A stretch of DNA of 64,000 nucleotides from Amyloporia xantha. Its lineage: Eukaryota; Basidiomycota; Agaricomycetes; Polyporales; Adustoporiaceae. Under the pieces are notes generated by a model. It saw only the letters and a list, made by a program, of their open reading frames with translations. It had not been told where the DNA came from and searched no databases. Positions 1 to 64,000 of the stretch are shown one piece after another. How positions within the stretch are numbered: position 1 is the stretch's first letter; every line of letters begins with the position of its first letter. The stretch covers positions 2,511,635-2,575,634 of the forward strand of contig JAYKKR010000003.1 of NCBI GenBank assembly GCA_036971615.1, read 5' to 3'. Made by a program: the position numbers and the translations under genes.

Positions 1-450
1 TTCATACTATCGTGTTCTTAATTCGACCCGCACGGTTGGCCAGGTTTCACTGTGACTCAATTGATTCCGCTTCCTCTAGACTTTGGTTAACTTCGAGAAG
101 CCCCCTCGTACATGACGCACCACATCAGCTCGTCGGTTTTATAGCGTTAGGCGAGATCTCGGTGAGTACAACAGTCTTGGTCGACTTTTCACCTGGCTGT
201 ATGCGGGTAAGACCTGAGATAACTGGCGTCGCCCCTTGGCTCATGCTCGTGTCCGTTGCATATATGCAACGTGCTGAGTCAGTGGCTGTGGACATAATCA
301 ATCATCCGTGGAGACCGTTCCGCTCTCATTTTAACCCTTTCACACGGATATCCGTGCTTGGTCATGGCTTCTGCTTTGCTACTCTTCATCTTGGAGTCGT
401 GCTGACAGACTGTATGCAGTAATCCCAAAACCCGCACGTCGCTGACTCGT
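1..450. other. Upstream region, no gene seen
   Basis: This is the 5' flank of the F-box gene. One open frame of 136 codons on the + strand lacks any recognisable domain or splice context and is probably chance. Nothing else is visible. Confidence 0.4.
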
Positions 451-2907
451 GTGCGCAACGATACCTCCCTCCAGAACACACAACACAGCACTACGCTCAT
501 GTGCACCGCATCGTCCACGACGTGCATACACTCGCTCCCTACAGAGCTGATCGAACACGTCCTCTTCTTGGCCGCAGTGGGCGGATCCCCTACCGATATC
601 TCTGCTTTCGCGCAGACATGCCGCATCTTCCATGCTATCGTCTATCAGTGTCCAGACCAACATCTCTGGCGTGAAGTGTTCCTCACGACGTTCGACGACC
701 CCCGGATGTGCGACAAGCGTGTCATCGGAGGTGACGGCGACGAGGAGGCGGCATTCGACTGGGGCGAGGAGTTCAGAATGCGGATCTGGACCATGAACAA
801 GCTCAAGCAGATGTGGGCGCCGCCAGCCTCCCGCCCCGCAACCGTCTCGCTGAGCGAAATCGCCGCGTGGGCCACCGACGCGCTGGAGACCCTCGTCAGA
901 GTCGTGCGCACCGCCCTTCCGTGCCCGCCCACCATATGCCCGCTCTTCCCGCCCGACGGCAGCAGCCTCGCCTTCGCGCCGGGCATCTTCCCCGCGAACC
1001 CCACGTATCCGATCTTCCCCTGCGTGCAAGGCGCGCCGTTTGCCGGCGCGGGATGCTCGCAGGCGCGTCCCTCCAGCGCGTCGCGCAATATCGCCTGGTT
1101 CGAGGATGTGGTGCGGCACGGGCTGCCGGAGCTTCTCGCTGATATCCTGTCGGGGCAGCGGTGGCGGGGCGGCGTTATGGACGAGAGGCTGGACGCGCGA
1201 GAGGCGAGGATGATGCAGGCGCTGGGACGTGTCACGGCCTACATGGGGTTCCGGCCCCTGATCCCGCCATCACAACGTGGTCAACTGGAGGAGAATCGAC
1301 GTATCTTGGGCGGGGAGCATGAAGCAGGCGAGGAGGAGAGGAAGGCCGGAGAGGGCGAGTCGTCGCAGTCGATGCTCGATATTATGAGCCAGCCGTCCGA
1401 CTTCATCACGCAGGTGGCGGACGTGGACGTGGACGAAGAAGAGGGGCCCGCGCCGTTTGTGGACATGAGTGCGGCGGCGCAAACCAAGCGAGCGCGTCGG
1501 CTGGCGCGCATGCGTGTGTACAATATGCGGTATCTCTCGTCCAAGAGGCACTGGGGCCCGTTCTTAGCCGTGGAACATACCCAGGCTGAGACGAGGGGCG
1601 ATGAGGATGAAGAAACCGTGGGACAGCTGGAGTTTCTGCAGCCCATTCTAGATTCGATCAATTCTCAGCAGGCTGCAGATAATCCAAGTGGACAAGGTGC
1701 GGAGGATGAAGACAACGACGACGGCGCCGACGGAGACTACGGCGACGGAGGCGATGCCGGGCACGATGGGGATGAGGAGACAGACGCGGGCAGCGACGAT
1801 GAGGAGTGGACGCTACGTCGCACCCGTGTCCGATCTTCGTCTCTGTGTCTCCCAGATAACTCACAGCTGCGCCCAGACTGGGCGTTCCTGGCTGCCATCC
1901 GCGTCGTCGTGGAGACAAACATGCGCGAGGCTGTTGGTTCGAAGGAGATCAGTGGATTGCTCTCGCTGGAAGGACTCAGGATGGGGAGCGCACCGGTGAA
2001 CATGGGTGCGGATTCGTCTTGGTTCTATGCCGGCACCTCCCGCGAGGCAGGCTCTGCAGGGGAGAAAGGAAAAGGGAAGGGGAAGGCTACTGATCGTGCC
2101 TCGTGTACTGACGCAGAGTCTGGGAGCGTAACGAAGGGCTGGGATTGGGCAGGCGTGACGGGTGTGTGGAGGTGAGTCGTAGTGTCTAGCGTGGGTGTTA
2201 TGGTCTCACCTACGTCTTTGGTCTCAGACGATGCCTCTGTTGGATGGATTACCGCGATTTGATCAGTAAGCGTGCTCGGTCGACCGTCTGATCATTGCTG
2301 ATGTGGGGTATTTGGTATTTAGAACATAACGTGTGTAAAATGCCAGCTCTGACTGGGGCCGGATACTGATAGTATTCCTCCCCCAGATCTCTTCAGAATT
2401 TAATGATCCCTCAATACAAGAGGCTGTCCGGATACTACCGCTGCGCCTCCGCGTGGTGTCGTATTCTCCGTCCCCGGTGCCCGCCTATCCTGACAGACCC
2501 ACCATTCATATTGAGGGAGAAACATCTGGGTCGGCTGAGGAGACGCGCAAAGTACGAGGAACGGTATCTGTCATCGCTGATGGCAGTGTCAGATGGTCGA
2601 CGGTATTGGTGCGTATCTCACCCTCAACCCTATGGTCCTTGTTCTGCGGCGTTTGTCTCCACGGTGGGTTTGCTGACATCATGGTCTTATGGTACAGGTA
2701 GGTAGGGAAGAAGGCGATCCTGATCAATGGGAGAGCGAGGGAATACAAATTGGATGTCCGTCTAGTGGCATGGGCGTTCTCGGACTATGGACCGGAGCAC
2801 AACATGAGAGAATGGATCCCTTGGGTGAGTGAACAGGTGTTCAAGGTGGTTTAATTTTGATTGACGCCATGCCACAAGGTCCGGTGTGGTCCTGGAAAGT
2901 AGCTTGA
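451..2907 (+). CDS. Agaric-type F-box protein, six exons
   Basis: Probable substrate adaptor of an SCF ubiquitin ligase. Near the N-terminus is an F-box-like LPTELIEHVLF helix, followed by low-complexity acidic stretches (about residues 280-460). The C-terminal half is the conserved part of this agaric family: CWMDYRDL, an IQEAVRILPLRLRVV segment, IHIEGE, VSVIADGSVRW, SEGIQIGC, GLWTGAQHE, and a final WKVA. I join exons 451-2171, 2228-2265, 2323-2330, 2387-2608, 2698-2824 and 2879-2907, giving 714 codons plus stop with phases matching throughout. The 8-nt exon 2323-2330 (giving KHN) is supported by family fit. A single 131-nt intron 2266-2396 would also stay in frame. The donor at 2609 could instead be 2603. 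Translation could start at 451 or at the in-frame ATG at 499. It converges on the DUF262 gene. Confidence 0.85.
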
Positions 2908-3285
2908 GCTATTGGTATCTTATTGGTCTATTTATTACGGACCGCGCGTTCATGCCTCATCTGGTATGGTTTGAGTTTCAGTACATACACGTCTAAGTCT
3001 TCGCCTGCATAGCTATTTCGTACATACTGTTCTTTGTCAAGCAAGCTGATTCAAGTCTTAACGGAAACTGGCTAATGAATGTCATTTCTGATTGAAATTT
3101 GGTTTCGGCCAGCGAAATATTATCCCCTGAAGATGATGTAAGTACAAAGCCATCGTGGACTACTAGTACGTATGAAGGTGAGAAGGCACCACGTCATCGT
3201 ATGAATCTACTGTAAAACGCCAAAATCCAAACATGCTTCTGACCTCAGCCCAGCACATCTTACAAACCCCAGCCACCACGGGCCA
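2908..3285. other. Convergent 3' intergenic region
   Basis: This AT-richer gap lies between two convergent genes and presumably holds both 3' ends. No repeat or open frame of note is seen. Confidence 0.5.
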
Positions 3286-5754
3286 TCATCTTGGATCCGG
3301 GTGAACAGGAGGATAGTGTGAGTACGGAGGTGGTGGGAGTAGGTGCCCTGGATGCGCACGTCTCACATCTTGACTCGGTAGATGGGGGGGAAGTGGAAGG
3401 TGGTCTTGTCGTGTATCTCGTGTATCTGAAGGGTGTCTGTTCCACGCATCATACTTAGCCATATCAGGAAGCTCCAGGTAAGGTCTTGGTGCATAAGGCT
3501 GACTCTTGTTGGGATGCTGTCCCATACGTGCCATCATATCGTCTTCCAGCGTGCTAGGTCGTCGGGGGAGAATGTGAGGAGGGAGAGGAAGATGTGACGG
3601 GTATGTCGATGTCGCGCTCCTGGGAGCCGATGATTCAGACGGGAGAGGCGGAGTGGGAAGCGAAGGATGAGGGCGTGGTGTTGAGGTCAAGTGTCGCAGT
3701 GCGGCTGGTTCGGAAGGGAGCGAGCGTGGTATTGATAGGTCAGTGGCGCCGTTTGCCTTTGCGGCCTTTACGGCAGCTAAGCGATCGTTGTGCGATACCG
3801 ATTCATGGACAGGGACAGGGGTGGAACGTGGGATAGAGACGGGCGAGGCCGAATGTTGGGTTGGAGTGGACATGGCGTGGGCCTGGGATGCAGTCAGGGA
3901 GACGGGAGCTGCCCGAGGAGCACGCTTCTTCGGCGAACCGCTATCCGCACCATTACCCTCCTCGTCTTCAGCCTCCCCACGTTTCCGCTTGAGCGGCTGC
4001 AGCTTAGCGGCTGCTAGAGAGTTCGGATCAGCTTGGAGCTGCGAAGGTTTGAGATCCTTGATGAAGTCGATCATGATCTTCATGACCCTGCTGTTCATCC
4101 GGATGTCGACCTCCTTCTCGCGCACGCGTTTCCGCAGCGTGGTGATAGCCTCCGTCAGCTGGGCAAAGGTGAGCTTGTACTTGTGTACGTGGATGAGAGT
4201 CGCGATGGCGATGAACTCGACGGGGGCGACCTTCTTCACGTCCGGCAGGTGGAAGGCCGAGTTGTACTTCTCGTCCTGCGCGAGGAGCAGGAAGATCCGG
4301 AAGGTCTGGTGGACCTTTTTACAGAATTCCTCCTCCGGTTCTTCGTCTCGCTGGAGCATCTTCTGGAAGGCAGCCATACCCGGGACGGCATTGAGTGCGG
4401 GCCATTTCTCCATGTTGTGAACAGCGTGGACAAGACATCGGAAGTCGCCCCCTCGGCTGGCATCCCAGTCGAGTTCCACTGCCAGACCATCATTCACATA
4501 TTTGCTTTGAAGATCACGAATGAATGATGCGGTCGGGCTGCTGATGGCCTGCAATTTCTCTAATGAGAGCGAGGATTAGCAGGGGCTGCGCTGCATATAT
4601 CATATATCGTAATCGAACCTGCAGGTGTGAGAGCCATTCCAAGCTGCACCCTCTACTCAACGTCGGGGTCAGCGCGATTACATATACATCTGGTGTGAGA
4701 TGGAATACCTGGAAGATCTCCCTTTCATTCTCATTGGTCAAATCTTGATATTCCATGCAAACCTGCAAGTAGAGCACGTCGGTATTGATATATTTCAATA
4801 GATGGAATCGAGTCTTACAATCTGCTTGTTGCGAAATATTTTGATATATCTCTCCGGAAGCTTTTTCACTGCCTTGAACCTTCCTATGTCTTTGTAGACG
4901 AATTTCTCCTTCGTAAAACTTGCAGAAACGGACACGTTAACAGAGTTTAGGTATATTTTTTAATTCGAACCCATACTTGTCTTTATCTAACAGCCGAGCG
5001 CCATTAACAAAAGTTCAAGCAGTGCAAATATGTAGGACGTACGATAAATCTGTACTCATGGTTATTATTGACTCTGTGATGCGGACGCGTGTACTTACCT
5101 CGCCATTCATGAATCTTCGCCGTCGACAAATCGACATAGGATGAGCACTTAGTTGGAGCACAAATGTGCAACCTCTCACCGATAGATTGATGTTAATCTT
5201 TGCTTCCCGTCTATGCATACTCTCCGCTCCGATCCATCTGGTCGATATACGACCGCTGCACTTAGTGTAAGCCCAAATTAATTTCAGTTAGATCTCCGCG
5301 CACCGAAAATCAGTGGGGGGACGTAGAAGTTGCGAAAGATAGAGTCAATGATGCCTTCAAACTATTTAGCGTCTCCAACAAGAATGCAATAAGCAGGGTT
5401 GTTACCGATTTGTTTCAATTCCGGCCAAACGACGTCTGGGCAATCGTCAACATAAGAAGTGGACGCGACAGGGGTACTGGGCCACTCACCGCGTTGATAG
5501 TCAGGGCATAGCTCAATGTCATTACTGACAATCTGGTCTGGAGAAAACCTCAGAAACAGTCCTGCTCGACGAGCATCAATATGCATACCATAAAGAGACT
5601 GCGTGGTGTAACTGGTCGCACGGGGCACCTTCAGGGCACCAGTCATTTTGTAGTCGCCATCATCGTCTTCCGGTGCTTGTCCGGACGCTCTCGTGATATG
5701 TTTTGAAGCAGAGAGGGGAATATCTTCGTCTGAAAAGTCTGAGGCATCCGACAT
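3286..5754 (-). CDS. DUF262 (GmrSD N-terminal-type) protein, twelve exons
   Basis: The family is related to the N-terminal domain of bacterial GmrSD-type restriction enzymes; agarics carry many copies with no known role. Reading on the minus strand gives ATSYTTQSLY, DYQRDVVWPELKQIG, IFRNFYVPPLIF, CIDGKQRLTSI (the DGQQR-like signature), KLPERYIKIF, ENEREIFQRVQLGMALTP and EKLQAI, then a charged and Pro-rich tail with LKRKRGE. Exons: 5754-5589, 5537-5490, 5435-5406, 5354-5304, 5255-5180, 5114-5099, 5049-5043, 4986-4977, 4918-4819, 4762-4709, 4652-4619 and 4559-3286. They sum to 1,866 nt (621 residues plus stop) with no break. Two exons are only 7 and 10 nt long. The start MSDASDF at 5754 is preferred over an ATG 12 nt upstream. 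A Helitron-end relic begins about 22 bp upstream, so the promoter may lie in transposon-derived DNA. Confidence 0.9.
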
Positions 5755-5776
5755 GGTAGTGCACAAATAACAATTG

Positions 5777-6100
5777 TCCCAAATGACCTGTCATTTGGTT
5801 ATCAATTGATGTACGGTGAGTGTGCTTATGTAAGGGCTCCACCCTCGTTGGAACCGAAACGTTTAAGCGGTCACGTTCTTGTTTGTTTCCAGGTGATGTT
5901 TCTCACTTTGACTTTGCGCTTTTGCTCCTAGGAGTCCACGCATTCGAAGGGGGCCTACTTATTCTGCTGTCCATGTCTGTGCCAATTTTTGAATATGTTT
6001 TGTAAGCTGTTGGAAGCGGTAGACGTATCTTTTGACTGCATCACGTGGTGTATGGAAACCACTCACGTGTATTTCACGTGAATGGTGCTCGCATTCGGTT
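5777..6100 (+). mobile_element. Helitron 5'-end relic
   Basis: It begins TCCCAAATGACC and contains a hairpin, CCAAATGA-CCTG-TCATTTGG. The first 42 bases match the start of the Helitron at 23,313 except for one position, and similarity continues patchily (GGAACC.AAACG, CACGTG boxes) to about 5,880. The far end is uncertain. It has no coding capacity. Its edge lies 22 bp above the DUF262 start codon. Confidence 0.6.
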
Positions 6101-6229
6101 GCCACGTGGTGCTATATGATTTTATCTCAAGTAGGAACTTCTTCCTCATCAGAGTCGTCACTTTGCTGCTGCCAGTGCTTGACTTAGTGTCGGTATCAGT
6201 GCTGTTCTGTGGGCCGGGTCGTACTCACA

Positions 6230-6349
6230 TGTGCCGCTGGACCCGCTCGCGTCGTCCTTGCGGCCGCGGGAGCTGTTCACGATCGCGTCGGAGGTGCTGG
6301 GCGTCGCAGAGCGTCTCCAGACGGTTCTCAACGAGGAGCAGGATGTAAG
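6230..6349 (+). other. Possible orphan coding exon
   Basis: A GC3-rich open stretch reads HVPLDPLASSLRPRELF... and ends ...LNEEQD just before a good donor (GTAAGG). Its composition is gene-like, but I cannot place a start, an acceptor or a downstream exon, and I do not recognise the protein. The antisense frame is less protein-like. The rest of 5,900-6,860 shows nothing else beyond the Helitron relic. Confidence 0.25.
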
Positions 6350-6788
6350 GGTGAACAACAGTAGCATCTTTACCCTTTGATAATAGGAAGAAGCTTGACT
6401 GCCCAAAAGCGAATTGCAATCCTGGCTCTATAAAACTAGACGCAGCAATGAACCTTTCTCCCTGTCTAATTCACGCTACGTCTAATTACATTGACTTATG
6501 AGCTGATGGTATTGCGACGTGATGGGTACTAAGATGAAGGTCCGGCAACCGTGAAGGGCACAGTCTAAGGTCATTTGGATTCGGGCGTGCGGAGCATCGC
6601 CGTCTCAAACCAAGTCAACCTATTCGTGAACGAGCGCTATCGCCGCTAGAGGGGCGTCTGACTATGGACGCGCTCAGGCACGTGACCCCATTTACACCCG
6701 TTTCGCGACTGAGTTCCTACACCCGCCGTACATTCACGCCTCTTGCTCTGTTCCTTTCATCTGACTCTTCTGGTGTCGATACAGGAGG

Positions 6789-6821
6789 AGTGGCAGCAGC
6801 AGCAGCAGCAGCAGCAGCTTG
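6789..6821 (+). repeat. CAG trinucleotide repeat
   Basis: About nine tandem GCA/CAG triplets lie just upstream of the chosen MAD1 start. They would encode poly-Ala or poly-Gln if an upstream ATG (6,664) were used. Confidence 0.8.
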
Positions 6822-6861
6822 TCTGGCGTGTAGACACAGCAGTGGTAGCTCGCCTGGCACA

Positions 6862-9365
6862 ATGGATGGCGACAGCTTCACCACCCCAGTCTCTAGCACC
6901 AGCAGATTCACATCTTCCTTCTCCAGAATTCGTACTGCCAAGCGCGATTCTCTGGCTGCAGAGCTTGAGCGCGGTGAGCGTGCCAAATTACATTATTCGG
7001 ACAATGAATCCCATCTGAAACAAGCTCCCGTGGGTCCTGTTGCATTGTTTAACGCAGATCCCCAGTTCTCAGCTGCCAAACGTCAGCAGCGGTCACAGGC
7101 ATTCACCTCGCATCTCGCTCATGCGTCTTTGGAACGGCAGCTCGTGGCAGCACAGACGGCGAAGGCCGACCTGGAAACAAAGCTAAGGGAGAAGGATGTT
7201 GTCATCGAAAAACTCGAAGGTGACCGGCGTTGGCTCTCCGAGCGCGAGAAGGAAGAAAGGGAGGAAAAGGAACGTGAAAGAACGGAGCGTGCCGAGGAGA
7301 AGGTGTGTCACCACCCACGTTGCCCTGCTTGTTTCCCGGATTTGAAGTAGACATTCAGAGGAAAGCCGACAGCGAATTACGCTCTCTGCGCAACTCTCTC
7401 ATGACCCTACGCGAACAGCATGCCGACCTGCAGGACGAGCACGGCTCCCTGTCCCGATCTACCTCCCAGACTATCACGTCTCAGAAGTCGCAGATCGCCA
7501 CTCTCACCCGCCAATTGTCTCTCGTTCAGGAGCAGCTTGAAGAGTACAGGCAGATAGCGGATGAGCGAGGCCGCGCATTTGAGGAACTGCAGGCCCAATT
7601 GGACGATCTGAACGCTGCCCAAGACAGCTTTGTTCAGAAGGAAGCGGACGATGAGAATTGGGCTATTGTGCGCGAAGAGCTCCACCGGCAATCGGAATAC
7701 ATGCGTACTCTGGAGGCCTCGAATGCGAAGATGAACTCGGAGCTGATCACTCTGCGGGAGAGACACACTAATGTTGAGGTCCTCAGAGAGCAGAAGCGTG
7801 ATCTGGAGCGCAAAGTTACCGGCATGGAAGAGCTGCGGGAGAAAGTGGTGCGCTTGGAAGCTGAGCTCGGCGCCGCTAGACATGAAAGAGAACAATGGTG
7901 CGTATATCATTACCGAGACCAACTTATTCGGTTTCTAAGACTGACTATCCAATTAGGGCGGCGGAGAATGCTGGGCCGTCTACGCCCTCAAAGACGCCTG
8001 TATCCGTGACTCAGAGCTTGTCCAATCTTCGCCTTGAACATGCTCGCCTGTTGGAGGAACATGGGTCCAACCGTGCACTGCTTCGTCGTCGCGAGGTCGA
8101 AATCGCGGAAGCAGAACGGCGCAACAAGGAAGCTCAAGAGTCCCTGGAGAATCTGCAGACAGATGTTCGTGGTCTCAAGGCAAAGATAGATCGCATCGAG
8201 CACGACAAGATATTGGCGGAACGAGAAGTCACTTTTTTGCGTGCTATGGTGGTGAGTTGATGTCGGCCGTGTGCTGTTTGCATGGGGCTCACAATCTCTG
8301 ATTTTAGGCGAGTTTCACTGCCGAGGAAGCATCTCAGAATGGCATGAAAGTCGAGGAAGCCACGACTCAGCGTGTCCAACAGCTGGAAAGTCTGCTCGTA
8401 GACTATAAGTCGACTATCAAAAAGCTTGAGCAGGAGCTAGAAGAGCTTGGAATTGATGCACATTCACTCGGTGGTGCTGCTCGTCTCAGACAATTACAGG
8501 AAGAGCTCACGAAGGAGAAAAACGCCAAGTTCAATGCTGAGAAAGGTATTGGACGATGTTCATTCGGCGAGGCCCTTCATGATTTAACCGACATTTGCAC
8601 GTCGTAGCGCTCGCAGAAGTTGAGTCCGCTTCAGAGACTCATCTGGAGAAGATCGAGGAGCTCGAACAAACATTATTCGAGCTGGGTGGGGAGATCGGCG
8701 GTGGGAGACATGTACCTCCAGGCGTGCGCGTTCTGTCAATGAGGGACAACCCTGCTCAGCAGTGGGTGGACCTCAGCCAAGCCGCCATGGACCGCCTCAA
8801 AGGTGAAAACGAGGCTCTGCTGAAGAGGCTGAAGGAACTCGAGGAGAGCGGTGCCAGAGGGACTGGGCAGAGTTCAAGTTTGGAGGAGTTAGTTCCTCGC
8901 GAAAGCTGGGAAGTCGTCAACAAAGAGAAGACTAAGCTCGAAGAGGAGCTGAAGCAGAAAGAAAAACGACTTATGCGGCTTCAGCAGGTACATTCTCTGC
9001 TTTGGAGATCCCAAATTGTTGACTCATGAGTCACGACTGTTTAGATCTTTCATGCAAAGAGCGCAGAGTTCCGAGAAGCTATAGCCTCGATCCTCGGCGT
9101 GAAACTGGCCTTCTATCCCAATGGCCAGGTACGCGTAACATCGCAGTTTGACCTGAATGCTGCATTTGTATTCCAGCCTACTGGCGCAGGCGGAGATGGC
9201 ATGAAAATGCAGCTTGTCGCCCAAGGAGACGGCGGCCCGGAAGACTTACCGCAGTTGATGCGATATTGGGTCGAGCAGGAGCAATGTATTCCTGGCTTCT
9301 TGGCTAGCATCACGCTCGAATGTTATGAAAAGGATAAGATGGAGAAGAAGCGAGGTCCCCATTAG
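6862..9365 (+). CDS. MAD1: Spindle assembly checkpoint protein Mad1
   Basis: Mad1 anchors Mad2 at unattached kinetochores and helps convert it to the APC/C-inhibiting form. The protein is almost entirely coiled coil. At residue ~545 is RVLSMRDNP, the Mad2-interaction motif (hydrophobic pair, five residues, Pro), and the final ~110 residues form the RWD-like C-terminal domain (FREAIASILG, YPNGQVRVTS). Exons 6862-7302, 7359-7897, 7957-8251, 8308-8545, 8608-8987 and 9045-9365 keep phase and give 737 residues, about the usual Mad1 size. The start MDGDSF is chosen because RDSLAAELER, typical near Mad1 N-termini, follows soon after; an in-frame ATG at 6,664 would add 66 residues, including an alanine run from the CAG repeat. 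It converges on the gene at 9,533. Confidence 0.93.
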
Positions 9366-9532
9366 TATGACTGACGGGTGTTTGCAATGTATGTGCACTG
9401 TACGACTATCGGATTGTCATGTTCCCATTAATTTCATTGATGCGCAGGTCGACGTACAGCTTATCACTTATGGCTTGGGTAATGTAATAACTAGTAAACT
9501 ACTAATGATATCTTCATAGTCAACCTCTCTCA

Positions 9533-12500
9533 TCATCCAGCCAATGTGAAACTGATTGCGATCCTCTGACCTGGAATATATGCGTGACTGCGATCCCAGC
9601 CGACCGTAATTTCTAGTTTACCCGTCATCGTCTTCACAATGTGGACCGTACGAGGTTCAGGTTGTGACGACGACAAAGGGATCTGGAACTCATGCAGTGA
9701 TCTGAAACTACTGACTATAGCATCGTTTTTGTCCATAAATACGTTCACACGTCTAAACGTTTCGGTCTATCAGAAGTGAGGTTGAACAATCACGAAACGT
9801 AAGAACGCACCGGAGTGGGACTCGTAGCACTTCCTCGATATGCTTAATGACTCCGCTCACGACGGAGTCCACTACCCCCCCGGCGGGGTCCGCAATGACA
9901 GAGTACCCACCGTCAAAATTGAATTGTGTTGAATCTGGAGTGATATCACCCCCGGACGCTTGATCAAGCTTTGATTGCAGGTAATGTTTCTGAGCCCGCA
10001 GAAAAGCGACGAGTCGTTGGCAAAGCGTTTCAAGAAGTAAAGATAAATGCTGATAGACAGTCTAAAAGAGCGGTGAGACCAGGAGTAATGCAGCATCAGG
10101 GAAATCTCACAGATGACGAGACTGTATGACCAGACGCATGTGGAGTGATGGCAGGTGTTGTGGTTTTGCTCTGAGGCGGCCGAAGGGGAAAATGGACGAC
10201 ATTAAGCGAACGTGCTCGTTGCTGTCTTCTGCGTTGGCGACACCGCTCGCATTGCTTCCACTTGTAGCTGATAAGAGGAGGAACCACCTCACGACAACTC
10301 GAACCAGTGCAGATGCGAGATCCCGGAGAGTATTTTTCTGTCGTAATAATGAGATTTATGCCAAGGAGAACGTGATAGTGGTATGTACCCAGATCAGGAG
10401 TTGTCAGGCGAAGCTGTCACCACATATGTAAATCATGACACAGAAGCTGAATCAAACAACGGGCTACCTTACGCCTAACGTGACGAACATCGTTCTCATT
10501 GTTATTGTCGCGCTTATTGAGCCTCGAATCCCGCTGTTGTTGTCGAGCACGGTCACGACAATTTTCACACTGGCGCCATCGTAGACCTGGCAGCAAGAGG
10601 TTACAGCATCGACGCCGACTACACCTAGTACCGGGATGCCTGTTTTTCAATGGCGTTCGTGTTTTGTCCGGCTACATCAGTTCCACGTATGAGGCATGTC
10701 CTCATATTCTGACTGGGACCAAACTCTCACCTGTTCACCGTTATCGTCTTCTAAGGGGTCAACTTCTGACTCTCCCTCATCCGTAGAATCTTCCAACGGT
10801 GTTAGCTCGGAGAGATCACTGTCCCAGGACAAGTATGTCGGGGCTGAAGTCGCTGGCCGCTCGGCACGCTGGGCAGTATTTGTGGTAAAAGGTAGTTCGA
10901 GCGAAGGTGAATCCGATTGTTGCACGGCTATACGTACTACATCCGTTTCCACGGACAGCGAGACCACATCACTATATGTATCATGTTTGTTGTCGACTTG
11001 CAAGGAAAGTGGCGGATCTGTATTTCTGGTGATGTCTTCTGACGGGAGTTCTTGGTCTACTTCCATGGCTACGTCCGAGCTACCCGATCTCATACTTAGA
11101 ACATGACTAAAGTGAATGGTAGTGACTCACCTTATGGTAATGACGGCGCCTTCTTCTGAAGAAATATAGCCTGCAGCTTGATCTCTCGTCATCATGTCGT
11201 CGTCTAAAGACGCAGATTTGCCTAATGCACCATCGGATGCTCCTTCGGGCTGCATCGTATCGAGGAAGCATGAGAGCGAGAAATCCATACGATCGAGGCA
11301 ATTCTTCCTGGCTGCAATATGTTCAAGAAGTAGAGCTTCGGCGCGTTCTACCATCAATTCCGGCTGAAGGTCGAAGGTGTGATTTGCTTCAGGAAGAACT
11401 ACGTCTTCTATCCTCTCTCGGTTGCTGCCGTCTGGGCTATGCACAAGGTGTGGCTCGCTACTAGCCTCTCTCAGCTTGCGTTCGATGGAAGTAGGTAGCG
11501 ACGTGTTGAGCGAATTACGATTACGCGGGTCCGGCATGCATATACTCGATTCACTCTTTCCCTATGGCAGCAAGATGAGCTTATTGGCTACATCAATCAG
11601 ATGTTAACTGACCTCATACCGCTCATTTGATGAGGTTAAATCGATTACTACTTTTGGTGCATGCGCGTATGAAGTCGTAATGCTGGCGGAGCTGTCTACA
11701 AGATGCAATTCGTTGCGCCTCTGCTGTGATATTGGCACCGTAGTCATGTCGTGTTTTTTGCGGATAGCGCGCATCGCCATTGTATGAAGATGGGTGGAAC
11801 TTTCGGGTTTTCTTCCATTCGCAACCTAAAAATAATTAAAATAAGGATAGGAACCGACGACATAGGTCTAAGGAAATATATCGCATACATTTGATGATGG
11901 GTACGCCAAGGGTACACCATTCTGATTTTAAACCCCAAGTAGCAACAGTTAGCGGCCAAATATGATTATATAAATAGAGATCGAGCCGGTGAAATGCTTA
12001 CTGAATGCGATCCAGTGGACATCACAGCAGCATGCCGCAAAGTTCCTAGATGGCGCCGCTAAAGAATGAAACCTCAGCGCGGTCACATTTGAGAGAGTAG
12101 ATAGAAATAATCAGCGTACGTGTTTGAAATTAGGATCGGTCACGTTATACGGAGGATGGGTAAGCGTCGTGCTGGTCACTTCAGGGGCCATGGTAACTGG
12201 AGAGATGAGTGTCGCATTCTCAGGGTTCCACTGCTTTGTAGCTGTTACATCAGGACGATTGCTACCTTGTGACACGAGTGTCTGAGGCACACGCATCGAA
12301 ATATCAGACGAGCCCTGAACGCAGCTAGGGCACCAAGGCCCCCGATACTGGGGTGGGACAACGCGACCACATCCAGATGTTGCGCAAAACCGTACATGAT
12401 CCTGCGTTTGGATAATATTGGCTGACATTTGCCTTCCTCCATGGATTTCTGGTTGAGTACGGTGAAAGCGTTCGGAAGATGACTGTCCGGGATGAAGAGA

Positions 12501-13428
12501 TAGACGCGGATCTATTGCTCTGGTACGAGAGACAGAACTGGTTGCATTTCCATTGGGAATGGAATGCTGTGCGGGCCGTATCGCAGCCTTAAGATCCTAA
12601 CACACATGGCATAAGAACTGTGATTCATCAACGATAGTGGCCAAAACTCACATGAGATGTGCACGTTTGTACGTTTGGAACAATAAGGCGTGGGATCATC
12701 ACTTCTCCCTTAGAACTGTAATGAGGAGCGGGAGGTTTGCGCCAAAGGATACGCCCCTGCCTATCACAGCTAATGCCAATCGGCGGGTTGAAAGCCTCTA
12801 TAGGCGGATGATCCCAACTGCTCTGCGGCGGCGGTTGAGTCTGATCGTGGAGAAGTACATCTAGATTCGCTGGATGAACAAACGACGTAGACATCTTGAG
12901 AAATGACGCTGCGAGTTGCGGGCCATCCAAATTATGAGGGATGTGAATGAGTTCGTCTGGAAGTAGCGAGGCTTCTGGGAATGGTGCGCGAGTTTCCCTG
13001 TGGATGCGATTGAGTGCTTCTTTCTGGCTACATGAGGCACACATCACTAGTTTACTAGACTCAGAGAGAGGAGCGCTCGGTGTGATCGCGACAAAACAGG
13101 AAGGGCAAATTCTTGCCTGCGGATATGTCATAAATTAGAGGAAAATGAAGTATTTTTAGGTTACCACTTACCATGGAGGGACTTCCGGGAAGTTCACTAG
13201 ATCGTTGACAACCATTTGGTCGACAGACTGTGCAGAAACCGTTATCTTCTACATTTATTCCATAGCCCTTATGAGCGCATTTGAGATTAGCAGTAGCAAT
13301 CAGCAACGCTGTACAGACGTCAAATGGATGATAGAGCATCGAAGAAAAAAGGAAGTTGTTTCAGTGCCCATTATATATTCCCTCTAAATGCAAGACTTAC
13401 GTGAAGCATGCGATTGAATGTTGTTCAT
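9533..13428 (-). CDS. Agaric-specific Cys-rich protein with repeated CxxCR modules
   Basis: A multi-exon minus-strand gene of a basidiomycete family without assigned function. Cys modules appear in order: CxxC pairs near the N-terminus (ICPSCF, MCASC), GCGRVVPP...WCPSC, CENCRDRARQQQR, and SCREVVPP...CERCRQRRRQQR. Basic tails of this kind suggest Zn-binding and perhaps DNA binding. The C-terminus reads YSVIADPAGG...VIKHIEEVLRVPL and ITVGWDRSHAYIPGQRI, the conserved end of the family. Secure exons: 13428-13401, 13308-13172, 13116-12652, 12596-12120, 12058-12002, 11825-11613, 11561-11131 and 11094-~10731. Several further exons run to the stop at 9,533; the junctions around 10,730-10,620 and 10,430-10,350 are unresolved because phases conflict at the obvious sites. 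The start at 13,428 is tentative. Confidence 0.7.
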
Positions 13429-14225
13429 TAATCGTCTTTCGATGTGAATGAGCACTTTAGAGTTGCAGAGACTTCTGAGGAATTCGATGACACAAGAACA
13501 GCTGTTAAGAGAAATAATCAGGTAAAGGAGGATAGGAACGACGACATGACGGCTGTTCGTAGTTTAAATATAAGGTGAGCTATCGTCCATCCGAGCAGGT
13601 AGATGAGATCGTGGAATCTGGGGTCGCAGTGAAATTTGACATAGAAGACCCAATTAGCTACATCGTAACAGTTTAGCCGAAAACAAGAAAGGGAGGCTGG
13701 ATGCCCCTATCACCTATGTCGTTAGCCCAGGATTGCAGACAATGATGAGGAGTAATGCAGCGTAGTCCCTTCAGCTATCCTGCTCAGGGACTCGTACTCA
13801 GTTGTCTATCTCTGTTGAGCTGCGCCTGCCCGCCCGTGAAGTAGTGACATGGCTGTAAATTTTACCGCACCTTGAGTCGGGAGGAGTATTGCCGCCCACT
13901 GCGTACGGGCGGATTACCATATTTGGTAGACAGTCCGGGGAGACTGGCAGATTCGTGAGCCTACATAGTTGCGGACGCTGGCTTACGTTCGCTCGTCATG
14001 ATCACAGGAATCAACCGCGATAATGTTCGCCAGCGCTGGCACGAGTACAAGCAGAAGATGATTCCATCGACGCGAGCTCGTCGCCGAAGACCACAATGAA
14101 CCGACAGGCAGCCCCTGAATTTGCCATTGATGTATGGTAAATGAAATTTAATTTTAAGTTGGGTAGGATAAAGAGCGGACATTAGAAGTGACTGCAAGGC
14201 CAGAGGGCGAAGGGTTATAGTAGTA
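13429..14225. other. Intergenic region
   Basis: It lies between two minus-strand genes: the promoter of the Cys-rich gene and the 3' flank of the F-box gene. No repeats or convincing exons are seen. Confidence 0.5.
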
Positions 14226-15827
14226 TCACAGATGCAGGCCTGCGTGAAGAGGACAGTGCGCAACATGCAGTTCAGAAACGAGACGGTTCTGATTTGGTCG
14301 GCAGCTAAAGGAGGGCATATGGCCCGGACAGGGCAAGACCGGGTCAGGGCCATTTTCGCCCATATCCACCATATCTCTTAATTGCCCATTCGTGGGCGGT
14401 ACGTCGAATACTTCCATACGAACATGTTGTCGCAGCCATTCTATCGAACCGAAGTCGATTGCACATTCGCTGCCCAATCGCAGCAGAGTAATGGGTCGTG
14501 CGCAATCCTTGCGAAACGCAATGACCTCTTTGAGACATTCGGCGTCGGAATCGATATTGGTTATGCTTATGGTGGAGAGTCGATGCCAGAAAGGGGTATG
14601 TAGGAAGTAGTAGGGATCCTTCGTCAATTGTTCTCTCACGTTCAACACTTCCATGAACACCTCCGGGTCAGCGTCGATAATGGCCAGATGAGTTAGCGCG
14701 GGGAAGGTAGCGATGAAACTAGAGTCGAGATCGTGGATGTGCATTGATCCAGGCATGTGCGAAATGCACAGCGTGTCCACGGCAGGAAAGCGAATGGGAG
14801 TTTCTTCGTCTTTGAGTCTTTGCAGCAGCTCGTTGAAATATATGGACGATACCTGCGACAGCTCTAGATGCGATAACGAGGGCATATGCAGCATGTTCAG
14901 GAGCTCGTAGATATCGTCGATGTTGTCCAAGATCAGGTGACGTAAGCACAGAGCGGGTATGGGAGACTTGTCAGCGACGAGGTCCGTATAAGGCGGTACG
15001 AATGAGATACAGCTCAACGATAACATTGTAAGCGATGGTGACCTCGACAACAATGCCCGCAAAGCAGTAAAGCTGAAAATCTGTCTTTCCTTGGTGGCAA
15101 GGAAGAGTTCTGTGAGACCCTGTGCAAAATGGGAGGAGAGGGAAAGCCCTATATTTGTGAAGCGCATGCAACGAAGTGATGGTAATCCACCAGTGAGAAA
15201 CGGCTCCGTGTTCGTGTATGGTTCGGTTGAGACAAGTTGCAGATATTGAAGGCGAGGTAAAGCTATTCCCGGAAGAGCTTCACGGATCTTGACTATGACT
15301 TCTGGATAGGTTGTAAAGACAGAGAAGCGACGCCAGCGATTGACATGAGCAACGAGGAGCTCGATATACTTCTCCACGTTGTGCCACTGGTCCGTCTGTT
15401 TGTATAGACGCCATGTGTTGGGGGGACTGGTGCAATCTAGAATGATATCGATGGTCCGTTGCCTAGATCTCGTAAGAAGGGTTGATACGTATTCCGGTGG
15501 TTTCTCTCCCGTGAGACATAGATAAGTCCATATCACCGGAGTATTTAGAGCGATGCTACGCCAGCGTCGGGAGACATGGGACACGGTCACAGGGAACGAC
15601 GTATGGCCTTTGTAGCGAGGTTGGCGGTACCCAAACTCGAAAACAAGAGACATAATTTCCGAAGGGACGTAATGGATAGGGGCCAACTTGGCAGTCTCGG
15701 CTTGTACGCCGCGTAGCTTCTCGTCGATGGCTAAGATCTGATGTATGAGCTCATCGCGTTTGTGGCACAGCTGCAATGTCTGCTCTCCGAGCTTCTTGAT
15801 TTGTTCCTGCCGTTCGCGGCCAAACAT
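14226..15827 (-). CDS. F-box-like protein, single exon
   Basis: A 533-residue protein of the large agaric F-box-like class. An N-terminal coiled coil (GEQTLQLCHKRDELIHQI) precedes the F-box-like motif: IHYVPSEIMSLVFEF, then VSHVSRRWRSIALNTPVIW. Leucine-rich, LRR-like segments fill the rest (LPRLQYLQLVS, LSLSCISF, HLELSQVS, LTHLAIID). The role is probably substrate choice for a ubiquitin ligase; substrates are unknown. It is uninterrupted, unlike its multi-exon neighbours. The start MFGRERQEQ precedes the coiled coil; no better upstream ATG is seen. It is divergent from SHP1. Confidence 0.85.
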   Translation of the reverse strand: MFGRERQEQIKKLGEQTLQLCHKRDELIHQILAIDEKLRGVQAETAKLAPIHYVPSEIMSLVFEFGYRQPRYKGHTSFPVTVSHVSRRWRSIALNTPVIWTYLCLTGEKPPEYVSTLLTRSRQRTIDIILDCTSPPNTWRLYKQTDQWHNVEKYIELLVAHVNRWRRFSVFTTYPEVIVKIREALPGIALPRLQYLQLVSTEPYTNTEPFLTGGLPSLRCMRFTNIGLSLSSHFAQGLTELFLATKERQIFSFTALRALLSRSPSLTMLSLSCISFVPPYTDLVADKSPIPALCLRHLILDNIDDIYELLNMLHMPSLSHLELSQVSSIYFNELLQRLKDEETPIRFPAVDTLCISHMPGSMHIHDLDSSFIATFPALTHLAIIDADPEVFMEVLNVREQLTKDPYYFLHTPFWHRLSTISITNIDSDAECLKEVIAFRKDCARPITLLRLGSECAIDFGSIEWLRQHVRMEVFDVPPTNGQLRDMVDMGENGPDPVLPCPGHMPSFSCRPNQNRLVSELHVAHCPLHAGLHL

Positions 15828-16228
15828 GACGCGTCTGAGTAGCTATGTTTAAGCCTTTATCGCATCACAGAGCTGCCTAGTGTACGTACCACGACTCTGG
15901 GAACGGTGCAATTGTATGACACTCGTCAGTTCGATTCAAGAGCAACACTAGGCGAGAGAAATGAATAGTCGATTATCACACGAAGAGTTCGAGTCTTACC
16001 ACGTAGTTGAGGGGTTAGTTTAGTGAAGAGAGCTCGAGCAAGGCTTCGTCTATTGAACGCGTCAATTTGAGGACGCGTTGTTTAGCCACAGTCACGATTA
16101 TGCGTCACGGCGAGATCGTCACAGGGTGCACGTGCACGACGCGTAACTGTGGCGAGCGGGGTGTGTAGAAAAGCTCTCAACGCTCATCGACATATCGCGG
16201 ACCTTCATCCGAAACATTATATAAAATA
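15828..16228. other. Divergent promoter region
   Basis: It is shared by the F-box gene (minus) and SHP1 (plus). A TATATAAAATA string lies just before the SHP1 ATG. No coding sequence is seen. Confidence 0.5.
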
Positions 16229-17780
16229 ATGTCTGGCGATAACGGTACTTCTCGTCCTACACGGCCTTGGACTCGTCCTTCGAATACCCCTCCTAGGATT
16301 GGCCGCATCGGAGGATGGAGCTCTTCTGCCTCTTCGTCCAGGTGAGTCTGCAGAGTCAATGCCAGATCCACTGTTGAAGTGTCTGCATCTCAAGTGCCAG
16401 AAGTAACTCTGGAGGACCTCGAATTGCCACACTTCGTGATGTGGGCAGCAGCGGCCCTTCATTGCCCCCGGGCGGGATGGGAGGGCACGGGCATGCTCAC
16501 AGCGGCAGTGACGACGACGACGACGCAGAGGATGAGAACCAAGAAACCCAAGGAGAAAGCTGGTTTGCTGGGGGAGAGAGGAGGTCTGTTTCAGCTTGCT
16601 GACAAGCAGGGAATCGCTGACGCCTCCCTTCACCGATAACAGTGGTATCTCCATTCAAAACCCTGACCGTCCTGGCGCGGTGCCTGGTGGCAATCTCGTT
16701 CGCGATCTGCTGCGTAGAGCTGCTGAGTACGTGATGAGACTGGATCGAGCGTGGTCAGTCTTGTGCTGAATCCCTTTCATAGAGCTGGGCCTCCACCCCA
16801 GCCTGAAACCGGCTCCGCTCGCAGCGCGGCGTTCGCCGGCAGTGGCCATACTCTTGGCAGCGATGAGGTAGAGAGTCAATTGATACCTGATCCTAGTGCT
16901 CCTGCAGGTATGATCTTGTCGCGCTTCCCTGCTCGGCTACTAATCTATAGTAGAGCTCGAGGAGGAAACGGCTATCCGTCATCTCACTTTCTGGCGAGAC
17001 GGCTTCAGTGTTGAGGATGGACAACTTATGCGTTACGATGATCCTGGCAACTCCCAGATTCTTGCTGAAATCAACGCAGGGTAGGATTCTGGCTCTAATT
17101 TGCCGTGCTGTGCGCGTATTCACCATTCGCCCTTACCTCTTAGTCGGGCACCCCCGCATATCTTGAACGTCGCTCCTGGTCAACCCGTTGAATTGCGAGT
17201 AGTCAAGCGTCTACAAGATGAATATGTGGCCTCTCCAAAGGCACGCAGCTCTGCTACCTTCTCGGGTTCAGGCTATCGGCTCGGCTCCCCAGTGCCGTCA
17301 GTGTCATCAGCTGCTACGGCTGGTCCCAGTGGGAGTAGCGACATGCCGGGATCTTTCCCAGGCGCAAGTACTACTTCCAGCGCAGCCTCGCCTGAAAGGA
17401 ATGCGGAGTCTATCAACACCAGGTTCGAGGTCGACCAAACTCTACCTGCGACTAGTGTGCAAATCAGATTGGCGGATGGGACTCGGTGCGTATATAGTAA
17501 ATCACCGGTGGCAACTACTCTGATGAATATCGTAGCCTGGTATGTCGCATGAACCTGACTCATACCGTCGGTGACATTAGGAATTTCATTAACGCGTACG
17601 CTTTGAGTCAAATCTTGTCTTATGCTTGGTTCTCACTGTGTTTAAAGTGCACGTCCCGAGAACAATTCGCGTCCGTACACAATCGGCACGGCGTTCCCTA
17701 CTCGCATATTAGAAGATGACTCCCAGACCATTCAAGCTGCCGGCTTGATCAACAGTGTAGTATTACAGAGATGGGTCTAA
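16229..17780 (+). CDS. SHP1: Shp1/p47-type Cdc48 cofactor (SEP and UBX domains)
   Basis: This is an adaptor of the Cdc48/p97 ATPase in membrane fusion, proteasomal delivery and phosphatase regulation. An acidic linker ([13 protein letters not shown]) is followed by [10 protein letters not shown], a p47-family signature. The SEP domain follows ([32 protein letters not shown]), then a Ser-rich linker, then a C-terminal UBX domain ([37 protein letters not shown], final SVVLQRWV). An N-terminal UBA domain, present in many p47 proteins, is not obvious. Exons 16229-16341, 16449-16583, 16643-16726, 16783-16907, 16954-17080, 17144-17485, 17536-17595 and 17648-17780 total 1,119 nt (372 residues) with matching phases. 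Confidence 0.9.
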
Positions 17781-18177
17781 GTGATATAGGGGAGATTTCT
17801 TCACACTACTTTTGGGTGTTCTGTCCGGACATGCTGTCTGAGTATGTAAATGATGTATAGTAATGAAATCGAAAGCGTTTGGGTCGGTGAATGTTGTCGT
17901 GCGTGTCGACATACGACCTGATGTTCGACGAGGTCACCGTCTATGCGCAACAAGCCGTATGAGTCGATGTACATCGTCTGTGGTTACGCGACATGGAAAG
18001 CTTATGTAAATGTCAATAGAACGACCTTGTAGGTCGATGTCGATTCGTGTGTGAAAAACACGCCTCGACGCGTCTGTGGCACCTGCACTTTATCTCGAGT
18101 ATCACGCGTCGCTACCGCGTGCGACCCTGCCATTCTCAATTTCCTTGTTGCACACGCCGTGTAAAAGCGTATTCAAG
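17781..18177. other. Intergenic region
   Basis: This is the 3' flank of SHP1 and the promoter of NSE3, both on the + strand. CG-rich short repeats (GTCGATGT, GTCGACAT) are scattered, with no clear element. Confidence 0.4.
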
Positions 18178-19610
18178 ATGGCTCGTGCCGGTACTCGTTC
18201 ACAACGACAGCCTTCCCAAACTCAAACGCGCCAGCCCAGGGGGTCGCAATCTCAGCCTCAACGTACTCGACGTGGTCGCGTCGACGAGGACGAAGAAGAA
18301 GCGGAAGACGGTGATCAAGCAGAAAGAGAGGATGACGACGCGAATGGCGAAGACGACGCTATGGATGGAGATGGCGCGCAGAAGGTGAGTGCTTATCATT
18401 CTCCCCCGAGACGAAGTTTATGAATGCTATCTGAAAAGGAGCTGGAGAGAAAAGCAAACGATCTCGTCCGACTAGCCCTCTTCACAGAGAGTAGGCGCGT
18501 TCCTTTGAGAAGGGAAGAAATCTCAAAGAAAGGTGCGCATTGGATTTCTCTTTAGGCTTGGAGTGCGAACCTTTGGCAACATCCTGCATCGGGTAGTTCT
18601 GGGTTCGAGCACACGGTCCTTCAATGTGGTCTTAGCCCATGCACAAGATATATTGCAGAAAACGTTTGGTATGGAACTAGTCGAGTTACAGTCTCGCGCC
18701 GGTTTGGAAAAGGATGCTGCCACCGACAAAAATGCAGATCTGATGAAGAACACTGGTGTGAAGAAGAGAGGTACGAATGCACTCGATACCGGGGGGTTTT
18801 CCGTGCATCTTACAGTTTTCGATTATTCGCAACACAGCCGCCCCCTCGGGAACAAAGACGTATATTCTACGCTCTCTGCTAGATCCGAAGATCATAGAAA
18901 GAGCGTGTATGCCAGATCCCGACATCTCAAGGCTCGAACAGGAGGAGCTTGTCAACGACGATGATTATGACAATGAAGATGCTGGTGTTGGCGCTCATTC
19001 TAACGGAAGCATCTTGGCGTGGCATCATTGTGATGAATTGGGATCGGTCGGTCTGCTTTATGTCATTCTTGCAATGATACTCGTCGACGGAAGAGTGATG
19101 AGGGACAGTAAGTGCTTTCTCCGTGTGGTCAGAATGCCCACCAACTTTATGTACCCAGATGACCTACGAGCGATCCTCAAACGTCTTCGTCTCCCGTCTG
19201 GTGCTACCATTCCACTGAGCAGCCGATCGACCCAGCAATCATTCACAGTTGACACATATCTGACGCAACTCGTGCGCCAGGGATACCTCGATCGGCAACG
19301 CGTCGGAGAAGCAAAGGGTGGGAAACGCGGCAGAGCTCCAGCAGCTACTCAAGCGGCTGCTGGCGACGATGGTGCGAACGTATTCGAATGGCGCTGGGGA
19401 TCAAGAGCCATGAGTGAGGTTGGCGAGACAGCGATTGCCAAGTTTGTCGCCGAATTCATGGTCGAGCGGCCAAGGGAGGAAGACGAAGAGGAGGATGCGG
19501 AGGCCGCTGACCGTAGAGCCGAAGACGCGGCAAAGAAGAAGCAATTCGAAGCCATCATGAAGGGTATAGAGAGGGCTGCTGCTGGTATTGCTTTGCAAGA
19601 TCTTAAATGA
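18178..19610 (+). CDS. NSE3: Nse3 / MAGE-domain subunit of the SMC5/6 complex
   Basis: Nse3 joins Nse1 and Nse4 to bridge the heads of SMC5/6 and binds DNA in repair and replication-fork stability. The first ~70 residues are Gln/Arg-rich then acidic. The MAGE homology domain follows: ELERKANDLVRLALF, VPLRREEIS, FNVVLAHAQDILQKTFGMEL, LLYVILAMILVDGRVM, LTQLVRQGYLDRQRVG, and WRWGSRAMSEVG...FVAEFM. It ends in an acidic/Lys helix. Exons 18178-18384, 18439-18532, 18597-18770, 18838-19107 and 19159-19610 give 398 residues without breaks. It converges on the P450 gene, about 220 bp away. Confidence 0.9.
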
Positions 19611-19831
19611 TGTTGACTGCTGCGTCCGTGATTCTTGTTGTGTGTTGGCTATGTTTATTACTACTGTCGCGCGATGCTTTGGTATCATAGTTAGTAAGGT
19701 AGATTCGTTATACTGATGATGCACAAGCTACGAGAAAGACATAAATTGTATGTATCCACAAAGAACGTGCATGACCATGGAATGAAAGAACAGCCGAGTC
19801 GATGCATCCAAGAAATGGTAAGCTGTGTTTT

Positions 19832-21986
19832 TTACGCCTTTACTCTCCTAGTCATGGTCAACGGTACGTTGTGCACACCGAAGCTAAGCCCAATGAGATC
19901 ACCCTGCAAGACACGCTTCCTCCACATCTCTTTGGTCTCACCAGGCTTCAGAGGAACGCTAAATTTCCAGTCCCGTAGGAGGCATGTCAACAGGCACACA
20001 CCAACTGTCAGCGCGAATTTGCGACCGATGCACGCTCGGGGTCCAAGACCGAAAAATGTGAGGTCGACCTCGGACTGCACATCGTACCAACGTGATGGAT
20101 CGTAGCGTTCTGGGTCAGGGAAATGCCGAGGATTGTAGTCTAGCGGGCGAATAATTCATCTCAGGAAGCCAGATTTCATGTTTAAGAAGTCATGTAAACT
20201 CACGAATACCGATCATGTCCACGATAATCCGGGTGCCAGGAGGGACCACAAGCGTCGTCTCGTTCCCCTTGTCATCAGAGAGTTTCAAGGGGACGGTGTC
20301 AGTAGTATCTCTCGTCAACAACGAACCTCCAGCTGAATGGAATTTCAGTGTTAGCTTAGCCGTTCGATCAAAGAAAAGGTGAAATGAACTCACGGAACAT
20401 TCGCACAGCTTCATGAAAGCAAGCGAGGACTTTGTCAAGCGAAGCAAAATCATCGAACGTCTGGTTGTGAGGAAAGTTATAGGCGAGATGACAATCTATC
20501 ACCAAGTCAGTACGTACCGGGTCTCGACCATCTGGTAATACTTCGTTAATGAACTTGACAACCTTCTCCTGTTCCTCTTCATACAAAGCAAGTAGCGCCA
20601 GTGTCGCGGTGGACGCGTGAGCCGTAGTCTCTGCGAGTTCTGTTATTGTCTGGACGACCGCCAGCGTGATGAGTCTTACCATGTCCAGCAAACAAGAATG
20701 AAAACACGTTGCCAATCTGGAGATAAAGATTAGCACATGATCATGGCCAACGACGTCACGATGGTACATACAACTTCATGATCATCCAGTCCGTTCTTGC
20801 CTTCGGATTCGCTGGCAGAAATTAGCCTCGTGAACAGATCGCTGGCTGTCGCCTCATCCTCCATGGACGACGCAAACTCTTCCTTCTTCGCCGCAATAAA
20901 CGAACGCATGAGTGTTGCGAGACGACGGTAGGCTTCATCAACTGAATGCAAACTATGAACCGGTTGATGAGCGCCGTCCTTGCTAGGTCATAACTTTGTG
21001 CTAACCGTTTGATAGGCAATTTATAGGCCCATTTCGGCGTGGCGAGACGAATGATAACATTATCAGAAACAATGGCAAGGGCCTTCTCGAATGGTATTTC
21101 ACCCTCTTCGACGGTGCCGAGCCATGGGAACGGGAGACCGAAGCCGCATCGCGATATGATGCCTAGGGTGAACTGCGCATATTAGGATAAGCTAATGAGA
21201 CGCAACGATGAAGTTTAGATACCTTTGATAAGTAGAGATCAATCGCATCCAAAGTGAATGACTTCCGCTCAAGCCACTCCTCTCCTTCTACCATCTCATG
21301 GTAGAAGCGAACGGTATCACGCGCCGCCATGGTATATCTAATTTAGTGATGAATGCGCATTCCAACCGACTGCAGAGTAGGGGATACATACGCCCTGGGG
21401 GAAAACGCAGGTCCTACCACCCGTTTATGCTTCCTATACGCTCCATGATTGACAGTGAGGATACTATCTCCCCAAAGCCTGGCGGGCGAAATGTCTAAGT
21501 TAAACGCGTGAAGAAAGAAGATTCATCCACATACAATAACGCTTCCATGGCTTCCGGGGCTTTGATCAAGGACGGGTCGTTCCTTAGGACTTGTTTGGCG
21601 ACTTCCATGGAAGACGTGGTGATAACCGGGTCGCCGAAAAATGAGACCCATGAAATCGTCTCGGTGCCGTAGTAGTTGTAAACTGCGATACATAGTAAGA
21701 AAAGGAGACATGGCTGACGAAAAGATACCGCCTCGCCTGATTTCCGCCACAGCCACTGCCAGTTGAGGCCCGGATTGAAGTAGTTGGTTGGTATGGATGC
21801 GCCAATGAGAGAAAATTGGGGGAACAGGCTGCGAAAGCCGGGAAGGTAGCTAACCCTCTGAGGGAAAGTTAGCTGGGAATGTGCGCGATTGCTAGAGGTC
21901 TTTACCTTCAAGTTGATTATGAAGCGCACGGCCTTGGCGACTAGCCAGACGGCCAAGAGGGTGAGTACTGCGGAAGTCCACATCAT
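19832..21986 (-). CDS. Cytochrome P450 monooxygenase
   Basis: This is a haem-thiolate oxidase of the ER membrane; the substrate cannot be read from sequence. Landmarks in order from 21,986: an N-terminal anchor (SAVLTLLAVWLVAKAVRFII); an I-helix AETTAHAST with the Thr pair; the K-helix ExxR as EAVR in CFHEAVRMF; RHFPDPERYDPSRW (the PERF-like region); and the haem loop FFGLGPRACIGRKFA with its Cys ligand. About nine short introns interrupt it; I did not fix every junction, but all canonical motifs are present and no break was seen. The gene stands alone with no biosynthetic cluster beside it, so a detoxification or wood-degradation role is only a guess. Confidence 0.85.
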
Positions 21987-22718
21987 GGTCTCTCGGTGAA
22001 GCGACTTGGCGTGGAGGGGTATTATACAACTGAGTGGATTAATTTCAGCGAGGTGGTTCGATATTTACACGACCCATTACACGATTCGCAACGCCGAGCG
22101 TGGCTGGACAATGAGACTTACCATAGCAGGACAGGTAGATCTCCGAGTACAGTAACCGCTGTCGCCACTGTTCGGTCCCTCTGCGACCTGATCCATCGTC
22201 TATTCCGGAATTACTCTTCAACCGTTTAGGCCACTGTTCAACGTTTGGCAAGCTTCTAAATGATATGGAGTCTCTTGAGACCAGCTCACATCGCGAACCC
22301 GACGTTCAAGCACTTGCACTGCGACACTTGGCGCGTCCTGTTCGGTTCCTGGTTGTGATTGCTGTTTATCGATAGTCCTGAGCCGGTACTAGTGACTGTG
22401 GAACGCGAACCATCCGCCTATTGTCATCCATTTTTGATCAGTCACTGGCAACGGAGACTACATCCGCCTGGGACCGCCAGGGACCCATTGCCTGCCGACA
22501 CCGAGGTCGCATCGTTTCCGGTGGCTCGGGCCATCATTGCTGTTTGAACGAGCCTAGCTTCAGTGCCGCTTCACCGTCCTGAGCGCATCGTGATAACTTG
22601 TCTGCATCTTCGTGGTCTCAAGAGAAGTATCGTGAACCGGGCGCCTGTTCACACCCGGTTCACGCGCGCGGGGCCTCAAGCGCCCGCGCAGACTTTGCCC
22701 GAAATCACAGTCGGTTCT
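21987..22718. other. Intergenic region, P450 promoter side
   Basis: No gene is recognised. A short inverted repeat, GAACCGGG...CCCGGTTC, lies at about 22,634-22,661. Unassigned short frames only. Confidence 0.4.
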
Positions 22719-23312
22719 AGTGTTGCGTAGAGCTGAGCCGAGCCGAGTCGAGCTGGGCAACTCGGCATAACTCGGATTTCCGAATTTTGTCGAGGCGAGT
22801 TGCGAGCTGGCTCGCGAGTTCGGGATGGGGCGGCCCGTAACTCCAGCCAATAGCATTTTAGAGTGAGGACGGCGAGCCAACAGATGCGGGTGACGCTATT
22901 ACGATTCACAGATGCATAATAATACGAAATAATGATACAGAAGATATACAGGATGCTGTAATTGCTTAGGAGACTATGTATTAGAAGTAGTGTCAATTTT
23001 ACTGTTGGATATCAACTCCTCAAGCTCGTCATACTTGCCAGCTCTGAGAAGTTCATTCAGAGCTGCCTCTGTCACAGGGCCTTCAATCGTGTAGTCGGCT
23101 TCTTGGGCTACAAGACCTGTTGCGAAATCAAGCCGTGCCTGCTTGTAAACGTATTTCAATACTTGCAGCGCTTCCATTGTGCACGGATCAAGGCGGTTCC
23201 GGCGGAGAGTATCGGTCTCCTTGCTTGAGGAAAACATCCGCTCGTAGGAGACAGCAGACGCTTGTGCGGGCAGCACATCGAGTGCCACACGATACATATA
23301 TGGGTAGAGACG
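22719..23312 (-). mobile_element. hAT transposon fragment (transposase C-terminus)
   Basis: The minus-strand frame from 23,312 down to 22,974 encodes the hAT dimerisation region: YPYMYRVALDVLP, SAVSYERMFSSSKET, LRRNRLDPCTMEALQVLKY. It is only the last ~110 residues; the DDE catalytic part is missing. It is followed by GC-rich subterminal DNA full of CCGAG/CTCGG motifs to about 22,719, where TAGTGTTGCG may be the element end. The other end was removed at the Helitron boundary (23,312/23,313). Confidence 0.75.
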
Positions 23313-26300
23313 TCCCAAATGACCTGTCATTTGGTTATCAATTCATGTACGGTGTGCGGTGCTGACAAATCAGCTCCACCCATTGGAACCTAAACGTTTT
23401 GCCGATCACGTGAATCTCATTCGTCTCGTGTTGTAGCTGCCACTGTGGAACACATCCTTTTTTTTCGACATTGTGTCTCTTCTGACCAAACGTGTCGGTG
23501 CTTCCACGCGTGCTGTAATTTTTTTTATCTATGTAACGTTTTTTGCTGTCATCGTTGTGGGGATATTGCATGTGTATCACGTGTAATGTCACGTGCTTGC
23601 TATCGGTCACGCCGCTCATAGCTGTCTTGTCTCGTTGGATCGGCTCACGTGATTGGGATTTTTTTTTGGGCCGGACAGCCCCTTGTCGGACCCCGTCCCT
23701 TTTGTCGACTTGAGCCTACCTCGGGACTGCATCGCTTTTCTCGCCTTGAGCCTACCTCGCCTGTTTGCCTCCCGAGTTGAATCGATGGTTTGTGTTGTCG
23801 TGCCGTCACCGTTCATGGTGGTCGGTGTTATTTTGTGCGCGTGGGCGGTTCTGTGTGCCCGCGTTGATGTTGTATGTCGCCCTGCGGTTCGTTTTGCGGG
23901 CAGACTAGAGGATGAGCACCGCCCGCCCTGTGCTGTAGTCCATGCCAGCGGTGGCGGTGATATGCGATCCAATGTGTTTGATCACGCACTGTACGGACCA
24001 TCTACCGTCGTGTACGCCCCCTCTGCGGAGTGCCTTCTCCCTCCGTTGTTATACTGTGGCTCCTATGTCCGTCTTGGTGATGGGCCGTCTTCGTCTGTCG
24101 ATGTGCGGCGGATTACCGTCGATGTGCCGCTATCTTTTCTTGCTCCTCGTTTACCGCTCCGTTCGCTTCAGGGTCTTGTACGCCTTCATCGTATTCAGCT
24201 TCCTCGTGCGTCCCGCAAAGCGCAGGATATGTCTGACGTTTTAGCCAGTCATGTGTGCAACTGGCGGTGCCCTACCTCTGTGTCTGAATTTATTTCGCTC
24301 GCTGAGAACAAGACTGCCGTACAGCAAAGCTCTCGCAGCGCCGTGTTCTCTTCTGCTTGGCTCAGTGGGCACCGGTTGATCTCGGGAATTCCTCCCCTGT
24401 CTCGGACCGACAGACTGTTTCGTTACGTTGCCTCTATGGATCTGTCTGCTTACGTTTTCTCGCCTGCAGACGTCGTCGTATTGGTCCCGGTCGCCGAGCT
24501 TGTCAATAAACTCCCCCTGACGTCTTTGTCGCAGCTCGCGTCTGTACATGGCGTACATGTGCCTGCGATACACCGAGGTACATCAGATTGTGCTCGCGTG
24601 TTGGGTTTGCATGATTGTCGTGCTAGTGGCTGTCTTAACCTCGTAAGCGTATTTCGCGCGGTATCATCTGCGTCCCCTCCACGCGTCAGTGGGACTCCTC
24701 TTTCTGCAGATGTTGCAGATGGAGTTCACTTGTCGGAAGACGTTCATTCACCTGACCCTTTGCGAGCTCTGCCACCCGGTGTTCATCAGTTTCCTCCTGG
24801 CGTGGCAGACCGTGAACGTTTTCGCGATATCGTGCGGGACTGGTGTGCGGGATTTTCACCCGAGGAGTGCCATGAGCGTTCATGTGCAGTCTGTGCCCGT
24901 TTAGTTGTCTTGCGCGATTTGCGTCGGGAGCGGTGCGATTCACTTAACTTATATTTGTTGGTTCGTCATGCAGATGGTGTCACTCGCGCTGGGCGCCGCA
25001 ATCTATCGGAGCCCGTTCGAGAACTTGACGGGCCGATTCTGTACGAACCCGCAATCCATGTTGTAGACGGTGTTCGCTACGCGGATGTTTGTAAGACTTG
25101 CCATCAGGTGCTTTCTCGCCACAGTGTGCCTGCGGAGGCGCTTGCGAATGGATTGTGGATTGGCGACGTCCCGCCTGAGCTGCAGGGGCTCTTGTTCGCA
25201 GAGAAGCTTGCTATCGCCCGGATGCGCCACAACGCCTTTGTGGTGAAGGTGAACAAAGGCCAGCGCAAGATGCGCGCGAACGCTGTCGTGTTTTCGCAAC
25301 CGGTTCAGAAGGTATATGATACTTTACCCCCTCCTCGAGAGGAGCTCGATCTTTGTTTAGCAATTTTATTTACAGGTTCCTCTGTACCCACTGAGGAAGA
25401 TTTGAAGAGGACCCCGTTGCTTGTCCGTCACAACGTCGTAATGCGTGCGCTTCGGTGGCTGAAGCTCAATCATCGAGAGTATGCGTCTGTCGAGATATCT
25501 GAAGAAAACATGCGCACGTATCCGGATTCCGCTCCTCCTGTGGCTATCATTCACCGCCGTACCGACGGCTCCACCGAAGGCGAATCGCTTTCGGTCCATG
25601 ATTTCGAGTCTGAGCACGGCACAGAGACAGGGATGTGCTCGTTTGCGATGCATGGTATGAATGGTGCTGAGCTGGTCGATATGACGTATCACGCTCGCGT
25701 CGCGCTCGCTTTGCGTCATTTTCACGAAGGGGGTAAAGTGTTGTCTGTGGGTCATGATTCTCAGCCGGAATCGATGTACCACAACCCGGCGTTGTACCCT
25801 TCCCTTTTCCCTTGGCTATTCCCCTACGGTCTAGGCGGTTTTGAGAATGAACGCATCTCTCGTCGCATGGCCCGCAAGCAGCACGTTAGACATCTCCTTA
25901 TGTATGCAGATCGCCGATTCCAGACCGATGAATATTTCGCGTTTCTTGTATTTAATCAGGAGCAGATACGCTCCTCGTCGCGTGGTGGGTTCCTTCTCAC
26001 TCAAAAACGTAATCTGAAACACGTTGTTGACCGTATCCTCAACGTAGATATGGATGCGTTGGAACGCCTGATCCGTCGCGGCCACGACGTCCTGTTCATT
26101 AAACCCGAAGACGAACAGGAAAAGCAGTGTTTTGAGCTTCTGTCGGCTATAGATCATGTTGCGGGCCATGTTGAAGGGTCGGCGACTTCTCGTAAGTACC
26201 AGAACAGTGAGATACGGTCACTCATCATCGCCGAGAATGTTCCCGTGTTTTTCATTACGTTTTCGCCCGTTGATTTCAAACATCCACTGTGTCTGTACTA

Positions 26301-26545
26301 CTGTGGCTACAAGCAGGACGTTTCGCTCCCCCCCCCACAACCGATGACAGCGGTGCCCGGTTGCGTGCTATCGCGACCAATCCCGTGGCGTGTGCCCGGT
26401 TTTTTCACTTTATGGTTACGTCTTTCATTAAACATGTACTCCGTGCGGACTCTGACAAAATAGGGTTGTTCGGGCCTACGTCGACATATTATGGTACGGT
26501 TGAATCGCAAGGACGCTTGACTTTACACCTGCACCTGCTATTATA
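23313..26545 (+). mobile_element. Helitron, 5' part, truncated
   Basis: It starts TCCCAAATGACC with a terminal hairpin, the same start as the relic at 5,777. It is inserted in the hAT fragment and carries the N-terminal half of a Helitron Rep-helicase gene. The sequence stops abruptly at about 26,545 inside the Rep domain, where unrelated DNA begins. No helicase domain or 3' CTRR hairpin is found in the window. Confidence 0.75.
23653..26545 (+). pseudogene. Helitron replicase N-terminal part, frameshifted and truncated
   Basis: The long frame 23,653-26,463 holds a Cys-rich segment (CHERSCAVCARL, CKTCHQVLSRH) and the Helitron-like N domain (ALYPSLFPWLFPYGLGG, NQEQIRSS, VPVFFITFSPVDFKHPLC). 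At a poly-C run near 26,330 the frame is lost; the neighbouring frame continues ARFFHFMVTSFIKHVL and then the two-His HUH motif GRLTLHLHLLLY, after which the gene is cut off. A one-base indel in the C run explains the shift. The catalytic Tyr region and helicase are absent, so it cannot act alone. The true start is uncertain. Confidence 0.8.
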
Positions 26546-26640
26546 TAGGGTTTTCGTAACTGGGTTGGGGTACACTTACCCCCCTTCTGGGTTTGGGTAG
26601 GTCCGATTAGGAGCGGGGAGGTACATTTACGTAGCGAAAC
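26544..26640 (+). repeat. G-rich junction sequence, copy 1
   Basis: Beginning TATAGGG and including TGGGTTGGGGTA, it starts exactly where the Helitron gene is cut. A diverged copy lies at 51,541. It is a candidate left terminus of the inserted module. No matching inverted copy was found in the window. Confidence 0.4.
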
Positions 26641-26691
26641 CCTGTACAGTAGGGTAATATACCATAAATACACGAGTTGAGAGAAAAGAAC

Positions 26692-27095
26692 GCGCTTCGG
26701 ATAGAGCGTGCTGAAGCGCGAACGTAGTACTGAATGTACACACGTGAAGTATATGTACGAACGCGCATCCGTTTTCTCGTGCGGATGCGCGTTCGAGGCA
26801 CTCGAGTACTATACATATATACCCCGTCGAACGCGCATCCGCACGATCGAACGGAAGCGCGTTTTTTTGCCCATTTGGGGCAATATATTTAGGGATATAT
26901 ATGTGTGTAATTACTCCGTCGATCGCGCTTCCGTTCGCTCGTGCGGATGCGCGTTCGACGGAGATTATGTGTGTAGCACCCGAGTGCGTCGAACGCGCAT
27001 CCGCACGAGCGAACGGAAGCGCGATCTGCGCACTTGTGTAGACCACTAAAATACTCTCGATATCGCGCATCCGTTCGGACATGCGGATGCGCGAA
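26692..27095. repeat. P1 palindromes upstream of A1 (six copies)
   Basis: Six imperfect palindromes of about 30 bp, with arms CGCGCATCCG or CGCGCTTCCG and CGGAAGCGCG or CGGATGCGCG, sit at ~26,692, 26,761, 26,830, 26,924, 26,991 and 27,064. Spacers of 35-65 bp are unrelated in sequence. The region is otherwise empty up to the A1 start. Confidence 0.85.
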
Positions 27096-28908
27096 GAAGG
27101 CACGTGTGGGCGATGCATGTGACTGTGAGAGTCAAGTGATCGTATCGATCGACTGGGCGCTGGGATGCGTTGGTCGTTCGATACGCCTCGACTTCACTTG
27201 TAACTGAGACGTACCTTTAACATGCCTCCGAAGAAAGCGACAACAACTGGAGGCCGCCGCCGAAGCAACCAGATCCTCCTGAGGTGGAGGAGCTCGATAG
27301 CAGCTCTGGAGAAGGAGGAGGAGGAGGAGAAGGTGAGTAGCATATACCTATGAGAGTGTGCATGGATAACACTGTGGACAGTGCCGGCTGTAACACAGCT
27401 GAGTCGGCCGATCACGCTGCGCGGTCAGCGTGCTGGGGTGCCGCAGGGGTATGCGCCGCCACGTCGGCAGTCGAAGCCTGCTGCGCCGCCTGTGAAGCAG
27501 GCGACGATCGCTGGGCCGTCGAAAGTCGGTGCAGTCATCGACGAGGACGAGGACGAGGATGATGTGGTGGAGGAGGAGGAGGTTGTTCCTGTGGCGAAGG
27601 GGAAGAAGAAAGGTAAGGCGAAGGCGAAAGGTAAGGCGAAGGGGAAGGGGAAGGGGAAGGAGAAGGCGCAGGAGGTGAGCGACGGGGACGGGGAGAGTGG
27701 GGAGGGGACGGGGAGGAGGAGGCCGCGGAGGAGGAAGACGAGCAGACGAAGGCGGAAAGGGAAGCGGAGAGATCGGAGGTACGTAAGATTAACATGATCG
27801 GGCTGGATGTGATATTGACGTTCGATCGCACGGGGATCTAGAATGCGTTGCGGAAGATGACGACCGCGATCGGGCTGACGGACGACTCGAAGGAACGGGG
27901 AGGAGGTGGCGAAGCTGGAGGCGAAGATTTCGGAGGCGCTGTACGGGCATGTGCGGGTGCCGTTGCTGGACTTCCTCGCGAAGGAGTTGGGGATGGTGTT
28001 CGTTCCGCACCAGTGGAACGATCGGCCGATCAACAAGATGGAGGCGACTCGGCTGCTGGCGGAGTTGAACGTCGAGCACGGTGGGCTGCTAGCGGGGAAC
28101 ATGATCCAGATTGCGATCTCGGAGAAGTTCCTGGACGATACGCTGACGCCTCGGGAGCTGCAGCGCCGGGCCGGACACCTTCTACCGGAGCTGAAGATCG
28201 ATCCCAGTGCGCGGGCGGAGCTGGAGGACGGTACGTTGGCGCCGGCGGAGGTGTACATCATCGGTGGGCACCACCGGAGGGAGGCGAACGCGATGTACTG
28301 CAAGCGTTTGCTGGACTCGTACGTGAAGGCGGAGGCGGAGATGGAGTTGCTGAGAGCGAAGACGGCGCGGACGGAGGTGGAGAACGATATGCTGACGAAG
28401 TTGGTGGAGATGTACGAGAAGGCTCGGGCACGTCTCGAGGAGAAGGCGATGTGGTCGGCGGAGGTGTACGTCTACGGTGAGTGTGCGATTGAATTATTAT
28501 TATTGGATGTTTTTATTAATACGCATTACAGAGAAGTTGAGTACGGAGATGGGGTTGCATCTGTCTCGGAACCGAGAGATGCATCGGTTCTACGAGACGG
28601 AGGACGAGTATTTCCTGATGACGCTGCGTGCGTTGCGGGAGCTGGACCGCGTCCCGGGGAAGTTCGATGCGAGGCTCGCGAAGGAGCTGAACGATGTGCG
28701 GTCGCGCACGGGGAATCGCGTCGGAAGCACGCGAATCACTTCGCGAAGCTGTGGGCGCACCCGCGGGCGGTGAGGTTCCTGATGTCTCTTACGAGATACG
28801 GGCGGGATTTCCTGCAATCGCCGTACCTGCGGATCGAGAAGGTGACGACGATGTTCAAGACGCACTTCGGGGTGAGTATGTGTGCTTACGATGGAGAGAC
28901 ATATGTTG

Positions 28909-28913
<5 letters not shown>

Positions 28914-28941
<28 letters not shown>
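28914..28941. repeat. AT dinucleotide microsatellite
   Basis: About fourteen AT units lie in a short A1 intron just before the acceptor TTGCAG. Confidence 0.9.
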
Positions 28942-28944
<3 letters not shown>

Positions 28945-29593
28945 CAGCTGTTCGTGTTCCTGGGGCAGCAGTCGTCGGACATCATGGGCTTGCTGGGGTC
29001 GAAGGAGGTGCACTCTGAGATGAAGACTGTGGCGGATGTCTCGAAGCTCCAGCGGAAGTTGATGGAGGACTTCGAGGACCTGGAGAAGCAGTACCGGGAC
29101 GAGGACCTGCATGCGAGGATGACGCGACTGAGCAAGCGACTGTCGTGGATAGGGTACCACGAGGAGCGTATGCTGATGATGCGTGGTACGCCTGATTGGG
29201 AGGTTTGGCAGGACGACGCGGTGATGGTTCTTGCTGACGGTGCGTTCCGTGCTGCTGTGCGGACGGAGGACTGGAAGCTGGGGAAGACGACGGAGGCGTC
29301 GCGGAAGCAGCTGGAGGACATCAGCGTGCAGCTGATGGACAGTCTGGAGGGGCATTGGCAGCGGAACCCGGCGGCGAACGAGGAGGAGAAGGCGTTCCGG
29401 CAGGTGGTGCTAGCGCGGATCAAGATGCTGTACACGCCGCTGCCTGCGGAGATGTACGAGTACGACCTGTTCATACCTCCTCCCCCGCTGTCCCGTGCGT
29501 ATCTGGCGTCGCTGGATAGCGAGCTGCAGCTGTACTCGTCGGGATGGTCTGTGGTGAGTGAATATTTTATACTCTGTTCCAATATGTCCGATA

Positions 29594-29928
29594 ACGCGCA
29601 TCCGCCCGAGCGAACGGATGCGCGATATCGGGACATATTTTTGTGTATGCGTGACGAGAGGTGCGTCTGACGCGCTTCAGCACGGTCGAACGGAAGCGCG
29701 TCAAACGCACCTCGATTGAATGCGCACAAGGTGCGTATATCGCGCATCCGCTCGCTCGGGCGGATGCGCGTCATACGAGTGCGATGACGACACACGTGCG
29801 TGTGCATGAACGTCGAATGACGCGCATCCGCCCGAGCGAGCGGAAGCGCGATATCGACGTCTATCGGACGACGTACCTGATGACCTCCGTTTTCGCGCAT
29901 CGGCCAGCGCGAACGGAAGCGCGATCTG
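29594..29928. repeat. P1 palindromes in an A1 intron (five copies)
   Basis: They lie within intron 29,554-29,968, at ~29,594, 29,671, 29,739, 29,819 and 29,894. The intron is 415 bp, against about 55 bp for palindrome-free introns nearby. Confidence 0.85.
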
Positions 29929-32129
29929 ACGACGCTATGGGTATGCTGACGGGCGTTCTTTTTTACAGATCGCATGGTTCATCGAACCGTTCGCACTGTG
30001 CACGTCGATGACGAACTCGACCGAGTTCATCGCCGACCACTGGCTGACGGTGTTCAACACGATCGAGCAATGGCCGGGGATCATGCCGGGGCAGGTGGAG
30101 AAGACGTGCGCCAGGCTGGCCAGGCTGGTGTGGAGCACGCGAGACGAAGCGGCGTCGTTCCTGGACGTGCACTGGAGACTGATGCCGGAGTCGGCGGGTG
30201 GAGCCGTTCGAACACGAAGAAAGAGCTCGGGACCGGCATGTTCGCGATGTTCTGGTCGAGTGGGTGGAAGAAGACGCGCGTCAGGGAGCCGTCGGCGGAA
30301 GAAGTGGAGAGTGCGAAGGAGTACCTCAAGTACATCGACTTCGACAAGGTGATGGCGCCGAGGTCGCTCGTGCAGACCGTGTCGGCGTTGATAGATGCGC
30401 GGAACGAGTTCGTCGCTCGGGAGGACCACAAGAAGGTCGAGCGTCTGTTCGGGTGGCGAGCGTTGTGGTTCTCGGGCATGCCGTGGAGGGCGAGCTGGCG
30501 GAGGAACCGAAGACGGGCAGGAAGGGCTGGACGTGCCTCAAGAACCTCCGGCGGGACATCTCGTCGATGGCGGTGGTGACGGCTCTGGAGATGAGCCACT
30601 TCCGTGCGTTCATGTTCGACTCGACGCCTCCGGTCATCCTGGATCTGCGGGATGACATCGCCAAGATCATGTCGGAGGGTATGGACTCGTCTGCGGAGGT
30701 CAAGTTCGAGTGGTGGGATGAGTGCGATCTCACGAAGCAGACGAAGGAGGTGTCGAATCCGACGTGGGTCGAGTCCGAAACGCGGGAGGCCAATCCGCAG
30801 CGCAAGAAACAGATGGACGTGGTGGATCAGGAGAAGAAGAGGAGGTTGGAGAAGGCGGCAGGGACGGCGACGGCGGAGAGCACGAGTCGTGCGTCCGGTG
30901 GAACGACTCAGGCGAAGGCCGGGGCCAAAGCGAAAGATGAGCGGAAGGCGGAGGCTTCTGGGTCGGCGTCGAAAGCAGCGAAGCCAGTCAGGAAGAGCCG
31001 GGGCAAGGGCAAGGCCGCTGAGACCGTCAAGGACCTTTCGGCGTTGGAGATCTCGGATCAGGCGGACCACGACTTGGAGGAGGCGAAGCGTCTCATCACG
31101 CTGATCGCGAACCTCCCGTCGGTTCGGCTGGTCACGCAGGATAACGTGGACGAGGATCCAACGACGCGTCCGCTGGACGGACTGGTCGCGTTCACGATGC
31201 GCCAGATGCACAAGGTGAGCGATCGTGTCTCTCTCTCTCTCTCGCGCGCGCGTACTTAACTTTGACGTACTCATCATTATAATGTGTTCGCAGGCGATCG
31301 TCAGTACCGTGGCGCACAATCGCGAGCGTCAAGTTACCGAGAACTGGACGGAGCGGCTCGATGCCTCCGTTCTGCTCAAGACGTATGACGCGAATTCGCT
31401 GCAGCTGCCCAATGCGCAATACTCGGATCGCTTTGAATATCCTTGGGTGCGTTTGAGCGTGCGAGAGAGACGGATACCGACATCTGACCTATTATTTTTA
31501 TATGTGTTCGCAGGACGTACCTACTGAGACCGACCTGAAGGAGCTGATGGACCTCGAGGAGTCCCACATCCAGGCGCTGCAACAGGAGGAGGAGGAGAAG
31601 AAACGGGCGAGGCGGGCTGCCAAGAAGAAGGCCATGGCAGAGATCGCTGCTGCACCTGAAGGTGCTGGTGAGCCGGAGCTGACGCAGGAGCAGAACGACG
31701 ATGAGGAGGAAGAGCAAGAGCCAGAGCCAGAGGAGGGTGGGGATGATGAACCGGAGGCCCCGGGTGAGCAAGGCGAAGGAGGCGGAGATGGACAGGGGGA
31801 GAGTGGGCCTGCGGGCAAGAAGCGCAGCAACTCGAACGTCTCCAAGAATTCGAAAAAGGCGACGACACCCTCTCCGGATAAGAAGCGTCCGCGCCGTGGA
31901 GAGACCCCTGAGCGCAACGAGGAGGAGGAGGAGGATGAGGAGGATGCGGAGATGGGGGACGACACGGGGAAGGGCAAGACGACCTCTGAGCCCGGCGTGT
32001 CTGCGCACCAGGAGCAGCAGGACATCCAGGGTGACGTGCTCTTCGCACCCGGTCAGCCTGATGACGACGACCAAGAGATGGACGACAACTTCATCGGTGA
32101 GTAAGCATGTTCGCCTCTGTGTGTCTCGT

Positions 32130-32563
32130 TTCGCGCTTCGGCCAGAGCGAACGGAAGCGCGAACGAGACATATATATATATCGTATTGATGCGTCGAACG
32201 CGCATCCGCACGGACGAACGGAAGCGCGATCCACGCACCTCGAGAGTGTGCTCAGACACTCCATCGAACGCGCATCCGCACGAGCGTACGGAAGCGCGTC
32301 ACGCGGGGGTACATGAAAATACTACCCGTACGACGCGCATCCGCCCGAGCGAACGGAAGCGCGATACATGCGTGGTGTGCACACATATATTCGTCCGACG
32401 CGCATCCGCACGACCGAACGGAAGCGCGATATACGGGGTAGTATTTTCATGTACCCCCGCGTGACGCGCTTCCGTACGCTCGGGCCGAAGCGCGTCATAT
32501 CGAATATTATTCGTGCATACTAAGCCGTTTGACGCGCTTCCGTTCGCTCTGGCGGATGCGCGT
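32130..32563. repeat. P1 palindromes in an A1 intron (seven copies)
   Basis: They lie within intron 32,097-32,636, after the acidic tract of A1, at ~32,130, 32,198, 32,267, 32,334, 32,397, 32,464 and 32,530. A2 has palindromes of the other family in the corresponding intron (59,944-60,272). Confidence 0.85.
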
Positions 32564-32701
32564 TATCGGCACCTTCTCCGTCTCGTATATATACCTATAC
32601 ATTTCTGACAAATATGTTGTTGCCTTCGCTCCTTAGACAACACGCAGGCCTCGGTCATCGCTGAGCAAGGCAGCCAGCTCCCCGACATGTTCACCCCCTC
32701 C

Positions 32702-32708
32702 TCCGCCA
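32702..32708 (+). repeat. FB1 target-site duplication, left
   Basis: TCCGCCA; the identical 7-mer lies at 38,879-38,885 directly after FB1. Confidence 0.85.
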
Positions 32709-32821
32709 GAGCCCATTCAGTCATTATAGCCTACTCTATAGGGAGAGATATGGGTGAAATTCTTATTACTTTGTCAGGAGAGCGGACGTCGGCCGACGCC
32801 CTCGCTATAGCCTACAGTCAA

Positions 32822-33340
32822 GGGTCGGCCGAGGGCTATAATATAGCCTGCAGATACAGCGCGGCCGACTGCGCCATATTTCTGTGGTATATTCTCGCCT
32901 TCAAGTAGTGTCGGCCGAGGGCTATAATATAGCCTTTAGACACGGCGCGGCCGACTGCGCCATATTTCCCTGGTATATTCTCGCCTTCAAGTAGTGTCGG
33001 CCGAGGGCTATAATATAGCCTTTAGACATGGCGCGGCCGACTGCGCCATATTTCCCTGGTATATTCTTGCCTTCAGGTAGTGTCGGCCGAGGGCTATAAT
33101 ATAGCCTTTAGACATGGCGCGGCCGACTGCGCCATATTTCCCTGGTATATTCTCGCCTTCAAGTAGTGTCGGCCGAGGGCTATAATATAGCCTACAAATA
33201 CGGCGCGGCCGAGTGCGCCATATTATTGTGGTATATTCTGGCCTTCAATGTAGGGATGGCCGAGGTGTATCATATAGCCTACAGACAGGGCACAGCTGAC
33301 TGCGCCATAAACTCTAGCTATATTTCAGCATGGCGCAGCT
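32822..33340. repeat. FB1 outer tandem repeats, left arm (~86 bp unit)
   Basis: About six units begin GTCGGCCGAGGGCTATA at ~86-87 bp spacing; the last units are more diverged. Mirror copies in the right arm run 38,345-38,770. Confidence 0.85.
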
Positions 33341-35060
33341 TGATAGAGCATGGCACTGTGTTGGGAATTTAATCCTACAGCTCTGCAAACCGCGCAGCTT
33401 TTTTGGGAATTTGATGGCACAGTTGTCCAAAGCATGGCGCTTTTTTGACAATCTGATGGCGCAGCTTGGTAGAGCATGGTGCTTTTTGGGGGAATGTCAT
33501 GGCACAACTTTGTAAAGCATGGCACATTTTTTTGGGAATTTTATGGTGCTTTTTTGACAGTCTCGTGGTGCAGCTCTCCAAAGCATGGCGCAGCTCTCCC
33601 AACCATGGCGCTTTGTTGGGATTCTCATGGTGCAGCTTTATAAAGCATGGCGCATTTTTGAGAATCTCATGGCGCAGCTTTGTAAAGCATGGCGCTTTTT
33701 TGCAAATTTGATGGCGCTTTTTTGACAGTCTCATGGCGCACTTCTCCAAAGCATGGCGCTTGCTTGGATATTTCATGGCACCGCTTTGCAGAGCATGGCA
33801 CATTTTTGAGAATCTCATGGCGCAGCTTTGTAAATCATGGCGCTTTTTTTGCAAATTTAATGGCGCTTTTTTGACAGTCTCATGGTGCACTTCTCCAAAG
33901 CATGGCATAGCTCTTCCAAGCATGGCGCTTTTTTGGATATCTCATGGCGCAGCTTTGCAAAGCACGGTGCTTTGTTGGGACTTTCATGGCGCTTTTTGGC
34001 GCTTTTTGTAATTTCATGGCGCTTTTTTGACAGTCTCATGGTGCACTTCTCCAAAGCATGGCATAGCTCTTCCAAGCATGGCGCTTTTTTGGATATCTCA
34101 TGGCGCAGCTTTGCAAAGCACGGTGCTTTGTTGGGACTTTCATGGCGCTTTTTTGGCGCTTTTTTGTAATTTCATGGCGCCTTTTTGACAGTCTCATGGT
34201 GCACTTCTCCAAAGCATGGCATAGCTCTTCCAAGCATGGCGCTTTTTTGGATATCTCATGGCGCAGCTTTGCAAAGCATGGCTCTTTTGTGCGAACTTCA
34301 TGGCGCTTTTTGACAGTCTCATGGCGCAGCTTTGAGAGCATGGCACTTTCTTGGATATCTCATGGCGCACTTCTCCAAAGCATGGCGCAGCTCTCCCAAG
34401 CATGGCGCTTTCTTGGATATCTCATAGCGCAGCTTTGCAGAGCATGGCGCATTTTGAGAATTTGATGGCGCTTTTTTCACAGTCTCATGGTGCAGCTCTC
34501 CAAAGCATGGCGCTTTTTGACAGCCTCATGGCGTAGCTCTCTAAAGCATGGTGCTTTGTTGGGATTCTCATGGTGCAGCTTTATAAAGCATGGCGCATTT
34601 TGAGAATCTCATGGCGCAGCTTTGTAAAGCATGGCGCTTTTTTGGCAAATTTGATGGCGCTTTTTTGACAGTCTCATGGCGCACTTCTCCTAAGCATGGC
34701 ACAGCTCTCCCAAGCATGATGCTTTCTTAGATATCTCATAGTGCCGCTTTGCAGAGCATGGCGCTTTTTTGGATTTCTCATGGTGCAGCTCTCCAAAGCA
34801 TGGCGCAGCTCTCCCAACCATGGCGCTTTGTTAGGATTCTCATGGCGCAGCTTTGCAGAGCATGGCGCTTTTTTGGATTTCTCATGGTGCAGCTCTCCAA
34901 AGCATGGCGCAGCTCTCCCAACCATGGCGCTTTGTTAGGATTCTCATGGCGCAGCTTTGCAGAGCATGGCGCTTTTGTGCAAATCTCATGGCGCAGCTTT
35001 GTCAAGCATGGCGTGTTTGTGGCATAACACAGTGCTTTTTCTTGGAATTCCACAGGCTGC
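33340..35060. repeat. FB1 inner minisatellite, left arm
   Basis: Dozens of 40-65 bp units carry CATGGCGC, GCAAAGC and TTTTTTGG/GACAGTCTC blocks in shuffled order. Mirror array at 36,290-38,340 in the right arm. Confidence 0.85.
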
Positions 35061-36289
35061 TCTGCAGATCATGGCACATTTGTGAGAATGTCATGGTGCA
35101 GCTTTTTACAGTATGGGGTATTTGTGTAAAGTTTGTGGTGCACCCCTGCATGATAATGCTTTGTAAAGTATGGTGGTCCTCTGTAGTATCATACATAGGC
35201 TAGTCATGGTTGCTTTTCGAGGTTCAAATTCACCCTTTTGCTTCACATCTTTGTGCTTGTTTCCTATGCAGTTGCCTAAACATGCAATCTGGAATGGGCA
35301 TCTAGAGATCCTGCAACCCAATGGATGCATAATTTGAAGTACCACCCCTGGGGCATAAGTTGCTAAGTAAAATGATTTGCTCCATGTGATTATATTACAT
35401 ATAATAAACATTTTGGCCAACAAACATTGTAACTCTGCTCTTTTAGGCCTGTCTTACACCCATATCATGTCCATCTTATGCCCGTCTTACACCCATCTTA
35501 CGCGCATCTTATGCCTGACTTATGCCCCTAAAGGTGGTGAACCATGACCATATTTATAGAGCATAGCACAGCTATGCAAGCACAATATATGTGTGCACAA
35601 GCTAAACAAAACCTGTCTTATGATGTGGTATAGAGATTTCATCGAGATATGCCATAGATCAGCTGTGCCACTTCACTGTTGACAGTTGTTTGTAATATAG
35701 CTCACTCAAGTGTAGGTCGTAACACACACTGTTTTGTGGCTTCTATAACTAGTAGTTCTGCAAGGACAGGTATCATATATACATAGCAGGCTTATATGAC
35801 AATAGTAGACACTCACTATGTATAGTACTAGGGATATTACAAAACTGCTTGTTCCAGATGAACTGTGTCTCAGGCTAAACTGTGATAAGCCCAAGTATTG
35901 GCAAGTGTATAATCAACTACTTGTGAATACATAGCAGTAGTCAGTAATGAAATTGTTACTAAACATCTAGTCATCCAATTGGCTTGTCTTCACCAATCTT
36001 GCTATTCACCAGGTTGACATTCAACACATTTCTCATCCACTGGTCTCACAATCCATCAGGCTTGCCCTTACCAGTGTCGTCATTTATAAAAATTGTGCTC
36101 TTCTTATTTGCATCAAAGCTCCACCTGTCTCTACAAAGCTCTGTCATCACCTACAATGCTGAGCCATCCATATAACCAAGTATCTTTTGCATGATTGATA
36201 CAAAATTGGCATCACTCTTTACAGCCTATAAAGCTGCACCATACAAAAATGCACTAAGCTTTACAAGCTGCGCCAGGAGATTCTCAAAA

Positions 36290-38340
36290 CATGCCATGCT
36301 TGACAAAGCTGCGCGATGAGATTTGCACAAAAGCGCCATGCTCTGCAAAGCTGCGCCATGAGAATCCTAACAAAGCGCCATGGTTGGGAGAGCTGCGCCA
36401 TGCTTTGGAAAGCTGCACCATGAGAAATCCAAAAAGCGCCATGCTCTGCAAAGCTGCACTATGAGATATCTAAGAAAGCATCATGCTTGGGAGAGCTGTG
36501 CCATGCTTAGGAGAAGTGCGCCATGAGACTGTCAAAAAAGCGCCATCAAATTTGCCAAAAAAGCGCCATGCTTTACAAAGCTGCGCCATGAGATTCTCAA
36601 AATGCGCCATGCTTTATAAAGCTGCACCATGAGAATCCCAACAAAGCACCATGCTTTAGAGAGCTACGCCATGAGGCTGTCAAAAAGCGCCATGCTTTGG
36701 AGAGCTGCACCATGAGACTGTGAAAAAAGCGCCATCAAATTCTCAAAAATGCGCCATGCTCTGCAAAGCTGCGCTATGAGATATCCAAGAAAGCGCCATG
36801 CTTGGGAGAGCTGCGCCATGCTTTGGAGAAGTGCGCCATGAGATATCCAAGAAAGTGCCATGCTCTCAAAGCTGCGCCATGAGACTGTCAAAAAAGCGCC
36901 ATGAAGTTCGCACAAAAGAGCCATGCTTTATAAAGCTGTGCCATAAGATTCCCAAAAAAGCGCCATGCTTGGGAGAGCTGTGCCATGCTTTGGAGAAGTG
37001 CGCCATGAGATATCCAAGAAAGTGCCATGCTCTCAAAGCTGCGCCATGAGACTGTCAAAAAAGCGCCATGAAGTTCGCACAAAAGAGCCATGCTTTGCAA
37101 AGCTGCGCCATGAGATATCCAAAAAGCGCCATGCTTGGAAGAGCTATGCCATGCTTTGGAGAAGTGCACCATGAGACTGTCAAAAAGGCGCCATGAAATT
37201 ACAAAAAGCGCCAAAAAGCGCCATGAAAGTCCCAACAAAGCACCGTGCTTTGCAAAGCTGCGCCATGAGATATCCAAAAAAGCGCCATGCTTGGAAGAGC
37301 TATGCCATGCTTTGGAGAAGTGCACCATGAGACTGTCAAAAAAGCGCCATGAAATTACAAAAAGCGCCAAAAAGCGCCATGAAAGTCCCAACAAAGCACC
37401 GTGCTTTGCAAAGCTGCGCCATGAGATATCCAAAAAAGCGCCATGCTTGGAAGAGCTATGCCATGCTTTGGAGAAGTGCACCATGAGACTGTCAAAAAGG
37501 CGCCATGAAATTACAAAAAAGCGCCAAAAAAGCGCCATGAAAGTCCCAACAAAGCACCGTGCTTTGCAAAGCTGCGCCATGAGATATCCAAAAAAGCGCC
37601 ATGCTTGGAAGAGCTATGCCATGCTTTGGAGAAGTGCACCATGAGACTGTCAAAAAGCGCCATGAAATTACAAAAAGCGCCAAAAAGCGCCATGAAAGTC
37701 CCAACAAAGCACCGTGCTTTGCAAAGCTGCGCCATGAGATATCCAAAAAGCGCCATGCTTGGAAGAGCTATGCCATGCTTTGGAGAAGTGCACCATGAGA
37801 CTGTCAAAAAGCGCCATTAAATTTGCAAAAAAAGCGCCATGATTTACAAAGCTGCGCCATGAGATTCTCAAAAATGTGCCATGCTCTGCAAAGCGGTGCC
37901 ATGAAATATCCAAGCAAGCGCCATGCTTTGGAGAAGTGCGCCATGAGACTGTCAAAAAGCGCCATCAAATTTGCAAAAAAGCGCCATGCTTTACAAAGCT
38001 GCGCCATGAGATTCTCAAAAATGCGCCATGCTTTATAAAGCTGCACCATGAGAATCCCAACAAAGCGCCATGGTTGGGAGAGCTGCGCCATGCTTTGGAG
38101 AGCTGCACCACGAGACTGTCAAAAAAGCACCATAAAATTCCCAAAAAAATGTGCCATGCTTTACAAAGTTGTGCCATGACATTCCCCAAAAAGCACCATG
38201 CTCTACCAAGCTGCGCCATCAGATTGTCAAAAAAGCGCCATGCTTTGGACAACTGTGCCATCAAATTCCCAAAAGCTGCGCGGTTTGCAGAGCTGTAGGA
38301 TTAAATTCCCAACACAGTGCCATGCTCTATCAAGCTGCGC
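36290..38340. repeat. FB1 inner minisatellite, right arm
   Basis: Inverted counterpart of the left array, about 300 bp longer because a ~185-bp higher-order unit is repeated several times between 37,085 and 37,800. Confidence 0.85.
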
Positions 38341-38344
38341 CATG

Positions 38345-38770
38345 CTGAAATATAGCTAGAGTTTATGGCGCAGTCAGCTGTGCCCTGTCTGTAGGCTATA
38401 TGATACACCTCGGCCATCCCTACATTGAAGGCCAGAATATACCACAATAATATGGCGCACTCGGCCGCGCCGTATTTGTAGGCTATATTATAGCCCTCGG
38501 CCGACACTACTTGAAGGCGAGAATATACCAGGGAAATATGGCGCAGTCGGCCGCGCCATGTCTAAAGGCTATATTATAGCCCTCGGCCGACACTACCTGA
38601 AGGCAAGAATATACCAGGGAAATATGGCGCAGTCGGCCGCGCCATGTCTAAAGGCTATATTATAGCCCTCGGCCGACACTACTTGAAGGCGAGAATATAC
38701 CAGGGAAATATGGCGCAGTCGGCCGCGCTGTATCTGCAGGCTACATTATAGCCCTCGGCCGACCCTTGAC
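38345..38770. repeat. FB1 outer tandem repeats, right arm
   Basis: Inverted ~86 bp units matching 32,822-33,340. One unit fewer than on the left is apparent. Confidence 0.8.
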
Positions 38771-38878
38771 TGTAGGCTATAGCGAGGGCGTCGGCCGACG
38801 TCCGCTCTCCTGACAAAGTAATAAGAATTTCACCCATATCTCTCCCTATAGAGTAGGCTATAGTGACTGAATGGTGTG

Positions 38879-38885
38879 TCCGCCA
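38879..38885 (+). repeat. FB1 target-site duplication, right
   Basis: TCCGCCA, the second copy of the 7-bp duplication; the A1 frame resumes here. Confidence 0.85.
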
Positions 38886-39340
38886 ACCCTCTTCCTCCAC
38901 CCCGCCGCACCAACCTCTTCCACCACCCTTTCACTCAGGATCCCTACCGCCCCTTGACTCCCCCTACCCTCTCCCAGAGGTCGTCCCCCACGCCTCCCCC
39001 CACCTCCCCTCTTCCACGTAGAGAGCAGCCCCGCCGTGCAGCCTCTCTTCGCCCTATGGAACCCTCCGGCCCTCCTCGTCCTCGTCCTCGTCGCGGTGGA
39101 CTTGCCATTGGCATTCGCGGTGGCGTTCGCGGTGGCAGTGGCAGTGGCAGTGGCAGTGGCAGTGGCGTTCGCGGTGGAGGCAACACCTCCGCTCGCCCGT
39201 CCGGAAGTTTCCTCGGTGAGCAGCTCTCCCTTCAGAGCTAACCGAACCCTCCAGCACGCGCGATCTGACTCCCCTTATCCTTCACCACAGCCTCTCTGCC
39301 TGCTCACGAAGAGAATGACGACACGATCAACGAGCTCTGA

Positions 39341-40197
39341 GGGTCTCCACGCTGCGTACATTTCTCGTCTATTGCATCATCATATGGTTCAACCCATATG
39401 ATGCATGATTCTTCCTGTACAACTACGTTCCCTCGCAGATGGTTCAACCCATCATACTCATGTAATTGTATCGTTGTTCTCTTCTCTCTCGTCATGTACG
39501 TGTTTCGCTACGCCCCGCTCGGACGTATTCTCGTATTATCGTACTCAATGTATTACCGTCGCTATCTACGCGCAATGCATTCATGTTTATCTCATCGCGA
39601 CCGATACCGTTCGATCCCATACTGCGCCCGATCTGCGTACGCCCCTGTTTCATCCCCATCATCTTCTCAATATACTCTCCATCTTTTCGCTTATTACTTT
39701 ATCTCAAGATTCCTTCGCGTCTTCCACTCCGGCTCCGGCTTCTCGCTTCCGATTCGTCCGACTCGATCAAATCATCATCATCATCATCATCATCATCTTC
39801 GTAGTAAGTCCTCGATTCCGCCCGCTCATTCTCCGTTCACGCTCTTCATACTCGTCCTATAGCTGCACTGTACTCACAGCGTACACGCATCATCATGTAG
39901 TATCCCCAAGGTACCCATACTATCCGTTCAATCAATTCAATGGTTAACATTTCTCCCCTGTTTCAGCACTATAGCCGATCCTACCTCGATCGCTCCACAC
40001 TAATTTTCTCCGATCTCCCTCCCATCCAACCCTGGTTGCCACACACTAATTAATGTCCCAGCCTGGACCGATCCATACCGGTTCGTCTACCAGTTCATTC
40101 AGACGTGTCACTGACCCCCTCCTCCTCCTCCTCCTCCTCCTCTCATCTTCTCGAGTCTCGTACTGTCAGCTCAGCTCCCACTCTGTTCTAAGCCAAC
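39341..40197. other. A1-B1 intergenic region
   Basis: It holds an imperfect palindrome with arms CATCATATGG and CCCATATGATG (39,376-39,405), a CAT/ATC microsatellite (~39,772-39,800) and a TCC/CTC microsatellite (~40,116-40,150). It presumably contains the B1 promoter. Confidence 0.5.
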
Positions 40198-41274
40198 ATG
40201 TCCGTCGCAACCTCGTCCTCAGCTCGCATGCCTCCTCCTCCTCCTCCTCCTCGCAGTTCCCAGTATGTTCTCGTTTTCTCTCATTTCTTTCGTATTCTTA
40301 TCGTTTTCAACCTCCAGCGCACAGGTTGACGAAGACTCGAGAGCCCCGGACCTCCTGCCCCACCAAGTCCTTCAGCAATACGCAAAGTACGTCCTCATCC
40401 TCTCGTCTATCAACTTATTAAATATATCTTCGTTTTCTTTCAGCTCTGCATGTCTCGACGACGTGCTCTCCGCGCGCCGCCAGCCGTTCTTTTTGGACGA
40501 CCTCCCAGATGGCCTCACCGCAGACACCCACATAGACCAGAGCGAGGTCCTCGAGCACGTCTTGCGCGAGGACGTCCTCGACGACAACCACGACGCCAAC
40601 AACGAGAACTTGTGGAATCGCACCTATCAGCAGAAGCTCTCCCTGTCCGTCTTGCGCAACGCAGCCCTCTCCCGCACCGCGAGCAGCACAGAGCATGCCG
40701 TCAACGTCCTCAAGAAACGCACCGCCATCATCGTCGACGACGAATTCATCATCCCCACCCTCGACAAGTCTCTCAAGTGGACCGCAGACAACCACTTCAT
40801 CGACTACATGCGGTGCGTTCCCTCCGGTATGGGTCTCGACGCCTGTCTCCCCACCGTACTCTCCGATCGTCATTTCACTCTCGAGTTGGACCTCAAGCAG
40901 CCCTATCGCGAATGGCGCGCCAAGCACGGGGACATGGGTTTCAACCCTGACGGGCGCATGATGTACGTCGGCCGCTGTCGAGACGAGGAGCTATGGGTCG
41001 CCTTTGCGCCGAACGACTTCTTGGACAGCTCCAAGGAGAGCGTCACCTTTGTCGCCCCGACGCGCAAAGACTCCCGCCTCAGCGCCCACAACGTCAAGAT
41101 CTTTCTCCTCTGGTTTTCGACGCAGCTGGCAGAGATGGGATTCCAAGGCATCACTGTCCATCCGCAGCATCGGTACGGTCTGGACAAGGACCTCAACGCG
41201 TGGTCCCTTTCGGACGTGACCAACGTCTTGTAAGTCTTTTCTTTTCTTTACGTTACTGTGCCCCGTTCCCACTT

Positions 41275-41560
41275 CTGCACGGCCGTGCGGAAGCGCGTTC
41301 CGCACGCTTCTAGCGTCACATAGATCACGTGCGTGTATATATATATGTAGCGTATATATCGCGCTTCCGCATCGCCGTGCGGAAGTGCGTTATCGGCCCG
41401 TGTTGGTCATATCAACGTCGTGCGCACACACCACATAGGTGTCCATATCGCGCTTCCGTTCGCTTCCGCGGAAGCGCGTTACTGGTGTCCGTCGTCGTCC
41501 ACGTCATGCATATAAATATACGCTCATATCGCGCTTCCGTTCGCTCGGGCCGATGCGCGT
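41275..41560. repeat. P1 palindromes in a B1 intron (four copies)
   Basis: They lie within intron 41,230-41,624, at ~41,275, 41,357, 41,448 and 41,527. B2 has P2 palindromes in what appears to be the same intron. Confidence 0.85.
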
Positions 41561-43917
41561 TATTGCGTCTTTCACTCACCATCCTCGTCTCTATATCCGC
41601 TCACTCATGATATTCATTTCGCAGCGAGCATCGCAACATTCGACTCACCCTTCCCCATGCACGCCGTCTTCACGACCTCCTCAGCTCCTCCTGGGAACCT
41701 TGGGTACAGAACACCCCCGGTCGCTGGCGCAAAGCCGGTTTCATCACCAAACACTCCCCCATCTTCATCACCTGCAGGTACGGCCAGAACCAACCCGTCG
41801 GCGTAAAAGGCGCAGCAGTCCAAGAGATGAAGCAGTGGGACGAAGAACGCAACTGGCTCGGTCTCAAGTCCGTCGACATCGCCATCGCCACACACATTCA
41901 GTATGTACATTCCTCGATGCTCTCAATATATACAATAATGTACACACCAACTCATCTCTCCTTCCCTCCCTTTCACAATAACAGGATCAGACAGGTCACC
42001 TCCTTCCAACCCATCCCGGTGGAGGACATCTACGCTCAATACCCGCGAGTCTTCCCGAGCTACACCCACGAAGACGACGAAGACGGTCTCGATCTCCACT
42101 CCTATCCCCTCGAAGACGAGAAAGGAAACGAGATCCCCATCTATACCCCAGATGGCCGTCGCATCCCTCGCATCCACAGACCCGTCGACCTCACAAAACC
42201 AGAGTGCGCCGCTCTCCTCGACCTCCGCAACATCCACGACATGTTCAACGACCTCAACGACAACGGCGAAGGCTTGCAATACATCCGCCAGGCAGATCGC
42301 GCACGCAAGTCCCAGTCCCAACAAAGTCAGTATCACCAGCGACCTCCACGACGCAACACAGTGGACGAGGGCGACGAGGACCAAGAGGAGGACCACGACC
42401 CCCAAGGCAACCCATCAGAGGACAATCCCAACTGGTTCATGGAGGAAAGCGACTTTGGCTCCAGCGACCCCCCAGACTATGACAACCAACACGACGGCGG
42501 CGACGACGACGATGATGACAACAACCCTTTCCCGGACAATATCCACGACCAAGCCGAGGAACTCAAGAAGGCGAGTCAAGAGATAGAGGACTTTTTCCGC
42601 AACCGAGGAACGGAAGACAAGGGCTTGAAGCTACATGGCTACCCCCAAGCCCTCTTGAAGATCTACGGGAACGTTCAGGCGAATCGCCTCTTTCCCCTCT
42701 ACATCCCCTTCATCATTGACCTTGAGAAGGAAATTCGCAAGGATGTCCCTCCTCCCCTCCAGGTTTCCGCCACAGACGTCCTCCTCCGCCCCGCACCGGG
42801 GTCCTCAACAACGACAACGATGACGATGACGAGGACTATATGGACGAAGACGGTCGTGACGAGGAAGAAGTCATCGAAGAGCTCCAAGACGCCGAATTGC
42901 TCGAGCAGATGGACGACTACGTTCGAGAAAACGGAGGACAAGGCCCTATCGTTCTCCCCATCGCCTGCCAGATCTACAACGAGGTCTCCCATCGCATCAG
43001 GCCCACCGCAGGTCTCCAGGAGGTCTGTACAGGTGGTCTCACTCAGGCCTGCACAGGCGGATGGGCCTCCGACACTCGCAGCAAATCTATTCACACTCGC
43101 CTCTTGCATCAACACGATCTCGGCCTCCCCACGAGCGATTCCGTCAAAAGATCGAGTCCGGCACCGTTCCCAGATCGCTGCGCATCGAGAACGTCGTCAC
43201 CATTCTCATGGACAACATTCCTCCCATCAAGCGCTCGGGATTGTCAGTACTATCGTGGTTTCCTTTAACATTAACGTGTTCCCAACCTGACCTCCCTTTA
43301 TGTAGAACGTTCTATCGCGACATCGTCATGCGCCTCGTGAACGCCACCATCTCTCAGAACATTTTTCAAAGACTCCGAAGCCATCTCGTCGTCTTCAAAC
43401 CGGAGGTCAGTCCTGAGTCCACACAGCGGTATCTCGCATTATTACTTATGTATGAACCTTTTTGGGTCCACAACAGTCCTTCCCCGCCCTCTACATATGG
43501 ACCACATATGCCATATGTGTTCTGTTGGAGCGTTTGTACTTGGCCCTCGCTCCCGATATCGCAAAGGGTAACACCATCTCCCCCACGGACGTCGAGATGA
43601 TTTCCATCTTTGAGCGCCTGGTCGCCTTCGCATGTACCGGCAACGCCCAGGTCTTGGCCACAAAGTTGATGCGCCCTCTCTTCATCGATCGCGGCATCCT
43701 CGAGCACGGTCTCCCCTGTTTCCACCCTGACATCCGCTTCCATCTCAATCAGAAGAAACCCCTCAGCATCGCCCCCGCCAAGTGGCCCACATACGGCCCT
43801 GATGGACTGCCTGCCACGGCTTCCACACGTGCCATCATGTTAACCTGGGGAGCATCCGTCGCAGCGGTGAGTGTTTTTTTTCCTTATTGTCAACCATCAC
43901 CACAATAGCGTCCCGTT

Positions 43918-44124
43918 GGCGCTTTTGCACGACCGTGCAAAAGCGCGTTTTTTGCACACTGCGACACCGACCCTGCCTCGCACGCCGTACAATTATGGCG
44001 TGTTTTCGCGCTTCCGTTCGCTCGGGCCGATGCGCGCAAACGGCCCCTATCGTGCATGGACGTCCATCACGGTCGCCCCTGGCGTCCGTTTTCGCGCTTC
44101 CGTTCGCTCGGGCCGATGCGCGTC
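43918..44124. repeat. P1 palindromes in a B1 intron (three copies)
   Basis: They lie within intron 43,867-44,197, at ~43,918, 44,006 and 44,092. The first has a shorter arm (CGCTTTTGCACG...CGTGCAAAAGCG). Confidence 0.85.
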
Positions 44125-46099
44125 CACGGTCCCTCTCTATACATGCTTCATCCCACACGCACACACACTGACATATATTTCTCTTTGCTCTCCACAGGCG
44201 TACATGGCCAACTTTCGCTTCTCCCTCATGAAGGACAAGCCCATCCCCATCAAGTACATCAAGTACGAGGGCAACTCAGCACATCGTCAGGCCATCATGA
44301 TGGCCGACATCGCTTTAACCGTCATCATAGAGGACATTAAGCAGTACGTCGCCCACGCCGTTCGCCTCGACGTCAAGAAGGTCTCCTCCATCGACATAGA
44401 GAACATGTCGCCAGAGGCACGCCACTTCCACAACAACAGGCTCAAGCAGCTCGCAGCGTGGCTCAAGATGAAGAACCCCCTCAGCATGTCTAACAAAGGT
44501 ATCGCTTACGCCGCCTTGATCAGAGCGGTCAATGCAGACATCACCTCCATGGCTCGAGGCCTCCCGAATCCCACAGACGGTTGCATGCCTCACAGGGCTC
44601 TCGCACGCCTCCTCTTCGAGATGGGCAAACCAGGCAGTTCACACACCATCGCCGCACCCCTCATTTCCAAGGGCACAGCTCCCGCCGTCCTCCGCTTCGC
44701 CATCACCGGTATGCTCAACTTGGCCCCGCCTAACATGTCCGACAAGCACCTTCACATCTGGATGGTCGACTTCTTCCTTCTCGTCATCCAAGCCCACGAC
44801 ATCACCTTCGTACCTTGGCACTATGAGTCACCCAAGGGCAAGAAGAAGGCGGAAGAACATCCAGGAAACCCCAGTTCGATTCTTGGATCATGGTCGACGC
44901 TCCAGACGCACACACCATTCCAAGACTCATCCGCCCTGCCGTACAGAACCATGAGGAGAACCAGGAACAACTCGCAGCAGCCATCACCTCTCGTGCCCTT
45001 CAGCTCAGCACCCGTGCCGACTGGTCCGCATCTGCCATCCCCCTCTCTCAACTCTCCTCCGTCTTGACTCGCCAAGTCCCCCCCTCCGAGTTCACCATCG
45101 ACAATTGTACCTTGGACAGCGACCGCGAGCATATCGTCACCAAGACTTATCACTACGTCTTCGACCGCTTCGACTTTGGAAACCAAATCCACCATCTCGC
45201 TCTCATCCTCGCCATCGTCTTTTCCCATTTCATCCCCAACGTTTTCTTCGAGACCAAGGACTCCAAGTGTGTCCTACCCAACACCCATTCGGCAAATGTC
45301 CTCACAGAGGCCGTCAGACACGCTCCCTGGTTGTCAAACATGGGTCGCAAGGGCAACACACGTCAAGATCCCTTCATCCCCATGATGACGGTCTTCATCC
45401 TCGCTTTGTGGGACCCACAGTCACCCCTTCGCAAATCAGTCGCCAAGAGCAAATCAAACGCACTTGGTCCCCAATGGACTGCCAAGCACAACGCCAAAGG
45501 TTTGACCGCATTCAATCTCGTTCGCATGGGTATCGCCTGTGCCACCTCGACAAAAATCATCAAGCCCATCTTCGGCCAGGACTGGAAATTCCACAAGGAC
45601 GAGGAGCTCATCAGGTACTACCAAAGGCTGCTCACCCTCTTCAACTCTGCTCCATACGGTCCTTATGATGCGGTCAAAGCCATCGGAGGGCAGTGGATGG
45701 CAGACAGGTTGGTGGAGGATGGGCAGCTCATCAGAAGGCCAAGTAACATCACAGGGGTTCCATTTCTCAGCCCATCATCCTCCTTGACGATGCTAGGCCA
45801 TCTTCATCAAACCCAAGGTCCAGGACAGGTCTCAGTGCCACCGCACGAGGCAAGAGGCGTGCAATGGTCCCCAATGATGATGAAGATGATGCAGATGTAG
45901 ATCCTTTTGATATTCCTTTGTCACAGCCCAAGAAACGGATGCGTCCCACGGTGGCTTACACCAGGCCTATTGCAGATGCTATGTAGTTTACAGGTTTAGT
46001 TTATTTTTGATATCAATTTAAGTCAAGTAGTTTAGCACGAACAGAGATTTTAAAGAGAATAAGACATCATGTTGGCTGCGTCACAAGCGCCAGGGTGTT

Positions 46100-46350
46100 T
46101 TCATGTATTCCTGCAGAAGGGCAATCGTGCATGCAATAACCTCTGCAACGTTCTGGCAATCACACCTGTATTACACCACAACCTAACCACATCGTTTTTG
46201 AAATCGCTGCCGCATCGTTCTTGCAATCACACCTGTATTCCGCATCGTTTTGGCTATCGCTTCCGCCTCGTGCTTGCAATTGCACCTATATTAAACTGCC
46301 ACCAATCCCGATTCCGCATTGTTTGTGCAATCACACCTGCTTGAAACCAC
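46100..46350. repeat. Short tandem repeat downstream of B1
   Basis: About five imperfect units share GCAATCACACCTGTATT plus CGCATCGTT. The stretch 45,987-46,100 shows only AT-rich 3' flank. Confidence 0.6.
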
Positions 46351-46359
46351 AGCCATTGT

Positions 46360-46600
46360 GAACAGAAAACAACTCATTGGCCGATAGTGTAGTATGTGAT
46401 TGAAGGGTAGTCTCTAACTCTTTGGTAGCGAGCATATATCTGTGCCATGCTGAAAGATCTGAATGCCGACTTTCTTACATGGTACCAACACATTCATTCG
46501 TGTGGGGCCTGAAGCGGGAGAACCACAAGACAGAATTCCGAAAGAGGCAGAAGAATATTGAAAAGGATTACATCGGAACCCGATGCTTTTGCGACCCCAT
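46360..46600 (+). repeat. Direct repeat X, left copy
   Basis: Similar in the same orientation to 50,590-50,890: AGAAAAC...ATTGGCCGAT, TCTAAC..TT.GTAG, GTGTGGGGCCTGAAGCGGGA and GAAAAGGATTAC. The pair flanks the FB2/minisatellite complex. It may be a gene relic, but is degenerate here. Confidence 0.6.
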
Positions 46601-46619
46601 GAAACCACTTCGCTTTCAC

Positions 46620-47226
46620 GATGCTATGCAACTCGCGCAACAGTCGCATTCGCGATGCTATGGAAGTCGCGCAATGGTCACTTTCGCGCAACAGTCGCCT
46701 TCACCACACCATGACATTTGCGCAACGGTTGCGTTTGGCAATACTATGCAACTCGCGCAACAGTCACCTTCACCACACCATGACATTCGCGCAACGGTCG
46801 CATTCGCGCAATGGTCGCATTCGCGATACTATGACATTCACACAATTCACGACACGATGACATTCGCACAACGGTCGCTTTCGCGAGCACATGAAACTGA
46901 ATGCCGACAATGCATGTGATACTCGAGTTCAATGTCCACTACATCTCCACTAATCCAGATTAGGAGAGTCGCATTCGCAATACTATGACATTCGCGCAAT
47001 GGTTGCATTCGCCCCACCGTGACATTCGCGCAATGGTGGCACAGTGGCATTCGCGATACTATGACATTCGCGCAACGATCGCCTTCGCGCAATGGTCGCA
47101 TTCGTGATACTATGACATTCGGGTGATGGTCGCCTTCACCACACCATGACATTCGCGCAACAGTCGCCTTCGCGCAACGGTCGCATTCGCCACACCATTT
47201 GTGCAACGGTCGCTTTCGCGAGCACA
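46620..47226. repeat. Minisatellite Y, left block
   Basis: 15-40 bp units built from TTCGCGCAA, GGTCGC and CACACCATGACATTCGC. It includes the FB2 empty-site sequence ACATGAAACTGAATGCC at ~46,890. Long open frames across it are repeat artefacts. Confidence 0.8.
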
Positions 47227-47233
47227 TGAAACT
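47227..47233 (+). repeat. FB2 target-site duplication, left
   Basis: TGAAACT; repeated at 49,462-49,468 after FB2. Confidence 0.8.
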
Positions 47234-49461
47234 CACCAACTTATGTAGACCTGATGCACCAACATGTTGGGTAGGCCCAAACGCGGTTATGCACCAGGCA
47301 GCGCATTGGCCTGGCTGTTGGTGCATCAGATGCTAGGGGCCAAATAGGGCAGGTGTAGTGTGACAGTAGCTGGTGTCGTATGGCTTATAAATCAGGCCAA
47401 AAGCGGAAATTCACATTAAATCTATAGCAGATGTGTATAATTCAAACTCAGCCAGTATGTAAGCATCCAAATAAGGAAGGTGGGCATGTATAGGCTCATT
47501 TTGATGCTTGTAATGGTGGCTATTAGAATCTGCTGCTTGTAATGGATTCTAATGAAACATATTACTATTGTATACCATTAGAATGCTTACAAATGGGGCT
47601 ATTCAAATATTGTAATGAAAATTGTATTGATCTAGGCTGGTAGAAGCTTGTATTGAATGCCACTGTTATATACCATTAGAATGCTTACAAATGGGGTTAT
47701 TCAAATATTGTAATACAAATTGTATTGGTCTGGGCTAATAAAATTTGTATTGGATGTATGCTTGTTATATATCAGTAAAAAGCCAAAAAAGTGGCAATTC
47801 CCAAAATGGGATTGACAAGTACATCTGCTTGTAGGCAAATGTGGATTTCATATGTTGGCTTTGTATGCTTGTATTCCTGGGCCTCTAGGCCTTTCCACTG
47901 ACCACACAGCCAATATAGAGCAATACAGATGCTGTATAACCATTTTCAGCCAAAATGATTTTCATACGCACCGCGTCTGAAAACATATTTTGTGTTTTCT
48001 GACTTAAGTAAGCGAGATATGGTGCTCAAACAAATTTTCCCATATCACTGGAGTGATGGTCTGCGACTTTCATTTATACCATATATGGTAATTTTCACTT
48101 TTGACAAACACTCTCCGTGCCCACAGGGTATATAAGTACACAGGACAGACATACAGAGTGTGTAACAGTCATCGAACTATGTCTAGATAAGTCTGTAACA
48201 TGTGTCTGACATGAGTCTTACATGAGTCTTACATTGGTCTTACATGAATGTTCATGTTTCACCACCCTGGTTATGCTAGTGTACGCACTTCAGTCACTCA
48301 TATCCTAGTATCAATGAACACTCAAACCAGTATATACTCAATGTGTACAAAGTGATTGAATGAGCTATGTATGTAGTTGCTGTTGTGAAAGACTGACCAC
48401 TGTTGAAGTGCACACAGAACAAGAGTGGTGAAACAAACTTGTGTAAGACTCATGTAAGACCAATGTAAGACCAATGTAAGACTCATGCCAAACACATATT
48501 GCAGACTTATCTAGACATAGTTCGATGACTGTTACACCCTCCGTATGTCTGCTCTATGTATCTATACATCCCCTGGACCTGAGGCAAGATTTCCAAAAGT
48601 GAAAATTACCATATATGGTATAAATGAAAGTCGTAGACAATCACTCCAGTGATATGGGAAAATTTGTTTGAGCACCATATCTCGCTTACTTAAGTCAGAA
48701 AACACAAAATATGTTTTCAGACGCGGTGCGTATGAAAATCATTTTGGCTGAAAATGGTTATACAGCATCTGTATTGCTCTATATTGGCTGTGTGGTCAGT
48801 GGAAAGGCCTAGAGGCCCAGGAATACAAGCATACAAAGCCAACATATGAAATCCACATTTGCCTACAAGCAGATGTACTTGTCAATCCCATTTTGGGAAT
48901 TGCCACTTTTTGGCTTTTACTGATATATAACAAGCATACATCCAATACAAATTTTATTAGCCCAGACCAATACAATTTGTATTACAATATTTGAATAACC
49001 CCATTTGTAAGCATTCTAATGGTATATAACAGTGGCATTCAATACAAGCTTCTACCAGCCTAGATCAATACAATTTTCATTACAATATTTGAATAGCCCC
49101 ATTTGTAAGCATTCTAATGGTATACAATAGTAATATGTTTCATTAGAATCCATTACAAGCAGCAGATTCTAATAGCCACCATTACAAGCATCAAAATGAG
49201 CCTATACATGCCCACCTTCCTTATTTGGATGCTTACATACTGGCTGAGTTTGAATTATACACATCTGCTATAGATTTAATGTGAATTTCCGCTTTTGGCC
49301 TGATTTATAAGCCATACGACACCAGCTACTGTCACACTACACCTGCCCTATTTGGCCCCTAGCATCTGATGCACCAACAGCCAGGCCAATGCGCTGCCTG
49401 GTGCATAACCGCGTTTGGGCCTACCCAACATGTTGGTGCATCATTAGTACATAAGCAGCTG
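47234..49461. mobile_element. Foldback element FB2 (2.2 kb, 7-bp TSD)
   Basis: A near-perfect inverted repeat with arms of ~1 kb (about 47,234-48,250 and 48,440-49,461) and a ~180 bp loop. Termini are CACCAACTTATGTA and, inverted, CAGCTGCTTATGTA; then TGATGCACCAACATG on both sides. Near the loop, GTCTTACA/TGTAAGAC motifs are tandem and GGTGGTGAAAC-type motifs occur, as in the FB1 loop. No open frame of useful length. TSD TGAAACT on both sides, and the uninterrupted site occurs twice elsewhere (46,890 and 50,236). Confidence 0.88.
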
Positions 49462-49468
49462 TGAAACT
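49462..49468 (+). repeat. FB2 target-site duplication, right
   Basis: TGAAACT, followed by AAATGCCGACAATGC, the continuation of the interrupted repeat unit. Confidence 0.8.
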
Positions 49469-49609
49469 AAATGCCGACAATGCCAAGCTCTGTGGTGCTC
49501 GCGCACGTATTCCCTCATTCATTTGTACACAGATCCACCAAGGGTGAAGCTCTCGGAAATACTTGAGTTCAATGTCCACTACATCTCCACTAATCCAGAT
49601 TAGGAGAGT

Positions 49610-50245
49610 CACCTTCGCCACACCATGACATTCACACGATGGTCGCATTCGCCACACCATCACCTCCGCCACATCATCGCCTTCGCGCAAGGATCGCCTT
49701 CGCCACACCATCGCCTTCGCGCAATGACCGCCTTCGCGCAACGGTCGCCTTCGCGCGATGGTCGCCTTCGCAATACTATGACATTCGCGCAATGACCGCC
49801 TTCGCGCAACGATCGCCTTCGCGCAATGACCACCTTCGCCACGCCATCGTCTTCGCGCAACGATCGCCTTCGCGCGATGGTCGCCTTCGCAATACTATGA
49901 CATTCGCGCAATGACCGCCTTCGCGCAACGATCGCCTTCGCGCAATGACCACCTTCGCCACGCCATCGTCTTCGCGCAACGATCGTCTTCGCGCAACGAT
50001 CGTCTTCGCGCAATGACCGCCTTCGCGCAACGATCGCCTTCGCCACACCATCGCCTTCGCCACACCATCGCCTTCGCCACACCATCGCCTTCGCACGATG
50101 ATCGCCTTCGCGCAATGACCGCCTTCGCCACACCATCGCCTTCGCGCAACGATCGTCTTCGCGCAACGATCGCCTTCGCGCGATGGTCGCCTTCGCCACA
50201 CCATGACATTCGCGCAACAGTCGCTTTCGCGAGCACATGAAACTG
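49610..50245. repeat. Minisatellite Y, right block
   Basis: Same orientation as the left block and denser: CGCCTTCGCGCAACGAT and CGCCTTCGCCACACCAT alternate, with a ~105-bp higher-order repeat (49,760-49,975). It ends in the GAGCACATGAAACTGAATGCC unit. Confidence 0.85.
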
Positions 50246-51540
50246 AATGCCGACAATGCATGTGATACTCGAGTTCAATGTCCACCACATCTCCACTAAT
50301 CCAGATTCGGGTGCTCTTGAAATCGTCCCGTAAGTTGCTTGTCAACTCTCTGCAAGGACAACTGAAAACTGTCGGTAAAGCAACATCTATGTTAGCACAC
50401 AGTTTGCGTGGTACATTCTGAATGTGCCCGCCAAAGCGTACTTTCCTTTTTTTGTAGAATTCTGGATAAAACATCGGGTTCTACATCTCGTTGTTGTCAC
50501 CAGCGTCAACGATCACACTATTGACCGTGATCTTTTTGTGCGTTCGTTGATTCTTCCGACGCTGTGGCTGCTGCTCTCAAGTTTATCAGTCGAGAGCTGA
50601 CAGAAAACGATCTATTGGCCGATGGTGTGGTATGTGATGCCCACCATGTTGAGAGTAGTGTCTAACCTTTTCGTAGTGAGAATATGTCTGCGCCATGCTG
50701 GAGGATCTACGTGCTGACAATGCTCACCTCCATCATGCTCTTGCATGTGTTCCTCTTGTTCAATTCTTACATGGTGCCAACACTTTCATTCACTGGTGTG
50801 GGGCCTGAAGCGGGAGAGACACAGGACAGAATTTGGAATGAGGCTGAAGGATATTGAAAAGGATTACGTTGGAACCCGGCTGTAGTCACACCGACCATAG
50901 CATGCATTGTGCAAGGGCTATTTGTACCGACTGGGTGCCTTGCTGGACGATCCTTAAAGGAGACATGATGCAGTAAAAGCAGCTCCTCATGTGCTAGTAT
51001 GCGACAAAGTGCATATGTTCTGGATACATAAATTTGTACCATTTACCAAGATCTTGATATCTCAGCAAAACACTCTCATCAAGATATATATGTCTGGCTA
51101 AGACGACGGAGATGTTTCTAAACCAGCACGAGCAATGTCAGAACCTAAGACTGGATGATTGGGCCAGCCGCTATGCTCTCACCATCAGGTCATAGAATCG
51201 CTGAGGATTATTCCGGAGGTGCATGGACCTCTGAAGTGAGCGTGCTGTTAGTGTTGGTGGTTGCGGGTAAGGGAGATGCATTTCTTCAAACGGTGATCAA
51301 CTTTGATACAGCCGGTGACATTGGGAGTCTTATATTATTCTTAGTACAGCGGCCTTCGAATGCAAGTTGGCAGTGAAATTCGTATGAAAATGATGTCACA
51401 CTAGCGGTGACTTAAACAGACATAACACTCCATCCTAAGGAAGGAGAGACCTCGTGTCTTCCTTGACAAGTTTGCTGAGGGCGTAGTTCGCACCTATTCT
51501 GAGGCATTGTACCTGTTTGTAGGCTGAATGACGCGACGAT
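50246..51540. other. Relic sequence between minisatellite Y and module 2
   Basis: It includes direct repeat X, right copy (about 50,590-50,890), and gene-like remnants: VLLKSSRKLLVNSLQ (50,311 on) and KFISRELTENDLLADGVV (~50,570-50,630), neither recognised. From 50,900 to 51,540 I see nothing definite. Confidence 0.45.
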
Positions 51541-51600
51541 TATAGGGAGTTTTTCTAAATGGGTTGGGGTAAATCTAGGGTTTTCCTAGGGATCTTGAGT
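51541..51600 (+). repeat. G-rich junction sequence, copy 2
   Basis: TATAGGGAGTTTTTC then TGGGTTGGGGTA, matching the junction at 26,544 with small gaps. It sits just before the first P2 palindrome and may mark the left end of module 2. Confidence 0.4.
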
Positions 51601-51610
51601 GGTGAACCAT

Positions 51611-52664
51611 GGAATAGCGACCAGAAACGCTATTCCATAAATATGCACCCTCAACTGACATGAATTGACAAGTGACAAAAAGTTACGGACCTTAAATGTA
51701 CATAGGCAAAGTGAGCAGAAACCACGGAATAGCGTCCTTGAACGTTATTCCGTGATGTAATGGCATTGACAGGCGAAGACAAAGACATGATGAAATGGTG
51801 GAATAGCGTTCACGGACGCTATTCCATGGTTATGAACCATTGAGTGGTGATAACAAAGATGAGTGGAAACCATGGAATAGCATTCAAGGACGCTATTCCA
51901 TGAACACGCACCACTAATTTACATAAAGACAGCAAAACCCAAGGAACAGGAACCCTATTCAGGGATAATTTGTCTTTGATTGATGACAAAGAAGATATGA
52001 TGAAGTCGCGGAATAGCGTCCTGGGACGCTATTCCATGGGTAGTGTCCCTGGAGGGCAATAATAAATACGAGTCAAGCTGTGGAATAGCGTCCTTGAACG
52101 CTATTCCATAAATACGCATCTTTGGTTTATATAAAAACAACCCAGTGGAAATGATGGAATAGCGTTCCAGGACGCTATTCCATGAACACGCACATTTAAT
52201 TTATATAAAAACAATAAAGTAGCAATCATGGAATAGCGTCCCTGGACGCTATTCCATGAACACACATTTTGGATTCACATAAAGACAATATCATTGAAGG
52301 AGCAGAACCCTTATTCAGTGATTATGTGTCTTTGACTGATGCCAACGAAGACATGACAGATCCGTGGAATAGCGTCCTGGGACGCTATTCCATGATTGCT
52401 ACTTTATTGTTTTTATATAAATTAAATGTGCGTGTTCATGGAATAGCGTCCTGGAACGCTATTCCATGAATACGCACCGTTGATTTATACAAAAATAATA
52501 AAGTGGAAACTATGGAATAACGTCCTAGGACGCTATTCCATGATTATGCGCCTCTGTCTGATAAAAATAAAGACATACTGAACTCGTGGAATAGCGTTCA
52601 GGGACGCTATTCCACGGAATGCGACGGGGGGGAATATGTGGAATAGCGTCCGTGTCGCTATTCC
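51611..52664. repeat. P2 palindrome array upstream of module 2 (thirteen copies)
   Basis: Palindromes GGAATAGCGTCC-NN-GGACGCTATTCC, often extended by CAT/ATG to ~30 bp, at 45-140 bp spacing. Sequence differences between copies are often compensated on the other arm or sit in the centre. A spacer with its palindrome is duplicated in inverted orientation (52,186-52,240 against 52,385-52,445). From 52,670 to 53,218 no repeats or genes are seen. Confidence 0.9.
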
Positions 52665-53218
52665 AACGATTATAGGGATCAGTGACGTTCAAAAGTACAT
52701 ACATGAACATACTCACATGGTTGTCAAATAAAATACATTGGCTGAGACAAGACATGTTTTAATAATTAGGCGCCAGGAAGGCAGACAAGAAAGCGAAGGG
52801 AATATGGAGAAAGATGGATGTTGTAGAATATGTGTATTTGATCGGGGATATGGATAATTAGCCAATGGAAGGCCTATGATAAGGAGACCTTGTGTACTGG
52901 GTGAGGCGGGCCATGTGGTGATGGGGATGCAGAGACGCTATTCCCATGTCAAAACTAAATGATGTGATGCGCGGAGGATGACATATATAGATGAGAAGAT
53001 GATGCGTGTGACAGGGCGCATCAAGGAGAGAACCGGAGAATAAGCAAGATAGAATTGAATGAATCTGGGGATCTGAGGATCTGAAAAATAGTCTGGGAAG
53101 AGCTTGAATATATTGAGATGTGGCGAGGGCTTCTGAAACGTAAGATAGAGGAATAGTGTTATAAGAGAGAGGGGAAGAGGAGACGAAATGCGAAAAGAAT
53201 ACCTATCCCCGTATCCCA

Positions 53219-53592
53219 ATGGCGACGATCTCTGAGGAGGAATACAATGAGCACATGTACCATGTGGCATGCCTAGGGTATGCGGGACTGCGAGTGGAGT
53301 GGGAGTGGGGAGTTGCGAGCAGAGGGACGGAACATCCGGCGGAGGTGTGGTACGAGTGGGCTCAACGAGTCCTATGGTACGGTGTGAGTGATTGTGTCAA
53401 CAACAGTTATGTGGAAGCTGACCTATATTACTTGGGCAGTACATGGTGCTAATGGGTACGCTGAGGTCGCATAACCCAGGGATGATCATCTACCAGGTGC
53501 TTGGGATCTACCGTCCGTTGGTTGAACTTGCGGCGGAGATTGTTCAAGACATGGAGAATGAAGCAAGGATGGAGGACGTCCAAGCTGACTGA
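53219..53592 (+). CDS. Module 2 small protein C1
   Basis: Two exons (53,219-53,383 and 53,440-53,592) give 105 residues with an intact frame. No known domain. It shares GLRVEWEWG...WYEWAQRVLW with C2 (GLELEWKQ...WLEWAERVLW), followed by a helical C-terminus (LVELAAEIVQDMENEA). The splice site falls right after RVLW in both genes, which supports common descent. It lies between two P2 arrays, on the same strand as C2, A2 and B2. Function unknown. Confidence 0.6.
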
Positions 53593-53741
53593 TGGTAAGC
53601 AACAGTTTATTAGATGTATGAATGTATGAATAATTATTAGTAGGATCACCGTAGCATTCGTGTAGAAGGGTAAAATGTGCATGTGTCATGCACAGAAAAG
53701 ACTATATTTAATAGTTTAGTATGGGATGAAAAGTGTGACAG

Positions 53742-53927
53742 CGCGGAATAGCGATCACGATCGCTATTCCGTAACATCTCGACGTTGGATACCCGAGGAA
53801 TAGCGTCCCAGGACGCTATTCCGTGTAATCTCTATCTCGAAGATATCAGGAATAGCGTCCCAGGACGCTATTCCGTGATATTCTGATATCGGATATCACA
53901 GGAATAGCGTCCCAGGACGCTATTCCG
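53742..53927. repeat. P2 palindromes between C1 and C2 (four copies)
   Basis: At ~53,742, 53,797, 53,850 and 53,901. The first has a different centre (GCGATCACGATCGC) that is still palindromic. The rest of 53,593-54,357 holds no certain gene; an in-frame extension of C2 upstream to 54,133 is possible. Confidence 0.85.
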
Positions 53928-54357
53928 TCATTCTATCGCTCGATCGGCCAATCGATCGAGATATGAACGGGTGATCGGAGCGCACAACAGGACATGATTT
54001 ATTGTGGGGTTTTTTTAGTATGCCGTCTTCACATAGAAATATATTGAGGGATGCAGATAGCCTCTCTCGTTGCGTATTTCGGAGACATTAAACATTCATT
54101 ATTTACAACATGAAGTGAATTGTGTCTAAATTATGTACGTGCAGAGCGTTGTGGACACGAACCATGTTGATGGTCGCGAACGGCCTCATTTTTGCCTGTA
54201 TGCGGATGCACGTGTGATGTTGCATCAAGCTTCTGTCAAACAGCCGTGTGTTCAATTCGGTGATGGAAAGGCATGGGCGCTAAAAGGAGACGTATATGAA
54301 AGCCAGCGGTGGGTCGGAAGACGTACTTTCAGTCTTTTTGTCCTCATCATATCCACC

Positions 54358-54769
54358 ATGACAGGCAACAATCCGTTCCGCCTCCCTGCGAACACGCTCG
54401 TTGGAGTGTGTGGTATGGTCACGAAAGGTTTTGACGGCCTCGAGTTGGAATGGAAGCAACGACCTATGGCGCAGCCGTTCGTGTTCTCTGCGATGTGGTT
54501 GGAGTGGGCGGAACGTGTCTTGTGGTGTGCAGTAAGTCCATAGAGAGGTGTTTGAAGGCTATGGACTTACATGGAATTGACAGGATATGGCACGATTTGG
54601 AATGGCGGTGCTTTCTGGTATATATGGTGCGCGCGATGCGGACGGGATTCCGATCGGGAAATACAGGGAGATCATCTCGTTAGCGCATGACATCAAGTCG
54701 ATGAGTCCTGCTGTGCTTCCGGGACAGCTGAGGATGTTGGAATCGGTGAAGAAGGGGTCGAAGCTGTGA
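54358..54769 (+). CDS. Module 2 small protein C2
   Basis: Exons 54,358-54,531 and 54,584-54,769 give 119 residues, frame intact. It is a paralogue of C1 by the GL.(L/V)EW and EWA(E/Q)RVLW blocks and by the intron position. The C-terminal half (MARFGMAVLSG, YREIISLAHDIKSM) is helical. The start MTGNNPF is chosen for similar length to C1; an upstream in-frame ATG at 54,133 would add 75 residues with no match in C1. Function unknown. No equivalent is seen in module 1. Confidence 0.6.
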
Positions 54770-55275
54770 GAATGTACTGGTATGGAATAGTGGAGTCGTA
54801 GAGTGTGCGTTTGATGTACTATGCGCAGCATGTGTCTACTGTAGTGGAGGAGCCGAGCAGCTGGGTGCAATCTGACATTGTTTGGTTGAAAAGGAAATGG
54901 ACGACATGATGCTACCGGACATTATAAATGGTTGGGAAGGAGAACATGTCGGTGAACCGGTAGCATGTGTATGATACAAGTCGGATGAGGGAAAAATATA
55001 TTGAAAGGTGACTATGTAGATGTATGTGATAGAGGGAGGGAATATGGGAGTCCGAGAAGTACGGAGAAGGATGAGAAGTGAGAGATGGTGAGAGAAGATG
55101 CGCCGAAGTGATCGAGCCAAGAGTGTGGGAAAGAATGACTATATTGGGCGCAGCCGCGCGCGCCGGCGCTGAGCGGCCTTCCCGAATTGGTGTTCGCGCT
55201 GTTGGTCTACACATCCACATACTAAATCCATTCGCTCACTGCTTCCATTCTAAAATCGAAACTCTTGAGTCCAAG
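54770..55275. other. A2 upstream region
   Basis: No palindrome or gene is seen. It presumably contains the A2 promoter. A GC-rich patch (GCGCGCGCCGGCGC) lies at 55,155. Confidence 0.4.
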
Positions 55276-56117
55276 ATGCCTCCGAAATCGAACGCTGCGA
55301 CGGCGGGGCCGAGCGCCGCGAAGGCGAAGCCTGCAGGGCGGAAAGCGGGCAAGGCCGTTGAGGGCGCCAGCGCGGAGGGGTCGGGAGCGGCGGCGGGGGC
55401 AAAGGGGAAGAAGAAACCTGCTAAGAAGCGCAAGGACGAGGAGGAGGATCAGGAGGAGGAAGTCGAGGTGAGTTAGGGAATTTCTTGGGAGGGAACGAAT
55501 TCGCTGATAGATGAGGGGCGCAGGTCATGAAATTCGAGCCGGTACCTGAGGAAACGCTCGAGCTCGACCGTCTCGCGACGCAGCACCGGCTCGGGTTCGC
55601 GCGAATCGACATGCTGGAGACGGAGGCGTACTCGCCTGTTTTCGGCGGGGAAAATCTTCGTCCTATGGTGGTCAAGCAGCGGGACGGCCTGGAGGAGAAC
55701 CTCAATGTTAACGGAGTGCACAGCTATGCGAGCGACTCGCAGCTTCCCCTGGCGGTGTATCCGGAGGACCTGGACATGGAGCCGAGTCAAGACGAGTTGG
55801 GCGGCATCAACCTTCCGAAGCTCAAATTCAAGACGAGCGGGTACCAGATCATGGCGTGCGGTGGGCAGCATCGTCACGCCGCTGTGAACCACATGGTCGA
55901 GAAGCTGCGCAAGAAGATCGAGGTGTACGAGAAGGACCGCAACAAGCTCGAGAAGAAGCTCGAGGCGGGGAATGCGAATGCGCAGGCGAAGGACCAGCGG
56001 ATCGCGAACAACATCGCCGACACCGAGAAGAAGATCGAGGAGCTTCGTTGGTGGGCGTGAAGCTCTACGACCGTCGTAAGTATACGCGTATTTTTATTTT
56101 TATTTTATTCGACGGTA

Positions 56118-56364
56118 TGCGGAATAGCGTCCTGGATCGCTATTCCGTATAACGCCGCTCCATCGATATTGCGGAATAGCGTCCCAGGACGCTATTCCGC
56201 GACGCACGCACATACACGTGGTGCGGAATAGCGTCCCAGGACGCTATTCCTCATCCTCACGCTGGTCGATATAACATGGAATAGCGTCTCGGGACGCTAT
56301 TCCGCACCGCGTGTATGTGCGTGCGTCGCGGAATAGCGGGAATAGCGTCCTGGGACGCTATTCC
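56118..56364. repeat. P2 palindromes in an A2 intron (five copies)
   Basis: In intron 56,076-56,432, at ~56,119, 56,171, 56,222, 56,277 and 56,337. The last is preceded by a truncated half-unit (GGAATAGC GGAATAGC), suggesting a slip or insertion. Confidence 0.88.
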
Positions 56365-59300
56365 GCGACGGCCCCTCTTCGTCTCGACTTAATAATATAA
56401 TTTATCGGCGCTGACGATTTCATTTTTTGCAGGCGCTCTCGAGAACAACCGCAGTCTCTCGAAGCATCTCTCGCGCAACGAGGTCAAGCATCGTTATGGC
56501 GAGACACACGAGGAGCTGCTCGTGTCGAGGCTCGCTGTGCTGGAGGAGTACCTCAAGCAGGGAGAGACGTTTTTCGAGAACAAGGTCAGGGGTCTGAAGG
56601 ACGACAAGCTGAACTCGCGCACCAATCGCATCCTCTCGAACTTCCACATTGTGCGCATGTTGTCCCATATGAACAAGATGGGTTCATACTGGCGTCGACA
56701 GGAGACCTTCACCATGAAGTTCTTGTGTTCGCTGGTGAACATTCACGCTGCGGTACGTTTGTCTTGTCATATAATTTCTTTTATTCTCACTCAATCATTC
56801 CACACAGCATTTCGCCGTCATTTTCGACATGAAGCACCTGGAGCTGTCATGCATCGAATCGGCGAGCGAGAATTTCCCATCGCTCGAAGAGGTCTCGACG
56901 CTCATCAAGAATCTGGAGAAGGCGCAAGAAACGCTATCTTCCGCTGAGTACGCCAAGCTCCCTGAAGTCGAGACGGCCAAGAAGTGGCTTCAAGACATCA
57001 AAGGAGGCAAGGTGGGAGAGCTCCAGATCTTCAAGGACAGGGACACGCTGGATGGCCTAGACACGGTATTCAACATGTTCTTTGGACCTTCCCTCCCTTG
57101 GATCGGTGTGAAAGAGGGGACATACATCAAGAAACTCGAGGGATATCGCACCAGGGTCATCAGTTGGCTCGATGAGCGGCTGGAGATTATGGTCAAGAAA
57201 GGTGAGGTCAGCGAAGCACACGCCGATCGAGTGCTCGCGCGGACGTTCGTTTTACTGTCGAGGCAGAGCGATATCCATCGTTCGCCTCCGCTGCCACTGC
57301 TCTGCGCGTCGATGATGGCAGCCATCAACCAGATGTTCCTGCGGACCCCGCTGGCACAGCAGGAGGTGAGTTTGTTTGCTCTTTTCCCTAATGTGTTCCA
57401 CTGATGGGCGCTTCTGTAGGTATGTGGGTACTTCGAAGGCTTGTGGTGGTATTACCGTGGCAAGAACTCGCGGGATCAGATCATGAACGACGGCTCGACA
57501 TGCATTTACAACGCTGTCCGCTCGGTTCCGCACATCCGCGCTCGCGAAGCGTATCATAAGGTGCGTGGATACGATTATGATTAGCATTAAGTACATTTGT
57601 GCTGACATGTGCATGGGCTCGCAGATCGCGCAGGTCCTCATCGACTTTTGCCCTCGATCGATGACGCGCCTGGAGTGCGATCTGATCGAACTCGCTATTC
57701 CGCGAATTACAGACAAGACGAAGGTGGAGCAGATGGTGCAAGCCGAAGACGCAGACAGTACACTCTGGACGATTTACAAAAAGGAGCCATGGATGTCCGA
57801 CAGGAACCAGTCTGACATTGACAACTGTCATGAGTGGCTGCTGCCGCACCTGAAGAGGAACGAGACGGACCGCGCGGCGAGGGCGAAGATGCTGACGGAA
57901 AGAAAAGCGGGATTCCGTCCACCTCCTGGGGGTCGTCTGGGACTGACATCGCACCCACGCATCGCAGGGCTGCTGATCCGCAGCCATCCGCCGAAATGGC
58001 TTTGCGCTGCGATGATCGTGGAAGAGGACACGGTGACCAGCTACCGTCACAAGACGATGCACGCGGACACGTTGGATCTGCGGGAGGCTCTGCGAACTGC
58101 GATCGAGAGCAGCATCGAGCCGCAGAGGGAGTGGAACGAGGAAGAGAACCGGATGTGCAACATGCCGACGGCGAAGTTCCACTTCTGGGACGAGACGCTC
58201 CTGGAACAGACGACAGGTAAGAACAGGCCGATCGCTCGTGAGTGGCCTACGGGAGTGAAGGGGGGTTAGAGGGGTTGAGGGCGCTGGATCGAATCAAGTC
58301 GACGGCGCATTATCGCCAGGAGGTGCAGTCGATCATCCGTTCGATTGAACGGATGTCTGTTGCACGACTTCCACCTGCCAACCACAACCGGATTGTGGTC
58401 TCGGACGAACCTGGAGCTGTTGCGAAGAAGCGTGAACAGCCAGCTGTTGCGCGAGAGGTGTACATCGCGACGAGACTGCTGGCGAAGGTAAGCGAAATGG
58501 TTGTGAGACGCGATGGGGAGGTATGCTGACTTCGAACGACGGCAGGTGCTCGACATCAACGCCAATCGTAATGTGTGGGACCAATACGACTTCGAAGGCG
58601 ACAAGCCGCAGTTCGACTTGCAGGACGTTGAATACGGACGATATGTCCACAGCAACCATTCGACATATTCTGAAGGGATGGCTGGCGAGTCGAATGTGAG
58701 GACATGCACATGTATTACACAATATTCTAAAATTCTAACTATGGTGAACAGCTGCTGAAACGATGACGAGCGTATACAGCAACACCAGGCGGGAAACGGC
58801 GCCTCCCAAGCAAAACATCACGCTGGTGGTCAAAAAGGAGCCCACAGGCGACGAGGGGGCGGAAGTGACAGCGGCGAAGAGAGCGAAGAGGGAGGGACGA
58901 AGCATGACAAGGCGGCTTACGGGAAAGGCAAGCGGAAGGCCACGAAGAAGGTTGCAAGGGCATATTCCGAGCGACGACGACTTGTCGGACGTGGAACCGT
59001 CGGAGGGTGCGTCCGAGGGCAACGAGGGAGAGTCCGGGATTGGAGAGCCGACGGAACCTGTGGAAGAAGAGGAGGAGGGGGAACCTTCTGACGAGGAGGA
59101 GGGGGAACCTTCTGACGAAGAGGAAGGGGAGCGTTCGGAAGAAGAGGAGGGGGCACCTCCGGAAACCGAGATGGAGTCGGAGCACGGGGATCAGCCAGTC
59201 GAGGAGCCTGGAGCGATGGAAGTCGACAGCACGGGCGGAGAGGTATCCACCGCGACGGATGGGGGCGATGGAAGGGGAGACGAAAGACATCACCCCAGCT

Positions 59301-59977
59301 GAGGCGGAGGACTTGAACACATCGGGAGGTCATCGCCGATGGATCTGGAAGAGGAAGACGTTGAAGAGCTGCCCAAGGCAGCAGCGCCGAGCCAACCTCC
59401 CAAGAAGGTGACCATACTACCTCGCTGGCGAAGGGAACAGATGGCGAAGAAGGGCGGGATCGAAGCGCCAAGCGCAGCGGCTCCAAAGATACCTCAATGG
59501 CGGCTGGCAATAATGGAGGAGGATGCCCAGACCGCCGCGGCTGCGCTGGCTGCTACAGCGAGCCAGTCTGAGTGACGACTTGTTGACCGAAACGCAGGCG
59601 AGTGCTCCACCGTCGAGTCTCGCCACGACCTTGGATACCCCTGCGGCGAGCCAAGACGTTCCTATGGACACCGATGCGAGCCAGGCTAACGAAGGCGCAT
59701 CTGCGGACGACGATGAGCAGTACTGGATCGACAGTGACCGAGACCACATCTGCGACATGTTGGAGCAGGAATCCGATCGGCTGGAGAAATTCATGCGGGA
59801 GTCGAGCGCCGCGTCTGAGGACCTGGACATGTTGAAGCATCTGATGATTGGACAGGGACCCATAGAGAACGCAATATTCGTTCACGACGAGGACGAGCCC
59901 ATGGCTGAACAAACCGCAGACGGATCTGCACCACCCAGAGGAGGTAAGTTTTCTCTTCTTCTCACGTTCGTAAACCA

Positions 59978-60216
59978 GGAATAGCGTCCTGGGACGCTAT
60001 TCCATGGTTTACACGTGCTTGGTGTTTCGTGGAATAGCGTCCTGGGACGCTATTCCATAGTTTGCATGTGCTTGGTGTTTCGTGGAATAGCGTCCTGGGA
60101 CGCTATTCCGTGCGTATGCGTGCGTCGATGTTTCGTGGAATAGCGTCCCCAGGACGCTATTCCATGAGTATGCGTGCTCGATGTTTCGTGGAATAGCGTC
60201 CCAGGACGCTATTCCT
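59978..60216. repeat. P2 palindromes in an A2 intron (five copies)
   Basis: In intron 59,944-60,272, at ~51-56 bp spacing. The spacers themselves are repeated (GTGCTTGGTGTTTCG, CGATGTTTCG), so this block looks like tandem amplification. Confidence 0.88.
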
Positions 60217-61867
60217 GAGTTTCCTATCACATCCTTTGTGTGATTATGTGACAACTCACATCGCTATGATAGGTGCTGATTCCAGTACAGCATCGTCCTC
60301 TCAAGTATCGGTTATCAATGTTGATGACATTCCGGACGCGCCCAAGAGAAGGAAGACGAGGATGGAGAGGACTCCCAAAGCTACCATAGATTGGAACTCT
60401 CCTATCCCTCCTCGGCACAAATTCAATCGGGATGTCGTGGTGAACAGGGATATCAATTTCTTCATTAAATTGCCTGGGCAGAATCGTGAGTGCTTCGTCT
60501 AGCCTAACCTCGCACATGACTGAGACATTAATGATGTTTCGTTTGTTTGCAGAGACTGTGCTTCCGCTCACTAGCCATCGTTTGAAGAAGATGAACGCTG
60601 CCATTCGCGTTATCAAGAACGAGGGCCTTGCGTCGTTCGCTCCAGACGTGATCAGGAAGATAGAGAAGTACATGTCTCCGGAGGATCTACAGAAGTTCGG
60701 TCTGGACGCTCTCATCAAGAAACACGAAGAGGAAGTCAGGGCTACAAAGAAGCCACGATCCCTGCGGAGCCATCTTCGACTCCACCGCCGATGCCCCCAC
60801 CCCTGCTCCTGCCAGCTCGGATTCTGATGCCTCTTTCGCATCTAATTCTCCGTATCCTCCATCGCAGTACACGTCTCCCATTCGTCGCGCTGGTACGTCT
60901 CGCCAGCCCAATTATTTCCCTCAGGAACACAGGCAGCGGCCCAGCGGCCCAGCAGCCTACCAGAGGCAATTCGCCCTGCCCCCCGTTCCAGAGACATCGG
61001 ATCATCTCGCTCGTCAGCCAGCGCATCGGCCTCACCAAGCTCCCTTGCAGTTCACAGACTCTCAAGATTTCGAGAAGTATGCGGATGACATAGAGCAACT
61101 CGAGATCGAGATGCAGGAAGCGGAAGAGGAGCGTGAGCGCAACGCTGGATTAGACTTCACCCAGAGTCAGTTCAACGATTCTGCGCCGTTGTCATCCCAG
61201 GAAGACTTCGAAATGCACTCCAGTGTCGACTCTGGCTTTCATACGGATTCGCTCGGGCAACGGCAAGACAATTCCTCCGCTGTCGCGCTCGGAGCAAAAC
61301 GAGATCGCTCAAATAGCGCGGGGCACGAGCAACGTATGTTTTTTGTCTCTCATCTTGTCCTTCCCTCAATCTGACTTCCTTTTGCATCTGCTTAGGTCCT
61401 GACAAGAAAATGCGCCAGGACGAACGGTCCGACAGTGGTCACGCGCAGGCACACACCGGCACATCCGGCAATGTGCCTCAGCCCCTCGCCGATCTCCGCG
61501 CCGCGTCCTGTGTTCACTCCTCGGATAACTCGCGCAAGCTCAATGGCTGCTGCTGTGCGCGAGTCCTTAACGGTGGCTAACATGGAGCAGCGCCGCGACG
61601 AACTCACAGCGCAAGGCCAGCCTCCTCGCTCGGGTGGGTTTCGTATCCTGGCACCGGCAAGAAACAGCGTGGTGGCTCGCGCTCTCGATCTGGATCCGCA
61701 GCGCCCATGGAACCGTCCAATTCGCAGAAGTCTGGCGCTCAGGGGTCGTCGTCCTCGCATGATCGAGATTTGTCGTGTCGGACGTCTAGTCGCACATTTC
61801 GTTGTCATGCAGCTTATGTCATTTTCGTTTATCTATCGGCGCAACGTTGCGCCTTTTCCTGCTACTA

Positions 61868-62572
61868 ATATCTTCACCCTGCTTCATGTCCTTTACTTAA
61901 ATAGCAGTACCTTTGCAATGGCAATAGTTATCATTTATGCACTCTGGAGCGTGTATACCAGTGGAATCTGTCTCGAGCGCACTGGCCTCGGAGGCAGGCT
62001 GCGTGTCAAGCGCACTACTATTGCATCCGATGCCTGCGAAGTTAGCGACTTCGCCCCGTCCGCGGAGTAGTACCCGGAAGTATATCTGAAACACAGATCT
62101 CATTTCCCTTAATGGTATGTGCCGCAGCAGCGTTCATCCATGCGAGATCCCCGCTGCGTCCCTAATGCGGGACTACCGATGATCCCACCTTTGAGTTAAC
62201 GCGTCGAATCCGCTTTTGGTTAGATCGCGCGTTCAGCGCGATCTCGCCTTTCCGATTCCATTCCCTGTTAAGCTTGCCGACGAACGACGGCTTCAGGGTC
62301 GGGTCACGCTCCGTCGGGTGTCAACGAAAGAAAAATTGAGACCGAAATGTTTCAAATTATTCCAAATTTGCGAGTGGCCCGACCAGGTCGTGCGGCCGAA
62401 GGCGATATCCAAACAAACAGTTGGTGTATAAAAGCCAGCCTCATCCTCTCCATGCTCTGCAGAGCCTGTCCTCAGACAAGCATAGCGTCCTTTGTCTTCG
62501 AACATCGCTCTCCCGCTTTCTCTACATCTATCTCTACTCGCTTTCCAAAATCCTTCGACTCTGCTGCCCTTC
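61868..62572. other. A2-B2 intergenic region
   Basis: The size is similar to the A1-B1 gap. A small inverted repeat GATCGCGCG/CGCGATC lies at 62,223-62,246. No gene recognised. Confidence 0.45.
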
Positions 62573-64000
62573 ATGGACCCCATGGACGTGGACGATATCG
62601 CTGCTCGTTTCGAGCGTGTAAGTCGGAACCCGCTACTCTGTATTTATGAGTGATTTGCTGACCTCTTTGTCTTGGTGTTCAGCAGCGAGCAGCTGCGGAC
62701 GAAGGAAATGCGCCTCCTCCGGCGCCACGAAGTTCTCGCCGAACCGTCACTGAGGAGAAGATGCGTAGAGATGTTACTCGTTCTGCGCAGGAGATACGAG
62801 GCTCACCATGCGTGTTTGTTCTCCAGGGCCGAAGAGACGAGCGATTTCCAGCTCACTCTTGCCGGTGCTCTGGGCCCGATTCGAGCATCGACGATGTCCC
62901 CAACGGGATCACTCGCGCCACGACGCCCCTCGGTCAAGAGAGGAGGGTGCAACGCTGTCTCCTGTACGACGCGGACAGCAGGAACCCTCCTGTCAACTGG
63001 GACCAGCAGCCCACCATCACCGCATTCACTCTCTCCGCCTTCGAGCGCAACTTCCAGGCGTCACGCGACCAGACTGGCGCCATCCAGCCTTCTTCGCAAC
63101 AGAAGGTCAAGCTCCAGATACGACCCCAGAGTACGTGATCCCTTCCTGACAGATGGCCAGTCTCGTCTGGGAGCTCCGCGAGCATTTCATCGACTACGAG
63201 GAGGTCGTCCCTCGCGAGACACGGCCTCGACGCTATATCCCTGCCGAACGCTGTGGTCGATCCGACCTACAGCTTCGTGCTCGACGTCCACAAGCCTTAC
63301 CGTATCTTCAAAAAGCCAAGTTAGAGGTGCGTCGAGGGTTTTTCCACCGAGCGTGTACGTATGATGTACGTCGGCCGCTCTGAACGCGTTGTCGGAGGTC
63401 TGCGCGAACTCGCTATCGCGCCCCCCCACAACTGGCCCAGCGCCGCCGATGCCGAAGGATGGCGCAAGAGCAGTTGGGTGATATGTGCGTACGCCGCTCG
63501 AGAAACGGGTGATTCTACGTATGCTACCTCAAGCCACATCGAGATGTTGCGCTTGTTATCGCCCACTGCGTCAGCTTGAGTCCCCACCCAGCCCATCGCC
63601 GTCACTCGGCCCTACGGGTCTCCCGGGGAGAAAGGACCCGAAAAAGCTCACCGCTGTCTCCAGTGGCACCAATATACCTGTGCGTATCCCGTTAAATCTA
63701 TTGCATGATATATACTGACGAAAACACTCCTTTTTATCCGACCTTCATGCTGCGTTTCCGTGGGAATATCGTCCCGGGACGCTATTCCTACGATATTCAC
63801 CTCTTGCGTTTCACGGAATGCACCGTCCTGGGACGCTATTCCACCATTCTCCACTCATGGCGTTCTTCAAAATTTAACAGGGATTTCAACGGCGCTCGAG
63901 ATGCGCCTGGTCGATACTGTGAAGCTCAGTGATCAAATCTGTGACCAGTGGGAGCCGTGGCTCCAACTCAGGCTCCGGCTGAGTGGAAGGAGGACGGGTT
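62573..64000 (+). pseudogene. Module gene B2, 5' part: homologue of B1, runs off the window
   Basis: MDPMDVDDIAARFER, intron 62,618-62,692, then a Pro/Arg-rich exon. Frame pieces matching B1 in order: LDAISLPNAVVD (B1 LDACLPTVLSD), FVLDVHKPYRIF (B1 LELDLKQPYR), MMYVGRSER (B1 MMYVGRCRD), HPAHR, and after an intron QWEPWLQ (B1 SWEPWVQ), then EWKEDGF in the next frame (B1 RWRKAGF). The pieces lie in different frames, so several small indels are implied (around 63,150, 63,215, 63,320 and 63,945). Intron 63,680-63,880 holds two P2 palindromes. The 3' part lies outside the window. Confidence 0.6.
63758..63843. repeat. P2 palindromes in a B2 intron (two copies)
   Basis: In intron 63,680-63,880; both are slightly degenerate on the left arm (GGAATATCGTCC; GGAATGCACCGTCC) but keep the GGACGCTATTCC right arm. 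Confidence 0.85.

What the first reader, a model, noticed from the sequence alone, without database searches (positions are those of the whole stretch)
27222..64000. Duplicated, divergent two-gene module (A then B) in a transposon-rich block
Seen in sequence: A1-B1 (27,222-45,986) and A2-B2 (55,276-end) have the same order and strand, similar intergenic gaps and shared protein landmarks. A: MPPK start, GG[HQ]HR, LSRN..HR[FY].ET, acidic tail. B: LDA..LP, LD..PYR, MMYVGR, WEPW[VL]Q, [RE]W[RK]..GF. Their nucleotide sequences look well diverged, so this is not a recent tandem duplication. Inference: a mobile or selfish two-gene system that inserted here at least twice, or an old duplicated locus. 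I recognise neither gene as a known transposase, helicase or recombinase.
Basis: partly seen in the sequence, partly recalled or inferred. Interest (0 to 1): 0.9.

Follow-up and report, generated by a model that had tools for sequence, protein, structure and literature searches.

The report
Outward-pointing mobile elements at chromosome ends
The two gene pairs belong to a family of mobile DNA elements that lie mostly near the chromosome ends of this likely fungal genome, most of them pointing outward, each joined by the same exact front edge to different DNA and often cut short at the back; they likely add themselves onto broken or shrinking chromosome ends with two proteins of unknown type.

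Summary
The duplicated A-B module is real and mobile. The window is the last 64 kb of contig C23. A1-B1 and A2-B2 belong to two element families, E1 (starts 26540) and E2 (starts 51539), with close copies elsewhere. The front edge is exact: all 46 copies found read [flank]ATTATATAGGG (38) or [flank]ATTATAGGG (8), on 45 different flanks. The far side varies: next element, a Penelope-like element, or (TTAGG)n telomere, inside gene B at C55 and 150 bp into E1 at C17. 40 of 46 point to the nearest contig end. In the window E1 interrupts a Helitron. Where the intact target is known it has A at the junction in 10 of 10, AT in 9. Gene A has a probable ParB/sulfiredoxin-like domain (moderate support); B is DUF8190; tested exons are under purifying selection. 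E2 carries its own palindrome, 55 exact copies. No reverse transcriptase was found in E1/E2, in a limited scan. Best reading: an element that adds itself to chromosome ends, HeT-A-like in outcome, with machinery of its own; the joining chemistry is untested.

The parts
26540..51538 (+). Family-1 element E1 (A1-B1), with two later insertions inside; ends where E2 starts
   Evidence: left edge and internal homology to C34, C23 start, C55; 38 E1-type junctions read
26540..26572 (+). Exact left (centromere-side) end of E1: ATTATATAGGGTTTTCGTAACTGGGTTGGGGTA (the first AT may be target)
27222..32101 (+). Gene A1 (intron-containing, frames broken): probable ParB/Srx-like domain with GGHHR within 27879-28469
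29596..29922 (+). E1-type imperfect palindromes in an A1 intron (4 of the 19 sites in the window)
32708..38878 (.). Inverted-repeat (foldback) element inserted between A1 and B1, target duplication TCCGCCA; not part of the module
40199..45985 (+). Gene B1 (DUF8190 family), introns, frames broken
47233..49461 (.). Second inverted-repeat insertion inside E1, target duplication TGAAACT
51539..64000 (+). Family-2 element E2 (A2-B2), runs off the contig end
   Evidence: 97.4-97.9% identical to C17 and C10 copies; 8 junctions
51539..51571 (+). Exact left end of E2: ATTATAGGGAGTTTTTCTAAATGGGTTGGGGTA
51611..63788 (.). 25 palindromes GGAATAGCGTCCNNGGACGCTATTCC (up to 3 mismatches), none in the six modelled A2 exons tested
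55276..61800 (+). Gene A2, introns, GGQHR domain within 55525-56077; end of the tail approximate
62573..64000 (+). Gene B2, 5' part; the C17 copy reaches a stop (read as 1690 aa across one frame break)
23653..26539 (+). Helitron (DUF6570 + Helitron_like_N) interrupted by the left end of E1 right after ...GRLTLHLHLLL; the target of E1

Best explanation
A1-B1 and A2-B2 are two families (E1, E2) of one kind of mobile element that is likely added, left end first, to broken or eroding chromosome ends, which would make copies stack head to tail, point outward and lose their outer part. Shown: the left end is exact to the base on 45 different flanks; 40 of 46 left ends point to the nearest contig end; outer parts are cut at differing points and are followed, where read, by the next element, a Penelope-like element or telomere repeats; where the intact target is known it had A in 10 of 10 and AT in 9 of 10; A and B are conserved and linked. 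Inferred: A, through a ParB/sulfiredoxin-like NTP-binding or nuclease domain, recognises the element's own palindromes and left end; with B it joins that end at an AT in exposed chromosome-end DNA. The strand whose 3' end faces the telomere then begins TTATA(TA)GGG and the rest of the element is copied or ligated outward. Telomerase or another element later caps what erosion leaves. The joining step and the roles of A and B are untested.
For: 46 left ends, 0 in the reversed control; 38 of 38 E1-type preceded by ATTA and 8 of 8 E2 by AT, next base outward random, 45 different flanks. 40 of 46 point to the nearest contig end, on 23 of 25 contig ends (binomial p 1e-5); 21 of 46 lie within 20 kb of a contig end, where at most 5.1% of the genome lies. 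The B genes, which do not depend on survival of the left edge, point outward on 11 of 12 contig ends (p 0.003; 17 of the 19 rows used: C57 left out as ambiguous, one C55 row as a second piece). Telomere repeats directly on a truncated element: C55 end inside B1, C17 start about 150 bp into E1. Element on truncated element: E1 onto B1's 3' side at C23, onto A1 at C11 and C12, onto E1's front at C23:21174. Left ends stacked 194-793 bp apart on six contigs. Twelve of 16 telomere arrays seen at or by contig ends have a left end within 34 kb (this telomere list is incomplete). dN/dS: 0.21 for B2/B3 over 662 codons, 0.25 and 0.29 for two A2/A3 exons. ParB/Srx-type structure matches.
Confidence: 0.58

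Rival explanations
1. The elements are copied by reverse transcription in trans: an antisense RNA ending ...CCCUAUAUAAU-3' anneals by 1-3 bases (A, AT, ATT) to a chromosome 3' end and is copied by the Penelope-like (or telomerase) reverse transcriptase of the same chromosome ends, as HeT-A is; A and B do something else.
Against: The Penelope-like copy on C11 joins through TTAGGTTAGG, the E elements in 0 of 46 junctions; its sequence shares only a 14-base match with the window; A and B are kept by selection; no hammerhead match at E1's left end.
Confidence: 0.22
2. An ordinary two-ended DNA transposon (Helitron-like by its AT target) prefers subtelomeres; chromosome ends then break inside it and are healed by telomerase.
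For: AT target in 9 of 10, as recalled for Helitrons; direct telomere healing at C55 and C17.
Against: Orientation is biased for the B genes too, 11 of 12 contig ends; no target remainder follows the newer element at the C23 start, nor in the first 6.5 kb of C11; no common right end was seen in the copies read.
Confidence: 0.12
3. Passive subtelomeric repeats spread by recombination between chromosome ends, like yeast Y' or telomere-linked helicase genes.
For: Subtelomeric, tandem, near-identical copies; a RecQ-type helicase gene (named by eye) lies beyond one truncated copy on C10.
Against: 45 different flanks at one exact base; recombination would carry the flanks along. Only the C34:1998k/2014k pair shares a flank.
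Confidence: 0.05

Closest known systems
HeT-A/TART/TAHRE telomeric retrotransposons of Drosophila
   Same: Head-to-tail stacks at chromosome ends, exact inner end, variable outer truncation
   Different: They are non-LTR retrotransposons whose genes run toward the centromere (recalled); E genes run toward the telomere, keep introns, and no RT was found in them in a limited scan
Terminons / Athena Penelope-like elements (rotifers) and telomeric Penelope-like elements
   Same: Giant, multi-gene, telomere-stacked, truncated at the outer side (PMC6431247, passages read)
   Different: Terminons always carry RT (PMC5537684, passages) and join via reverse-complement telomere repeats and a hammerhead (PMC6431247); E joins at AT with no TTAGG (0 of 46), and no RT or hammerhead was found
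Helitrons
   Same: AT target (recalled for Helitrons)
   Different: No Helitron domain in the A and B pieces and relatives scanned; the Helitron here is E1's target, not its kin
Fungal telomere-linked RecQ helicases / yeast Y' elements
   Same: Multi-copy subtelomeric genes; Agaricus bisporus var. burnettii has 19 subtelomeric RecQ gene models and many unknown subtelomeric genes (PMC7473861, passages)
   Different: E has an exact edge on unrelated flanks and unrelated genes
ParB / Noc / KorB / sulfiredoxin superfamily
   Same: A's N-terminal domain: fold matches and a G-x-H-R motif like the signatures FG/SGCHR and DGQHR given in PMC4619093 (passages)
   Different: No significant sequence hit; long helical remainder; eukaryotic mobile context

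Membership tests
Terminal retroelement (HeT-A, terminon, Penelope) | Exact inner end on many unrelated flanks, variable outer truncation, fixed orientation at chromosome ends | tested here: met
   6 of 46 orientation exceptions
Terminal retroelement (HeT-A, terminon, Penelope) | Encodes a reverse transcriptase | tested here: inconclusive
   No Pfam hit reaching its cut-off in 10 A and B exon ORFs nor any hit in 8 of the 30 minus-strand ORFs of 150 aa or more in E1/E2; but the Penelope-like RT itself was missed by Pfam in the same call, and the full right end is unknown
Terminon / Athena | Junction through telomere repeats | tested here: not met
   0 of 46 junctions end in TTAGG; the C11 Penelope-like junction does
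Terminon / Athena | Hammerhead ribozyme at the inner end | tested here: not met
   none among 16 matches at E <= 1 in window 26300-28300; E2's end only at gathering threshold
HeT-A/TART | Coding strand runs toward the centromere | tested here: not met
   A and B run toward the end
Helitron | Rep (HUH) plus helicase protein | tested here: inconclusive
   no Helitron domain in the exons or in relatives P0002, P0009, P0013, P0014, while the neighbouring Helitron is hit; the element's full right end is unknown
Helitron | Insertion at AT | tested here: met
   AT in 9 of 10 known targets, A in 10 of 10
Y' / subtelomeric repeat | Flanks shared between copies | tested here: not met
   45 different flanks among 46
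ParB/Srx superfamily (protein A) | ParB/Srx fold with G-x-H-R nucleotide-binding motif | tested here: inconclusive
DUF8190 (PF26608) family (protein B) | Sequence homology to DUF8190 proteins | tested here: met
   11 hits, E 3e-212 to 7e-88, 10 of 11 with precomputed PF26608; the Pfam scan here did not list the domain for P0002 and P0009

The most novel reading that the evidence does not exclude
A telomere-attaching selfish element that needs no reverse transcriptase: A is a ParB-like DNA clamp or nuclease in a eukaryote whose parS-like sites are the family-specific palindromes kept in the element's own introns and 5' region, and with B it welds the element's left end onto exposed chromosome 3' ends, a second way of lengthening chromosomes beside telomerase and end-directed retroelements.
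Probability: 0.27. Interest if true: 0.95.

Novelty: categorically new. Interest (0 to 1): 0.87.

Why it matters
The mobile elements I know to extend chromosome ends in a fixed direction are retroelements (recalled; also the reviews PMC5537684 and PMC6431247, passages only). Here is an abundant family with the same outcome but a different target, opposite gene direction and unfamiliar proteins, B having relatives in several bolete and polypore fungi. It offers a testable second route to chromosome-end extension, may explain fast-changing subtelomeres in such fungi, and gives a possible role to a family named only DUF8190, for which the one search of the held papers by that name found no article.

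Tried and rejected
Pfam, NCBIfam, PHROGs, PADLOC and PDB sequence searches with A and B pieces gave nothing that reached a curated cut-off or that I could use: weak coiled-coil-like hits (best NCBIfam E 0.00045, far under its cut-off), one undescribed PADLOC hit at E 0.008, and a ParB-like partition nuclease PHROG at E 0.19. The protein search with A2 found no relative; a search with the L. mollusca A protein found three, all from that species. The B structure model was too poor to search. Foldseek with A's model had no match at E <= 0.001. Rfam: nothing at gathering level in the window; the matches at E1's left end at E <= 1, nearly all microRNA families, score below their cut-offs and probably reflect the palindromes. 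TTAGGG as the telomere repeat was wrong: one internal site only; the repeat is TTAGG. The idea that the big inverted repeats are the element's ends was rejected because the C34 copy lacks them. Two papers opened late, PMC9674265 and PMC4700185, had passages on other matters.
Full report
What the window is. The window is G000:C23:2511635-2575634, and C23 has 2575634 bases, so it is the last 64 kb of that contig. The genome has 46.8 Mb in 60 contigs. It is likely a mushroom-type fungus: B's relatives come from Suillus, Fomitopsis, Leucogyrophana and Chiua.

The module. A1 (27222-~32101) and B1 (40199-45985), then A2 (55276-~61800) and B2 (62573 on), all on the + strand with introns by my reading. 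Frames are broken in places in the window; the C10 and C17 copies read through some of these stretches. B1's exon 40445-41230 matches the C17 copy of B2 at 32% over 254 aa. A1 and A2 match weakly (57 aa at 37%, in a small comparison with low-complexity noise), but both align with the same L. mollusca A proteins. P0009 of L. mollusca is one gene model holding A then B; P0009, P0013 and P0014 are listed with the same longest-contig length, 49,998.

Copies. An A1 query gave 36 matched pieces; leaving out the diverged C58 pieces and counting the two C12 pieces as one, I read them as 14 A1-type places, of which 10 have B about 4-11 kb farther out. A2's exon is 100% identical at three places, the window's own included, with a second family at 59% and fragments of others. 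A fourth family (B at C36, C15, C57, C59) is 31-42% identical to the rest. C10 and C36 hold different families head to tail.

The exact front edge. Alignment of copies showed E1 starting at 26540 and E2 at 51539. The pattern TATAGGGN{6,16}GGGTTGGGG occurs 46 times in the genome and 0 times reversed. I read the flank of all 46. All 38 E1-type copies have ATTA before TATAGGGTT and all 8 E2 copies have AT before TATAGGGAG. The next base outward is random (C 12, T 9, A 9, G 8 in E1), and 37 of 38 and 8 of 8 flanks differ; the two that agree are neighbours in a C34 tandem array. The 38 include two variant edges (C10:133k, C13) and one with a base missing (C42). Families whose edge departs more from the pattern would not be counted. 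For 10 junctions the uninterrupted target is present in the fetched loci or window: A in 10 of 10, AT in 9 of 10, ATT in 5 of 10; in the tenth a sister copy has AT. In the window the flank is a Helitron (DUF6570 E 2e-42, Helitron_like_N 2e-12), cut right after ...GLFGPTSTYYGTVESQGRLTLHLHLLL, which I take, by eye, for its HUH motif.

The far side and the telomere. The C23 start bears (TTAGG)n; so do the C1, C5, C11, C17, C27, C32, C42 and C55 starts and the C6, C7, C9, C22 and C55 ends, with arrays on C25 and C35 whose contig lengths I did not see. This list is incomplete, since one search printed only its first places. Three more arrays lie inside contigs (C7:860034, C11:20579, C55:60292). Twelve of the 16 terminal arrays have a left end within 34 kb; C25, C27, C35 and C42 do not. 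At the C55 end telomere repeats begin inside B1; at the C17 start E1 is about 150 bp long and then telomere. At the C23 start B1's 3' side is followed at once by a new E1 edge. At C11 a truncated A1 is followed by TTAGGTTAGG and then an element whose reading frame runs back from the telomere. I call it Penelope-like from a recalled RT motif (TGDVVAFYPNIP); Pfam gave it no hit. Left ends lie 194-793 bp apart at C23, C44, C17, C5, C32 and C12. So the outer part is lost at differing points.

Orientation. 40 of 46 left ends point to the nearest contig end, 23 of 25 ends without exception; 21 lie within 20 kb and 34 within 50 kb of a contig end, where at most 5.1% and 12.8% of the genome lie. Left edges could survive better in that orientation, so I checked B: outward on 11 of 12 contig ends (C57 and a second C55 piece left out). 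The exceptions are C34 (1998-2031, 2379, 2409 kb) and C42:166k, which points to C42's telomere. C34 may hold a fusion or a misjoin; I could not test this. As a yardstick, the Penelope-like RT is found at 18 places; the 17 whose contig length I know all code away from the end, as terminal retroelements do. E genes run the other way.

Palindromes. GGAATAGCGTCCNNGGACGCTATTCC occurs exactly 55 times genome-wide, 0 in the control; the 50 listed all lie just beyond an E2 left end on C10, C17, C19, C22, C23, C34 or C55. In the window 25 of 25 E2 sites (up to 3 mismatches) lie outside the six modelled A2 exons tested. E1 has a different palindrome (19 sites in the window). In the third family three of the four long palindromes in L040 read GGAATATCG...CGATATTCC, changed alike in both arms. 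That suits a site for a dimeric protein or a hairpin; binding by A is inference.

Mechanism and limits. The pattern is what end addition predicts. Whether it is done by A and B on DNA, or by a retroelement enzyme on an antisense RNA, is open; the graded 1-3 base overlap with the target fits either. No Pfam hit came from 8 of the 30 minus-strand ORFs of 150 aa or more in E1/E2, nor one above cut-off from ten A and B exon ORFs, but the Penelope-like RT itself was missed in the same call, so this is weak. All ten literature searches gave no paper that I recognised from its listing as describing such an element; I read passages, not whole texts, of six papers. I rate it categorically new because no kind I know combines this gene content, this target and this polarity; if the reverse-transcription rival is right, it would be a new variant of the terminal retroelements.

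Noticed in passing
L041:14-175 (C23:14-175) and other contig ends: The telomere repeat is the pentamer TTAGG with rare TTAGGG units, unusual as far as I recall for a basidiomycete; an assembly artefact is not excluded.
   Followed up: partly
L059:183-2311 and 17 other places: Telomere-attached Penelope-like RT (named by eye), joined at C11 through TTAGGTTAGG onto a truncated A1; on several of the same contig ends as E elements.
   Followed up: partly
window 32708-38878 and 47233-49461: Two palindromic inverted-repeat elements with 7-base target duplications (TCCGCCA, TGAAACT), absent from the C34 copy.
   Followed up: partly
window 27222-32101 versus 40199-45985, also A2/A3 and B2/B3 exons: A and B lie on one strand but have opposite third-position bias (A G3 0.37-0.68 over C3 0.19-0.33; B C3 0.46-0.57 over G3 0.23-0.25), and GC skew flips between A1 and B1. 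Unexplained.
   Followed up: no
L053 (about C10:96.8-101.4 kb): Beyond an E2 copy truncated inside B2 lies a RecQ-type telomere-linked helicase gene, named by eye.
   Followed up: no
C34:1998-2031 kb: Three E1 left ends in tandem at 16.27 kb spacing, 0.4 Mb from the contig end; two share a flank, so part of the array is a local duplication.
   Followed up: partly
C58:902885-908636: A diverged A relative (35-61% identity pieces) far inside a contig (L061).
   Followed up: no
L060:2830-5583: Minus-strand ORFs a few kb from the C5 telomere look by eye like a helicase of the SNF2 kind.
   Followed up: no
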